Shown here: positions 1 through 64,000 of the stretch, piece by piece
Layout: each line of letters opens with the position of its first letter
Numbering within the stretch: the stretch's first letter is position 1
Source of the DNA: Liolophura sinensis
Taxonomy: Eukaryota; Mollusca; Polyplacophora; Chitonida; Chitonidae
NCBI RefSeq assembly: GCF_032854445.1
Contig: NC_088301.1
Span: 1,674,001-1,738,000, forward strand
Direction of reading: 5' to 3'
DNA: 64,000 bases
The notes under the pieces: generated by a model
Seen by the model: the letters and a program-made list of their open reading frames with translations, nothing else
The model's database searches: none
What the model was told of the DNA's origin: nothing
Position numbers and translations under genes: made by a program

Positions 1-3000
1 AATGAAATAAATAGACAAATAAATATATAATCATTGACATGTATAGTGAGCAAGGTTATATTTCGGACCCGGCAAAGAGCATTAGAAATTTTCAAAGGTA
101 AATTTAAAAGATAACTCAAGACCTAAGCATCGTGGAATACACTACGGTATACTAAAAACTATAAGAATTCTTTTATTCATATTTTTAGTCTTTTTAAGTG
201 TGCATTCATAAAAATAAAAAAGCCTCTAGTGACGTCATGCAGATTGTCAATAAATACCGGCCGTATGGTTCACAAAATCCCAACTCCGAAGAATTCATAC
301 GTATGCATGTATATAACTCTCTTTAAAAAATTGTTTTTAAAAGTAAATGATATTTAAAAAAGTAAGTGATGGTAGCCTATTTTTATACGTAGTTTTAGAT
401 GGCCGTCTGAAGAATCGACGAGGAGTGGTTTGGCGCATGTATATGTACTACATCACAGGGCGAGTCCATATGGTAAAAGTATTGCCGTCACTGAAGTATC
501 ATGCCGAAGACACCAAACATGACAGCCCATCCAGTCACATTATACTGATACCGTGCCAACCACCCCTTCTTCCTTACTCTAGCCTCTTAGTGCTGAACGC
601 CAAGCGAGGCAGCAACGAGTACCATATTTTTGGTCAAGTCTTTGGTACCGTACGACTGGATCCTGATTTGATCACAGATCTCCTGACGTCGTCTATCAGT
701 TTGTAGCCTCCGTTATACAGTCCAGCTGGGCAAGTGAAGACGGTGAGATTCTCTTGAAGACAGTCAGTTCCATTCATAACTTCTTTATGTGGAGAGCATG
801 TGATGTCTCTAAGTATTGCAGAAGACATGCTTCAGATCATAGACATTTTTTTACTTTATCGTTTTTTTCTTTTTTTGATACCGGTAATGTATTTTATGTG
901 TAGCCTCTGTCATCATAGTTTACTTGTTAACTTGTTTTTGTGCTAGTGCTTTTATAATGTGTAGGGGCCTACATATTTTCTCATTTTTCTTTTACACATG
1001 CGTACATCTATCTTTTGTATTTAATTGTATAACTGACGTATCAATCTGGACCGTAGTTGGCACCAGTGCCTATAGTTACACGTGATGTATGTAGGCCTAT
1101 GAATTAAGGGTATCCTGATGTGGCATTTGTCAGAAAAGGTCCTTAGCCTATCTGTATTGTCCCTATTTACACAGCATAATAATGACCTCATCGAAATAAT
1201 CATCAGAATACGTAGAGCCGGTATAAAGCCCTTTCTGATTATATGGCATTATCTTGTACGACAATGACATGGACAAGAACGTGCAGAACTTTCTAAATTT
1301 TAACCCTAATGGTACATACTGTGACACAAAACAAGCCTTGTGCATCTACCTAGGCCACCCTATAACGGTAGGCTTACAAAAATATTTTTGGAAATTTCAT
1401 CATCTAATCATCCAAAGTTTACGGTTTGTGTCAGATACATTTCTTTAGAAGTTACACAGTGCGATACAATATGATTTTTTCAAAAATCACAGGCAGGATG
1501 ACAAACATTAAAACACGAGTGTTGTTTATGAGAGTTTCTATGTGTAGGCCTATATATGAAATACAAAGAGACATGTATGTTTTGGATCCATATTGATATG
1601 TCTTTGAAGATGATTAGATCAGTCTTTCTGGTGGTTTATACATGTTGTATATATTTACTGTTTGTTAACGATCATTTTGCGCCTTTCATTGCTGGGCTAT
1701 GTTTAGCATAAATCTAGATATGGCCGAAAACAAATTTGCCGAGATCTGACATCAGAAGACCCTGAACGGTGTACGGTTTACTATATACTGGGTTACGGCC
1801 CTTGTTCACCTGTCCATCCAATGCGCATGCGTAGGGCGTGACACAGATTCGCATATCCTGTTCGAAGATTGGCGCCTGACAAGGTGGTTGTCGACTCTTA
1901 GGTGTTTTTTTGGTAAGAATTTGATTGTTTCTGCAAGTTTGACAATACTATATGTGAGGCTAGTGAACGCATGACTTTATCCTGCTAGTCGCTTAGCTTT
2001 ACGAATGATACCCGAAGTCTTTTGTCTCTTGATCACGCTTTACTGTGGTATTTTGTGAGTGTCAAGTTTTTGTCAGCCGCGGCCGGGTGGATTTCAGATC
2101 GAGTCATTGAACACGGGAGTGCTAGATATGATGACTCAGGCGGTGTTAACGGTTACAATGACTGTGAATAGATACCGAATCTTGCATTGTTGCTGAAGAT
2201 GTCTGTTTTTCCACCGGGTCATCAGTAGCGATAGATGACATTGTCGACATATCTGACATTCTTTTGCCTTATTTGGACGGCCTACAGTTACTGTTTCCGC
2301 TTTAATATGAAACTTAAATGTGACGACAACATTATCACGATGTTCGAACATTAAAACTACAATCAGTTTAAACTGATTTCTGTTGATAAACAAGTGCTTA
2401 AAAGGGTAGAGGCATGAATACTATAAAGTGACCACAGGAAATATTTGTCATTTGATTTTGAGAAAATGGCTGGATATTTTACAAAACAGGAAATAGTTTA
2501 AGGCGGAAGGGAACCACATCCTGGCAGAGTTGAACCTAGTACATTGCTACACGTAGCAGTACTCACTAGTAGAGTTATTAGGCGCAGTTATGAGGACATT
2601 ACATTGACACTGCACTTCCAGTGCCATGGCGTAGTGGTTACACAGGGCCCCCTAGTCCATCTAGATGTGTACTGTTCTATTATTCTGATATTCATCATAA
2701 CACTGAATCAATTCATGCCTCTCAGTAAACATGGCACAGATTTGAAACTTCCACATCCTTCTCACTCATGGCAAACAGCCTCACCCATTTTCCACTATAA
2801 TCTGAAATGCTATCGTCTTAATTTACTACCCTCACGGATGACAGGTGTTAATTTGCTGTCTTGTGGTCAGATAAGCTGCTAGAGCTTTGATGGTACGAAG
2901 CAGTGTTTTGATGAATGTCAGAATTATAAACTAGAACACTGTGTCTGTCAAGACAGACTAGAGTACCCTTAGCTAGTTTGGTCCTTTGGAGCCCAAGTAT

Positions 3001-3560
3001 GAGTAAGCCTTGTCCCCAAGTCTGCTCAGTCTCTGATGTTAGGTTGTGGCAAAATGTTGTTCAACAATACAGCGCTCCAAACGAATGCTGTGTTCTATTT
3101 AAACATCTGATGCAGTTGTTGTAGCCGTCACTGTATTTAAGACTGAAGTTACCCGTCAAATACAACTCAACTCACAACACAACACTCTGCTACATTCTGT
3201 CTTCCCAGTCTCGGCATTTAGTTGACAAGGACAGATAACTGCATCAGGTATTTAAATGGAGTGTACTCTTTATGTTGTTTTGGGACCATCCTTGGCCATA
3301 TAAACTTTTCCTAAAGTTAACATCTGAATGATCTGATCAAAGCTGTCTTGGACTAGCTCATTCCGAAATATTTTAATACTGATGAACTCATAATATATGC
3401 TGCTTTTGAATCTGTCGCCATGCCCAGGCAATGACAGAATTAATGCCAGTTTTAATAATCCATCTGCTCTGGGGAATTTACTATCCATGTGGGTAGGTCT
3501 TTTTCTGTTTATAGATGGCTGCAGCCGGTGTTTCCCAAAAATGTTCAAAGCATTAATTGT
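1..3560. other. 5' flank of the myosin light chain gene, no supported gene
   Basis: No stretch here reads as a recognisable protein. A 119-codon ORF at 347-706 and a 64-codon minus ORF at 634-828 match no family I know. The 5'UTR exon(s) and promoter of the downstream light chain gene must lie in or before this region, because coding exon 1 is entered through a 3' splice site at 3937. A donor-like GGTAAGAAT near 1910 after GC-richer sequence is one possible non-coding first exon, but that is a guess. Confidence 0.5.
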
Positions 3561-3572
3561 GACCAGTTTTGA

Positions 3573-3843
3573 TTTTTTTTTTTTTTTTTTTTGATTGGTG
3601 TTTTACGCCGCACTCAAGAATATTTCACTTATACGACGGCGGCCAGCATTATGGTGGGAGGAAACCGGGCAGAGCCCGGGGGGAACCCACGACCATCCAC
3701 AGGTTGCTGGCAGACCTTCCCACTTACGGCCGGAGAGGAAGCCAGCATGAGCTGGACTTGAACTCACAGCGACCGCATTGGTGAGAGGCTCCTGGGTCAT
3801 TACGCTGCGCTAGCACGCTAACCGACTGAGCCACGGAGGCCCC
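3573..3843 (-). mobile_element. tRNA-derived SINE (family 1), full length, with target-site duplication
   Basis: Read on the minus strand it starts with a tRNA-like head: A box TGGCTCAGTCGGTTAGCG and a B-box-like GAGTTCAAGTCC. A conserved body follows, then the tail ATTCTTGAGTGCGGCGTAAAA and poly(A), seen as poly(T) at its left end. A 12-bp direct repeat GACCAGTTTTGA flanks it at 3561-3572 and 3844-3855, which is a target-site duplication from LINE-mediated insertion. It lies about 90 bp upstream of the light chain coding exon. Short ORFs over it are not genes. Confidence 0.92.
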
Positions 3844-3966
3844 GACCAGTTTTGAGGTTGTGGGTTTATCCATACACAAAGAAAGATATCATATCTGATT
3901 TCTGGGTGATGAATTGTCTATTTTCATTTGTTTTCAGGGTTGTGCACATAAACACAAGTCCTCATC

Positions 3967-4153
3967 ATGTCCAGTAGGAAGACAGCGGGCAAGAAGCCCA
4001 CAAAGAAGAGGGCACAGAGAGCTACCTCTAATGTGTTTGCTATGTTTGATCAAGCTCAAATTCAGGAATTCAAAGAAGCATTCAACATGATTGACCAAAA
4101 CAGAGACGGCTTTATTGACAAAGAAGATCTTCATGATATGTTAGCGTCCTTAG
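3967..4153 (+). CDS. Myosin RLC coding exon 1 (aa 1-62, then first base of codon 63)
   Basis: The exon begins at 3938 after TTTTCAG; 3938-3966 is 5'UTR. The first ATG (3967) gives the family N-terminus [17 protein letters not shown]. It encodes the phosphorylation site and the whole first EF-hand, ending at MLASL with donor G|GTAAGG. The ORF runs on into the intron to 4179, which is not coding. Confidence 0.96.
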
Positions 4154-7100
4154 GTAAGGTTATGTTTATGTACATCTAGCATCAAATCAAGAATTTCTGT
4201 GGCCAGTGGTTCTTGTGCTAGCTTAATGATTCTGAAGCCTCCCATCAACGCTGTCACTGCTGTACATACAAGTTGCTTGTTGTTGTCCTTACGCTCTGAG
4301 TCAGAAACACTTAGTTGTACAGTTATTGGCGAGAAAAAAAGGTGTAGTTTCTTGAGACATCTTTTGTTGTGTTTAGACCTCCAGACAGACTATAGGCCTT
4401 GTTCACAGAGAAGCCCGTGAGCTGGCTTTGTCTGTGTCATACCTGTGCATTATTTGTGGCTTGGAAAATGCATACTGATGGCAAATTCTGAATAAATAAT
4501 GTAATTTTCTTTATTTCCCTTGTAATCTAGTTGTGAATAAGGTGGTCACCACATTTTACAGGAGTAGCCTATGTCATAACCCGAGTGTGAGCATTTAATA
4601 ACAGGGAAGCTTGAATGCTAACGTAGGTGTGGTGGTGTCTTGAAAAGTATTGGTACTGCACGTATTGAGCTCTGGTTTTGCAAACATATCCCCTACACAA
4701 TGATGTGTAGGGGATATTCCATGGTTAATGTGCCGTATGCATATTAATTGTTGAAAATCCCAAAATTCATGACTTAATGTTATTAGAATCAATGTTAAAG
4801 GGTATGTTAGAGTTGGTATCTCGAAAAACACTACATGTATTGATCTGAAGCTTTGCAGGCATGTAAAATAGCATGAAGGGGGTTGTTCTATTGTTGATGT
4901 GCTAACTGTGCATATTAATTGCTGTACAGTACATTACAAAATTCACCAATGACAACATTGCGACCAAAACTAAATTTGTACAGTTTTTAATTCTCTAAAT
5001 TATCAGAGTGCTTAATTGGCGCAATCACAGTGCCTGTGACAAATGTACCAAGATGTGAGCCTAGAACTTCCTGTGACTGACATACATATACTCTGACAGT
5101 TTCAGCCAAGCCGTGACCAATGTTATAAGAAGCATGTATAGCCAGATAAACAATTCAATTTCCTCTAATTTCTGAAAGATTTTCATTAATTACGTTGTAA
5201 ATGTGCCTGAGGAGACTCTGAAGCCCACAGTGGAACATTGGGTCTTGTGTCTGAGGAGACCATGAAGCCCACAGTGAAACCCCCAAGTAAAGACGCTCAG
5301 TGGTACATTGGGTCTTGTGTCTGAGGAGACCATGAAGCTCACTGTGAAACCCCTAAGTAAAGACGGTCAGTGGTACATTGGGTCTTGTGTCTGAGGAGAC
5401 CATGAAGCCCACAGTGAAACCCCCAAGTAAAAGCACTCAGTGGTACATTGGGTCTTGTGTCTGAGGAGACCATAAAGCCCACAGTGAAACCCCCCAAGTA
5501 AAAACACTCAGTGGTACATTGGGTCTTGTGTCTGAGGAGACCATGAAGCCCACAGTGAAACCCCCAAGTAAAGATGCTCAGTGGTACATTGGGTCTTGTT
5601 TCTGAGGAGACCATGAAGCCCACAGTGAAACCCCCCAAGTAAAGACACTCAGTGGTACATTGGGTCTTGTGCCTGAGGAGACCATGAAGCTCACTGTGAA
5701 ACCCCTAAGTAAAGACGGTCAGTGGTACATTGGGTCTTGTGTCTGAGGAGACCATGGAGCCCACAGTGAAACCCCTAAGTAAAGACGGTCAGTGGTACAT
5801 TGGGTCTTGTGTCTGAGGAGACCATAAAGCCCACAGTGAAACCCCCCAAGTAAAAACACTCAGTGGTACATTGGGTCTTGTTTCTGAGGAGACCATGAAC
5901 CCCACAGTGAAATTGTTCAAATGATGTATTTGACAGTGTGTTGATATCAGTGGAGGTGAGTTTTGACATGATGTGTGGTGAGGGCTAATTACAAGTTTAT
6001 TAGAATGACTCACCGGTTGTTAATAATGTGCTGGTTGAATTGTTCTGTTGACCTAAGTACAGACAGATTTCCATTGGTGTCCACTCAACATTGTGTTGGC
6101 CATATAAGTGTATACATGTTATTCTAAAATTACATTGCATGTATTTAGTAACTTTAGTGCTCTTCAGAGACAACTTTAGAAATACTCTTAGGGGTTTGGG
6201 TAGCAAATCTGCCGACTAAAGCAAACTGTTAAAGAACTACAAATTTTGACAGCCATTTAAAATTTTCTGACAATGGTCTTGGGAATGATATATAGCATTG
6301 TTATCATTGTGATTAGCACAGTTTCTTATCCATCTGCATTTAACATGTTTAGGAATTGAGAATTAAAGTTGCTGTAACCATATTAGACTCCTCTCCTATC
6401 TCTGACTTTCATGTACCATGGGCTTAGCAGAGGTACATTATTAATACAGCAGACATGAAGATTTGGGAGGAAATAAATTCATAATCTTATAATGCTTAAA
6501 GAAAATTTTAGGAAACATTTGCACCGATTTGTCTTTGTGTATTCAGCATTTTCAGCCTGAAATGTTTACTTTTACGATGGCTCCATCATGTCCACAGAGT
6601 CCTGTAGCTGCTAAGTGATAACAGCACCTAATGGTCCATTATATGCTAGCTGCCTCCTGCCATTATTACCCTGAACTACATACATATATTGTTCATGCCC
6701 TGTTCAGTAGGAATTACGTGTCGTATACATAAATGTGCTACCAGTCAGAGATAGGTGTGCTGGGTACTGGTACAAAGTAGATACTGATTTACTGATGGTG
6801 ACAAGAATGGAAATCTGAGAACCGCAGCTGTTTCGTCCGTAATGTGACAATTTGACTGTGCATTAGCAAGGAGGATAGAAAACCTCAAGCATATATTCAC
6901 ACATTATATACACACATTATATACACACATAACAGCAGCTGTCAGGTTTGGCTCCTGTTGTGACACTGTGACTCTCCGTGAGAGGCTGGTAAAAATACAG
7001 AATTAGCCCTGGTTTGTCAGGTCTCTTTACCTTGGGATACTGCTGTAAACTCTGTAGATTCATTAGGCATCTTGCTGTGTGATTTACATGTAGGTGCCGA

Positions 7101-10100
7101 CGGGTCCCCACAGAGTTCTTTTTTAACAGGAATCATCGTTGACGTACTTAATTTCCAGACTGACCAATGGGGCATTAAAAAACTGTACTTTGTAGCCATT
7201 CCCACCCCCACCCCCTCCCAAGTGAAAGCTGAAAATTTTTTGTACTGTTATATGTTATTACACACCATAATCTGCATATTAAGAAATAAGACCAAAGCAT
7301 TTCATGTACCCTTTAAATACATGTATTACAATACATACTATAAGGCATAATGGGTTCTAAACAGAATTACATGCAAGTGGAACATGCTGGAAAATTTTGG
7401 TTGTTGTTTTTCAGTTCTGTTCAGGGCTTGTCAAGGGCATTACTTCATCAGTTGTTGACTTATATTGTAGGGCGAAATTCTACATTATCTTAAATAATCT
7501 TTAATAAGCTTTTAAACTTATGATATTCGCTAAGTCTTGTATGTTACTATCCTGATTTACTTTTTCTTGTGGTGACTTAAGTTTAAGATAATAAATGAAA
7601 CAAAAGGCATATATTAAAGATTGACTAAATCTCTTCTGGAAAATGAAGTGCAGTTTTATCAGGTCTTCTACAGCTGGTGTTCATGCTTAAAATAAAATCA
7701 CCTGTGGCATTATTATTGAGGCATATTTACATATTCAGTGTTGAGAGCGTGTAGAAGGTCGTTGTATGCTTGTGTGCACTCTAGGCTACAAGGCGAAGAC
7801 CTACTGGTGTTACAATGTACATGAGGTTTGTTCACAGGTGTTTAATTGATTGTCCACTCTAGCTACCTGCCGAGAAGGCAGGTTATTGTAGAGGTCATAC
7901 CTGACCAGCTCTGGGTTGTATGGCTGAGTGTATACAATACAGACCTCAGCACAATAGTTAGAACATGTACAGTGGTACATGGTACTGGCAACAACACCAC
8001 TACCATGCTAGAGCTTTCTTCATATACAAGACCCAGGAGGTGTTGACATAGAATCAAGTGTATTTTCACTCTTCAAGTGAATTTCATCGAAAAACAGATG
8101 GTTATATACTTATTACAGCTAGACTAATGCCATAACTGATAGGAACTGCAAATACATGCGGATTATACACTGAAATTCAGCAAATTTCACCAAATATACT
8201 GTGTTATCTGACTTATCAAGTGGCTATCAAAGGGCCAAATGGAAGAGTGTTAATTCCAGAGAAGATGACATAAAATGCAGCCTTCTCATTAATATCGGCC
8301 ACACCGCTAAAATCTATATACTTGTACATTGAAAATACTTCCAACTGTTGTTTTAACTTCAACAGAATTAAATTTATCAGAATATTTAAAACTTCAAGGT
8401 GGGGTTGTGGACCATATTGATATTGTAAGGCATTGGTGAGGCATTGTAGGATTTTCTCTGTAGCTGTAGACTATGTATTAACAGTCTCCTAGGGTTCTGT
8501 GTACATGTATTTATTAGTAGGTCTACATATTAGGTGGTGTATTTACAGGAACTTTGTTGTTAAACATACAGGTACAATGAAGTCTGACTTCTTTGATGGT
8601 TAACACTGTGAATGTGGTTCGTGGACCTCCATGTCAGAATTCAGCTATTTAAACTCATTTAATTCTATTCAGAAAAAGTTAGTTTTGAGCAGTGTGTTTT
8701 GTTGCTGCCTATAACCTGTATGTGTTATTTTGTGTGCAGAGGTCTTTCTCAGTTCTCATGTTGTGTTGGTTATGTTATATGCTGTTCTGGTTGTGTTACA
8801 CGTGTGCTGTTTGAGTTGCATGCTGTACTGTTTGTGTTATGTGCCGTGCTGGTTGTGTTACATGCCTTTCTGGTTGTATTACGTGTCATTCTGGTTGTTA
8901 CACGTGCCCTTCTGGTTGTGTTACATGTTTCGCTGGTTGTGTTTACATGCCACACTGGTTGTGTCACATGTTTCGCTGGTTGTGTGTACATGCCGCACTG
9001 GTTGTGTCACATGTTTCGCTGGTTGTGTGCACATGCTGCACTGGTTGTGTTGCATGTTTCGCTGGTTGTGTTTACATGCTGTGCTGGCTGTGATTACTTG
9101 TTGTGCTGGATGTGTTTTCATGCCATGCTGGTTGTGTTACATGCCGTGCTGGTTATGTTACAGGTAAAGACCCCACAGAGAAGTACCTGGAGGAGATGAT
9201 GAAGGCCGCTCCAGGCCCCATCAACTTTACTATGTTTCTCACCATGTTCGGGGACAAACTCAATGGTACAGACCCTGAGGATGTCATCAGGAACGCCTTC
9301 GCTTGTTTTGATGAAGATGGAACAGGTAGTTGTTCTTATCCTATCCATGTACAAGGCAGGCGCCAAACTCACTAAGCTTTGTATTCGACTTACAAATCAA
9401 GTTGCATTTTCTTTGTTATTATGAAAAATTGTTCTGATGAATTGTACACTAAAAGCTTTGTGAAAATGGCCCAAAGCTGATATGACCTTACATCTTACCT
9501 AGTGTGTGATAAATGGGTGCTGCAGCAAGTGGTGAAATAACACTTGCATGTGTTTTATATTTACATACCCTGTCGGCTAAATCTGAGTAGTCAAGCTCAT
9601 AATAGCTTCCTCTTCAACCGTACATGGGAAGGTCTTCATGCAACCTGCGGATTGGCGTGGGTTTCCCCACAGACTCTACCTGGTTTCCTCCCACCATAAT
9701 GCTGGCGGCCGTTTCCACCTCTCTTACGACCAGCCTGGTGTCCTCCAACCATAATGCTGGCTGCCGTTGTATAGGTCAAATATTCTTGAGTAGGGCGTAA
9801 TCAAATAAATAAATAAATCTGAGTTCATACCTTCTATAAATTACATTCATTAACAATTTAGGATGTCAAATTTTTCCTGTCATCTGTGTGTGAAGAAAGT
9901 GATTGTTTGTGTGGTAGGTTTCATCCCTGAAGACAGGCTGCGAGATCTGCTGACACAGATGGGAGACAGGTTTACAGAAGATGAGGTGAGAAGTCACAGT
10001 CTAGGGCTGCTACAGAAGATGATTAACCCTACAACTGCCTTCATTCCTGCACAAACATCAACACTTGTGAACACGGTCTGCTACAGGCTACAGTACATCA

Positions 10101-11761
10101 TTAACCCTACAGCTGCCTTCATTCCTACACAAACATTAACACTTGTTAACACGGTCTGCTACAGGCTACAGTGCATCATTAACCTACGACTGCATTCATT
10201 CCTGCACAAACATCAACACTTGTAAACAGGGTCTGCTACAGGCTACAGTACATCCAGGGATTCATACACGTTGATTTCAGACTCTGGTATTCGGTGGTAA
10301 AATATAGGAAAACACAGAAAATTGGGTTTGGAAAAAAATTCATTTCTGTTTTTCTGGTACAAATACTCAAATTTTTGGATAAAAACTGAATTGCTTTCAA
10401 AAATATATGCATAGTGATGAAGCGGTTGACTTCAGTAGCCAATTGCTTTATCCTGGCCTACCGAAGTGGTTTTAAGGCTTTAAATATATACAAACTATGG
10501 TGATAAGGTTTAGTGGGTATAAAACAAAGTAGGAGTCCAGTCATATTTAGATCAATCTGCGCAATATCAGGAAATAAAAAGAAAAGTAGATACAACCCAT
10601 GCTGGCTTCCATTGAATGTTGCTTTGATACATGCTGTCCCATTCGCTGTGTGTCTCCTGTGGACCAATGAGTGAGTTTCTAACATATTATGAGCTGCATG
10701 CAACGCAGTGGCCGTTCGACAACTATGTAATGTTAGCTGTTCTGACCAGCTACAGAGGACGATTAAAACTGAAAACAACCCAAAAATAATAGTGTTGCCT
10801 AACTGTGTGAATGACTGGCTTGTGACCGTTAATGTATGTTTTATATGTTTTACGTTGAACTGCTCAAAAGCTGACAGGCCACATTGCCAGTTGATTGAAA
10901 GTAGGCCTACATGTACTCGCACGCCAGTCAAAGGCTGGTGTGAAAACAAGCGACACCTCTTAGACTCTTTGACTACTGCTCACAGTAGGTGCAAGTGTTG
11001 TCTTCTTACATAGTGATAATCCATCCCCCCTTGTTTTAATCCCTGATCCAGATTACGCCGCAGGAATCAAGAGGATTATAGCCATTCTGGATTATACCTG
11101 TTTGATGTGCTTGAGTAATTTTGACCATAGTATAACTAGGAGAATTCAAGAGTTTTAAGATTTTTTTCTTCAGTATTTCCTTGATAAGTTAAGTGACAAT
11201 TAATTCCCGGGATCTTTGAAGCAGATCGCGAAAATAAATTCCAGGGAATAATAAATATTTTACAGTATTTATAAACACGGTCTGTGGAATTTAAACTCAA
11301 TGGCAGGTTATAGTCGGTGTCGGTGTAAAACTTGGACTTCTATGAATCCCTGTACAAACATGAACACAGTCTTGCCTTCCATAAATAGAATTGGATTATT
11401 CCTGGAATTTGTCTACTCTCTCAACTGACTCATTCACATGCTATACAATCGCTTCACCTGTTTTGAGTTGAAGTCCACCTTAAACTTAATGCTGTCTGAA
11501 GGCATGGTGGGTATTTATATTATAGATAATTTGCCCACCGGTAAGTAAATCTAGGCTTCCTCGTTAACATGGCACACATATGTATTCACCATTGTTGATA
11601 TAAGGAGAGTTATGTTATTATGAAACTTACCAAGAATTTATGAAAATTTTTCTGTTTCACAGGTTGATGAAATATTCCGGGATGCACCCATCAAGAAGGG
11701 CGAGTTTAACTACGTAGAATTCACCCGGATCTTGAAGCATGGCACGAAGGACCAGGACTAA
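3967..11761 (+). CDS. Non-muscle/smooth-type myosin regulatory light chain (gene span start to stop; exons listed separately)
   Basis: This subunit binds the IQ region of the myosin II heavy-chain neck and switches the motor on when phosphorylated by MLCK or ROCK. Four coding exons (3967-4153, 9164-9325, 9918-9985, 11663-11761) join in phase into 171 aa, against 172 aa for vertebrate MYL9/MYL12. Residues 1-19 are the basic N-terminus; RATSNVF puts the two phosphorylatable residues at T20/S21 (mammalian T18/S19). The first EF-hand loop, D43-D54 ([12 protein letters not shown]), is intact and is the divalent-cation site of the family. The C-terminus has the [13 protein letters not shown] signature and ends KDQD. 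The N-terminus resembles vertebrate non-muscle/smooth RLC and insect Sqh, not the molluscan catch-muscle RLC. Intron 1 (about 5 kb) and the others carry minisatellites. The gene's symbol in this species is not known to me (MYL9/MYL12/sqh orthologue). Confidence 0.96.
5207..5911 (+). repeat. 70-bp minisatellite, about 10 copies
   Basis: The unit begins CTGAGGAGACCATGAAGCCC and ends CATTGGGTCTTGTGT; successive copies are exactly 70 bp apart at 5251 and 5321. It lies in the first coding intron of the light chain gene. Minus-strand ORFs of 64-99 codons across it are repeat translations. Confidence 0.95.
5912..8700. other. Intron sequence of the light chain gene, no feature recognised
   Basis: AT-rich intron without recognisable coding segments. 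ORFs of 60-92 codons here show no family resemblance, and none is joined by matching splice phases. Confidence 0.6.
8725..9163 (+). repeat. Irregular ~24-30 bp minisatellite running into a 3' splice site
   Basis: Units of the form CTGGTTGTGTTACATGCC repeat up to the acceptor of coding exon 2. The last unit, GCTGGTTATGTTACAG, is the acceptor itself (AG at 9162-9163). The region reads as ORFs of 166 and 145 codons on plus and shorter ones on minus; their cysteine-rich repeats come from the array. Confidence 0.9.
9164..9325 (+). CDS. Myosin RLC coding exon 2 (aa 63-117)
   Basis: Acceptor TTACAG|GTAAAG joins in phase 1. The translation contains [15 protein letters not shown] and [17 protein letters not shown], nearly identical to MYL9. 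Donor is ACAG|GTAGTT. Confidence 0.96.
9602..9808 (+). mobile_element. 5'-truncated, rearranged family-1 SINE
   Basis: Contains CATGGGAAGGTCTTC, CCTCCCACCATAATGCTGG (repeated as a diverged second copy), the tail ATTCTTGAGTAGGGCGTAA and an AAATAAATAAAT end. The tRNA head is missing. Confidence 0.8.
9918..9985 (+). CDS. Myosin RLC coding exon 3 (codons 117-139)
   Basis: Acceptor GTGGTAG|GTTTC is followed by [22 protein letters not shown], the family's third EF-hand region; the donor is GATGAG|GTGAGA. Phase 1 in, phase 0 out. Confidence 0.95.
10009..10260 (+). repeat. ~85-bp tandem repeat, 3 copies
   Basis: Three diverged copies contain ATTAACCCTACAACTGCC, CATTCCTGCACAAACAT and GGTCTGCTACAGGCTACAG. 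It begins about 25 bp after the donor of coding exon 3. An overlapping ORF (9863-10225) joins the real exon to this intronic repeat and is not the protein end. Confidence 0.88.
10261..11662. other. Last intron of the light chain gene, no feature recognised
   Basis: A 163-codon minus-strand ORF at 10458-10949 and a 101-codon plus ORF overlap here. Neither shows a motif I recognise and no flanking splice structure supports them. Confidence 0.55.
11663..11761 (+). CDS. Myosin RLC last coding exon (aa 140-171 and stop)
   Basis: Acceptor TTTCACAG|GTTGATG. Encodes [32 protein letters not shown] and TAA at 11759-11761. All three upstream junctions are phase-compatible. Confidence 0.96.
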
Positions 11762-13355
11762 TCTGCGCATTTTACGGCAGCCGCCTCACCTGTGTACAGA
11801 TGGCACACATGTGAATGTACCTGTAGCTAACACTAGGGACCAAATCTTAAATCGCCATGCTGCAGGTTGTTTATTATATTTTGTATATGTAATTTACGCA
11901 TATGGTATTGTTAATATTTTGATACAGTTTGTTAAGGTTCTAAGGAATCTTTTTGGGTATGACGAGTTATGCTTGAACATTATTTAAATTTTCATGGAAG
12001 GGATAAAAGGAAGCTTGAGAAAAACTTTTGTTTCAAAATTCCATCAGACAACAGACCAGTTGCCAGCTGTTGTTTTGGCACATGTACATCACAATATGCA
12101 AAGTCTCATGAAGCCTTTTGTTATATGTACAGACTTTACATCTGTTTTATTACAATTTGCATATTCTTCATATTTTTAACTAGGGAAGAAAAATATATAA
12201 AAAAAAGTTTGTGTTCTCTTCAGTGTTATTCAACAGATTGGTGATTTCTGTGGGTTATTCAGCTTAAAGCTTGCCATGATCTCTCTTGTGGGAACCAGAA
12301 CTGCAGATCTGGTGATATGGATTTGTCAAATGTCATTTTTGTGGGTAGAAGACTCTTTTTTTTTTTTTTTTGCTGCATCAACTAGAACTGATCCACATTT
12401 GATAATTCCACACTCCGAGATGAATATCTTTTGTACCTTTGCATGGTTCGTTTGCTGTACAGTTAACATTGGCCTGTGTAATTGCACATCAGTTTATAGT
12501 TGAATCATGTCACATCAAATTCTCACTCAGATTGGACTATACCCGCACAAACAGTGTGTTGTGCATCACTGCTGTATGTTATGGAATTGTGTCATTTGTA
12601 CGGCCGTTTCTACTGCCACTTTTTACTACATGTAGTTTGTTTTGTATTCTATTCGTTTATTGTTAATAACTGAGCCAGTATGCAATATGTCTTACGTGAT
12701 GAACCACCTCAAAATAGGTGAAGGTAAAGCATTATTTAGATTTGAGTAAATGTAAGACGGTATAATCCCTCTACAAGTAGATTATCCAGGGTCTAAAATA
12801 ACAGCATTCCTGAGAAGAGTCTGGCAAATGTGACAGGTGTGTTTTATTTGCAATCCAAGCCTTTCATTATAAACTTGTTGCTTTTTATGCCTTTTTTGTC
12901 TGTTCTGTGCTTAGCTAACTGTTTCTTTATTCATAATATTGTCCATGGTTCATGTAGTAAAGTGTGCTCTGATAAATTCACTGTTGAAATGAACGCATTT
13001 GTTGGACATTATCAGTGTTCATGGTTGCTTTTCATGCTTTCCTGTCTGTCAGAGATCCATGAAGTAAGAACATGTAACAGGTTTTGGACCACTTTCATAA
13101 CATGATCAAGAAAAAAGGTGAAAACCAAAAAAAAACAAACAAAAAAAAAGAATTCTTTCCGTTTAACTAGCAGTTGGTATTATTGACACTTATTCTTGGA
13201 TTGAAATTTGATAGACTGGTTCCTAAATCTGATCCTGGTATCATAATGGTTTGAGAATTACATGTACTTGTCATAGATGTAAAACAGCTGTACGTCTGTC
13301 TCCTTAAGCTCTCCTCTGAACTAACACTTCAAAATAAAACCTATGTACATCAATA
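11762..13355 (+). other. Probable 3'UTR of the light chain gene with poly(A) signal
   Basis: AT-rich sequence without introns or homologous ORFs. The first AATAAA after the stop codon is at 13333-13338, followed by a GT-rich element (TTTGTGTTCAGG), so cleavage near 13355 is plausible. Short ORFs in it are not conserved-looking. Confidence 0.45.
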
Positions 13356-13630
13356 TACTTTGTGTTCAGGCCTTTTCAGGTTTATACTTCCTCATCTGGA
13401 AAAACATGTTTTCATTCATCTTTGGGGGGTGGGGGGGGATTGAGTGATGAGTACACATAGTCCTGATCATCGTTGATTACATTACTGATACGTGGTGAAA
13501 GTTTGTTTGTTTATTCACCTTCATCAAACAAAGTGATTCCATGAGGAGGGAAGGACCACATTTAACAAGACTGTACAACGCGGGCTACATGTAGTGAAAA
13601 GTCATCAGGGATAAAAAAAATAATAAAGTG

Positions 13631-13840
13631 CTGCAGTATTTGTGACACCCATCCTGCTGCAGTGTTTGTGACACCCATCCTGCTGCAGTATTTGTGACAC
13701 CCATCCTGCAACAGTATTTGTGACACCCATCCTGCTGCAGTATTTGTGACACCCATCCTGCTGCAGTATTTTTGACACCCATCCTGCTGCAGTGTTTGTG
13801 ACACCCATCCTGCTGCAGTATTTGTGACACCCATCCAGGA
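13631..13840 (+). repeat. 26-bp minisatellite, 8 copies
   Basis: Unit GCAGTATTTGTGACACCC plus ATCCTGCT. The three minus-strand ORFs here (67-115 codons) are the same unit in different frames. Confidence 0.95.
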
Positions 13841-14373
13841 GGTGGTTCCATTTGAAATCTGGCCAGCAGGAAGGCGACGTTTATGTGTTGTTTGATAGGA
13901 AAAATTCAAATGTAAAAGTTTGAAGTGTTAACATTAGGTCAAGTCTATGAGTCCATAGAACTTTTCCACTATTGCTCAGTTATAGGTATGCTACGCTGAT
14001 GTGAACACATATGGTGGGATCTGTCAAACTTGTGTCTTGTGTAAACTCTGATTCTAGTACAGGAACTCAGTCCCAGCCTTGGACATGCATTTTCATGTTT
14101 CCTACTGCATGGTTTTTGAAGCATTGCTTAACAGTTGACTTCCACTAACATGGGTCCTCCAGTCTGTGTATCAAACAAGGGAAAGTTTGTTGGTAACTTG
14201 CCAAAAGTTCATGGTTTAATTACATCAAGCACTTTCTTTTCCTCCACCTATAACGCTAACAGCCATTAAGTAAGTGAAAAAAAATCTTCAGCACAGCCTG
14301 AAAGAACAATGAAATCAGTAAATATGAAATAAAATATAAGGAGTTACTGGGATTTTGTAAGTTTCCAGGCTTT

Positions 14374-15155
14374 GCTCAGTGATCCTGCTGGATGGGCTGT
14401 TGCCCTGCGTCAGGAAGTATCTCGGGTACCGTGTGAAGTGAGGTGTGGTTTCCCCTAGGCTGTGCTCAGTGATCATGCTGGATGGGCTGTTGCCCTGTGT
14501 CGGGAAGTATCTCAGGTACCGTGTGAAGTGAGGTGTGGTTTCCCCTAGGCTGTGCTCAGTGATCATGCTGGATGGGCTGTGGCTATGAGTCGGGAGGTAT
14601 CTCAGGTACCTGGTGAGGTGTGGTAGTTTCCCCTAGGCTGTGCTCAGTGATCATGCTGGATGGGCTGTTGCCCTGCATCAGGAGGTATCTCAGGTACCGT
14701 GTGAGGTGTGGTTGTTTCCCCTAGGCTGTGCTCAGTGATCCTGCTGGATGGGCTGTTGCCCTGCGTCGGGAAGTATCTCAGGTACCGTGTGAAGTGTGGT
14801 GGCTTCCCCTAGGCTGCTCAGTGATCCTGCTGGATGGGCTGTGGCTGTGAGTCGGGAGGTATCTTAGGTACCTGGTGAGGTGTGGTGGTTTCCCCTAGGC
14901 TGTGCTCAGTGATCATGCTGGATGGGCTGTTGCCCTGCGTCAGGAGGTATCTCAGCTACCGTGTGAGGTGTGGTGGTTTCCCCTAGGCTGCTCAGTGATC
15001 CTGCTGGATGGGTTGTGGCTATGAGTCAGGAGGTATCTCAGGTACCTGGTGAGGTGAGGTGGTTTCAACTAGGCTGTGCTCAGTGACATTGGTGGATGGG
15101 CTGGGGCTATGGGTCAGGAGGTATCTCAGGTACCGTGTGAGGTGTGGTGGTTCCC
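14374..15155 (+). repeat. ~83-90 bp minisatellite, about 9 copies
   Basis: Units start GGCTGTGCTCAGTGATC and contain GCTGGATGGGCTGT, GGTATCTCAGGTACC and GTGGTTTCCCCTA. Adjacent copies at 14458 and 14548 are 90 bp apart; later copies carry small deletions. It lies between the two genes. Confidence 0.93.
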
Positions 15156-15777
15156 TGGACTTACTATTCCTCCATCCATGTGTTTACATGTCATATATTT
15201 GAGATGTGTTTCAATGTGGCATGAGACAGTAAAGAAATAAACGATATAGGTCTTAGCAGCATATTGATAGACACAAAAGTGAGAGAGACTAGTATAAGTA
15301 TCAATAACAAAGAAATTGCAACTCTGATCAGTTCATTTAGCTTTCTTTTCGATCATTCTATAAGGCGAAATATCGAACAGCAATGTATGGTGGAGTGACT
15401 CAAATTTACCAAGATCTTCTGACATTGTGAAGCTCAATCGGTGATGTGGAAAAGTACAAAAGGTATGACAAAAGCTCTAGTGAATGGCCGGTAGACCTCA
15501 CACAAAATCTAGGTAAAGAAACTGTTAAATCGTTTACTCGTGCTAGTGTATCATTTAAGTGTTTTACGAGGACATACATACCAAAAAGTGTGCTACAAAA
15601 AATAATACAGAAGAGTACTTAGCACTTAACGCTCGTGCCCGCAGTTGGAAAGTGAAACCTACAGCGCATGATGATCGATCAGGGGAGATAAATGTTGCAA
15701 GCCAAACATGGCGTAGGATGTTGGATGTCCAACCCACGCTAATGTGTTTACAGACTGATTTACCTTGAATATCCTCC
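15156..15777. other. Upstream region and probable 5'UTR of MED23
   Basis: No supported gene. A 69-codon ORF (15559-15768) ends just before the MED23 start and has no recognisable homology. An in-frame TGA 12 bp before the first MED23 ATG closes the reading frame upstream. The promoter must be here or in a further upstream exon. Confidence 0.5.
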
Positions 15778-15870
15778 ATGATGGCTCAAATGGCCATGAT
15801 TCCCTCCGTGGGTGACACAATGCAGCAGTCGACGGAAGATCTGGTGGATGCGGAAGTGAAAAATATCCTG
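15778..15870 (+). CDS. MED23: MED23 exon 1 (aa 1-31)
   Basis: Two adjacent ATGs (15778, 15781); the first follows an in-frame stop. Encodes MMAQMAMIPSVGD and onward, ending EVKNIL with donor CTG|GTAAGA. It is lineage-specific N-terminal sequence, so its assignment rests on the in-phase junction with exon 2. Confidence 0.8.
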
Positions 15871-18800
15871 GTAAGACGGCAAAACTGCAGCCGACGTGAA
15901 CACAACGACAAAGAAAGCTGATGTGGACCACTGGGTTCCCTTATTTCGTGTTGATTTATTGCCTGGGTTGTTTGTGTTCGTGGAAAGATTGTGAAACTTA
16001 TGGAATGAAGAGATGAGTCGTAATATTTCTGATATGATACCACATAATGTTAGTTCGATTTTACAACGTACGAGGTTTCATATATGAAAACAGAAGGCCT
16101 TGTTACGGTGTATAATATTGTTCCTGTGAGCGTCTTGGTTCATCGCATGGACCTGAAGGACGTGATAAATAACATAGAGTTAAATGGACGAAAGGCTTAT
16201 TTTTACCAGTTTCCAAAGTTTAAAGTACTACAGGACAATTACACTATCATATTTGAAGACTAGGCACATTCCAGAAATGCATTTTTCCAGAAAAAAATGT
16301 CTTCCCTGAAAGCTATATGAGAATCTTGGGAACTATAGGGTGCTGTTTACGTGTTTGTTTCCACGTACTGAATACGGTTGTGCTTTACTGGTTTTTCATC
16401 GGTTTAAAATGAATGGAAAGACATTCAATTTACATTCAAAATAAAGAAAGCAAGCACTAAATGAAGTAAGATGTTTTGCACTCTAATCTCTGTCATCCAC
16501 AGGTGATCTGTGCTCAACTGTTAGAATACTTATTCCTTAAAGTCATCTCTGTGTTTGTTGTGAAAAGACCTGAAATCAAACTTCCATCAGACATCGTGTT
16601 GGGTCCAGAGTCGGAGGCTTGTACCATTGGACGACTCGAGTTGTTGTGACAGAATGAGTTTTTTAGATGCGTTTAAGACAGATGAACAGTAAGAGTTGAA
16701 TGCATGGTCTACATGTGAAACATTGGTTTGCATTTCGCAGAAATGTATTTCTCAAAGGGACACAGAATCGATTCTGATTAGCTTTTGTGAGAGATAGGCA
16801 AGCCCAGGCTATGCCTTGCCTAAGCAGAATTTTAGGTATGGTACATTTATTCAAGCGTCGGGCCTCCGTGGCTGAGGGAGTTAGTGTGGCGCAGCGCAGC
16901 GCGACAACCCTTGAGCCTCTCACCAATGTGGTCACAGTGAGTTCAAACCCTGCTTGTGCAGGCTTCCTTTCCAGTTGTACATGGTACAGTCTGGCAGCAA
17001 CCTGCGGATGGTTTCCCCGGCCTTTGCCTGGTTTTCCCCCCACCATAATGCTGGCTGCGGTCATATAAGTGAAATATTCTTGAATACGGTGTAAAACACC
17101 AATCAAATAAATGAATAAATAAATTTATTCAATTGTGACCAAGACTGCGAGATTTAACCCAGGAAACCCTATCGCAACTGTCAGCCAATCAGTGTCGAAT
17201 CTGTATTCATTTGGACTCTAAGGCTGGATGAAATCTTGACTGTAGCCTAGGTTACAGACTTACACTGTACATCTCTTCACTTGGTCATTGCAGTAACGTG
17301 GTGCATATTTTATGTAATCCTGGTTTTGTGATTTCAGAACCAGGAGGCTCTTGAGGAGGGGTTCTGGGACATCCTTGCTCACTCACCAGAGACAAAAAAG
17401 TGGAAGAAGGAGTATGCCCTTGATAGCCTCAAACAGCTCTGGTCTTCTCTACCTGCTGTGAGCAGAATCACATAAATAGTTATCAGTTTCATCACATCAT
17501 TATGTGACGTGCAGCTGTATGCATCAGTCATTCTGTCTGTCTGTCACTGGACGGTCAACCTTCAACATCCTATCTTTTAATATGGTCTTCATATTTTTTA
17601 ATGTGACCCAGTGTGCGATTTTATACTCGTAATGTTAAACTTATCTAGTATTTTTACACACTTTTTATGATTATTTGTGCAGATTATTCACACTATTGTA
17701 GATTTGTAACTAACCTTTTGTTAAACTGATCACTGAGTACACGTGTTTAAGGGCTGGTCCATTTGAAATGAGCATCATCCAGTAAAATACAGAAAAATAG
17801 GAATGTGTTTTTCTTCATTGATTCCCTTATGTTGAGTTGTGCACACCGGTAAGATGTTCATGGTATTTTACTCCTCTTTTCACATTTGCCTCTCCAGGAC
17901 AATCACGAGATAGCTATGAAGTGCTACGTGAGCTGGGTGTACAGACAGAGGAACAGCCAGAGGTCACAGCTATTGTTTGACCTGCTGGAGGGACTGGTGA
18001 GAGACAGCACAGTTTCTCCCAAGTAAGCAGCATTCACAAAGCTACACTGAGCAGTTCACAATGCAGGACATGTTAGACCACTAGGCCTTGAGCCCATTCA
18101 GATCCCAGGTGTGAATGTTAGTCAGTCTCAACTATGGCTTTTCCTTAAGGGTCTTTGTCAGGGTCCTAAAGAGGGTTGATGTTTTCCCCATTGTGAGGAC
18201 AGGCTGCATGGTGTCCCCTTATTGTGAACAATCTTTGTGGTTTCCCCATATTGGGTGCAGACTTTTGGTCTTCCCTTATTGAGGGCAGACTTTTTGGCTT
18301 CCCCCTATTGAGGGCAGGCTTCTTGGTTTCCCCTTATTCAGGGCAGGCTTCATGGTCTCCCCTATTGAGTTCCGGTTTCATGGTTTCCCCCTATTGAGGA
18401 TAGGCTTCAGGGTTTCCCTGTATTGAGAGCAGGCTTTGTGGTTTCCCATTTCTGCTGTGCCACCATCACAAAATTGATGTATTCTTGACTAAAACATGAA
18501 AACACCTACCTGTACATGTATTAAAAATTTCTCTTATCTTAACTATTATAATAGGCCATACTCATGATAAGCACATAGTCCTGGTTCAATCCCATGGTGA
18601 GTCAAGCCTAAGGCCTTAAAATCCCAATCCCAGCAAGATCTCCAACGTAATTTGGGAACCCATCATAGTTATTGACTTTTGCTTTCATATTTAAACTGGT
18701 TTATACTGTGGAATAACTCCACATATTCCTCCCACCATGATGCTGGCCACAGTCGTATAAGTGAAATATTCTTGACTAAGGCATAAAACACCAATCAAAT

Positions 18801-21800
18801 AAATCTATTCGAAATATAGAACCAAGTGGATTTTTTAAATCTCCATTTTCAGTGGTTTACAAAACTATGACTTCTTTCTGTGCCTGTCACCTCTCTGGAA
18901 GAATATACTTTATATATATAAAGCTTGTTCATTTCAGACTTATTTGTGAGACATTACTGAACAGTGAAAGTTTGGATTATAATCGTGGGTCTGTGTGGTG
19001 TGAGACATTTCAGCTGATCAAGAAGGTTCTAGGTGGTGTGGACTACAAGGTGAGTGGTAATATGGATTATAATTGTGGGTCTGTGTGGTGTGAGACATTT
19101 CAGCTGATCAAGAAGGTTCTAGGTGGTGTGGACTACAAGGTGAGTGGTAATATGGATTATAATTGTGGGTCTGTGTGGTGTGAGACATTTCAGCTGATCA
19201 AGAAGGTTCTAGGTGGTGTGGACTACAAGGTGAGTGGTAATATGGATTATAATTGTGGGTCTGTGTGGTGTGAGACATTTCAGCTGATCAAGAAGGTTCT
19301 AGGTGGTGTGGACTACAAGGTGAGTGGTAATATGGATTATAATTGTGGGTCTATGTGGTGTGAGACATTTCAGCTGATCAAGAAGGTTCTAGGTGGTGTG
19401 GACTACAAGGTGAGTGGTAATATGGATTATAATTGTGGGTCTGTGTGGTGTGAGACATTTCAGCTGATCAAGAAGGTTCTAGGTGGTGTGGACTACAAGG
19501 TGAGTGGTAATATGGATTATAGCTGTGGGTCTGTGTGGTGTGAGACATTTCAGCTGATCAAGAAGGTTCTAGGTGGTGTGGACTACAAGGTGAGTGGTAA
19601 TATGGATTATAATTGTGGGTCTGTGTGGTGTGAGACATTTCAGCTGATCAAGAAGGTTCTAGGTGGTGTGGACTACAAGGTGAGTGGTAATATGGATTAT
19701 AATTGTGGGTCTGTGTGGTGTGAGACATTTCAGCTGATCAAGAAGGTTCTAGGTGGTGTGGACTACAAGGTGAGTGGTAATATGGATTATAATTGTGGGT
19801 CTGTGTGGTGTGAGACATTTCAGCTGATCAAGAAGGTTCTAGGTGGTGTGGACTACAAGGTGAGTGGTAATATGGATTATAATCGTGGGTCTGTGTGGTG
19901 TGAGACATTTCAGCTGATCAAGAAGGTTCTAGGTGGTGTGGACTACAAGGTGAGTGGTAATATGGATTATAATTGTGGGTCTATGTGGTGTGAGACATTT
20001 CAGCTGATCAAGAAGGTTCTAGGTGGTGTGGACTACAAGGTGAGTGGTAATATGGATTATAATTGTGGGTCTGTGTGGTGTGAGACATTTCAGCTGATCA
20101 AGAAGGTTCTAGGTGGTGTGGACTGCAAGGTGAGTGGTAATATGGATTATAATTGTGGGTTTGTGTGGTGTGAGACATTTCAGCTGATCAAGAAGGTTCT
20201 AGGTGGTGTGGACTACAAGGTGAGTGGTAATATGGATTATAATCGTGGGTCTGTGTGGTGTGAGACATTTCAGCTGATCAAGAAGGTTCTAGGTGGTGTG
20301 GACTGCAAGGTGAGTGTTAATATGGATTATAATTGTGGGTCTGTGTGGTGTGAGACATTTCAGCTGATCAAGAAGGTTCTAGGTGGTGTGGACTACAAGG
20401 TGAGTGGTAATATGGATTATAATTGTGGGTCTGTGTGGTGTGAGACATTTCAGCTGATCAAGAAGGTTCTAGGTGGTGTGGACTACAAGGTGAGTGGTAA
20501 TATGGATTATAATTGTGGGTCTGTGTGGTGTGAGACATTTCAGCTGATCAAGAAGGTTCTAGGTGGTGTGGACTACAAGGTGAGTGGTAATATGGATTAT
20601 AATTGTGGGTCTGTGTGGTGTGAGACATTTCAGCTGATCAAGAAGGTTCTAGGTGGTGTGGACTACAAGGTGAGTGGTAATATGGATTATAATTGTGGGT
20701 CTATGTGGTGTGAGACATTTCAGCTGATCAAGAAGGTTCTAGGTGGTGTGGACTACAAGGTGAGTGGTAATATGGATTATAATTGTGGGTCTATGTGGTG
20801 TGAGACATTTCAGTTTTTCAAGAAGGTTCTAGGTGGTGTGGACTACAAGGTGAGTGGTAATATGGATTATAATCGTGGGTCTGTGTGGTGTGAGACATTT
20901 CAGCTGAGCAAGAAGGTTGTTGGTGGTGTGGACTACAAGGTGAGTGGTAATATGGATTATAATCGTGGGTCTGTGTGGTGTGAGACATTTCAGCTGATCA
21001 AGAAGGTTCTAGGTGGTGTGGACTACAAGGTGAGTGGTAATATGGATTATAATCGTGGGTCTATGTGGTGTGAGACATTTCAGTTTTTCAAGAAGGTTGT
21101 TGGTGGTGTGGACTACAAGGTGAGTGGTAATATGGATTATAATTGTGGGTCTATGTGGTGTGAGACATTTCAGCTGATCAAGAAGGTTCTAGGTGGTGTG
21201 GACTACAAGGTGAGTGGTAATATGGATTATAATTGTGGGTCTGTGTGGTGTGAGACATTTCAGCTGATCAAGAAGGTTCTAGGTGGTGTGGACTACAAGG
21301 TGAGTGGTAATATGGATTATAATCGTGGGTCTGTGTGGTGTGAGACATTTCAGCTGATCAAGAAGGTTCTAGGTGGTGTGGACTACAAGGTGAGTGGTAA
21401 TATGGATTATAATTGTGGGTCTGTGTGGTGTGAGACATTTCAGCTGATCAAGAAGGTTCTAGGTGGTGTGGACTACAAGGTGAGTGGTAATATGGATTAT
21501 AATCGTGGGTCTGTGTGGTGTGAGACATTTCAGCTGATCAAGAAGGTTCTAGGTGGTGTGGACTACAAGGTGAGTGGTAATATGGATTATAATTGTGGGT
21601 TTGAATTTGACATTGATTTACTTTGCTGAGTTATCATTACTGCTTTTGATATAAGATGTGGAGTTTGAGCAAAGTTAAAGCTTTAACACACAACCTGTGA
21701 TTTCCACCGTCAAGGTGCCAGTTATCAAATGATTCCTGTTTTGTTTTTTATCTAAATAATAGAAAAAATTATTAAAACCTTTTTAGCCTGTAGTATTCTG

Positions 21801-24800
21801 ACTTTTTCACCTTTCGATTGTCATGGCAACCCTACTGATATTCAGGTGCACCTTTCAGTCAGGATGTGTGTCAGGTAGCCATGACGGAGGGGATTTGTTC
21901 CTGGCACACCCGTTTCTTTCACCCATAAGCTTCAGTGCTGTCTCAGTGGAAAATGAAAAATTATTGAGTACGTTATTAGGCATGAGCCCAAGAATAAGTG
22001 AATAGATACCAGTAGAAGAAAGTTTGTCCATTCTTGGCTGACAATATGTTTGTAGTGGACTATAGAGTCCAAAGAAATATCAATGCATTTTTTGCTGTAT
22101 TTTTCAGGGCTGTCGAGATTTACTGCGACTGATCCTGGAGAAGTGTCAGATGATCCCAAACTCTGAGAATGTTGCTACTCTCCCACAGATTGATGCTGTC
22201 ATCAGTGTGAGTAGACTAAGGCAAACAAAGAAGGCCTGCTGCTCTTGTCTTCTGCTTTCCTCTTCCGGGTTTACAAATTTATTTCTACAGAATGAAATTG
22301 CTTATGGGTTACACAAATTTATCAGAGTATTGTGTTTCTACAGAATGAAAATGGTTACTTGTTAACAGATTTATCAGAGTATTGTGTTTCTACAGAATGA
22401 AAATGCTTACTTGCAGACAAATTTATGTGGGTATTGTGTATTTATATATCTGTAATTGTTTTCTTGTGTACCAATCCTGTAGGTTGTGGGATACATTCTG
22501 GATAGGAATGCCTGCCTGCTGCCTAGTTATTTCGCAGTCAATGAAATCTCTAAAGTCTGTGCCGATGATAAGTCCTGGCCTCACTGGGTAAGTGCTGTGT
22601 AAACCTGTGGCTTTATGATAAACATAAATATATGTGTTGAATGTTTGTTGCAAAAATGTTTGGTCCCAGATATTTTTTTAATCTTCAGTGTCCCATAAAT
22701 CTTCAGCTGTGAACTTCTAGCCAGAGATTTACTGTTGTGAAATGTTTCTGTGTTGCAGAAAATGGGTCGGCTGTTGTCTGACTTTGTACAGGGGTTCCGC
22801 CCTGCTGCTCAGATGGTCTCAATTATAGGTCAGTTCACTTTAATTTATACTTACTATGATAATTAATTAATTGTTACCTACATCTCTGGCCCTATTAGCT
22901 AAATATCAGATTTTGTTTCTCATCAAAAGCTGTGAACCTTGTTTATTGTCTTATTATCGGGATAACGTTGTGACTGATATGTGGATAACCAGTTTGAAGT
23001 GACAAATGTTATCCCAGATGTAAATGTGTTTAGTGAATCTTCACAGGCTCATTCAGTTGTGCCACCACACTCACTGCAGCACATTGACCTTTGACTCTAC
23101 ATTCTTACTCACAATGTACACATATTGATTCTGTGATTAACTCTAACAGCTGGAGCTTAAGTCAACTTCTTTGTCAGGTATGTGTGAAGGTACCTGGTGA
23201 TTTACATCCTTTTTCTCCACCCGTTAACCTGACTGCCATTATGTGTGTGAAAAATTATTGCCCACAGCATCAAACCCCAATCAATCAATCAGTCAGTCAG
23301 TCAATCAGTGCCTTATATTTTCAGGCAGATCCCATCTGATGCCCATTGTGGGCCACTCCTTATCCACAGGAAATGTGTGGAGGTTGAATCAGAACACCCT
23401 GAAGTTCAACCTCAGTGGACCACTTCCCTATAACAAGGTATTGCATAAGGCTTGTGCCGAATTTAAAGCCTCATTGACCAAACACTCAAAGGGTTGTGTA
23501 TGCAAACTATACTTTTCATCAGTGAATTCCATTGTAGACATATGCTGCCGTTGCAGGTACAGCTAGTTGTGCCAGGGTCCTGGTTATTGTGATGAAATAC
23601 ATGTATAATGGTTTTCTCCTTATTCAGCCGGAGCGTCTGTGGCCAAGTTGGTTAGCGTGCCAGCGTGGCGCAATGACCCACAAGCCTTTCAATGATGCAG
23701 TGGCTGTGAGTTCAAGTCGAGCTCATGCTAGCTACGTGCGAATGGTTCCCCGGGGCTCAGTCTGGCTTTTTCCCACCTTTATGTTGGCCGCCATTGTTTA
23801 AGTGAAATATTCTTGAGTAATACGGCGTAAAAACACCAATCAAATAAATCTTGCCTCAGCCAGCTTTTCTTCCATGTGATAGTTGTAGTGTAAGGGCAAT
23901 ATGTCTAAAAAAGAGAAAAAGAGCTACATGTACATTGAGCATGCCAAGTTTGCCAGCAGAAGAGTTCATGCCCCTTGTGTTGCTGTTGCTAGGAATATCA
24001 GGAGCCGCAAACAGCGTTGTTGAGGTATGTTCTGGAGCAGCCATACTCGCGAGACATGATCTGTAGCATGCTGGGACTGAACAAACAGGTACAGTATAGC
24101 TTACATCCATGATAGCCTTTTAGGTAACTTCATCATGATATGGTGAGGTCATAGCACACATTTTAGAGTACACCTTTGTTAAATCAGTGGATATGGGAAA
24201 CATTCAATTCCATGTGGCTCATATTTACTGTTTATTTCCTGTTTGTGCGAAACATTAAGAACTATAAAGAAAACCAACTGAGTGGATATAAAATACTCGA
24301 AATGTAATGAGAAAAGGATTTAATTTCGATGTCTTTAACTTCATCTTGACAGGCATGTAGGAACTCACTTGTAATTTCAAGCAGTTAATAAACTGAAATA
24401 TTTTTCATTGCCTGGCGCTATACATGTAAGTTAATGGTGCCTTTGTTTATTGGGTGGCCAGGCCAAACAGCGGTGCCCAGTCCTGGAGGATCAACTGGTA
24501 GACATGGTTGTCTTGGCGATGGAGAGATCGGAACATGATGAGATCACAGGAGATGATGACAGTCAGTTGCTATGGCAACATATCTCTAGCCAGCTCATCT
24601 TCTTCGTCCTGTTTCAGTTTGCCAGCTTTCCACACATGGTTATGTCCCTTAATGAAAAGGTAGATTTTTGTTTGTATATCTGGACAATTTAAGGTAATTT
24701 CTCACTGTGTTGTTTTGTTTTTTTTATTTTTTTTGTCAGGGAGATGTAAGGTGATTTACATGAGGGTTTTATGTTTTTCTCACCTTATCTTTGGAACCAT

Positions 24801-27800
24801 TGGTAGACTTCTGGAGTTATACTTGACAGTGTTGCTGGCATCTTCAAAGTGAAATATTTGCAAGTGTGGCGTAAAAACACAAGCATTAAGCTTGTGATTT
24901 GCTTGTATTCTGGTGTTGTGTTCAACTCTGTAAATTCTAAGGTGTTTTGAACTAGTGTATATTAACTTTAAATTTTATTGAAAAGTATTGTGAAAATAGG
25001 AGAGACCTTGATAATGTAATTAACACGTAGATCTTTTACATGATACATTAATTGCAGTAATTTCATCATTCATGTGCAGCTAAAAGGTCGAAATCTGAAG
25101 AAGGGCCGGAATCACCTGATGTGGGTTCTCTTACAGTTTATCTCTGGCAGTATACAGAAAAACCCGGTAAGACATTTCCCATGGGAAACAGACCTGACAT
25201 TTAATGGAATATGGACAGATAATTCTCCATGAAATGCAGACCTGTCATTTTGTCATGGGATACAGACAGGTCATTCCAACATGGGATACAGGCAGGTCAT
25301 TACCCATGTAATACAGACAGGTCCTTACCCATGGAATACAGAAATGTCATTTCACATGGAATACAGACAGTAAGTTTTCATGGGATACAGACAGGTCATT
25401 CCCCATGGAACACAGAAAAGTAATTTACCATGCAATACAAACAGGTCATTTCCCATGGAATACAGACAGGTTATTCCCCATGAAATACTGACAGGTCTTT
25501 CCCCATGGAACACAGACAGGTCAGTTCCCGTGAATACAGACAGTTTTTTCCCCATGGAATACAGACAGGTTATTCCCCATGGAATACAAACAGGTCATTC
25601 CCTCTTAGGATACAGACAGCTCATTCCCCATGGAATACAGAAAAGTCATTTCTCAATCAATGCGAACAGGTTATTCCCCATGGAATACAGACAGGTCAGT
25701 TCCCATGCAATACAGACAGGTTATTCCCCATGGAATACACACTCAGGTCATTTCCCATGGAATACAGACAGATCCTTTCCACATGGGATACAGACAGGTC
25801 ATTTCCCATGGAATACAGACAGGTCATTTCCCATGGAATACAGACAGATCATTCCCTCTTGGGATACAGACAGCTCATTCCCCATGGAATACAGAAAAGT
25901 CATTTCCCATGCAATACAAACAGGTCATTCCCCATTAAATACAGACAGGTCAGCTCTCATGCAATACAGACAGGTTATTCCCCAAGGAATACACACTCAG
26001 GTCATTCCCCATGGAATACAGACAGATCATTTCCACATGGGATGCAGACAGGTCATTTCCCTTGGAATACAGAAATGTCATTTCACATGCAATACAAACA
26101 GGTTATTCCCCTGGAATACACCCCACATGGGATACAAACCCATGTCATCCATTTAAAATCACATATTCTTAAATGAATATATAATTGAGAATTACCACAA
26201 GGTTTGTTAAAAGTGATCCCAGACCCATGGATAATAATAGTTGCTCTACCTTATTTGTCCATGTTTTAGCTGGCGGATTTCCTGCCTGTGATGAAGCTGT
26301 ACGACCTCCTGTACTCAGACATTGAAGTCCTGCCCGTGCCTGACGTCAACAAGTCGGTGTCAACCCATGATATGGCCATCACCTGTATCTGGATACACCT
26401 CAACAAGAAGGCACAGTCAGACAAAGTGAGGCTACAAAGACCTATCCCAACAGTGCTCAGTGAGCACATAGAGTAAGTACAGAGGCCACATCCCACAGTG
26501 CTCAGTGAACGCATAGAGTAAGTACAGAGGCCACATCCCACAGTGCTCAGTGAGCACATAGAGTAAGTACAGAGGCCACATTCCCACAGTGCTCAGTGAA
26601 CACATAGAGTGAGTACAGAGGCCCCATCCCACAGTGCTCAGTGAACACATAGAGTAAGTACAGAGGCCCCATCTCCACAATGCCTAGTGAACACATAGAG
26701 TAAGTACAGAGGCCCCATCCCCACAATGCCTAGTGAGCACATAGAGTAAGTACAGAGGCCACATCCCACAGTGCTTAGTGAACACATGGAGTAAGTAGAG
26801 AGGCCACATCCCCACAGTGCTCAGTGAACACATAGAGTAAGTACAGAGGCCCCATCCCACAGTGCTCAGTGAACACATAGAGTAAGTACAGAGGCCCCAT
26901 CCCACAATGCCCAGTGAACACATAGAGTAAGTACAGAGGCCCCATCCCACAGTGCTCAGTGAACACATAGAGTAAGTACAGAGGCCCCATCACACAATGC
27001 CTAGTGAGCACATAGAGTAAGTACAAAGGCCACATCCCCACAGTGCTCAGTGAACACATAGAGTAAGTACAGAGGCCCCATCCCACAGTGCTCAGTGAAC
27101 ACATAGAGTAAGTACAGACGCCACATTCCCACAGTGCTCAGTGAACACATAGAGTGAGTACAGAGGCCCCATCACACAATGCCTAGTGAGCACATAGAGT
27201 AAGTACAAAGGCCACATCCCCACAGTGCTCAGTGAACACATAGAGTGAGTACAGAGGCCCCATCTCCACAATGCCTAGTGAGCACATAGAGTAAGTACAG
27301 AGGCCCCATCCCCACAGTGCTCAGTGAACACATAGAGTGAGTACAGAGGCCCCATCCCACAGTGCTCAGTGAACACATAGAGTAAGTACAGAGGCCCCAT
27401 CCCACAGTGCTCAGTGAACACATAGAGTAAGTACAGAGGCCACATTCCCACAGTGCTCAGTGAACACATAGAGTGAGTACAGAGGCCCCATCTCCACAAT
27501 GCCTAGTGAGCACATAGAGTAAGTACAGAGGCCCCATCCCCACAGTGCTCAGTGAACACATAGAGTAAGTACAGAGGCCACATTCCCACAGTGCTCAGTG
27601 AACACATAGAGTGAGTACAGAGGCCCCATCACACAATGCCTAGTGAACACATAGAGTAAGTACAAAGGCCACATCCCCACAGTGCTCAGTGAACACATAG
27701 AGTGAGTACAGAGGCCCCATCCCACAGTGGTCAGTGAACACATAGAGTGAGTACAGAGGCCCCATAACACAATGCCTAGTGAGCACATAAAGTACAGAGG

Positions 27801-30800
27801 CCACATCCCCACAGTGCTCAGTGAACACATAGAGTAAGTACAGAGGCCCCATCCCGACAGTGCTCAGTGAACATCTAGAGTAAGTACAGAGGCCACATCC
27901 GACAATGCCTAGTAAACACATAGAGTAAGTACAGAGGCCCCATCCCACAGTGCTCAGTGAACACATAGAGTAAGTACAGAGGCCACAACCGACAATGCCT
28001 AGTGAGCACTTAGAGTAAGTATAGAGGCCCCATCCCACAGTGCTCAGTGAACACTGTGGGATGGGCCACATCCCACGATGCCTAGTGAGCACTTAGAGTA
28101 AGTACAGAGGCCCCATCCCCAGAGTGCTCAGTGACCACATAGAGTAAGTACAGAGGTCACATCCCCACAGTGCTCAGTGAACACATAGAGTAAGTACAGA
28201 GGCCACAACCGACAATGCCTAGTGAACACATAGAGTAAGTACAGAGGCCCCATCCCCAGAGTGCTCAGTGAACACATAGAGTAAGTACAGAGGTCACATC
28301 CCCACAGTGCTCAGTGAACACATAGAGTAAGTACAGAGGCCACAACCGACAATGCCTAGTGAGCACTTAGAGTGAGTACAGAGGCCCCATCTCCACAATT
28401 CCAAGTAAACACATAGAGTAAGTACAGAGCCCCATCCCCACAGTGCTCAGTGAACACATAGAGTAAGTACAGAGGCCACATCCCACAGTACTCAGTGAAC
28501 ACATAGAGTAAGTACAGAGGCCCCATCTCCACAGTGCTCAGTGAACACATAGAGTAAGTACAGAGGCCACATCCCCACAGTGCTCAGTGAACATATAGAG
28601 TAAGTACAGAGGCCACAACCGACAATGCCTAGTGAACACATAGAGTAAGTACAGAGGCCCCATCCCCACAGTGCTCAGTGAATACATAGAGTAAGTACAG
28701 AGGTCACATCCCCACAGTGCTCAGTGAACACATAGAGTAAGTACAGAGGTCACATCCCCACAGTGCTCAGTGAACACATAGAGTAAGTACAGAGGCCACA
28801 ACCGACAATGCCTAGTGAACACATAGAGTAAGTACAGAGGCCCCATCCCACAGTGCTCAGTGAACACATAGAGTAAGTACAGAGGCCACAACCGACAATG
28901 CCTAGTGAGCACTTAGAGTAAGTACAGAGGCCCCATCTCCACAATTCCAAGTGAACACATAGAGTAAGTACAGAGGCCCCATCCCCACAGTGCTCAGTGA
29001 ACACATAGAGTAAGTACAGAGGCCACATCCCACAGTACTCAGTGAACACATAGAGTAAGTACAGAGGCCCCATCTCCACAGTGCTCAGTGAACACATAGA
29101 GTAAGTACAGAGGCCACATCCCCACAGTGCTCAGTGAACACATAGAGTAAGTACAAAGGTCACATCCCCACAGTGCTCAGTGAACACTTAGAGTAAGTAC
29201 AGAGGCCACATCCCCACAGTGCTCAGTGAACACATAGAGTAAGTACAGAGGCCCCATCTCCACAGTGCTCAGTGAACACTTAGAGTAAGTACAGAGGCCC
29301 CATCCCCAGAGTGCTCAGTGAACACATAGAGTAAGTACAGAGGTCACATCCCCACAGTGCTCAGTGAACACATAGAGTAAGTACAGAGGCCACAACCGAC
29401 AATGCCTAGTGAACACATAGAGTAAGTACAGAGGCCCCATCCCACAGTACTCAATGAACACATAGAGTAAGTACAGAGGCCACAACCGACAATGCCTAGT
29501 GAGCACTTAGAGTAAGTACAGAGGCCCCATCTCCACAATTCCAAGTGAACACATAGAGTAAGTACAGAGGCCCCATCCCCACAGTGCTCAGTGAACACAT
29601 AGAGTAAGTACAGAGGCCACATCCCACAGTACTCAGTGAACACATAGAGTAAGTACAGAGGCCCCATCTCCACAGTGCTCAGTGAACACATAGATTAAGT
29701 ACTGAGGCCACATCCGACAATGCCTAGTGAGTACTTAGAGTAAGTAGAGAGGCCACATCCCACAGTACTCAGTGAACACATAGAGTAAGTACAGAGGCCC
29801 CATCCCCACAGTGCTCAGTCATCATCTAGGGAAAGTATAGAGGCCACATCCCCACAGTGGTCAGTGAACACACAGAGTAAGTAGAGAGGCCACATCCCCA
29901 CAGTACTCAGTGAACACATAGAGTAAGTAGAGAGGCCACATCCCACAGTACTCAGTGAACACATAGAGTAAGTACAGAGGCCCCATCCCCACAGTGCTCA
30001 GTCAACACCTAGAGTAAGTACAGAGGCCACATCCGACAATGCCTAGTGAGTACTTAGAGTAAGTACAGAGGCCACATCCCCACAGTACTCAGTGAACACA
30101 TAGAGTAAGTACAGAGGCCACATCTCACAATGCCTAGTGAGCACTTAGAGTAAGTACAGAGGCCCCATCCCACAGTGCTCAGTGAACACATAGAGTAAGT
30201 ACAGAGGCCACATCCCCACAGTGCTCAGTGAACACTTAGAGTAAGTACAGAGGCCACATCCCCACAGTGCTCAGTGAACACATAGAGTAAGTACAGAGGC
30301 CACATCCCCACAGTGCTCAGTGAACACCTAGAGTAAGTACAGAGGCCACATCCGACAATGCCTAGTGAGTACTTAGAGTAAGTAGAGAGGCCACATCCCA
30401 CAGTACTCAGTGAACACATAGAGTAAGTACAGAGGCCCCATCCCCACAGTGCTCAGTCAACATCTAGAGAAAGTACAGAGGCCCAATCCCCACAGTTCCC
30501 AGTGAACACACAGAGTAAGTAGAGAGGCCACATCCCCACAGTGCTCAATGAACACATAGAGTATGTACAGAGGCCACATCCGACAATGCCAAGTGAGCAC
30601 ACAGAGTAAGTACAGAGGACCCATCCCACAGTGCTCAGTGAACACATAGAGAAAGTACAGAGGCCCAATCCCCAAAATTCTCAGTGAACACATAGAGTAA
30701 GTACAGAGGCCCAATCCCCACAGTGCCCAGTGAACACACAGAGTAAGTACAGAGGCCCAATCCACACAGTGCCCAGTGAACACACAGAGTAAGTACAGAG

Positions 30801-33800
30801 GCCCCATCCCCAAAGTTCTCAGTGAACACATAGAGTAAGTACAGAGGCCCAATCCCCACAGTGCCCAGTGAACACACAGAGTAAGTACAGAGGCCCAATC
30901 CCCACAGTGCCCAGTGAACACACAGAGTAAGTACAGAGGCCCAATCCCCACAGTGCCCAGTGAAAACACAGAGAAAGGTCAGAGGCCCTAGGCCCATGGT
31001 TGAATGAATCACATTTAAACTTTAGTAAAGTATCTCAGTCTTGCATACATCAGATGTATGGGACAATAAGTGGCAAGCACTGTGGGTACCATAATCATGA
31101 AATTGTCATGACTTTGTTGTTTCAGATTTCTGAATCAGAACACAGCCTTGACAATGAATAACTACAGAATAGCTCTTATCTGCAATGCTTGTGAGTAAAC
31201 AATGATGTCACATATTTTTGTACACGTGTACTAATGTATTTGATCAGAAAGTGAAAACTGGCAACCATAATGGGAAAGGGAGATAATCAGTTATAGCATG
31301 TGTGTTTGCCCACACGTCTGAGGAATACATTGATATTTTTCTGATTGTACTTTGAAAAAGAAAGGCATTTCTAGACTTTTAAGTATTGTTCTTTTGTAAC
31401 TTATGTTCGTGTTCTGTTTTTTTTTTTCTTTACATAAATTGCGCATATTTAATACTGTCCTTTAATATCTGGTTACTTTAATACCATGTTACTTTAATAT
31501 CGTGCCTCTTGCAGACAGTACCAACACAGAATATTTCAACTTGCCCATGTCCATATTGGTGGAGAGTATCAATGGTAACAACAAAAACAAGACATTATTG
31601 CCAGGTGGCCTGGAGGCGTCTGCACCTACACAGCCCCTCCCCATGAGCCTCCTGGACTCGCTGACAGTACATGCCAAAATGAGGTAGGACAACAACAACA
31701 GCAGCAGTAGACTGGAATCAAGACAAAATTTAATGATACATGAAGGTTATGGTTTTATGGGAAGTGAAGAAACTTATGGCACAAAAATTAGAAAAAATAA
31801 TTTTATATTTGCAACATATTTATATCTTTTTATAATAACCCTGGTGTTTTAAGCATATTTTCTGTCAATGATCAGAATTTTTGACAGCTATCAAGTATCC
31901 TAGTTGACCTTGGGACTTCAGACTGCTTAACATCTGGACTGACTGCTAGGGAAAGCCCTTTTATACCACTAGAGAAAGTTTGGATGCTTTTTTGTACTGT
32001 TACATATAAATGTGAGGACATATCATCAACTGGATACCCAGGTACTAAGAAATAAAAACCGATGATTTCATGTATCATTTAAGCTTTGAGAATTGTTCAT
32101 TTTTTTGGTCTTGGCAAATTATCAGATAGTTTCATGTAATATCTGTTGTGAAGTTCAGTGTAATTTGCGTCATTAGTAGAGATTATCATCATGACATATT
32201 GCTGGCCTTCAACTCATTTAACATGAGGCATTGTTTTTGTTTTTTTCTCAGCTTAATTCACAGTATTGTAACAAAGGTGATCCGCCTTGCTGGTAACCGT
32301 GGGTCCGTGGCTTTAGCCCCCGCCCTGGTGGAGACTTACAGCCGTCTGCTAGTGTACATAGAGATAGAGTCCCTGGGGATCAAGGGCTTCATCAGTAAGT
32401 ACAAGTAATATCAATGAGAACGTCCAAGAAACCTCAGGGCTTGTATGTAGATATGACTGAAAATATTGAACTCTTTTCATTGATTTATTCGTAAATCATT
32501 TTCTTAAGACAGCATTCCAACCCAAAGAGGACAAAGAATAAAAACTTTTGTTTTACACAGACAGAATTAAATTAAAATTAAAAATGTTTAAATGTAATGT
32601 AGAATGTAAACCTCACAGCAAGACAACATCAGTTACGAATTGATAACTTGTAGAAGCAAGTCTTCTGAAGTATGTTGAAGTATTTCCTGATTACGTGGTT
32701 TCTACGCCAGACCACCCCTCCCCCATATATCCAAATATCCAGACGCCACAGTTATATTACATGTTGCACTAACAGTTAGCTTAACAGTGACCAAGTGTAC
32801 ACATGCCTAGGAATTTTGGAATCATTTCACATGCACAAAAATAAATATTTTTATTTAGACTTTCCTAAAGTTTCCCTTATAATTTAAAAAGAATCATCTT
32901 TGTATGCAACAAATGTATCTCTGTAATACTGTTAGGTACTGAGTGTTGTAATACTGCTGTGTTTTGTTTCAGGCCAGTTGTTACCAAATGTGTTCAAGAG
33001 TCAGGCTTGGGGGATCTTACACACCTTACTAGAGATGTTCAGCTACAGACTCCACCACATACAACCTCATTACAGAGTACAGCTGCTGAGTTACCTTCAT
33101 TCCCTGGCCTCTGTACCTCACACAAACCACAACCAGCTTCACCTGTGGTGAGTTACCTCCCCTCCCTGGCCTCTGTACCTCACACAAACCAAAACCAAAC
33201 CACAACCAGCTTCCCCTGTTTTGAAATACCTCCCCTCCCTGGCCTCTGTACCTCACACTAACCACAACCAGGTACACATCTGGTGAGTTACCTTCCCTCC
33301 CTGGACTTTGTACCTCACACAAACCACAACCAGGTACATCTCTGGTGAGTTACCTCCTCTCCCTGATGTCTGTGCCTCACATAAACGACAACTAGCTGCA
33401 TTATATAAACATGAAATACCTTGATTTACACGAAAAATGGAAAATTAGAAATATTAAAGACTATGTAACATGTAAGGTGTTCAGTGGTGCAGTGTCCTCT
33501 GTGTGAATACAGTTCACAAGTGTACTCTGTTCTTTGTGATACATGGACATAGGGCTTTCTGAGTTTCTGGCCATATATATATATATACCAGGAATCGAGT
33601 TGGTGTATCTCTCTGTTTCAGCATGGAGAGTACAGCATTGAGACTGATCACAGGCCTGGGAAGCTCAGAGGTACAACCGCAGTTGTCACGGAACTTTAAT
33701 GAGCCGAAGTGTCCGCCGTTCGTATCCCAGGAGTCTGAGGAGTTGAACAGAGCCCTGGTTCTGACTCTGGCACAGGCCATGCATGTTACAGGTGAGATGT

Positions 33801-36800
33801 CACCTGTACTTGTCATACTTAAATTCACAAACTGTAATTTACATTTACATTTACATGAAGTGACTGTTCCATGTAGAAGTGGCACATGGCAGGTCTCCTT
33901 CACATGTCGTTTTCCTCTTCTTTGTATCTGTACACAGACAGACTGTGTTTTACAGGTCTGGCTTTAATAGGAACCGTGAAAGAATAGACTAGCGTAGCAT
34001 GTCTTCTCGAATATACGTACACTAGTGACATGTGAAAATCAATTAGGATTGGATGATTATCTCGGAATTTCACATCCTCAGTACATGTATTTCAACCATG
34101 TTGTGGCAAAAATGAATATAGAAAAATTGTATGACTTTTTTTTATGGACCTGTACACATTTTCTGTCATGTTTGATTTCAATAATTGAATAGTGTGCAAA
34201 AAAATCTACAAATGTGTATAAAATTGGGAATATTTAACAGATTTGTTATATGAAAACAATAAAGCAGAATATTTGTGTGTCAGGTTCGGAGACATTCACA
34301 TCTAACTGGTGTAAGGATATCCTGGTGAACATCATGCATAACACACCCCACAACTGGTCCTCCCACACCCTGGAGTGCTTTCCCCCCAGCCTCGCCGAGT
34401 TCTTCCACAAGAGTTCCCTGCCCAAGGAAGACAAATCCCACCTGAAGAGGAACGTAGACACAGAGTACAAGAAATGGAAGAGTAAGACATCCTCAATACC
34501 TGTCACCCTACGTCATTCGAGCAAGTGAAAATTGTTCACTGATCAGAAACACATGATTTTGTAAGGTGTGGGAATGTATGTTTTTGAATGGAAGATTTTA
34601 CAGAAAAGCAGAAGTAAATGACTCTTGACAGATTATGTTGGAATAGACCTGAGACTGAGGTAATGAATGTAGACAGTTGTTTTTAATTTTTATGGCCAAT
34701 GTGGTAACAGTTCTGTAAATAACAATATTTTAAGTCATCTAGAAAGCATGAATTTGAACAAGTTTTTATACATAGGAGTCTTCTTTTCCTTGCCTATAAA
34801 AATGTTGGCATTGGGTCCAACCTGTTACCAGGGCCGAAATAGTATTGAAATCAATGTTAAACACTTGTCAAACAAACAATCTTTTCATTAAAGTTGAATA
34901 CACAACCGTAATCAAACATTGTAGTCTATTAGTACGCGTAGCATGTGTGTACCTGAGTACTGTTATTTGCTCACTTTCAGCCATGGCCAATGAGAGTGAT
35001 ATCATAGCCCACTTCTCCATGCAAGGGACACAACCTCTGTTTTTGTGGTAAGGCCGTAACACTCACAAACCTGCATGTATCTTTATTAGTATTCACTGAA
35101 CTTAGTCATAATTTTAAGAAGTTTCTTCCTTTGAGAAGTTTCAAATATTATTACAATACAAGGGAAAAATGTTTCCAGTGAGTTCATTTACTCAGCTGTA
35201 ACCTTTTGTTTATGATTTGTCAGGTGTTGGTCACCCCTAGGCTCTGCCAAGTTCCTGTTACCCATTTACAGTCAAGTAAATTTACACAATTGTTGTACAG
35301 TGCATTTGTTGAATGTTTTCCGCGTAACACAGCATTGAGCAAACCACAGGACAGCAAAACAGGATGTTTAACCACATCAACATGTACATGTATATCAATG
35401 TTTACAGTTGATTTGAGGCTACCTCATTCTTGTTAAAATTACATCGCATGTAATCCAGGATGCTGACAGTGATCCAAGATCTGTGTTCATATGTGTTATA
35501 TTCTGTGATTATGATATGTGTTGAATCTATTCAGGAACATCAAACGTCTATTAAATTGTTGGTCAACTCTCAGTTGATTTAGGACCAAAAGCAAGCTCAG
35601 ATAGGTGAAATCACCAGCTTAGAGGTAGGTGAAATCACCAGGTCAGAGGTAGGTGAAATCACCAGGTCAGAGGTAGGTGAAATCGCCAAAGTCAGAGGTA
35701 GGTGAAATCACCAGGTCAGAGGTAGGTGAAATAGCCAGGTTAGAGGTAAGTGAAATCACCAGGTTAGAGGTAGGTGAAATCACCAGGTCAGAGGTAGGTG
35801 AAATCACCAGGTCAGAGGTATGTGAAATCGCCAGGTCAGAGGTAGGTAAAATCACCAGGTCAGAGGTAGGTGAAATCGCCAGGTCAGAGGTAGGTGAAAT
35901 CACCAGGTCAGAGGTTCATCCTTGGCTTGAGATTGCCAAGTAGGTACAACTACTTGGCAAACTGATATTGTGTGTACATGTAATGAACCTTTTTTAAATT
36001 TTTAATTACATTACATTATGTTTTTAATATAATATTTGTGTGGGTTTTTTTTTTGGATAAATTTCAGCATCTTATGGAAAAACCTATTAGATGACAACCG
36101 TATTCCCCCCACAGCTTACAAGTAAGTGATGCTCTGTCAGCTTATACGAGTTCTCCCACAAGTAGCGTGTGTGAATGCTCTACTGTCAGGTTTACCCACT
36201 GATTATCTTAGTCAGAGCCTAGACTGGCACATTTGGCTAAAACCCTGGACATACAACTACTGGTGATCTGTTCAAGAAGGATTTTATCACTCAATCATGC
36301 ACAGCTTGGTGGAAGACTTTCCCACGTACAACCAGAGAACTTGACACATGATTTTATCACTCAATCATGCACAGCTTGGTGGAAGACTTTCCCACGTACA
36401 ACCAGAGAACTTGACACATGATTTTATCACTCAATCATGCACAGCTTGGTGGAAGACTTTCCCACGTACAACCAGAGAACTTGACACATGATTTTATCAC
36501 TCAATCATGCACAGCTTGGTGGAAGACTTTCCCACGTACAACCAGAGAACTTGACACATGATTTTATCACTCAATCATGCACAGCTTGGTGGAAGACTTT
36601 CCCACGTATAACCAGAGAACTTGACACATGATTTTATCACTCAATCATGCACAGCTTGGTGGAAGACTTTCCCACGTATAACCAGAGAACTTGACACATG
36701 ATTTTATCACTCAATCATGCACAGCTTGGTGGAAGACTTTCCCACGTACAACCAGAGAACTTGACACATGATTTTATCACTCAATCATGCACAGCTTGGT

Positions 36801-39800
36801 GGGAAATTTTCCCACGTACAACCAGAGAACTTGACACATGATTTTATGACTCAATCGTGCACAGCTTGGTGGGAAATTTTCTCACGTACAACCAGAGAAC
36901 TTGACAAATGATTTTATCACTCAGTCATGCACAGCTTGGTGGGAAATTTTCCCATGTACAACCAAAGAGCATAGTCGTGGAGATTGTAGGTTTGAATACA
37001 GCTACCACTGGCTTGGCTGCAAAGGTGTACCGACTCCAATTCCTCAACCTTTGTGCATATGAAAGAGTAACTTACAGTGCAATTTATGCACATTGTAAAT
37101 TTGATTTTGGAGACAAAACTACATCTATTGGATTGCCAAATTTCAGGGCTTCAAAAAAAGTATAATTTTATGAGTATACACAGAATAATGCCTTGAGAAC
37201 ATGCTTAAATAAATATTTTACAAACAGGCGGAATGTTGAAGACTTGGAGTTGTACAAGTACCTGGTGAAGAGCAGTCATTCCTCCATGAACTCCAGTTCC
37301 CCATGTTCTTGCCCGTCGTGTATTATAAAGTGTCATTCCTCCATGAACTCCAGTTCCCCATGTTCTTGCCCGTCGTGTATTATAAAGTGTCATTCCTCCA
37401 TGAACTCCAGTTCCTCATGTTCTTGCCCGTCGTGTATTATAAAGTGTCATTCCTCCATGAACTCCAGTTCCCCATGTTCTTGCCCGTCGTGTATTATAAA
37501 GTGTCATTCCTCCATGAACTCCAGTTCCCCATGTTCTTGCCCGTCGTGTATTATAAAGTGTCATTCCTCCATGAACTCCAGTTCCTCATGTTCTTGCCCG
37601 TCGTGTATTATAAAGTGTCATTCCTCCATGAACTCCAGTTCCTCATGTTCTTGCCCGTCGTGTATTATAAAGTGTCATTCCTCCATGAACTCCAGTTCCT
37701 CATGTTCTTGCCCGTCGTGTATTATAAAGTGTCATTCCTCCATGAACTCCAGTTCCTCATGTTCTTGCCCGTCGTGTATTATAAAGTGTCATTCCTCCAT
37801 GAACTCCAGTTCCTCATGTTCTTGCCCGTCGTGTATTATAAAGTGTCATTCCTCCATGAACTCCAGGTCCTCATGTTCTTGCCCGTCGTGTATTATAAAG
37901 TGTCATTCCTCCATGAACTCCAGTTCCTCATGTTCTTGCCCGTCGTGTATTATAAAGTTATAACTCCTTACATGTACTGTTCAAAAGTGATGTCAGTTTA
38001 GTATGTATAGTTATTGTGGTGTCGTCTAGAAAAACCAACAAAACAGTCAGTATCACAGTAAGTGTTTTCGTTCCACACAGAAGTGGATTGATTCAAAAGT
38101 AAATAAATAAAAAAGAGCATAAACAGTTGAGATATTTGTGTTGTCAGAGTGCTGGACAGACTGGGTCCTCGTCTTCTTTCTCTACACCTGAGGACATTTG
38201 CGGATTACCTGGTACAGGAGTTCTCCTCCTCAGCAGCCACACAGCTTGTCAACAGGGTAAGCAGCAGAATTACTGTCAAGATTACATGTACAGAAGAAAC
38301 TCTACGTCCTGCCAATTTGCTTACCTGTACCTTCAGTTCCTTAAACACAACATGTCAACAAGGTAAGCAGCAAAAGGAAAGTCAAGGCCTAATGCAAGAC
38401 ACATAACTTGTGAACAAGGTAAGCAGCAAAAGGAAAGTCAAGGCCTAATGCAAGACACATAACTTGTGAACAAGGTAAGCAGCAAAAGGAAAGTCAAGGC
38501 CTAATGCAAGACACATAACTTGTGAACAAGGTAAGCAGCAAAAGGAAAGTCAAGGCCTAATGCAAGACACATAACTTGTGAACAAGGTAAGCAGCAAAAG
38601 GAAAGTCAAGGCCTAATGCAAGACACATAACTTGTGAACAAGGTAAGCAGCAAAAGGAAAGTCAAGGCCTAATGCAAGACACATAACTTGTGAACAAGGT
38701 AAGCAGCAAAAGGAAAGTCAAGGCGTAATGCAGGACATGCTGTGTATCCTTCAAGTTTGCTTACCTTTACCTTCAGTTCCTTAGACACATTACTTGTGAA
38801 CAAGGTAAGCAGCAAAAGGCAAGTCAAGGCCTAATGCAGGACATGCTGTGTATCCTTCAAGTTTGCTTACCTTTACCTTCAGTTCCTTAGACACATTACT
38901 TGTGAATAAGGTAAGCAGCAAAAGGAAAGTCAAGGCGTAATGCAAGACACATAACTTGTGAATGAGGAGAGAAGTTATTGCTGTATGACAAATACAGGAT
39001 GTAAAGATAGGGACCATTTTCCTTGGTATTTCAAGGAAAGTCAGGAGTGATTATTTGGTAGAGGTCTATGAATTTATAACTCTGTTGCTTGATTGTATTA
39101 TTAAAGAATACTTCATACTGAGCCAGGCTTTACCTTCAATGTGTAGGTGTATATATAAGCAAGAAGAGAACCAAAGATACTAGTGAATGAATCTAGTTTA
39201 TTCTTTCATTGTAATGTATTCATCTGTTTTCTTAGATGGTTGGAGCCCTGAATGACCTGGTGTGGAAATGTAATGTGGTCACCATAGAAAGATTGATCCT
39301 CTGCTTGGTAAGTTTATACAATCCTGTTTGTGCTTGAAAAATGTCTGTCATTTACACAGACTACCCAAACAATATCTGAGACTGTGTTAAATCTTTTTTT
39401 TTTAACCTCTTTGCTACCATTGGAAAAAAGGTGGTGTTGTCCGTCCATCTGTTCATCTATCTTAAACCAAAATATATTTGGGTTTAAATTGCCTTGTTTT
39501 ATTACCTGTTGGGCATTTCCAGAAGACGAGAAATGACACACGTTAAAGTTAATTATATTTAAGTTGAAATTTGGTGTCAGACACACTAAGTCTTCCATTT
39601 CTCTTGAAGCAAATCAGCAGATATTGTTATCCACACACTCTCTTAACCAGGCACTGAGGAATCTCGAGGGGAATGAAGCACAGGTCTCCTTCTTCATCAT
39701 ACAGCTGTTGCTGATGCGTCCCCCGGACTTCAAGATGAGACTGACAGACTTCATCAGAGAGGTGAGTTAGTTCTTCATCATACAGCTGTTGCTGATGCGT

Positions 39801-42800
39801 CCCCCGGACTTCAAGATGAGACTGACAGACTTCATCAGAGAGGTGAGTTAGTTGTTCATCATACAGCTGTTGTTGATGCGTCCCCCGGACTTCAAGATGA
39901 GACTGACAGACTTATTCAGAGAGGTGAGTTAGTTCTTCATCATACAGCTGTTGCTGATGCGTCCCCCGGACTTCAAGATGAGACTGACAGACTTCATCAG
40001 AGAGGTGAGTTAGTTCTTCATCATACAGCTGTTGTTGATGCGTCCCCCAGACTTCAAGATGAGACTGACAGACTTCATCAGAGAGGTGAGTTAGTTCTTC
40101 ATCATACAGCTGTTGCTGATGCGTCCCCCGGACTTCAAGATGAGACTGACAGACTTCATCAGAGAGGTGAGTTAGTTGTTCATCATACAGCAGTTGCTGA
40201 TGCGTCCCCCGGACTTCAAGGTGAGACTGACAGATTTCATCAGAGAGGTGAGTTAGTTGTTCATCATACAGCTGTTGCTGATGCGTCCCCCGGACTTCAA
40301 GATGAGACTGACAGACTTCATCAGAGAGGTGAGTTAGTTGTTCATCATACAGCTGTTGCTGATGTGTCCCCAGACTTCAAGATGAGACTGACAGACTTCA
40401 TCAGAGAGGTGAGTTAGTTGTTCGTCATACAGCAGTTGCTGATGCGTCCCCCGGACTTCAAGATGAGACTGACAGACTTCATCAGAGAGGTGAGTTAGTT
40501 GTTCATCATACAGCTGTTGCTGATGTGTCCCCAGACTTCAAGATGAGACTGACAGACTTCATCAGAGAGGTGAGTTAGTTGTTCGTCATACAGCAGTTGC
40601 TGATGCGTCCCCCGGACTTCAAGATGAGACTGACAGACTTCATCAGAGAGGTGAGTTAGTTGTTCATCATACAGCTGTTGCTGATCCGTCCCCCGGACTT
40701 CAAGATGAGACTGACAGACTTCATCAGAGAGGTGAGTTAGTTGTTCATCATACAGCTGTTGCTGATCCGTCCCGCGGACTTCAAGATGAGACTGTCAGAC
40801 TTCATCAGAGAGGTCAGTGGGGTGCTGAGTGTTGTACTGGTTAAGCTCTCTCACTGAATGGAAGTTAGTTGAGTTATGATGTACTGGCTAAGCTCTTTCA
40901 CTGAATGCAAGTTTAGTTATGATGTACTGGCTAAGCTCTCTCACTGAATGCAAGTTGAGTTATGATGTACTGGTTAAGCTCTCTCACTGAATGCAAGTTG
41001 AGTTATGATGTACTGGTTAAGCTCTCTCACTGAATGCAAGTTGAGTTATGATGTACTGGTTAAGCTCTCTTACTGAATTCAAGTTAGTTAGTTATGATGT
41101 ACTGGCTAAGCTCTCTCACTGAATGCAAGTTGAGTTATGATGTACTGGTTAAGCTCTCTCACTGAATGCAAGTTGAGTTATGATGTACTGGTTAAGCTCT
41201 CTCACTGAATTCAAGTTAGTTAGTTATGATGTACTGGCTAAGCTCTCAGTGAATGGAAGTTGAGTTATGATGTACTGGCTAAGCTCTCTCACTGAATGCA
41301 AGTTTAGTTATGATGTACTGGCTAAGCTCTCTCACTGAATGCAAGTTGAGTTATGATGTACTGGTTAAGCTCTCTCACTGAATGCAAGTTTAGTTATGAT
41401 GTACTGGCTAAGCTCTCTCACTGAATGCAAGGTTAGTTATGATGTACTGGTTGTAGAGTGTTACGGTTGACTAGACACAATATCCAGTTGTATGAAAGAT
41501 GCTTCTGAAGCTGTGATATTCTTGTATATGACACGCATAACAATTCCGTAAAGCCATCAATCAGTCAAAAACACTATTACTAATTTGGGCTACTTTACAG
41601 CCCCTTTACATCCATCACATTTTATTACATCAGCCACATTTTATTACATCAGCCACATTTTTCACCACAGTGATGCTGCAATACTGCCAGTGTGGTATTA
41701 AGCCATACATGTAAGCATGAATTGATTCAGACACATTTACCAGATGTTCTTTTTTATTTTTGAGGAGGTGTGTGATATTCACAAACTTAACAGAAGACAA
41801 AGGGTGTGATTTGCTCACTCAAATTCATACTCCCCACATTCTTGTTTTCTTGCCACATTTTGTGCCTGAAAGAAAATTAATGAAATAAATGTTTTGTTCC
41901 AGAATTCTCCTGAGCACTGGCTGCAGAACAACTGGCATGAGAAGCACATGGCATTCCACAGAGTGAGTCAAAACAACATGTACATGTAGTAGCAGATAGT
42001 GTTGTATATGCAAAAAGACTTAGCATTGTACATGTAATAAGAGGTGCTACATGTATATGTATTAATGAAACCTTATTACCTGGCAGGTGCTACATGTATA
42101 TGCATTAGAGAAACCTTATTACCTGCCAGGTTCTTCATGTACATGTACATGTGTTAGAGAAACCTTATTACCTGCCAGGTGCTACGTGTATATGCATTAG
42201 AGAAACTTTATTACATGGCAGGTGCTGCATGTATATGAAGTAGAGAAACCTTATTACCTGGCAGGTGCTACATGTACATGTATTAGAGAAACCTTATTAC
42301 CTAGAAGGTGCTACATGTACATGTATATCTATTAGAGAAACCTTATTATCTAGAAGGTGCTACATGTACATGTATATCTGTTAGAGAAACCTTATTATCT
42401 AGAAGGTGCTGCATGTACATGTATATCTGTTAGAGAAACCTTATTACCTAGAAGGTGCTACATGTACATGTATATCTATTAGAGAAACCTTATTATCTAG
42501 AAGGTGCTACATGTACATGTATATCTATTAGAGAAACCTTATTACCTAGAAGGTGCTACATGTACATGTATATCTATTAGAGAAACCTTATTACCTAGAA
42601 GGTGCTACATGTACATGTATATCTATTAGAGAAACCTTATTACCTAGAAGGTGCTACATGTACATGTATATCTATTAGAGAAACCTTATTACCTAGAAGG
42701 TGCTACATGTACATGTATATCTATTAGAGAAACCTTATTACCTAGAAGGTGCTACATGTACGTGTATATCTATTAGAGAAACCTTATTACCTAGAAGGTG

Positions 42801-45800
42801 CTACATGTACATGTATATCTATTAGAGAAACCTTATTATCTAGAAGGTGCTACATGTACATGTATATCTATTAGAGAAACCTTATTACCTAGAAGGTGCT
42901 ACATGTACATGTATATCTATTAGAGAAACCTTATTATCTAGAAGGTGCTACATGTACATGTATATCTATTAGAGAAACCTTATTACCTAGAAGGTGCTAC
43001 ATGTACATGTATATCTATTAGAGAAACCTTATTACCTAGAAGGTGCTACATGTACATGTATATCTATTAGAAACCTTATTACCTAGAAGGTGCTACATGT
43101 ACATGTATATCTATTAGAGAAACCTTATTACCTAGAAGGTGCTACATGTACATGTATATCTATTAGAGAAACCTTATTACCTAGAAGGTGCTACATGTAC
43201 ATGTATATCTATTAGAGAAATCTTATTACCTGGCAGATACTACATGTATGTTTTTGCCAGCGTCCATTTGTCTCTGTCTGTTAACCACTTCAAGGAAAAG
43301 TTATGGATGAATTTGGAGGAAATGTTGTTGACAGCTTGACCTTGACCTTGGTCCATGCACCCATCCATTAAATCTGATGGAGATCTGCTGGAATTGTGTA
43401 GATAATTCATCATATTTGTGAGATTGGTCACAAGTGCTAAGTATTGTCTTTTTGTGTGAGACTGAGCACATTTAGCTGTGGCAGAGGTTTGCATGTATGT
43501 GTCTTAATTTTGCTTGTTACTGGACTGTTATCTCTGTATTAAAAAATGTGTAAAAACATATCGTGAATTTTTGTTACATCAAAGTCATTTAGTAGGGAAT
43601 CAAGACATTTTTGAAATTATTGTACATTTCATGTTATCTTGTGTTTTTCCTATTGAACAGAAGTACAGTGAGAATTTCTACTACGAGGGCTCCCAAGACG
43701 CCAACAGTCCCAACCAGCATCCGTACCTGCCGGTGTATTTTGGCAATGTCTGCCTCAGGTTTCTGCCCGTACGTTCTCTCTTCACCTTTTCTCTGTCCTG
43801 TTCTGGGAGTCTGTTTTACATGTAAGTTGTAACTGATGAATATGTGTAGTTCAGATTTGTACGGAAATGTGTACGGAATTGGAAGGACATTGACCAGGTT
43901 GTGCCGACACGTTTCAGAAAACAATGTGACATTTGCTGGGGAGAGAGGGTCCTTACTGGCTGGTATGGCCTATCAGTGACTTTGCTGCAGCCAGTCAGCT
44001 TCTCACCAGTGATGTTGGCTCACTTGTTCCACGGCAGATTTCAGTCAGGTACCTCAGGTCAAGGGAGCTAAGGGAAGTGGTTCTCAAGGCTCTCAGTTTC
44101 ATCCATGCATTAGACATAAATATAGGTGACAGTTGTTTGCATTTGGTTTGATGTTTGTCAGGTTCTGGATATTGTCATTCATCGATTCCTGGAGTTACCA
44201 CCTGTGGGGAAGTCCCTGGAGAAGATTCTGGAACACCTAGGAGGACTGTACAAGTTCCATGGTGAGTACTTGTACTCTAGTAGCTTTTTAGTCAAACTGA
44301 AATTCCTTTTGTATAATAGTATGTATTTGGATGGATCGAGTAGTACTATTTCTGTCTGGCTTACTTTTTAATACTTTTTGGAATTAAAGATACTTGCATG
44401 TACCTCTCGAAGTCTAGGACACGTGAGGTATGATTTCAAACTGGGCCTTGGACAGGCAATTTCAGAACAATTCTAGAGTGTTGGCATTAGGGAACATGTA
44501 TAAATGAATGAATATGAAATGATGGTAAAAGTATCAGCACACATGTAAAACATTACACTTTGTGGTCTAATATACATGTGGAGAAATATGTAATTGTTTA
44601 CTGTTCTTCAGTTCTACTGTGGCTACAGTACACGTGATTTTATTATTTCCAGACCGCCCCATCACCTACTTGTACAATACTCTACATTACTATGAGAGGA
44701 AGTTAGCATCAAGGCCTGCACTTAAGAGGAAGCTGGTGCACTCTATTACAGGTACGTGTATGCTAGTCTTGATTACAAATCAAACAAACACACCACTTAC
44801 CTGTACAATACTCTACATTATTATGAGAGGAAGTTGGCATTAAGGCTATTTACAAATCAGACAAACACATCACCTACCTGTACAACATTTTATTGCAGGT
44901 AAGTTAGACTTGATTACAGATCAGACAAATACATCACTTACTGTACAACACTCTATTACAGGTGAGTTAGACTTGATTACAGATCAGACAAACTTATCAC
45001 CTACATGTTCAACACTCTATTACAGGTGAGTTATACTTGATTACGGATCAGACAAACACATCACCTACATGTACAGCACTCTATTACTGGTGAGTTAGAC
45101 TTGATTACAAATCAGACAAACACGTCACTTACCTGTACAACACTCTATTACAGGTGAGTTAGACTTGATTACAGATCAGGCAAACACATCACTTACTGTA
45201 CAACACTCTACTACTGGTGAGTTAGACTTGATTACAGATCAGACAAACACAGTATACATCTGTTATCTGGATGTGTATTTCAGGTGCTCTGAAGGACATC
45301 AGACCAGCTAATTGGTGTCTATCAGAAGACTATCAGAAGTATCTACAGGAGCCAATTGAGGAGAGCAAATGGCTGCCCACCTCTGAGTACTATGTCAAGC
45401 TACTGGGCAGACTTGTGGATAATATCCTTTTGGAAGCAAGTTATTCAAAGTCATGGATATTAAAATATGTATACATAAATATGTATTTATTTAATTTATA
45501 TAGGATTGGTGGGATTATACTAAATTCACAAATTTTATCCTGCTTGATTGCGGTCATGTATCCTGCATGATTGTGGTCGTGTATTCTGCATGATTACAGT
45601 CATGTATTCTGCAGGATTGCGGTCTTGTATCCTGCAGGATTGTGGTATTGTATCCTGCATGATTGCGGTCTTGTATCCTGCAGGATTGCGATCATGTATC
45701 CTGCACGATTGCGGTCTTGTATCCTGCAGGATTGCATTCATGTATCCTGCATGATTGCGGTCATGTATCCTGCAGGATTGTGGTCGTGTATCCTGCAGGA

Positions 45801-48800
45801 TTGCATTCGTGTATTCTGCAGGATTGCGTTCGTGTATACTGCAGGATTGCGGTCTTGTATCCTGCAGGATTGTGGTATTGTATCCTGCAGGATTGCAGTC
45901 ATGTATGCTGCATGATTGTGGTCGTGTATCCTGCATGATTGCATTCGTGTATTCTGCAGGATTGCAGTCTTGTATACTGCAGGATTGCGGTCATGTATTC
46001 TGCAGGATTGCGGTCTTGTATCCTGCAGGATTGTGATCATGTATCCTGCACGATTGCGGTCTTGTATCCTGCAGGATTGCATTCATGTATCCTGCATGAT
46101 TGCGGTCATGTATCCTGCAGGATTGTGGTCGTGTATCCTGCATGATTGCATTCGTGTATTCTGCAGGATTGCAGTCTTGTATCCTGCAGGATTGCGGTCT
46201 TGTATCCTGCAGGATTGCAGTCATGTATCCTGCATGATTGCAGTCATGTATCCTGCATGATTGCAGTCATGTATCCTGCATGATTGTGGTCATGTATCCT
46301 GCATGATTGCATTCGTGTATTCTGCAGGATTGCAGTCTTGTATCCTGCAGGATTGCGGTCTTGTATCCTGCAGTATTGCGGTCTTAGGAAGAGGTGGATT
46401 TGAACACACAACTGCAGTAGTCCAGGACGACGGGACTCCCAGCAGTTGTCATTAGTCCTGTTTGCCTGTGAGGATCTAACCAGTGTCATAGTTGCCTTGA
46501 CCAGCTTCTCACATGTACATGTTGTCATGCTTAACTTGCATCTACCATAACCTTTTTCAGGAGTGATTTCTGTACCATTACACTTTAACATAACCATTGT
46601 CTATTTTCCTTTGTTACATTAGCGGCACTGAGTCTGTGGTGGTTAGTTTTGTGTAGATCCTCCCATTATTCTCTTATTACTAGCCTTAACTCATGGGTCA
46701 CCCTTGTCAGGTAAATCCCCACCCCCATTCCCCAACTGTGACTGGAGGTTTAACGAGTTCCCGAACCCTGCAGCACATGCTCTCCACGCCACCTGTGTGG
46801 AGCTGATGGCACTTCCTGTGCCTAGCCAGAGTGTGGGGGGTGCACTGCTTGATGTCATCTTTAAATGGTAAGTGTATGTACATATGGTGTTGAATGGAAA
46901 TCTTAACATATGATCTCTTGTAATAGCACTGTGTGTATTTGTCAAGGCAAAGATTATTAAGATTGCGTCAGTTAATTTCTCAAGTTCAGATATACACACA
47001 AGGCGTATATTCAGACATGGAAATTTTGTGTCACTTTTAGATCTTTATCGAGTCAAATTTTTTTTTCAGATAGTTTCTTTTTAAGTCTACATGTATATGT
47101 ACATTTGTATTCTTAAAGAAAGTCCACAAATTTAAAGACTTGTATGTACATTTGGTGAAAGTTTAAAGCATTTTGGCTTTTACAGATACTTTGTAGTGTC
47201 AGATTTGTTTATATTTTAAGAAAGTGGTATGATTAATCAGCTCACATGTAGACAAATGAATGAGCTGTCATCATTTTTCTCTCACTTTACCTCAGCTTAT
47301 CATCTCTCCACAGTGGCACTCAGCTGCCTAGAGACAAAATCATGTCCTGGATGAACGCAGTGGGCCTCGTCCTTACCGCTCTTCCTGTACGTAACCATGG
47401 TAACGTACGCACATGTGACGCACCAGCAGAGTATTCAGTGCAGTAAAAGTGGGTTTTACGTATAAGCCCAATGCACATATCATTTATCATCACTTCATGT
47501 CCTGAATTAGTCATACATTAACGGCCACGGGGCATTTGCCACGAATTTTCTATGTGCATCAAATGGAATATCAAGATTAAATTGTCACGCCATGGTTGTG
47601 TATGATGCATAAATCTGACAGCATATCACCTGTATGATATCACAGTATGAATGGATGGCCTGTAGATTTGAGCCTTGCTTTTTGTCCAAGTGGTCTAAAG
47701 CACACCACAGAACACCATCATCTCCTTGACAAGTCAGTCATATTTTCAAGTCTCGCTGTTCTAGGATCAGCTTCAGGTTTATGTACTACAATTTAAATAA
47801 CACGCAGCAAAGTGCCTTTTCCTCTTCCTCCACCCACCCTTTCCTGTGTGACACAGTGTGGAGTCCAATCCATAAACTGACAGCCATCGATTATTTGAAC
47901 AGAGATACTCAGAATGCTGTGAAAAACATCCTGAAAGCACTTCAGGCAAATAAATTGTGCATGCATCAGTTTTGAAAGATAAGCAATCAGACTTTATGAC
48001 ATTGCCTCTGGGTTGATATCTTGACGTCAGTCTTAATCCTGTGAATTGAATCTTTCTAAATGTCCTTACTTATCTAAAAGGAAAATGTTTTAAAGAGGTG
48101 CTCAGTTAAGTAAGTCATCAGAATAACAGTAATAAATGTGATTATTAACTTCCCTTGTGGAAGCCAATCCAGAACCTATATGTCAAGAGTTGCTTCAAGC
48201 TGTAAGAAGATCACTGAAGGTTATACTGTTCAACTTTTATATAGAGAGCTTTGAGAAGTAGTGTTTAAGTAAGATTCCAGATAATCCAAGGCCTTATAAA
48301 CAGGAATTCTCCAGGAATTTCCTTTAATCCAATATTTGCATGCTCAAGATTGTATTTGTTTTTTTATAGTTAATTCTTCTATGATGTGTTTCTGTGTGGT
48401 TCAGTGGACTTCCTTCATATATTTTTTTTTTGTATGGTGCCTTAGCCTTTTATTTAGATAACCCATGCACTTTAGTATATAAGTTTGTCCCAAAAGCAAT
48501 GAACACACACAAGTACACTTTTAGACTTGTGTATATGTGTATGTCTCAGAAGCAATGAACACACAAAGGTACACTTTTAGAAATGCTACCTGTATTTTGA
48601 CAGGACACATATTGGCAGGTGCTGAACGAGCGCATAGTGGAGGTGATGCAGTGTCAGATTTTCAGCCAGTCCATGACAAACATCAGCCCGTTTCAGCTGT
48701 TTGACTTCTCCGTCTGTCACTCAGTCTTTGCAGAGATGCATCTGACGTACATGTTGGCCCTGTCACATGCGGTTTGGCACCATGCCAGCATTGGTCAACT

Positions 48801-51417
48801 CACACTCATTCCTCAGTAAGTGTCAATATCTTCACCTGCCTCTTTGCTGTGGTTACTTCCCTTGAATGTGCAAGCCTTTTTGGATCCAGGCTGCCAGCAG
48901 AGTTTCAGAAAAGCATCAAGTTATCTTGTGATACATGAATTCCAAAAGTAAATCAGTCAATCAATGATCAGTCATATCAATCAGTGGTTTATTTGAGGTT
49001 AAATGTTGTTTCGGAAATTGGTCCGCAGCAGCCATTATGGTTCATGACTGGCATATGAATGTTTGAGGACCTGTATTCACAAAAGTGTTTGCACACGCCT
49101 GTGACAGAGTTTGTTTTTATAATTTTCTAGATTTATGAAAGAGAGGCTGAAGCCAATAATAAAGACAGAGGAGCAGTTTCTCTACCTGTGCCACCTTGTT
49201 GGACCCTTCTTACAGCGCTTCCATGCAGAGAGGACGCGCTGTCTTCTAGAGGTGAGAACAGCACATACCGGGGTGGGAAGTCTGAAAATGAGAGAGGGAA
49301 ACCTGAAACTGGGATGGGGAACCAGAAGCTGAGAGAAGGAAACCTGAAATTGGGAGATGTGAAACCTCATAACTTGAGAGGGAAACCAGAAACTAGTAAA
49401 GGGAAACCTGAAACTAGTAAAGGAAAGCATGAAACTGGGAGAGGGGAAACCTGGAATTGGGAGAGTAGAGAACCTCATAACGGAACAGGGAAACCTAAAA
49501 CTAATAAAGGAAAACCTTAAACTAGTAAAGGAAAACATGAAACTGGGAGAGGGGAAACCTGGAATTGGGAGAGTGGGAAACCTCATAACAGAACTGGGAA
49601 ACTTGAAACTAATAAAGGAAAACCCTAGTAAAGGGAATCCTGAAATTTGGAAAGGATGTAGATGTGTTTTGCCTCTCACACATGGACATAAAGACTATAA
49701 AACAACTGCTGTCAGACATTTGTCTTCGATGGCGCTCTGTTCAGAAGCCAAGCATGAATTTGTTATTGAATACAGGGACAAACATGTGCCATTTAACTGA
49801 GTAACTGAATCCATAACATCTTTCACAATGTGGCAAGCTTACATGTAAATAAATATATGATTAAAGTAAACAGCACACACATTTCTGAAAGAAAGGTAAG
49901 AAAACATACCTTTCAGGACACTGTAACATGCGTACACATATCATTTTTGTTGTTATCAGATCAAACGTACACAAAAATGTAACCAGATTTGTTCCATCAT
50001 GGCTTCAAGTCTTAAAATCCAGGCAGTTTAGGAGATATTAACAGAATGTATTGGTGCAAATGAAAAGTAAAAAAATATCAGCAACCTTCCAGGAAGAAGG
50101 CATGGAAATCTACCCTATTTCTTCTAAATTTGGGACACCTGGTCTGGTTATTTTAGCTAATACATAAGTAATTCTATAGCAGGAAAATTTAGTTTCTTGT
50201 TTTTTCACATGGTTGTACCATCTAATGAACAACATACTCATATCTTTACTTTTCCAAAAGGCTGGTAGCGAAATGTAATATTCTACTTTCAACACTATTA
50301 ATATCTGTCCCAAATTTTAGAAGAATTTGGGTATTTATTTTTTATTTATGTGATTGGTATTTTATGCCACATTCAAGAATATTTTACTTCTATGGCTTTA
50401 GCTGTGGGGAAACTCGCAGGTTGCTTCATAGTAAGCTCGGGGGCCTCGGTGGCTCAGTTGGTTAGCGCGCTAGCGCAGCGTAATGACCCAGGAGTCTCTC
50501 ACCAATGCGGTCGCTGTGAGTTCAACTCCAGCTCATGCTGGCTTTCTCTCCAGCCGTATGTGGGAAGGTCTGTCAGCTACCTGCGGATGGTCGTGGGTTT
50601 CCCCCGGGTTCTGCCCGGTTTCCGCCCACCATAATGCTGGCCGCCGTTGTATAAGTGAAATATTCTTGAGTACGGCGTAAAACCCCAATTAAGAAGAAAA
50701 AAAAAACAAAGTCATAGTAAGCTGCAATAAGGAGCATGTATAATGTGTGTTTCAGCTGACTGTGGAGCTGTATGAGATTCTGGAAATCATAGACAGGTCA
50801 TGTGATCACTTGAGATACATTGACCCCATCACAGATTTCCTGTATCCTTTTGAATGATTTTAATTGCTCTCTCAGCAGTGGGGAATGCTTTGAATCCTCA
50901 GGAGACGTTCATGTAGATTGTTGTTTCCTGGTGATCTTGTTGTTTCCTTGTGATCTTATAGTTTCCTTGAGATCTTGTTGTTTCCTTGTGATCTTTTTTC
51001 CTTGTAATATTGTTGTTTCCTTGAGATATTGTTGTTTCCTTGTGATCTTCTTTCCTTGTGATCTTGTTGTTTTCTTGAGATCTTGTTTTTTCCTTTGTGA
51101 TCTTGTTGTTTCATTTGTGATCTTGTTGTTTCCTTTGTGATCTTGTTGTTTCCTTGTGATCGTGTTGTTACATGTATCCAGCTTTTCCTTCCTTTCATCA
51201 TTTTTTTCAGGCCTTGTATTATAATTCAGAAGTGACCAGCTTTTGAGACTTTATTCTTGACCTTGACCTTAATCTCAGCTATCACATCAAATATATCTTT
51301 GTTGGGGATGGTGTCAAGTCAGAAGTTGGAAAAGTCATCATGAATTTACGACCAGCTCTCAAGTATCGCTTACGATTCATCTCTCATATAAATGTGGATG
51401 AACCTTTATCAGCCTGA
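15778..51417 (+). CDS. MED23: Mediator complex subunit 23 (gene span start to stop; 34 exons listed separately)
   Basis: MED23 (Sur-2, CRSP130) is a nuclear Mediator tail subunit that receives signals from activators such as ELK1 and passes them to RNA polymerase II. I joined 34 exons whose phases all fit, giving about 1351 aa; human MED23 is about 1368 aa and collinear over its length. Diagnostic segments include LLWQHISSQLIFFVLFQF, SLLDSLTVHAKM, ALAPALVETYSRLLVY, IESLGIKGFISQLLPN, HYRVQLLSYLHSLA, DIIAHFSMQGTQPLFL, LPVYFGNVCLRFLP and HAVWHHASIGQLTLIP. The protein is alpha-helical without catalytic residues. The N-terminus differs from vertebrates and the C-terminus is short, ending HINVDEPLSA. 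Introns are loaded with minisatellites, several copied from exon 3' ends; two introns look U12-type. Confidence 0.97.
16855..17122 (+). mobile_element. tRNA-derived SINE (family 1), full length, with target-site duplication
   Basis: Starts GCGTCGGGCCTCCGTGGCTGA, contains the body CCCACCATAATGCTGGCTGC, and ends ATTCTTGAATACGGTGTAA then AAATAAATGAATAAAT. The 10-bp direct repeat ATTTATTCAA flanks it at 16845-16854 and 17123-17132. It sits in MED23 intron 1. Confidence 0.92.
17338..17457 (+). CDS. MED23: MED23 exon 2 (aa 32-71)
   Basis: Acceptor ATTTCAG|AACCAG, phase 0 at both ends, donor CCTGCT|GTGAGC. Contains FWDILAHSPETKKWKKEYAL and aligns with the vertebrate N-terminal segment that ends in FRQFWGGL. 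Confidence 0.88.
17898..18022 (+). CDS. MED23: MED23 exon 3 (aa 72-113)
   Basis: Acceptor CTCCAG|GACAAT. Encodes DNHEIAMKCYVSWVYRQRN then LLFDLLEGLVRD, collinear with human SHEQCIQWIVKF and FLYDCLAMAVE. Donor CCCAA|GTAAGC, leaving phase 2. Confidence 0.92.
18174..18450 (+). repeat. ~30-35 bp irregular minisatellite, about 8 copies
   Basis: Degenerate units of the form GGTTTCCCCTATTGAGGGCA(G)GCTT repeat in MED23 intron 3. No coding segment was found between this and exon 4. Confidence 0.85.
18716..18808 (+). mobile_element. 3' fragment of a family-1 SINE
   Basis: CCTCCCACCATGATGCTGG, then TATAAGTGAAATATTCTTGAC, AAACACCAATCAAATAAAT. Only the last ~90 bp are present. Confidence 0.8.
18938..19049 (+). 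CDS. MED23: MED23 exon 4 (aa 113-150)
   Basis: Acceptor CATTTCAG|ACTTATT. LICETLLNSESLDY and QLIKKVLGGVDYK match human LVCESLINSDTLEW and KLVRKIIGGVDYK. Donor AAG|GTGAGT at 19050. Its 3' two-thirds is the first unit of the 90-bp array that follows. The 925-codon ORF here (18852-21629) is exon plus array, not the mature protein, unless downstream donors are used. Confidence 0.93.
18973..21603 (+). repeat. 90-bp array copied from the 3' part of MED23 exon 4 with its 5' splice site, 29 full copies plus a partial
   Basis: Each unit holds 77 bp of exon 4 (TGGATTATAA to GACTACAAG) plus GTGAGTGGTAATA of the intron. Period is exactly 90 bp. Variation is by substitution (AATTGT/AATCGT, GTGTGG/ATGTGG, CAGCTGATC/CAGTTTTTC), never by an indel or stop, so the frame stays open for 2.6 kb. 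AAGGTGAGT is kept in every copy. Each unit also contains ACATTTCAG, an acceptor-like word. Confidence 0.98.
21630..22107. other. MED23 intron 4, 3' part, no feature recognised
   Basis: Ordinary AT-rich intron between the exon-4 array and exon 5. Small ORFs show no homology I recognise. Confidence 0.6.
22108..22206 (+). CDS. MED23: MED23 exon 5 (aa 151-183)
   Basis: Acceptor TTTTCAG|GGCTGT; encodes GCRDLLRLILEKCQMIPN, as human GVRDLLKVILEKILTIPN. Donor ATCAGT|GTGAGT. Phase 0 both ends. Confidence 0.95.
22483..22587 (+). CDS. MED23: MED23 exon 6 (aa 184-218)
   Basis: Acceptor CCTGTAG|GTTGTG; encodes VVGYILDRNACLLPSYFAVN, like human IAYILERNACLLPAYFAV. Donor CACTGG|GTAAGT. Confidence 0.95.
22759..22828 (+). 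CDS. MED23: MED23 exon 7 (aa 219-242)
   Basis: Acceptor TTGCAG|AAAATG; encodes KMGRLLSDFVQGFRPAAQM. Donor ATAG|GTCAGT, phase 1 out. Confidence 0.93.
23325..23437 (+). CDS. MED23: MED23 exon 8 (aa 242-279)
   Basis: Acceptor TTTTCAG|GCAGAT; encodes RSHLMPIVGHSLSTGNVWRL and LSGPLPYNK, as human RCSLLPVV and GLLPYDK. Donor AACAAG|GTATTG. Confidence 0.93.
23627..23852 (+). mobile_element. Diverged family-1 SINE, near full length
   Basis: Head GCGTCTGTGGCCAAGTTGG, TTAGCGTGCCAGCG, B-box-like GAGTTCAAGTCGAG, body GTTGGCCGCCATTG, tail ATTCTTGAGTAATACGGCG and CAATCAAATAAAT. In MED23 intron 8; no clear target-site duplication seen. Confidence 0.88.
23993..24088 (+). CDS. MED23: MED23 exon 9 (aa 280-311)
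   Basis: Acceptor GTTGCTAG|GAATATCAG. A second AG 9 bp on (ATATCAG|GAGCCG) would drop three residues in frame. The first is preferred because EYQEPQTALLRY matches the length of human DLFEPQTALLRY. Continues VLEQPYSRDMICSMLGLNKQ; donor AAACAG|GTACAG. Confidence 0.9.
24462..24659 (+). CDS. MED23: MED23 exon 10 (aa 312-377)
   Basis: Acceptor GGCCAG|GCCAAA; encodes AKQRCPVLEDQLVDMVVLAM and LLWQHISSQLIFFVLFQF, almost identical to human. Donor GAAAAG|GTAGAT. Confidence 0.97.
24780..24895 (+). mobile_element. Degenerate SINE tail
   Basis: TTGCTGGCATCTTCAAAGTG, AAATATTTGCAAGTGTGGCG, TAAAAACACAAGC resemble the family-1 3' end. Much decayed. Confidence 0.45.
25080..25166 (+). CDS. MED23: MED23 exon 11 (aa 378-406)
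   Basis: Acceptor GTGCAG|CTAAAA; encodes LKGRNLKKGRNHLMWVLLQF and ISGSIQKNP. Donor CCG|GTAAGA. An array starts within a few bases of this donor. Confidence 0.96.
25170..26138 (+). repeat. ~28-30 bp minisatellite adjoining the exon-11 donor, about 33 copies
   Basis: Units like CCCATGGAATACAGACAGG then TCATTC, with higher-order order (similar runs near 25580-25760 and 25850-26010). The first unit begins 5 bp after the GT of the donor but carries no exon bases. Plus ORFs of 258 and 223 codons come from this unit. Confidence 0.94.
26270..26472 (+). CDS. MED23: MED23 exon 12 (aa 407-474)
   Basis: Acceptor GTTTTAG|CTGGCG; encodes LADFLPVMKLYDLLYSD, PVPDVNKSVSTHDMAITCIW and PIPTVLSEHIE. Donor ATAGA|GTAAGT, phase 2 out. 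The last ~50 bp are the founder of the next array. Confidence 0.96.
26424..30985 (+). repeat. ~44-bp array copied from the 3' end and donor of MED23 exon 12, about 100 copies
   Basis: Unit: CATCCCACAGTGCTCAGTG, AACACATAGA|GTAAGTACAGAGG. The exon itself reads CCTATCCCAACAGTGCTCAG, TGAGCACATAGA|GTAAGTACAGAGG, so the unit is exon end plus donor plus ~13 intron bases. Some units carry AATGCCTAGTGAGC variants, and about 600-bp blocks repeat (28.4-29.1 and 29.0-29.7 kb). Many minus ORFs of 60-170 codons (CSLSTVGWGLCTYSM and like) are shadows of it. Confidence 0.97.
31126..31190 (+). CDS. MED23: MED23 exon 13 (aa 474-496)
   Basis: Acceptor TTTCAG|ATTTCTG joins GA|A to restore Glu. Encodes FLNQNTALTMNNYRIALICN; donor GCTT|GTGAGT. 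Confidence 0.95.
31515..31683 (+). CDS. MED23: MED23 exon 14 (aa 496-552)
   Basis: Acceptor CTTGCAG|ACAGTA; encodes STNTEYFNLPMSILVESING and PLPMSLLDSLTVHAKM. Donor ATGAG|GTAGGA. Confidence 0.97.
32252..32394 (+). CDS. MED23: MED23 exon 15 (aa 552-600)
   Basis: Acceptor TTCTCAG|CTTAATT; encodes LIHSIVTKVIRLAGNRGS, VALAPALVETYSRLLVYIEI. Donor ATCA|GTAAGT. Confidence 0.97.
32973..33147 (+). CDS. MED23: MED23 exon 16 (aa 600-658)
   Basis: Acceptor TTTCAG|GCCAGT; encodes QLLPNVFKSQAWGILHTLLE, MFSYRLHHIQPHYRVQLL and NHNQLHLC. Donor CTGTG|GTGAGT lies exactly at the join of two copies of the following repeat. Confidence 0.95.
33088..33390 (+). repeat. ~60-70 bp tandem copies of the 3' end and donor of MED23 exon 16, about 4-5
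   Basis: Exonic GAGTTACCTTCATTCCCTGG begins unit 1; unit 2 begins 62 bp later as GAGTTACCTCCCCTCCCTGG, whose first bases are part of the GTGAGT donor. Further copies start near 33223, 33284 and 33345. The copies keep CCTCACACAAACC and, in two cases, GGTGAGTTACC. Confidence 0.92.
33622..33791 (+). CDS. MED23: MED23 exon 17 (aa 658-715)
   Basis: Acceptor TTTCAG|CATGGA completes TG|C (Cys). Encodes MESTALRLITGLGSSEVQPQ and EELNRALVLTLAQAMHVT; donor ACAG|GTGAGA. Confidence 0.97.
34284..34481 (+). CDS. MED23: MED23 exon 18 (aa 715-781)
   Basis: Acceptor GTGTCAG|GTTCGG; encodes WCKDILVNIMHNTPHNWSSH, TLECFPPSLAEFFHKSSLP and VDTEYKKWK. Donor AAGA|GTAAGA. Confidence 0.96.
34981..35047 (+). CDS. MED23: MED23 exon 19 (aa 781-803)
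   Basis: Acceptor CTTTCAG|CCATGG; encodes MANESDIIAHFSMQGTQPLF. Donor TTGTG|GTAAGG. Confidence 0.96.
35590..35925 (+). repeat. 24-bp minisatellite, about 14 copies
   Basis: Unit AGGTAGGTGAAATCACCAGG plus TCAG, in MED23 intron 19. It is a multiple of three and reads open on both strands (88 and 78 codons); no exon match. Confidence 0.95.
36068..36121 (+). CDS. MED23: MED23 exon 20 (aa 803-821)
   Basis: Acceptor ATTTCAG|CATCTT; encodes ILWKNLLDDNRIPPTAY, as human LLWKMLLETDHINQIGY. Donor ACAA|GTAAGT. Confidence 0.93.
36271..36970 (+). repeat. 70-bp minisatellite, 10 copies
   Basis: Unit starts ATTTTATCACTCAATCATGC and includes ACAGCTTGGTGG and ACTTGACACATG. The period is exactly 70 bp; the last three copies diverge (GGGAAATTTTC). 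In MED23 intron 20. Confidence 0.96.
37215..37265 (+). other. Coding-like fragment in MED23 intron 20
   Basis: ACAAACAG is followed by a stretch reading RNVEDLELYKYLVKSS, which looks protein-like and runs into the 57-bp array. It does not correspond to MED23 and may be a cryptic exon or an inserted fragment of another gene. Unrecognised. Confidence 0.3.
37270..37962 (+). repeat. 57-bp minisatellite, 12 copies, open in two plus frames
   Basis: Unit TCATTCCTCCATGAACTCC, AGTTCCCCATGTTCTTGCCC, GTCGTGTATTATAAAGTG. One frame gives HSSMNSSS/PCSCPSC, the other FLHELQFPMFLP/VVYYKV; the second has the more ordinary protein composition. Copies are almost identical. Not part of MED23 coding by position or phase. 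Confidence 0.95.
38148..38256 (+). CDS. MED23: MED23 exon 21 (aa 821-857)
   Basis: Acceptor GTTGTCAG|AGTGCT; encodes VLDRLGPRLLSLHLRTFADY, LVQEFSSSAATQLVNR. Donor AACAGG|GTAAGC; the exon end founds the next array. Confidence 0.96.
38240..38965 (+). repeat. 56-bp (and longer variant) array copied from the 3' end and donor of MED23 exon 21, about 11 copies
   Basis: The exon end CAGCTTGTCAACAGG|GTAAGCAGCAGAA is matched by repeated AACTTGTGAACAAG|GTAAGCAGCAAAA, followed by GGAAAGTCAAGGCCTAATGC. Some units are ~100 bp and include CTTACCTTTACCTTCAGTTCC. Confidence 0.94.
39236..39307 (+). CDS. MED23: MED23 exon 22 (aa 858-881)
   Basis: Acceptor TTCTTAG|ATGGTT; encodes MVGALNDLVWKCNVVTIERL and ILCL. 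Donor TTG|GTAAGT. Confidence 0.96.
39651..39761 (+). CDS. MED23: MED23 exon 23 (aa 882-918)
   Basis: Acceptor AACCAG|GCACTG; encodes ALRNLEGNEAQVSFFIIQLL and PPDFKMRLTDFIRE. Donor GAG|GTGAGT. The unique 5' third shows this first copy is the real exon. Confidence 0.97.
39689..40815 (+). repeat. 81-bp array copied from the 3' two-thirds and donor of MED23 exon 23, about 14 copies
   Basis: Each unit runs TTCTTCATCATACAGCTGTT to TTCATCAGAGAG|GTGAGTTAG. Almost all downstream copies keep GAG|GTGAGT; the last has GAG|GTCAGT. The unit is a multiple of three, but GTGAGTTAG puts a TAG in frame, so retention would truncate the protein. Confidence 0.97.
40850..41455 (+). repeat. ~40-43 bp minisatellite, about 14 copies
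   Basis: Unit TTATGATGTACTGGTTAAGC, TCTCTCACTGAATGCAAG. Directly follows the exon-23 array in the same intron; no exon match. Confidence 0.95.
41903..41962 (+). CDS. MED23: MED23 exon 24 (aa 919-938)
   Basis: Acceptor GTTCCAG|AATTCT; encodes NSPEHWLQNNWHEKHMAFHR. Donor CACAGA|GTGAGT. Confidence 0.97.
42035..43245 (+). repeat. 49-bp minisatellite, about 24 copies
   Basis: Unit GTGCTACATGTACATGTATA, TCTATTAGAGAAACC, TTATTACCTAGAAG. Earlier copies are more diverged (GGCAGGTGC), the middle is homogeneous. Rich in the palindrome TACATGTA. In MED23 intron 24. Confidence 0.96.
43661..43768 (+). CDS. MED23: MED23 exon 25 (aa 939-974)
   Basis: Acceptor TTGAACAG|AAGTAC; encodes KYSENFYYEGSQDANSPNQ and HPYLPVYFGNVCLRFLP. 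Donor CCC|GTACGT. Confidence 0.97.
44162..44261 (+). CDS. MED23: MED23 exon 26 (aa 975-1008)
   Basis: Acceptor TTTGTCAG|GTTCTG; encodes VLDIVIHRFLELPPVGKSLE and HLGGLYKFH. Donor CATG|GTGAGT. Confidence 0.97.
44653..44751 (+). CDS. MED23: MED23 exon 27 (aa 1008-1041)
   Basis: Acceptor ATTTCCAG|ACCGCC; encodes RPITYLYNTLHYYERKLASR and LKRKLVHSIT. Donor ACAG|GTACGT. Confidence 0.96.
44660..45265 (+). repeat. ~60-64 bp array fusing two parts of MED23 exon 27 with its donor, about 7 copies
   Basis: The first downstream copy still has exonic TACAATACTCTACATTA, TTATGAGAGGAAGTTGGC. Later units join exonic CATCACCTACATGTACAAC directly to CTCTATTACAG|GTGAGTTAG, skipping the middle of the exon. ACAG|GTGAG or CTG|GTGAG is kept in most copies. 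Confidence 0.92.
45284..45421 (+). CDS. MED23: MED23 exon 28 (aa 1041-1087)
   Basis: Acceptor ATTTCAG|GTGCTC; encodes ALKDIRPANWCLSEDYQKY and YYVKLLGRLVD. Ends GTGGATA|ATATCCTTTT, an AT-type U12 donor; the final A with exon 29 CC gives Thr, as in human RLVDTM. Confidence 0.93.
45422..46701 (+). other. MED23: U12-type AT-AC intron of MED23
   Basis: The 5' splice site is ATATCCTTTT, the exact U12 consensus. Near the 3' end, GCCTTAACTC (46683-46692) fits the U12 branch site, with the intron ending GGTCAC 12 bases after the presumed branch A. These borders restore the reading VDT-LSGKSP, which matches human VDTMAGKSP; GT-AG alternatives do not fit the protein as well. Confidence 0.9.
45541..46382 (+). 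repeat. 23-bp minisatellite, about 36 copies, inside the U12 intron
   Basis: Unit GGATTGCGGTCTTGTATCC plus TGCA, starting about 120 bp after the AT-type donor. ORFs of 64-133 codons on both strands are repeat translations. Confidence 0.95.
46702..46867 (+). CDS. MED23: MED23 exon 29 (aa 1087-1142)
   Basis: Starts after an AC 3' splice site; encodes LSGKSPPPFPNCDWRFNEF, PNPAAHALHATCVELMAL. Donor AAATG|GTAAGT. Confidence 0.93.
47314..47386 (+). CDS. MED23: MED23 exon 30 (aa 1142-1166)
   Basis: Acceptor CTCCACAG|TGGCAC; encodes GTQLPRDKIMSWMNAVGLVL, TALP. Donor CCT|GTACGT. Confidence 0.95.
47387..48603. other. MED23 intron 30, nothing recognised
   Basis: 1.2 kb of AT-rich intron without arrays, one of the few long array-free introns of the gene. 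The ORF at 47781-47975 has no recognisable homology. Confidence 0.55.
48604..48815 (+). CDS. MED23: MED23 exon 31 (aa 1167-1237)
   Basis: Acceptor TTGACAG|GACACA; encodes YWQVLNERIVEVMQCQ, FQLFDFSVCHSVFAEMHL and LALSHAVWHHASIGQLTLIP. Donor CCTCA|GTAAGT. Confidence 0.97.
49131..49251 (+). CDS. MED23: MED23 exon 32 (aa 1237-1277)
   Basis: Acceptor TTCTAG|ATTTAT; encodes FMKERLKPIIKTEEQFLYLC, HLVGPFLQRFHAERTRCLLE. Donor GAG|GTGAGA. Confidence 0.97.
49275..49635 (+). repeat. ~22-24 bp degenerate minisatellite with higher-order duplication
   Basis: Units like GAAACCTGAAACTGGGAGAG(GG). A roughly 110-bp block near 49400-49500 recurs near 49510-49620. Begins ~25 bp after the exon-32 donor but has no exon bases. 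Gives a 165-codon minus ORF. Confidence 0.88.
50344..50425 (-). mobile_element. 3' fragment of a family-1 SINE, inverted
   Basis: ATTGGTATTTTATGCCACAT, TCAAGAATATTTTACTTCTA is the reverse complement of the SINE tail. A second, complete SINE is inserted just to the right in the opposite orientation. Confidence 0.8.
50438..50711 (+). mobile_element. tRNA-derived SINE (family 1), full length, well preserved, with target-site duplication
   Basis: Head GGGGGCCTCGGTGGCTCAGT, TGGTTAGCGCGCTAGCGCAG; body CACCATAATGCTGGCCGCCG; tail ATTCTTGAGTACGGCGTAAA and poly(A). The 12-bp direct repeat TCATAGTAAGCT flanks it at 50426-50437 and 50712-50723. The least decayed copy in the window. Confidence 0.95.
50756..50841 (+). 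CDS. MED23: MED23 exon 33 (aa 1278-1306)
   Basis: Acceptor GTTTCAG|CTGACT; encodes LTVELYEILEIIDRSCDHLR, YIDPITDF. Ends TTCCT|GTATCCTTTT. Confidence 0.95.
50842..51278 (+). other. MED23: Probable U12-type GT-AG intron of MED23
   Basis: The 5' splice site GTATCCTTTT matches the U12 consensus RTATCCTTT. The 3' end TATTCTTGACCTTGACCTTA, ATCTCAG has several U12 branch-like words (TTCTTGAC, CCTTGAC, CCTTAAT) 8-18 bases before the AG. The junction gives DFLYHIKYIF, as human DFLYHMKYMF. Confidence 0.85.
50925..51165 (+). repeat. ~19-bp minisatellite, about 13 copies
   Basis: Unit GATCTTGTTGTTTCCTTGT. Lies inside the second U12-like intron and contributes the ORFs at 50820-51201. Confidence 0.92.
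51279..51417 (+). CDS. MED23: MED23 last recognised coding exon (aa 1306-1351 and stop)
   Basis: Acceptor AATCTCAG|CTATCA; encodes HIKYIFVGDGVKSEVGKVIM and NLRPALKYRLRFISHI, as human LKPALKLRLRFITHI. The final NVDEPLSA then TGA (51415-51417) has no vertebrate counterpart and lies in the first unit of a tandem repeat. A further coding exon downstream cannot be excluded. Confidence 0.92.
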
Positions 51418-51830
51418 AGAATTCCTCACATAAATGTGCATCAGCCTGAAGAATTCCTCACACAAATGTGCATCAGCCTGAAGAATTTCTCACATGAATG
51501 TGCATCAGCCTGAAGAATTCCTCACATAAATGTGCGTCAGCCTGAAGAATTCCTCACATAAATGTGCATCAGCCTGAAGAATTCCATGTAATTGTGGATG
51601 AACCTTTATCAGCCTGAAGAATTCCTCACATAAATGTGCATCAGCCTGAAGAATTCCTCACATAAATGTGCATCAGCCTGAAGAACTCCTCACATAAATG
51701 TGCATCAGCCTAAAGAATTCCTCACATAAGTGTGCATCAGCCTGAAGAATTCCATGTAATTGTGGATGAACCTTTATCAGCGTGAAGAGTTCCTTGCATA
51801 AATAAATATAAATCTAGGTTGAAGAATTTA
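51381..51830 (+). repeat. ~32-bp array copied from the MED23 stop-codon region
   Basis: The gene's end CTCATATAAATGTGGATG, AACCTTTATCAGCCTGAAG is repeated as CTCACATAAATGTGCATC, AGCCTGAAGAATTC. Full-length copies with GTGGATGAACCTTTATCAGC recur near 51590 and 51762. AATAAA at 51801-51806 is a possible poly(A) signal. Confidence 0.93.
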
Positions 51831-52500
51831 CCAAATAATTGTGAATGAACCTGCATCAGCATGAAGAATTTCTCACATGAATATGGACAAATCTTCAGCA
51901 GAATCAAGAATTCCTCATGTAATTGAGGATGAACCTGCATCAGCATGAAGAATTTCTCACATGAATATGGACAAATCTTCAGCAGAATCAAGAATTCCTC
52001 ATGTAATTGAGGATAAACCTGCATCAGCATGAAGAATTTCTCACATGAATATGGACAAATCTTCAGCAGAATCAAGAATTCCTCATGTAATTGAGGATGA
52101 ACCTGCATCAGCATGAAGAATTTCTCACATAAATATGGACAAATCTTCAGCAGAATCAAGAATTCCTCATGTAATTGAGGATGAACCTGCATCAGCATGA
52201 AGAATTTCTCACATGAATATGGACAAATCTTCAGCAGAATCAAGAATTCCTCATGTAATTGAGGATGAACCTGCATCAGCATGAAGAATTTCTCACATGA
52301 ATATGGACAAATCTTCAGCAGAATCAAGAATTCCTCATGTAATTGAGGATGAACCTGCATCAGCATGAAGAATTTCTCACATGAATATGGACAAATCTTC
52401 AGCAGAATCAAGAATTCCTCATGTAATTGAGGATGAACCTGCATCAGCATGAAGAATTTCTCACATGAATATGGACAAATCTTCAGCAGAAACAAGAAGC
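51831..52500 (+). repeat. 84-bp array, about 8 copies, related to the MED23 stop-codon repeat
   Basis: Unit combines GATGAACCTGCATCAGCATG, AAGAATTTCTCACATGAATA, TGGACAAATCTTCAGCAG and AATCAAGAATTCCTCATG. GATGAACCT-CATCAGC-TGAAGAATT-CTCACAT is the same core as the preceding array. A 252-codon minus ORF (84 bp = 28 codons) is a by-product. Confidence 0.94.
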
Positions 52501-52935
52501 ATTAGTGTGAAGAATTTACCGCATAAGTTCGGATGAACCTTCATTAGCGTGAAGAATTTACCACATAAGTTTGAATGAACCTGCATTAGTGTGAAGAATT
52601 TACCGCATAAGTTTGGATGAACCTTCATTAGCGTGAAGAATTTCCCACATAAATTTGAATGAACCTGCATTAGTGTGAAGAATTTACCGCATAAGTTCGG
52701 ATGAACCTTCATTAGCGTGAAGAATTTACCACATAAGTTTGAATGAACCTGCATTAGTGTGAAGAATATACCGCATAAGTTTGGATGAACCTTCATTAGC
52801 GTGAAGAATTTCCCACATAAATTTGAATGAACCTGCATCAGTGTGAAGAATTCCCAAATATTTGTGGAGGATCCTTTATTAGTGTGAAGAATTCAAACAT
52901 ACTTGTGGATGGACGTACATCAGCTTTAAGAGTAT
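52501..52935 (+). repeat. 42-bp array, about 9 copies, same core
   Basis: Unit GAAGAATTTACCGCATAAG, TTCGGATGAACCTTCATTAG, CGT, alternating with a diverged partner (TTTGAATGAACCTGCATTAG) to give an 84-bp higher order. The 125-codon minus ORF is repeat translation. Confidence 0.92.
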
Positions 52936-53164
52936 TTCACAAAACTGAAGATGAAGTGTTACAGTTTGAAAAATATTTTTGCATATGTGCGGATGAACGG
53001 CTGTCATTGTCATTTGCAAAGTGCACCTTTTGATTAATGTGGAAGAATATGTGGAAACATCATGTCTCACATACATGTTTACAATGTGTCTGTGAAAAAC
53101 TGTGAGACAGTGAAAATCTCCAGCAGAAATATGGATGAGCGTTTGTCAGTACCCCACCACAATG

Positions 53165-53322
53165 CTCTGCCTGGTTTCCTCCCACTCAAATGCTCTGCGT
53201 GCTTCCCTCCCACCATAATGCCATGCTCGGCCTCCTCCCACCATAATGCTCTGCCTAATTTCCTCTCTTTATAAGTGAAATATTCTGAAGAATGGTGGAG
53301 AACACCAACCAAATAAATAAAT
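53165..53322 (+). mobile_element. Degenerate family-1 SINE 3' half with internal tandem copies
   Basis: CTGGTTTCCTCCCACTCAAA, CCCACCATAATGCC and CCACCATAATGCTCTGCC, then TATAAGTGAAATATTC and AAATAAATAAATAAAATG. The CCACCATAATGC segment is present three times. Confidence 0.75.
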
Positions 53323-53460
53323 AAAATGAAACATCATGAAAATTTCACATCATTTGATGAACATTGTATAAACATATTCGTATGTAGATGTGGATGGTCT
53401 TTATTCTGTGTGAAGGACTGGCCAAGTATGGAAAAGCTCTGATGAACCCTTACCTAAGCT

Positions 53461-53612
53461 AGGAAATATGCATGCTGTAACATGATGAAACATGCATGCT
53501 GTAACATTATGAAACATGCACGCTGTAACATGATGAAACATGCATGTTGTAACATGATGAAACTTGCATGTTGTAACATGATGAAACATGCATGTTGTAA
53601 CATGATGAAACA
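53461..53612 (+). repeat. 24-bp minisatellite, about 6 copies
   Basis: Unit CATGCATGCTGTAACATG plus ATGAAA. Confidence 0.93.
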
Positions 53613-54540
53613 TGTCCTTCACAATGATAGTTCACGTTATTGTGTATAAACCAGTGTTTTTATCTAAGTTGTCATTGTTCACATCACAAAGCAAGGTGAT
53701 TGGCTATATGTATGTTCTCATGCTTGTCTGAGCTTATTGCGGGCCGAATGATCTGGTCTCCCATCATTTCAGACCAGGCACCAGCTGTAACCAATGAGGA
53801 AGCATTGTCAAGGCCAGCTAGCTGAATTATGACCATACTTTAGCAGATGTAATAGATACCTGTTCAGGTGCTGGGCTCTGCATCAGATCTGCGCAAGGTT
53901 TCTTCAACCATCAACATGACTGCTGTCATCAAAGTGAAGTATACTTACATTTAAGTGTGGGTTAAAACACTCATCAAGTACAGAAACTCTGGCTTGGAAA
54001 TTAATGATGTGAAATCTTTCACTATCCGATATAGAATAGGCAGTCAACATGAGTAACTGTCTTTAGACATGGACCTGTGAGAAGGTTTAAGATGACTCAG
54101 TCACACCATTCTATATAGACATGTACAGTTGTATGTGAACTAAATTTACCTTAATCAAAACTCTCCATGATGTCTTGTTGTTCAGGCTTCTAAGCAATGT
54201 TTGTATATAGAATCGCTTTTCACAGCTCACAAATCATGCAAAAGAAAAGAAATTTTTGTGAAAAGCTGTTGTGGAATGTACCAAACAGCTGTAATGTCAG
54301 GTATCATCATATTGGACAAGTTAAGGTGCTATGCAATTGTATGCTTCATGTGTAATGAATGTGGTTGGCTGTCATATCATTGATAATCATCAATGTTTGA
54401 GTAAAATCTTACACAACTACCAAAATGTCTTGTGTCCATATGCTATCAATTATGTTTGTCCACATACCAATGACACCAATAATATGCTGATTTGTGCTTG
54501 ACTAGGCATTATTGACGAGGCATTTTGTCCTGTACATGTA
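53613..54540. other. Intergenic, no gene recognised; one decayed SINE tail
   Basis: Near 53895-53985, CATCAACATGACTGCTGTCA, TCAAAGTGAAGTATACTTAC, GTGTGGGTTAAAACACTCAT looks like an old SINE 3' end. Otherwise nothing. Confidence 0.5.
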
Positions 54541-54544
54541 GTTG

Positions 54545-55995
54545 ACCATGTAATTGACCAGGTGTTTTGTCCTGTAGTTGACCAGGCGTTTTGTCCTGTA
54601 GTTGACCAGGTGTTTTGTCCAGTAGTTGACAGATGTTTTGTTCTGCAGCTGACCAGGCATTTTATCCTGTATTTGACCAGGTGTTTTGTCCTGTATTTGA
54701 CCAGGCATTATATTCTTTATCTGACTAGTTGTTTTATTCTGTAGTTGACCAGGCGTTTTATCCTGTATTTGATCAGGTGTTTTGTCCTGTATTTGACCAG
54801 GCATTATATTCTGTATCTGACTAGTTGTTTTATTCTGTAGTTGACCAGGCATTTTATCCTGTATTTGACCAGGTGTTTTGTCCTGTATTTGACCAGGCAT
54901 TATATTCTGTATCTGACTAGTTGTTTTATTCTGTAGTTGACCAGGCGTTTTATCCTGTATTTGACCAGGTGTTTTGTCCTGTATTTGACCAGGCATTATA
55001 TTCTGTATCTGACTAGTTGTTTTATTCTGTAGTTGACCAGGCGTTTTATCCTGTATTTGACCAGGTGTTTTGTCCTGTATTTGACCAGGCATTATATTCT
55101 GTATCTGACTAGTTGTTTTATTCTGTAGTTGACCAGGCGTTTTATCCTGTATTTGACCAGGTGTTTTGTCCTGTATTTGACCAGGCATTATATTCTGTAT
55201 CTGACTAGTTGTTTTATTCTGTAGTTGACCAGGCGTTTTATCCTGTATTTGACCAGGTGTTTTGTCCTGTATTTGACCAGGCATTATATTCTGTATCTGA
55301 CTAGTTGTTTTATTCTGTAGTTGACCAGGCATTTTATCCTGTATTTGACCAGGTGTTTTGTCCTGTATTTGACCAGGCATTATATTCTGTATCTTAGTAG
55401 GTGTTTTATTCTGTAGTTGACCAGGCGTTTTATCCTGTATTTGACCAGGTGTTTTGTCCTGTATTTGACCAGGCATTATATTCTGTATCTTAGTAGGTGT
55501 TTTATTCTGTAGTTGACCAGGCGTTTTATCCTGTATTTGACCAGGTGTTTTGTCCTGTATTTGACCAGGCATTATATTCTGTATCTGACCAGGCGTTTTA
55601 TCCTGTATTTGACCAGGTGTTTTGTCCTGTATTTGACCAGGCATTATATTCTGTATCTGAGTAGGTGTTTTATTCTGTAGTTGACCAGGTGTTTTGTCCT
55701 GTATTTGACCAGGCATTATATTCTGTATCTGAGTAGGTGTTTTATTCTGTAGTTGACCAGGTGTTTTGTCCTGTATTTGACCAGGCATTATATTCTGTAT
55801 CTGACCAGGCGTTTTATCCTGTATTTGACCAGGTGTTTTATCCCATAGCTGACCAGGCGTTTTATCCTGTAGCTGGCCAGGCGTTTTATCCCGTAGCTGA
55901 CTAGGCGTTTTGTCCTGTAGCTGACCAGGTGTTTTTATCCTGTATTCGACCAGGTGAATTATCCTATAGCTGACCAGGCATTTTATCCTGTAGCT
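54545..55995 (+). repeat. 24-bp minisatellite with 120-bp higher-order unit, about 60 copies
   Basis: Monomer TTGACCAGGCGTTTTATCC plus TGTAT. Five variant monomers form a 120-bp block that repeats almost unchanged from ~54.72 to ~55.4 kb. A multiple of three, it reads open on minus for 428 codons (PGQIQDKT, PGQLQNKT); no start context, domain or splice structure supports a gene. Confidence 0.96.
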
Positions 55996-56024
55996 GACCA
56001 GGTGTTTATTTTTATACCGCCTCG

Positions 56025-57462
56025 GTCTGACGTTTTGTCCACTGCATGTAGTTTATCCAGGAACATCATGGGAGGGATTGGATGTCGGTATGTCTGACCT
56101 TGTGTTCATATCTCCCCGGTCTGACGTTTTGTCCTGTAGTTGACCAGGATTGGACGTCAGTATGTTTGACCATGTGATTATACCTCCACAATCTGATTTT
56201 TTGTTGTGTAGTTGACCAGGGAAGCCCAGAGATTAGGTATCAATATGTCTGGCCATGTTCATGTAGTTGACCAGGAAGTTGTGTAGGAGTGAGTGGACAG
56301 CAATGTCTGGCCATGTGTTTATACTTTCATGGTCCGACGCTTTGTCCAGTAGTTGATCCTGGAAGACCGCTGGAGGGATTGGACAGCAATGTCTGGCCAT
56401 GTGTTTATACCATCACGGTCTGACGCTTTGTCCTGTAGTTGACCAGGGAAGACCATTGGAGTAATTGGACAGCAGTGTTTGGCCATGTGTTTATACCTTC
56501 ATGGTCTGGCGCTTTGTCCTGAAGTTGACCGGGGAAGACCGCTGGAGGGATTGGACAGCAATGTCTGGCCATGTGTTTATACCCTCATAGTCTAACGCTT
56601 TGTCCTGTAGTTGACCAGGGAAGACCATTGGAGTGAGTGGACAGCAATGTCTGGCCATGTGTTTATACCCACATAGTCTGACGCTTTGTCCTGAAGTTGA
56701 CCAGGGAAGACCGTTGGAGGGATTTGACAGCAATGTCTGGCCATGTGTTTATACCCTCATAGTCTGACGCATTGTTCTGTAGTTGATCAGGGAAGACCGT
56801 TGGAGGGATTTGACAGCAATGTCTGGCCATGTGTTTACACCTTCATAGTCTGACGCTTTGTCCTGTAGTTAACCAGGGAAGACCATTGGAGTGATTGGAC
56901 AGTAATGTCTGGCCATGTGTTTATACCCTCATGGTCTGACGCTTTGTCCTGTAGTTGACCAGGGAAGACCGTTGGAGGGATTACAAAGCAATGTCTGGCA
57001 ATGTGCTTTTACCTTCATGGTCTGACGCTTTGTCCTGTAGTTGACCAGGGAAGACCGTTGGAGGGATTGGACAGCAATGTCTGGCCATGTGTTTATACCC
57101 TCATAGTCTAACGCTTTGTCCTGTAGTTGACCAGGGAAGACCATTGGAGTGATTGCACAGCAATGTCTGACCATGTGTTTAAACCATCATGGTCTGACGC
57201 TTTGTCCACTAGTTAACCCGGGAAGACCATTTGAGTGATTGGACAGCAATGTCTGGCCATGTGTTTATACCATCATGGTCTGACGCTTTGTCCAGTAGTT
57301 GATTGGGGAAGACCATTGGAGGGATTGGACAGTGATGTCTGGCCATGTGTTTATACCCTCATAGTCTAACGCTTTGTCCTGTAGTTCACCAGGGAAGACC
57401 ATTTGAGTGATTGGACAGCAATGTCTGGCCATGTGTTTATACCCTCATGGTCTGACGCATTG
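56025..57462 (+). repeat. 86-87 bp minisatellite, about 16 copies (left part)
   Basis: Unit TCTGGCCATGTGTTTATACC, CTCATGGTCTGACGC, TTTGTCCTGTAGTTGACCAG, GGAAGACC, TTGGAGGGATTGGACAGC. It contains the TTTGTCCTGTAGTTGACCAG core of the preceding 24-bp array. Interrupted by a SINE at 57463; the last unit resumes at 57827-57885. Confidence 0.94.
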
Positions 57463-57826
57463 ACCGGCCCGGATAGCACAGTTGGTAGAGCGTCCGCTTC
57501 GGGAGCGGTAGATCCAGGATCAATCCTTGATCGAGTCACACCTAAGACTAAAAGAGGAAGTTGTAACTTCCTCGCCTGGCGTTCAGCGTGAAGGGGATAG
57601 TGCAACGACTGGTTGACCCGTATCAGTATAATGGCTCGGGCGGGGCGGCTTACTTGCCTTCGGTAAGTCGTCTCAGTGAAGCAGCACTAAATAAAAGAGC
57701 GGTGGAAATCCGTCCTGCAACAAGGAGGCACATTACACTTACATGCACCCTAATGATTCCTTCGTCGTCATATGACTGAAAAATTGTTGAGTACGACGTT
57801 AAACCCCAAGCACTCACTCACTCACT
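57463..57826 (+). mobile_element. tRNA-derived SINE (family 2), 364 bp, with target-site duplication
   Basis: Head GGCCCGGATAGCACAGTTGG, TAGAGCGTCCGCTTCGGGAG is tRNA-like, with A box TAGCACAGTTGG and B-box-like TTGATCGAGTC. A long unique body ends TTGTTGAGTACGACGTTAAA, CCCCAAG and (CACT)n. The 11-bp direct repeat CTGACGCATTG flanks it (57452-57462, 57827-57837). Not a functional tRNA: the D/anticodon/T arms are degenerate and sequence continues 290 bp. Its end shares TTGAGTACG.CGT.AAA with family 1. Confidence 0.92.
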
Positions 57827-57885
57827 CTGACGCATTGTTCTGTAGTTGACCAGGGAAGACCATTGGAGGGACTGGACAGCAATGT

Positions 57886-59690
57886 GTCTATGCATGCACA
57901 TTTACCTCTAATGACCATAAATTTCCTCCGTGACTAACTTGCCCACTTTTTCTGATTCTGAGAGTTCTGTTGATTTTAGGAAAGTGTTTTGAGGTTTGCT
58001 TAGAACATGAGATGATATTCTGATATCTCAGAGCCAAAAATAATATTTTCTGACATTTATTTGCCTCTAAAATGCACAGTTGTGGGCGAAATTTTGGGTC
58101 ATTTCGGGTACCCGACGTTTTGTCTTGTAGTTAACCAAAGGTACGTGAGCAGGTCTGTCAGCTGATGGTTGTGGATTTCCTCTGTCACTTTTCCTCCGAC
58201 TATAATGTTAGCCGCCGTGGTATAAGTGGAATATTCTTAAGTAGTGCGAGGTACATTTAGCGTTATTTCCCGTACAGATAACTTATCTTTGGGGCCCACA
58301 TCTAGCTTATCCACCGATCCACCTCCCCCAGTTAAGTGGGATGCCGGAATCAAGCTAGCTTCCGAGTTTTGTCAGGTACCTTACAAAATGTCAGAGTTTA
58401 GCCCAGGGTCTGCATTGCTGTAAGCTAAAAATTCTTGAGTACGGCGCATAACAAAAATGAAGCACCAATAAACACCAACTAACTTCTAGCTGTGTTTGAA
58501 TTTTAGATGGGGTCAATTCCTCGAAGCAAGTTTTATGCTTAATTCAAACATTTAAAATACAAGGCATTGTATTTGACCTAAGGAGTTCAAACTGGATTTC
58601 AAATTTTGACTTCTAAGTCAAACCTGCCTCTGTGGAATCATCCCAAGAAAAGGTGATGAGCTGGTTAGTCACGTGACTGCCTGTTTATTTTCATCTCGTG
58701 AGTACCGACTGGCCATAGAAGCTTTACATGGCCCGTTCACGTTAGTCTGTGTACTCGCTGTAACAAGTTAATTAATGTTTGCCCTTCACTTCAGAAATCC
58801 AGCTAAGATTTCCTAAAACGTATTTGACTGTATGTAAAAAATCACTCGATACTAGTCAATGCACTTTCTGACAGAACATAATAATTTTAACAAGTAGGGA
58901 AAGTAGTAGTACTGTGTTTCACATACATGTAAACTGTGACCTGCACAAATGTAGAAGCACGGGAAGGCATTAATTTGGTACTGTTGAAGCCACCAATCCA
59001 GTTTTTATCTGGTACGAAATTAACATACTTCACACAAAAACCTTAAATTGTTCTATACGGTGGACCAACCTTTCAGAATCAAACTGAGAGATTCAAGAGA
59101 AATACAGTAATCCAGAAGGAAACCACGACAACGACGTTTGTCAGACATACCGTGTTCGTGGTATATATACAGAATATATGAACGATTATTGTTGTATTCC
59201 CTGCAGGCAATATTTCAGCCAAATTGAATAACCTATTGTCTTTGATAATTGGTTCTCAAAATAGTTGTAAGGAATTTATTCACGGCGAAATGGGAGGAAT
59301 TACCCGCAATATTTGCCGTAACTGGTACCGAATGAAGAACTTGGATATACAGCGATTGATGTCGCAGAGGCCAGGGGCGAGAGGGGGTTTGGTGTGTTTT
59401 CTTGCAGACTTTTCCTGATTTCTTGGCCAACAGGAAGACACCACTAATACTTGAAATCGTGGTCAATGTGACATGAAAAAAGAGAATATCAGATATATGG
59501 ATAAAAAAGAACATTAAGTCTGGAACGAGGGTATTTTATTACATTCAAGCCTGCACGCTCAGGTCTGGCAGGCCCTATAGTTGTTTGCTTGAACGTTATG
59601 ATATTTTCAGAATTATTTTTCATTTATCATAATGTACTCTAACAGCGGTCAGGCCGATTTTAGAGGGTCCTTGTAGAGGCACGGGACTGG
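57886..59690. other. Intergenic with two degenerate SINE remnants
   Basis: 58141-58260 (GATGGTTGTGGATTTCCTC, TATAATGTTAGCCGCCGTGG, TATAAGTGGAATATTCTTAA) and 58370-58475 (AAAATTCTTGAGTACGGCGC) are old family-1 copies. No coding exon recognised; the ORFs at 59224-59514 have no homology I know. Confidence 0.55.
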
Positions 59691-59694
59691 TCAT

Positions 59695-60405
59695 ATGGGC
59701 CTTAAGACACGTCAGTCTCACCGTGGAAACACAGAGAACGGATATATATATACGATACACGACTCGCCAACCTCATCATGGAACCACAGAGAACGAAGAG
59801 CAGTATGTGGGACATACGACTCGCCAGTCTCGCCGTGGAACCACAGAGAACGAAGATCAGCATGCAGGACATACGACTCGCAGTTCTCACCGTGGAACTA
59901 CAGAGAACGAAGATCAGCATGCAGGGCATACGACTCGCAAGTCTCACCGTGGAACCACAGAGAACGAAGAGCAGTATGTGCGACATTCGACTCGCCAATT
60001 TCACCATGGAACCACAGAGAACGAAGAACAGTATGTTGGACATACGACTCGCCAGTCTCACAGTGGAACCACAGAGAACGAAGACCAGCATGCAGGACAT
60101 ACGACTCGTAGTTCTCACCGTGGAACTACAGAGAACGAAGAGCAGTATGTGGGACATACGACTCGCAAGTCTCACCGTGGAACCACAGAGAACGAAGACC
60201 AGCATGCAGGACATACGACTCGCAAGTCTCACCGTGGAACCACAGAGAACGAAGAGCAGTATGTGCGACATTCGACTCGCCAGTTTCACCATAGAACCAC
60301 AGAGAAAGAAGATCAGTATGTTGGGCATACGACTCGCCAGTCTCGCCATGGAACCACAGAGAACGAAGAGCAGTATGTTGGACATACGACTCGCTTACCC
60401 TGAAA
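59695..60405 (+). repeat. 57-bp minisatellite, about 12 copies, open in three plus frames and on minus
   Basis: Unit CGACTCGCAAGTCTCACCGT, GGAACCACAGAGAACGAAGA, GCAGTATGTGGGACATA. Being 19 codons without stops, it reads as ORFs of 138, 226 and 218 codons on plus and 227 on minus. No splice or start evidence favours any of them. Confidence 0.95.
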
Positions 60406-60410
60406 CCACA

Positions 60411-60507
60411 GAGGATGAAGATCAATTAACCTAATTAAGACTTTATTAGTGTAAATGCTTAAATAGGGCCATAAGACACTGAGTCTCACCGTGGAACCAC
60501 AGACAAC

Positions 60508-60603
<96 letters not shown>

Positions 60604-60730
60604 GATGAAGATCAATTAACCTAATTAAGACTTTATTCGTGTAAATGCTTAAATAGGGCCATACGACTCGCTAGTCTTACCCTGAAACCACAGAGGATGA
60701 AGATCAATTTACCTCAGTTAAGACTTCTGG
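60411..60730 (+). repeat. 63-bp direct repeats flanking a (TA)n microsatellite
   Basis: GAGGATGAAGATCAATTAAC and the following 43 bp occur at 60411-60473 and 60601-60663, with a diverged third start at 60691. Between the first two lies a fragment of the 57-bp unit running into about 45 TA dinucleotides (60510-60600). Confidence 0.93.
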
Positions 60731-61566
60731 GCTGGCTTATACTTGTTCATTTTATACTCCTAAGACGTACCTGAATATATTTGTAAATAGAAAAATGACA
60801 GTGAATGGAAGTTTTGTGACCGTGTGACGTAGCAAATTTTTATGCCGCTGGGCAAGCAGATATTTTTGTTGTAACCGCAGACTTGAGTCCAGATTTTTAA
60901 GTTTCCTTATAAAACAACAAAAGCAAAGATATGCAAATGAGCTGCCATTCACGCTGCGGTTTCACGTTTTCGCTTACAGCTCGTGATACCTGCAAGGTTA
61001 AAAATATTTAAGTGGCCTTCTTAATTTAACACACAAAGTACACCCAACGATTGATGATAAAGGACGTGATAATGTAAGGCGTAAGAAAATGTGCACCTCA
61101 AGAACCGAAACTCCTTTCCGTAATATGTGATAAGCGTGCAACCACATTACATTTAGTATCACGAGTTAATGACAAACGACCACGTGTGCTCTCCAACAGG
61201 ATTCACGCACTATTTATTGCGTGATACGTATTGGCATAGGTTTAACAATTATATCGTGACACCGCTATCATTCATTTATTTGTTGATTTTAACAATTATC
61301 CATTCTAATTCATGGTAACAATTATTTAATATTAGTAGGCCTGTATCATTAACAACAATAATTTTCTAATAAAAAGGAAACGAAGAACCACCAGGGGTGG
61401 AACTCAAAGTTCTCCTCAGTGACTTCGTTAACACACTATTGACTTCCGCAAAAATACGGCATTCAGATTTCCCAAAATATTCCAAAACTGACGACATGAT
61501 AAAGTTTATGTTTTCTCTATGACGACAAACGTTAACCAAAACGTAACAACGCACAGAAGTACATAC
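60731..61566. other. Intergenic, nothing recognised
   Basis: AT-rich sequence with only short ORFs. Confidence 0.5.
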
Positions 61567-61689
61567 CTGAGAGCCGAAGATGAAGAAAAAATTCCAAACA
61601 TGGCGGATGTTAGTTTGATTTGCCCAATTCAAAAGTTTAAACGGCTGGATTACTGTTAAAATGTGGTTTACCGATGCCAGCTTTAACAT
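61567..61689 (-). CDS. Possible first coding exon of an unrecognised minus-strand gene
   Basis: On minus, ATG (61689-61687) opens 41 codons, MLKLASVNHILTVIQPFKLL then NWANQTNIRHVWNFFFIFG, ending TCTCAG|GTATGT, a good donor in phase 0. The text looks like a small basic/hydrophobic N-terminus and could be a mitochondrial or membrane protein, but I do not recognise it and found no second exon. It may be chance. Confidence 0.25.
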
Positions 61690-61750
61690 GTTTAAGGTTT
61701 GTTCGTATCAGGGAATGAGTGGATAGCAAAAATAAGGTAGGGTTCGAGCC

Positions 61751-62000
61751 GTTTTTTTTTTTTTTTTTTTTTTTTTTTGTGAAATTGTACATGAGCGAAG
61801 CTGGGCTTTACGACAGGAACGCCCAACTTAGCTTTGGGCTAGGTACATAACACTGACGCTTACATGTAAGATGTAAGATGCCCAGAGCAGATCTTTGCTG
61901 AAAGTTTATCGGGAGGAATCCGTCACGTGGTAACACGTATGGGTCATCCCGTACTTCATACCACTGCCACCACTAGACAAGCTTGACCCTTATTTGGATC
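61751..62000 (-). mobile_element. Possible poly(A)-ended retroposon, unclassified
   Basis: A run of 29 T at the left edge would be a poly(A) tail on minus. The adjacent ~220 bp (GAGCGAAGCTGGGC, TGGGCTAGGTACATAACACT) matches neither SINE family above, and no target-site duplication is visible. Confidence 0.25.
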
Positions 62001-62645
62001 CTCAATTTAATCAGCATTCAGAAATAAAATTGTTTAAGGTGTTGATTAGAATCATGTTCTGCTTTCTTCAGATCAAGAGAATGCATGTGTATATGTGTGT
62101 AAAGTATGATTAGAAACAAAAATTCGAGACAAAGTTTTTGTGTCTTATAACATCTCCTCATCACCGTGGCCCCAGTTACCTCGGCGTTGTTCAAGATCTC
62201 TGTACAAAATGCTACTGGTGACAAAATGCTACTGATGTAAACGACACGTGCGCTGTAAGGAGTATGGATCGGGACGTCTGTCAGCCACCTGCCTGTGGAA
62301 TGTGCAGGGGTGGAGTCGTGCAGATGCAGGGGAAGAGGAGAGTTGTCGGTAAGATCAGGATTCACAGATTACTGAAACAGCTGCTTGGGATTTGTGACAA
62401 TATGGCCGAGTTGCTAAGCTGTCGTATCTCATTTTGTGCACAAATCTGTTCTCTTTTCACCAAGAATAACCCTCTTGCGTTTGGGTCGATGTCGTGGATT
62501 TTGATGTATGAATAACGGGAAATCTGTACACGCACGTGCTACTTAAATACATGACTCTAATTGGATTCGTTTTCTATCGAACAAAAATCGGTTTGTTCCT
62601 GTCATGCTTTTGATCAGTTCTAATAAAGTGGCGTTTTGATTTGTC
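62001..62645. other. Intergenic, nothing recognised
   Basis: ORFs at 62018-62365 (minus) and 62264-62515 (plus) overlap and resemble no family I know. Confidence 0.5.
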
Positions 62646-62649
62646 CATC

Positions 62650-63515
62650 TACCTATCTGGCAAGGGAGGGCTGTATCCCGACCAATGACGGATACTTATC
62701 TGGCAAGGGAAGGCGGTATCTCGACCAATGGCGGGTATTTGTATGTCAAGGGTAGGCTGTATCCCGACCAATGGCGTGTACTTATCTGGCAAGGGAAGGC
62801 GGTATCCCGACCAATGGCGGATACTTATCTAGCAAGGAAAGGCTGTATCCCGACCAATGGCCAGTACTTATTTGGCAAGGGATGGCAGTATCCCCACCAA
62901 TGACGGGTACTTATCTGGCAAGGGAAGGCTGTATCCCGACCAATGGCGGATACTGATCTGGCAATGGAAGGCTGTATCCCAACCAATGGCGGGTACTTAT
63001 CTGGCAAGGGAAGGCTGTATCCCGACCAATGGCGGGTATTTCTATGGCAAGGGAAGGTTGTATCCCCACCAATGGCGGGTATATATGTGGCAAGGGAAGG
63101 CTGTATCCCGACCAACGGCGGCTACTTATCTGGCAAGGGAAGGCTGTATCTCGACCAATGGCGGGTATTTGTATGGCAAGGAAAGGCTGTATCCCCACCA
63201 AAGCCGGGTATTTATACGGCAAGGGAAGGCTGTATCCCGACCAATGGCGGATACTTATCTTGGAAGGGAAGGCGGTATCCCGACCAGTGGCGGATACTTA
63301 TCTAGCAAAGAAAGGCTGTATCCAGACCAATGGCGGGTACTTATCTGGCAAAAGAAAGCTGTATCCCCATCACTGGCGGGTACTCGTCTAGCAAGGGAAG
63401 GCGGTATCCTGACCAATGGCGGGTACTTATCTAGCAAGGAAAGGGTGTATCCCGACCAATGACCGGTATTTATCTGGCAAGGGAAGGCTGTATCCCCACT
63501 AATGGCGGGTACTTA
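62650..63515 (+). repeat. 43-bp minisatellite, 20 copies
   Basis: Unit CTGGCAAGGGAAGGCTGTAT, CCCGACCAATGGCGGGTACT, TAT. Copies differ by substitutions. Overlapping ORFs up to 201 codons in several frames are repeat shadows. Confidence 0.96.
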
Positions 63516-64000
63516 TCAAGCGGACGGACAGATGGGCAGACGGATGAACGGAAATAGCATCGTCTTCTTTGGCCAAGAAAACACATCATAACCTATTAAT
63601 TCCCCCAAAAATTATTTTTTAAATTAAAAAACTTCACATTTTTTAGTTTCATGAGTAATTTTACACTTCAGAGAAAATCATTATTTTGTAACGACAATCT
63701 CTTCGGAATTCCATATACCTTACAGGGTTAGAAGTACTTTAAAGAGTATCTCAAGTCCGCATATTATACATTTTATGAAAGCCCTTTGTCTTTTGGATTG
63801 AAATAAGGAGTAGTTAGAAAACTGGTGATTTTGGACACTAGTGGTCAGTTTTGGACCAAAAAACGCTACTTTGAATTAGGAATCCTTGTTCTGCACAGAT
63901 GCCACTGTAACACACAATGAAATCAACACCTTTTAATCACATTTGTGGCTTCTAGCCAGTCGATCATTAATGCTTCACGTATGTTTTTGACTTTACAGTT
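63516..64000. other. Intergenic, nothing recognised
   Basis: AT-rich sequence with no ORF or repeat of note. Confidence 0.5.

Follow-up and report, generated by a model that had tools for sequence, protein, structure and literature searches.

Two genes on the forward strand

The window analysed here, a 64-kb stretch of the genome of the chiton Liolophura sinensis (Mollusca, Polyplacophora), carries two genes on its forward strand, one for a myosin regulatory light chain (MRLC) and one for MED23 (Table 1). The MRLC product has 171 amino acids and is identical to a protein named for Liolophura sinensis. Exons E2 to E34 of MED23 join into a single open frame of 1317 amino acids, which matches the Pfam family Med23 with 1888.6 bits and aligns near full-length, over residues 3-1315, to MED23 chains in the PDB. 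The first exon, E1, was not found in the 64-kb window. The best identity among the 120 protein-database matches listed (of 472) is 68%, so none of the listed proteins is the product of this very gene. The introns of the two genes total 37.4 kb, of which 46% is tandem array sequence.

Some other features of the locus deserve a record. The joined reading frame uses the splice sites of MED23 introns 28 (45422-46701) and 33 (50842-51278); intron 28, an AT-AC intron with the 5' site ATATCCTT, and intron 33, with the 5' site GTATCCTT, both resemble U12-type introns. A stretch of intron 32 (about 50446-50700) is SINE-like. E2 and E14 share a 27-nt match in antisense orientation, and a tRNA-like sequence at 57467-57538 scores 30.6 bits with the Rfam tRNA model, while ARAGORN found no tRNA there.

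Table 1. Genes, amplified exons and boundary arrays in the window (positions are those of the 64-kb window)
Feature	Position	Strand	Description
MRLC exons	3967-4153, 9164-9325, 9918-9985, 11663-11761	+	Myosin regulatory light chain; gene model
MED23 coding exons E2-E34	17338-51417	+	33 exons, 1317 codons plus TGA
MED23 exon 4	18938-19049	+	Founder of 90-bp array; last 77 nt repeated (TRF), up to 87 (blastn)
E4 array	18973-21600	+	TRF: 90 bp x 29.2
MED23 exon 12	26270-26472	+	Founder of 46-bp array; repeat takes in at least its last 29 nt
E12 array	26444-30988	+	TRF: 46 bp x ~100; 410-bp period too
MED23 exon 16	32973-33147	+	Last 62 nt form the repeat unit
E16 array	33083-33397	+	TRF: 62 bp x 4.9
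MED23 exon 21	38148-38256	+	3' end and donor recur in intron
E21 arrays	38345-38949	+	TRF: 38345-38737, 56 bp x 7.0; 38677-38949, 106 bp x 2.6
MED23 exon 23	39651-39761	+	Founder of 81-bp array; last 72 nt repeated
E23 array	39693-40818	+	TRF: 81 bp x 13.9; GT kept in 14/14 units
MED23 exon 27	44653-44751	+	Source of composite unit in intron 27
E27 partial copy and array	44791-45251	+	Array 44850-45251; TRF: 64 bp x 6.3
MED23 last exon with TGA	51279-51417	+	Coding end HINVDEPLSA
Stop-codon-end array	51385-52893	+	TRF blocks in succession: 32-, 42- and 84-bp units

Exon ends amplified into the following introns

At six MED23 exons (E4, E12, E16, E21, E23 and E27) the 3' end of the exon and its donor have been amplified into the intron. 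This was the core of the original prediction, and both TRF and the junction test presented below bear it out, as they do the presence of several independent arrays. TRF agrees with the predicted unit lengths of 90 bp (E4), 62 bp (E16), 56 bp (E21) and 81 bp (E23); the E12 unit, given as 44 bp, measures 46 bp, and that of E27, given as 62 bp, measures 63-64 bp. Units of the E4 array consist of 77 exonic and 13 intronic bases, and the donor GT is kept in every one of its 29 units. Likewise, GT is kept in 94 of 100 units of the E12 array, in 11/11 of the E21 arrays and in 6/6 of the E27 array; with E16 and E23 included, the total for the six arrays is 157 of 165 units.

The arrays do not all have the same anatomy. 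Each unit was expected to combine an exon end, the GT and a few intron bases, which does not apply to E16: there the unit is wholly exonic and flush with the boundary, the next copy opens the intron, and GT is kept in three of five units. The first copy, predicted to be continuous with the exon in every case, is so in the four contiguous arrays but not at E21 and E27, where 88 and 98 nt, respectively, separate the donor from the array. At E21, the 106-bp unit resembles the stretch running from the exon end to the array, so that the 56-bp unit has the appearance of a deletion derivative. At E27, positions 8-63 of the exon recur as a partial copy of 56 nt (44791-44846) ahead of the array, whose unit joins the exon start to the last exonic bases and donor; these units, too, look like deletion derivatives. 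The claim that the real exon is the founder of its array holds, since the conserved protein runs through the exon end.

Exon 11 was considered as the seat of a further donor array and rejected (z 0.6 in the exon-only test described below). A 25-bp array (25173-26120) begins a few bases past its donor (25166); as it has no significant exonic copy, it is either purely intronic or too diverged.

The coding end of the gene, with its stop codon, is repeated as well, in an array that extends to about 52893 (TRF) and not, as first given, to 51830. The motif TGAAGA[AG]T occurs in it 29 times, from 51415 to 52885. Here again the coding end looks like the founder, because an abalone protein ends at the same place with HINVEEPVSA, where the chiton sequence has HINVDEPLSA.

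Donors and acceptors within the window

In the junction test, 30 exonic and 12 intronic bases at each splice site were compared with the adjoining intron and scored against 200 dinucleotide shuffles. The six donors named above, out of 35, scored above every shuffle, against none of the 35 acceptors in the window (Fisher p = 0.025). The acceptor of E3 was borderline (p = 0.010), which is about the chance yield of 70 tests. An exon-only test returned the same six donors, with z from 3.8 to 21.2, and no acceptor above z 2.0. The next donors were those of MRLC exon C (z 2.6; p 0.13 in the junction test), which we rejected as a further case, and of E24 (z 2.5). A 21-bp array (8757-9162) adjoins the acceptor of MRLC exon B, with no exonic bases repeated.

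The excess of donor-crossing arrays had been said to need a statistical test. We set up a neutral model of tolerance, in which tandem duplications fall at random and are kept when they spare the mRNA, and applied it to 21 intronic arrays (18 in MED23 and 3 in MRLC). It predicts 2.48 donor-crossing arrays, whereas six are observed (P = 0.022); when the arrays are slid as they stand, 2.31 are expected against the four contiguous ones observed (P = 0.19). Both P values are post hoc, because the window was chosen for the pattern. Units are longer in the 6 donor-crossing arrays than in the 15 others (p = 0.035), and this fits random breakpoints. The amplified MED23 donors match the consensus at seven to nine of nine positions, against a mean of 6.7 in the other donors (p = 0.026); this is compatible both with a filter that keeps winning donors and with a donor that helps to initiate the array.

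Boundary arrays in other genes of the same genome

Four further genes of the same genome (609 Mb in 632 contigs), FANCD2, NCKAP1, WASHC5 and CYFIP, served as an out-of-sample set. Their splice sites were placed by script from HMM matches and submitted to the exon-only test, after which each match was inspected. The set covers 17 of 17 matched exons in FANCD2, 10 of 21 in NCKAP1, 11 of 14 in CYFIP and 10 of 21 in WASHC5, the last total being 33 HMM matches minus 12 array copies of one exon. Boundary copies were found at 4 of 47 donors (FANCD2 1/17, NCKAP1 0/10, WASHC5 2/9, CYFIP 1/11) and at 2 of 48 acceptors (FANCD2 0/17, NCKAP1 0/10, WASHC5 2/10, CYFIP 0/11), with no significant difference between the two (Fisher p = 0.44). 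They are thus present in three of the four genes: FANCD2, WASHC5 and CYFIP. Two donor cases, WASHC5 exon 9332 and CYFIP exon 7654, had weak scores (z 4.6 in both) and were accepted once inspected; leaving them aside, the strong cases are 2/47 donors and 2/48 acceptors. For FANCD2, a first pass had given 4 of 17 exon 3' ends, of which one stood once the splice sites were fixed, the rejected cases being intronic arrays that start just past the donor, or low complexity.

WASHC5 offers both kinds of array. Its donor array (125 bp, 12.9 copies) appears in the HMM table as twelve extra matches downstream of one exon, each to its 3' part. Its two acceptor arrays (62 bp x 6.6; 66 bp x 36.8) are the mirror image of the donor arrays: located upstream of the exon, they have the real exon start as their last copy. 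Of the some 36 copies upstream of one acceptor, 31 are recognisable, and the exact TTTAGGTGAG junction is preserved in 18 of these.

Judging by the out-of-sample counts, arrays at exon boundaries are frequent in this genome and affect acceptors as well as donors; donor anchoring as a rule is not supported beyond the window. When the window and the four genes are pooled, boundary copies occur at 12 of 165 junctions over six genes, discovery gene included, and the split between 10/82 donors and 2/83 acceptors becomes significant (p = 0.018), an excess that rests largely on the discovery gene; the pool includes the window that prompted the study.

Minisatellites are dense beyond MED23 as well: in the neighbouring 200 kb of the same contig (C7:1738001-1938000), which served only to gauge array density, 18.9% of the sequence lies in tandem arrays with a period of at least 10. 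An array similar to that next to MRLC exon B, with 26-bp units, is found at an acceptor of CYFIP (L036, reverse strand, about 3135-3765).

Reading through the arrays

The MED23 frame is intact when the first donor of each array is used. Past that donor, an in-frame stop follows within 147 nt in five of the six arrays, so splicing mistakes would mostly feed decay. The exception is E4, where the exon frame stays open for 2577 nt beyond the donor; a 949-codon open frame (18780-21626) spans exon 4 and the entire 90-bp array. Compared with protein databases, the frame of the exon 4 array gave 41 candidates, none at E 0.001.

We looked for coding selection among the copies of E4 and E23. Synonymous changes are not in excess (they account for 4 of the 13 distinct variants in E4 and for 4 of the 14 in E23, against 3.2 expected in each), and stops are not in short supply (none seen in either, against 0.6 and 0.4 expected). 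The donor stretch is kept above average in E12 (6 of 46 windows are as good) and E21 (6 of 56), and not clearly so in the four other arrays.

Amplified exon ends are less similar to their orthologues (n = 7) than the remainder of the protein is (identity 0.584 versus 0.679). Faster protein change at these ends, through exchange with their arrays, was considered as a reading of this difference and rejected: the orthologues are variable there too, and a block test gave p = 0.067.

Origin and persistence of the arrays

The explanation that we favour, and regard as probable, combines ordinary minisatellite birth with tolerance through exon definition and makes the arrays 'mirages', a type known from lancelets and discussed below. 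A short tandem duplication would by chance span the edge of an exon; the duplicated segment would later expand and be homogenised through slippage or unequal exchange, and its copies would persist because the mRNA is unchanged. In general, exon definition is taken to favour the innermost pair of acceptor and donor across an exon. A duplicated donor would then be used in the copy closest to the acceptor of the exon, a duplicated acceptor in the copy closest to the donor, and the extra copies would remain intronic; at the gene end, the first in-frame stop would be used and the remaining copies would become 3' sequence. This single rule would account for every case. The anatomy of the arrays is observed; normal mRNA, this choice of sites and this route of duplication are inferred. 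One observation from in vitro work would fit poorly for short arrays: the 3'-most of two identical donors was reportedly favoured there.

The original prediction left two options: a mechanism that starts duplication at exon-intron borders, or tolerance of duplications that regenerate a working donor. The second is the one supported. The first is not needed, as random duplication already predicts 2.48 donor-crossing arrays in the window, and a donor-specific starting mechanism is unnecessary. The same figures also speak against tolerance, as six donors exceed that expectation (P = 0.022) and are lopsided with respect to acceptors (p = 0.025). A donor bias may therefore exist, in line with the pooled counts (10/82 versus 2/83, p = 0.018).

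A bolder version takes exon edges of this mollusc genome to be genuine hot spots at which minisatellites arise, more so at donors than at acceptors. Each array would hold tens of similar splice sites in competition, silenced by exon definition, and the process would be a recurrent cause of intron growth, shared with lancelets through convergence. We consider this possible but rather doubtful. It is unlikely that donors themselves are the hot spots, with duplication starting at 5' splice sites through, for instance, R-loops, U1-bound transcripts or recombination of donor-like sequences. Such a role would account for the six donors against no acceptor in the window, for the surplus over the tolerance model, for the pooled split and for the greater strength of the amplified donors. 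However, the difference is not significant out of sample (p = 0.44, or 2/47 against 2/48 for strong cases), acceptors and the stop-codon end are amplified too, and a donor-like seed one period upstream of the donor is present in just one of the four contiguous arrays tested, that of E16.

E16 also lends itself to another reading, by which a splice site would in certain cases have been created by the duplication itself, as happens when introns are gained through tandem duplication. From +2 on, its intron bases equal the exonic sequence one period upstream at 10 of 10 positions, a score reached by none of 1205 other exon windows. This would apply to E16 only, and we judge the reading quite unlikely.

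We give still less weight to the arrays being used, with alternative donors adding repeat-coded segments (30 amino acids per unit in exon 4, for example), a reading that we hold to be very improbable. The open frame of exon 4 and the GT kept in 157/165 units are what such use would predict, whereas the early stops in five of six arrays, the copies of E4 and E23, which bear no sign of coding selection, the above-average conservation of the donor stretch in E12 and E21 only, and the exon 4 array frame without a protein match at E 0.001 argue against it. That the arrays are an artefact is hardly credible, even if tandem arrays are hard to assemble and come here from a single assembly, in view of units that differ, mixed unit lengths, longer periods, and similar arrays on C11 (FANCD2), C8 (CYFIP) and 12 Mb off on C7 (WASHC5); exact copy numbers may nonetheless be wrong.

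Relation to lancelet mirages

No described class of this kind had been recognised in the original prediction, yet one exists. Mirages are minisatellite-like tandem duplications of exon-intron boundaries in the lancelet Adh3, globin and troponin C genes (PMC3087553, PMC3902484); Canestro et al. 2002 (doi 10.1093/nar/gkf386) is cited there. According to passages of these papers, both boundaries are hit, Adh3 shows length instability with somatic change, and the mechanism is called unclear (PMC3087553, PMC3902484), while Adh3 data and RT-PCR of globin suggest that splicing is undisturbed (PMC3087553). In lancelet PGBD5, exons 3 and 4 overlap with repeats of 60 and 108 bp, the first repeats adjoin 5' splice sites, copies number 2 or 7, and 3 or 6, depending on the assembly, and the authors consider that accurate splicing is not hindered (PMC3902484).

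The class of boundary arrays is thus already known from lancelets and is not new. As far as those passages describe the mirages, the chiton arrays resemble them in that the authentic exon adjoins copies whose units span the exon-intron boundary, many of these copies, although not all, keep splice signals (GT in 157/165), and both boundaries are affected, acceptors in WASHC5 but none of 35 in the window. TRF resolves the MED23 arrays as minisatellite-like tandem repeats within a gene, and a boundary-spanning unit occurs at six MED23 donors, plus FANCD2, WASHC5 and CYFIP. In contrast to the lancelet cases, these are arrays of a mollusc and not of a cephalochordate, a single gene carries six donor arrays together with a stop-codon array, one array reaches about 100 copies, and they are known from the sequence of one assembly. 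The PGBD5 repeats, as reported in the passages cited, have fewer copies than the MED23 arrays.

Tandem genomic duplication is also described as supplying splice sites when introns are gained (PMC4974935; Rogers 1989, via PMC3087553). The exonic unit of E16 resembles that process as so described; unlike it, the chiton duplications lengthen introns that are already there.

In a largely open-access literature, searched by titles, abstract starts or passages, we recognised no molluscan boundary array, and the passages on an abalone intron minisatellite, on earthworm metallothionein introns and on a chiton genome do not describe boundary arrays. What is possibly new is the presence of such arrays in Mollusca, their high density, an intron with about 100 similar donors, and the stop-codon case.

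Significance

These observations carry the mirage phenomenon from lancelets to a mollusc, where, with 12 of 165 junctions concerned, it is apparently a common state. They also hold a warning for annotation: in such genomes, copies within arrays can be mistaken for exons, and a gene predictor could call a giant exon from the 949-codon frame over the exon 4 array. The arrays are natural experiments in splice-site competition: the donor of MED23 E12 has about 100 similar copies downstream, and the WASHC5 acceptor with its some 36 upstream copies provides a second case. They could reveal how a splice site is chosen among near-identical ones, and such arrays may feed the growth of introns, isoforms or new introns.
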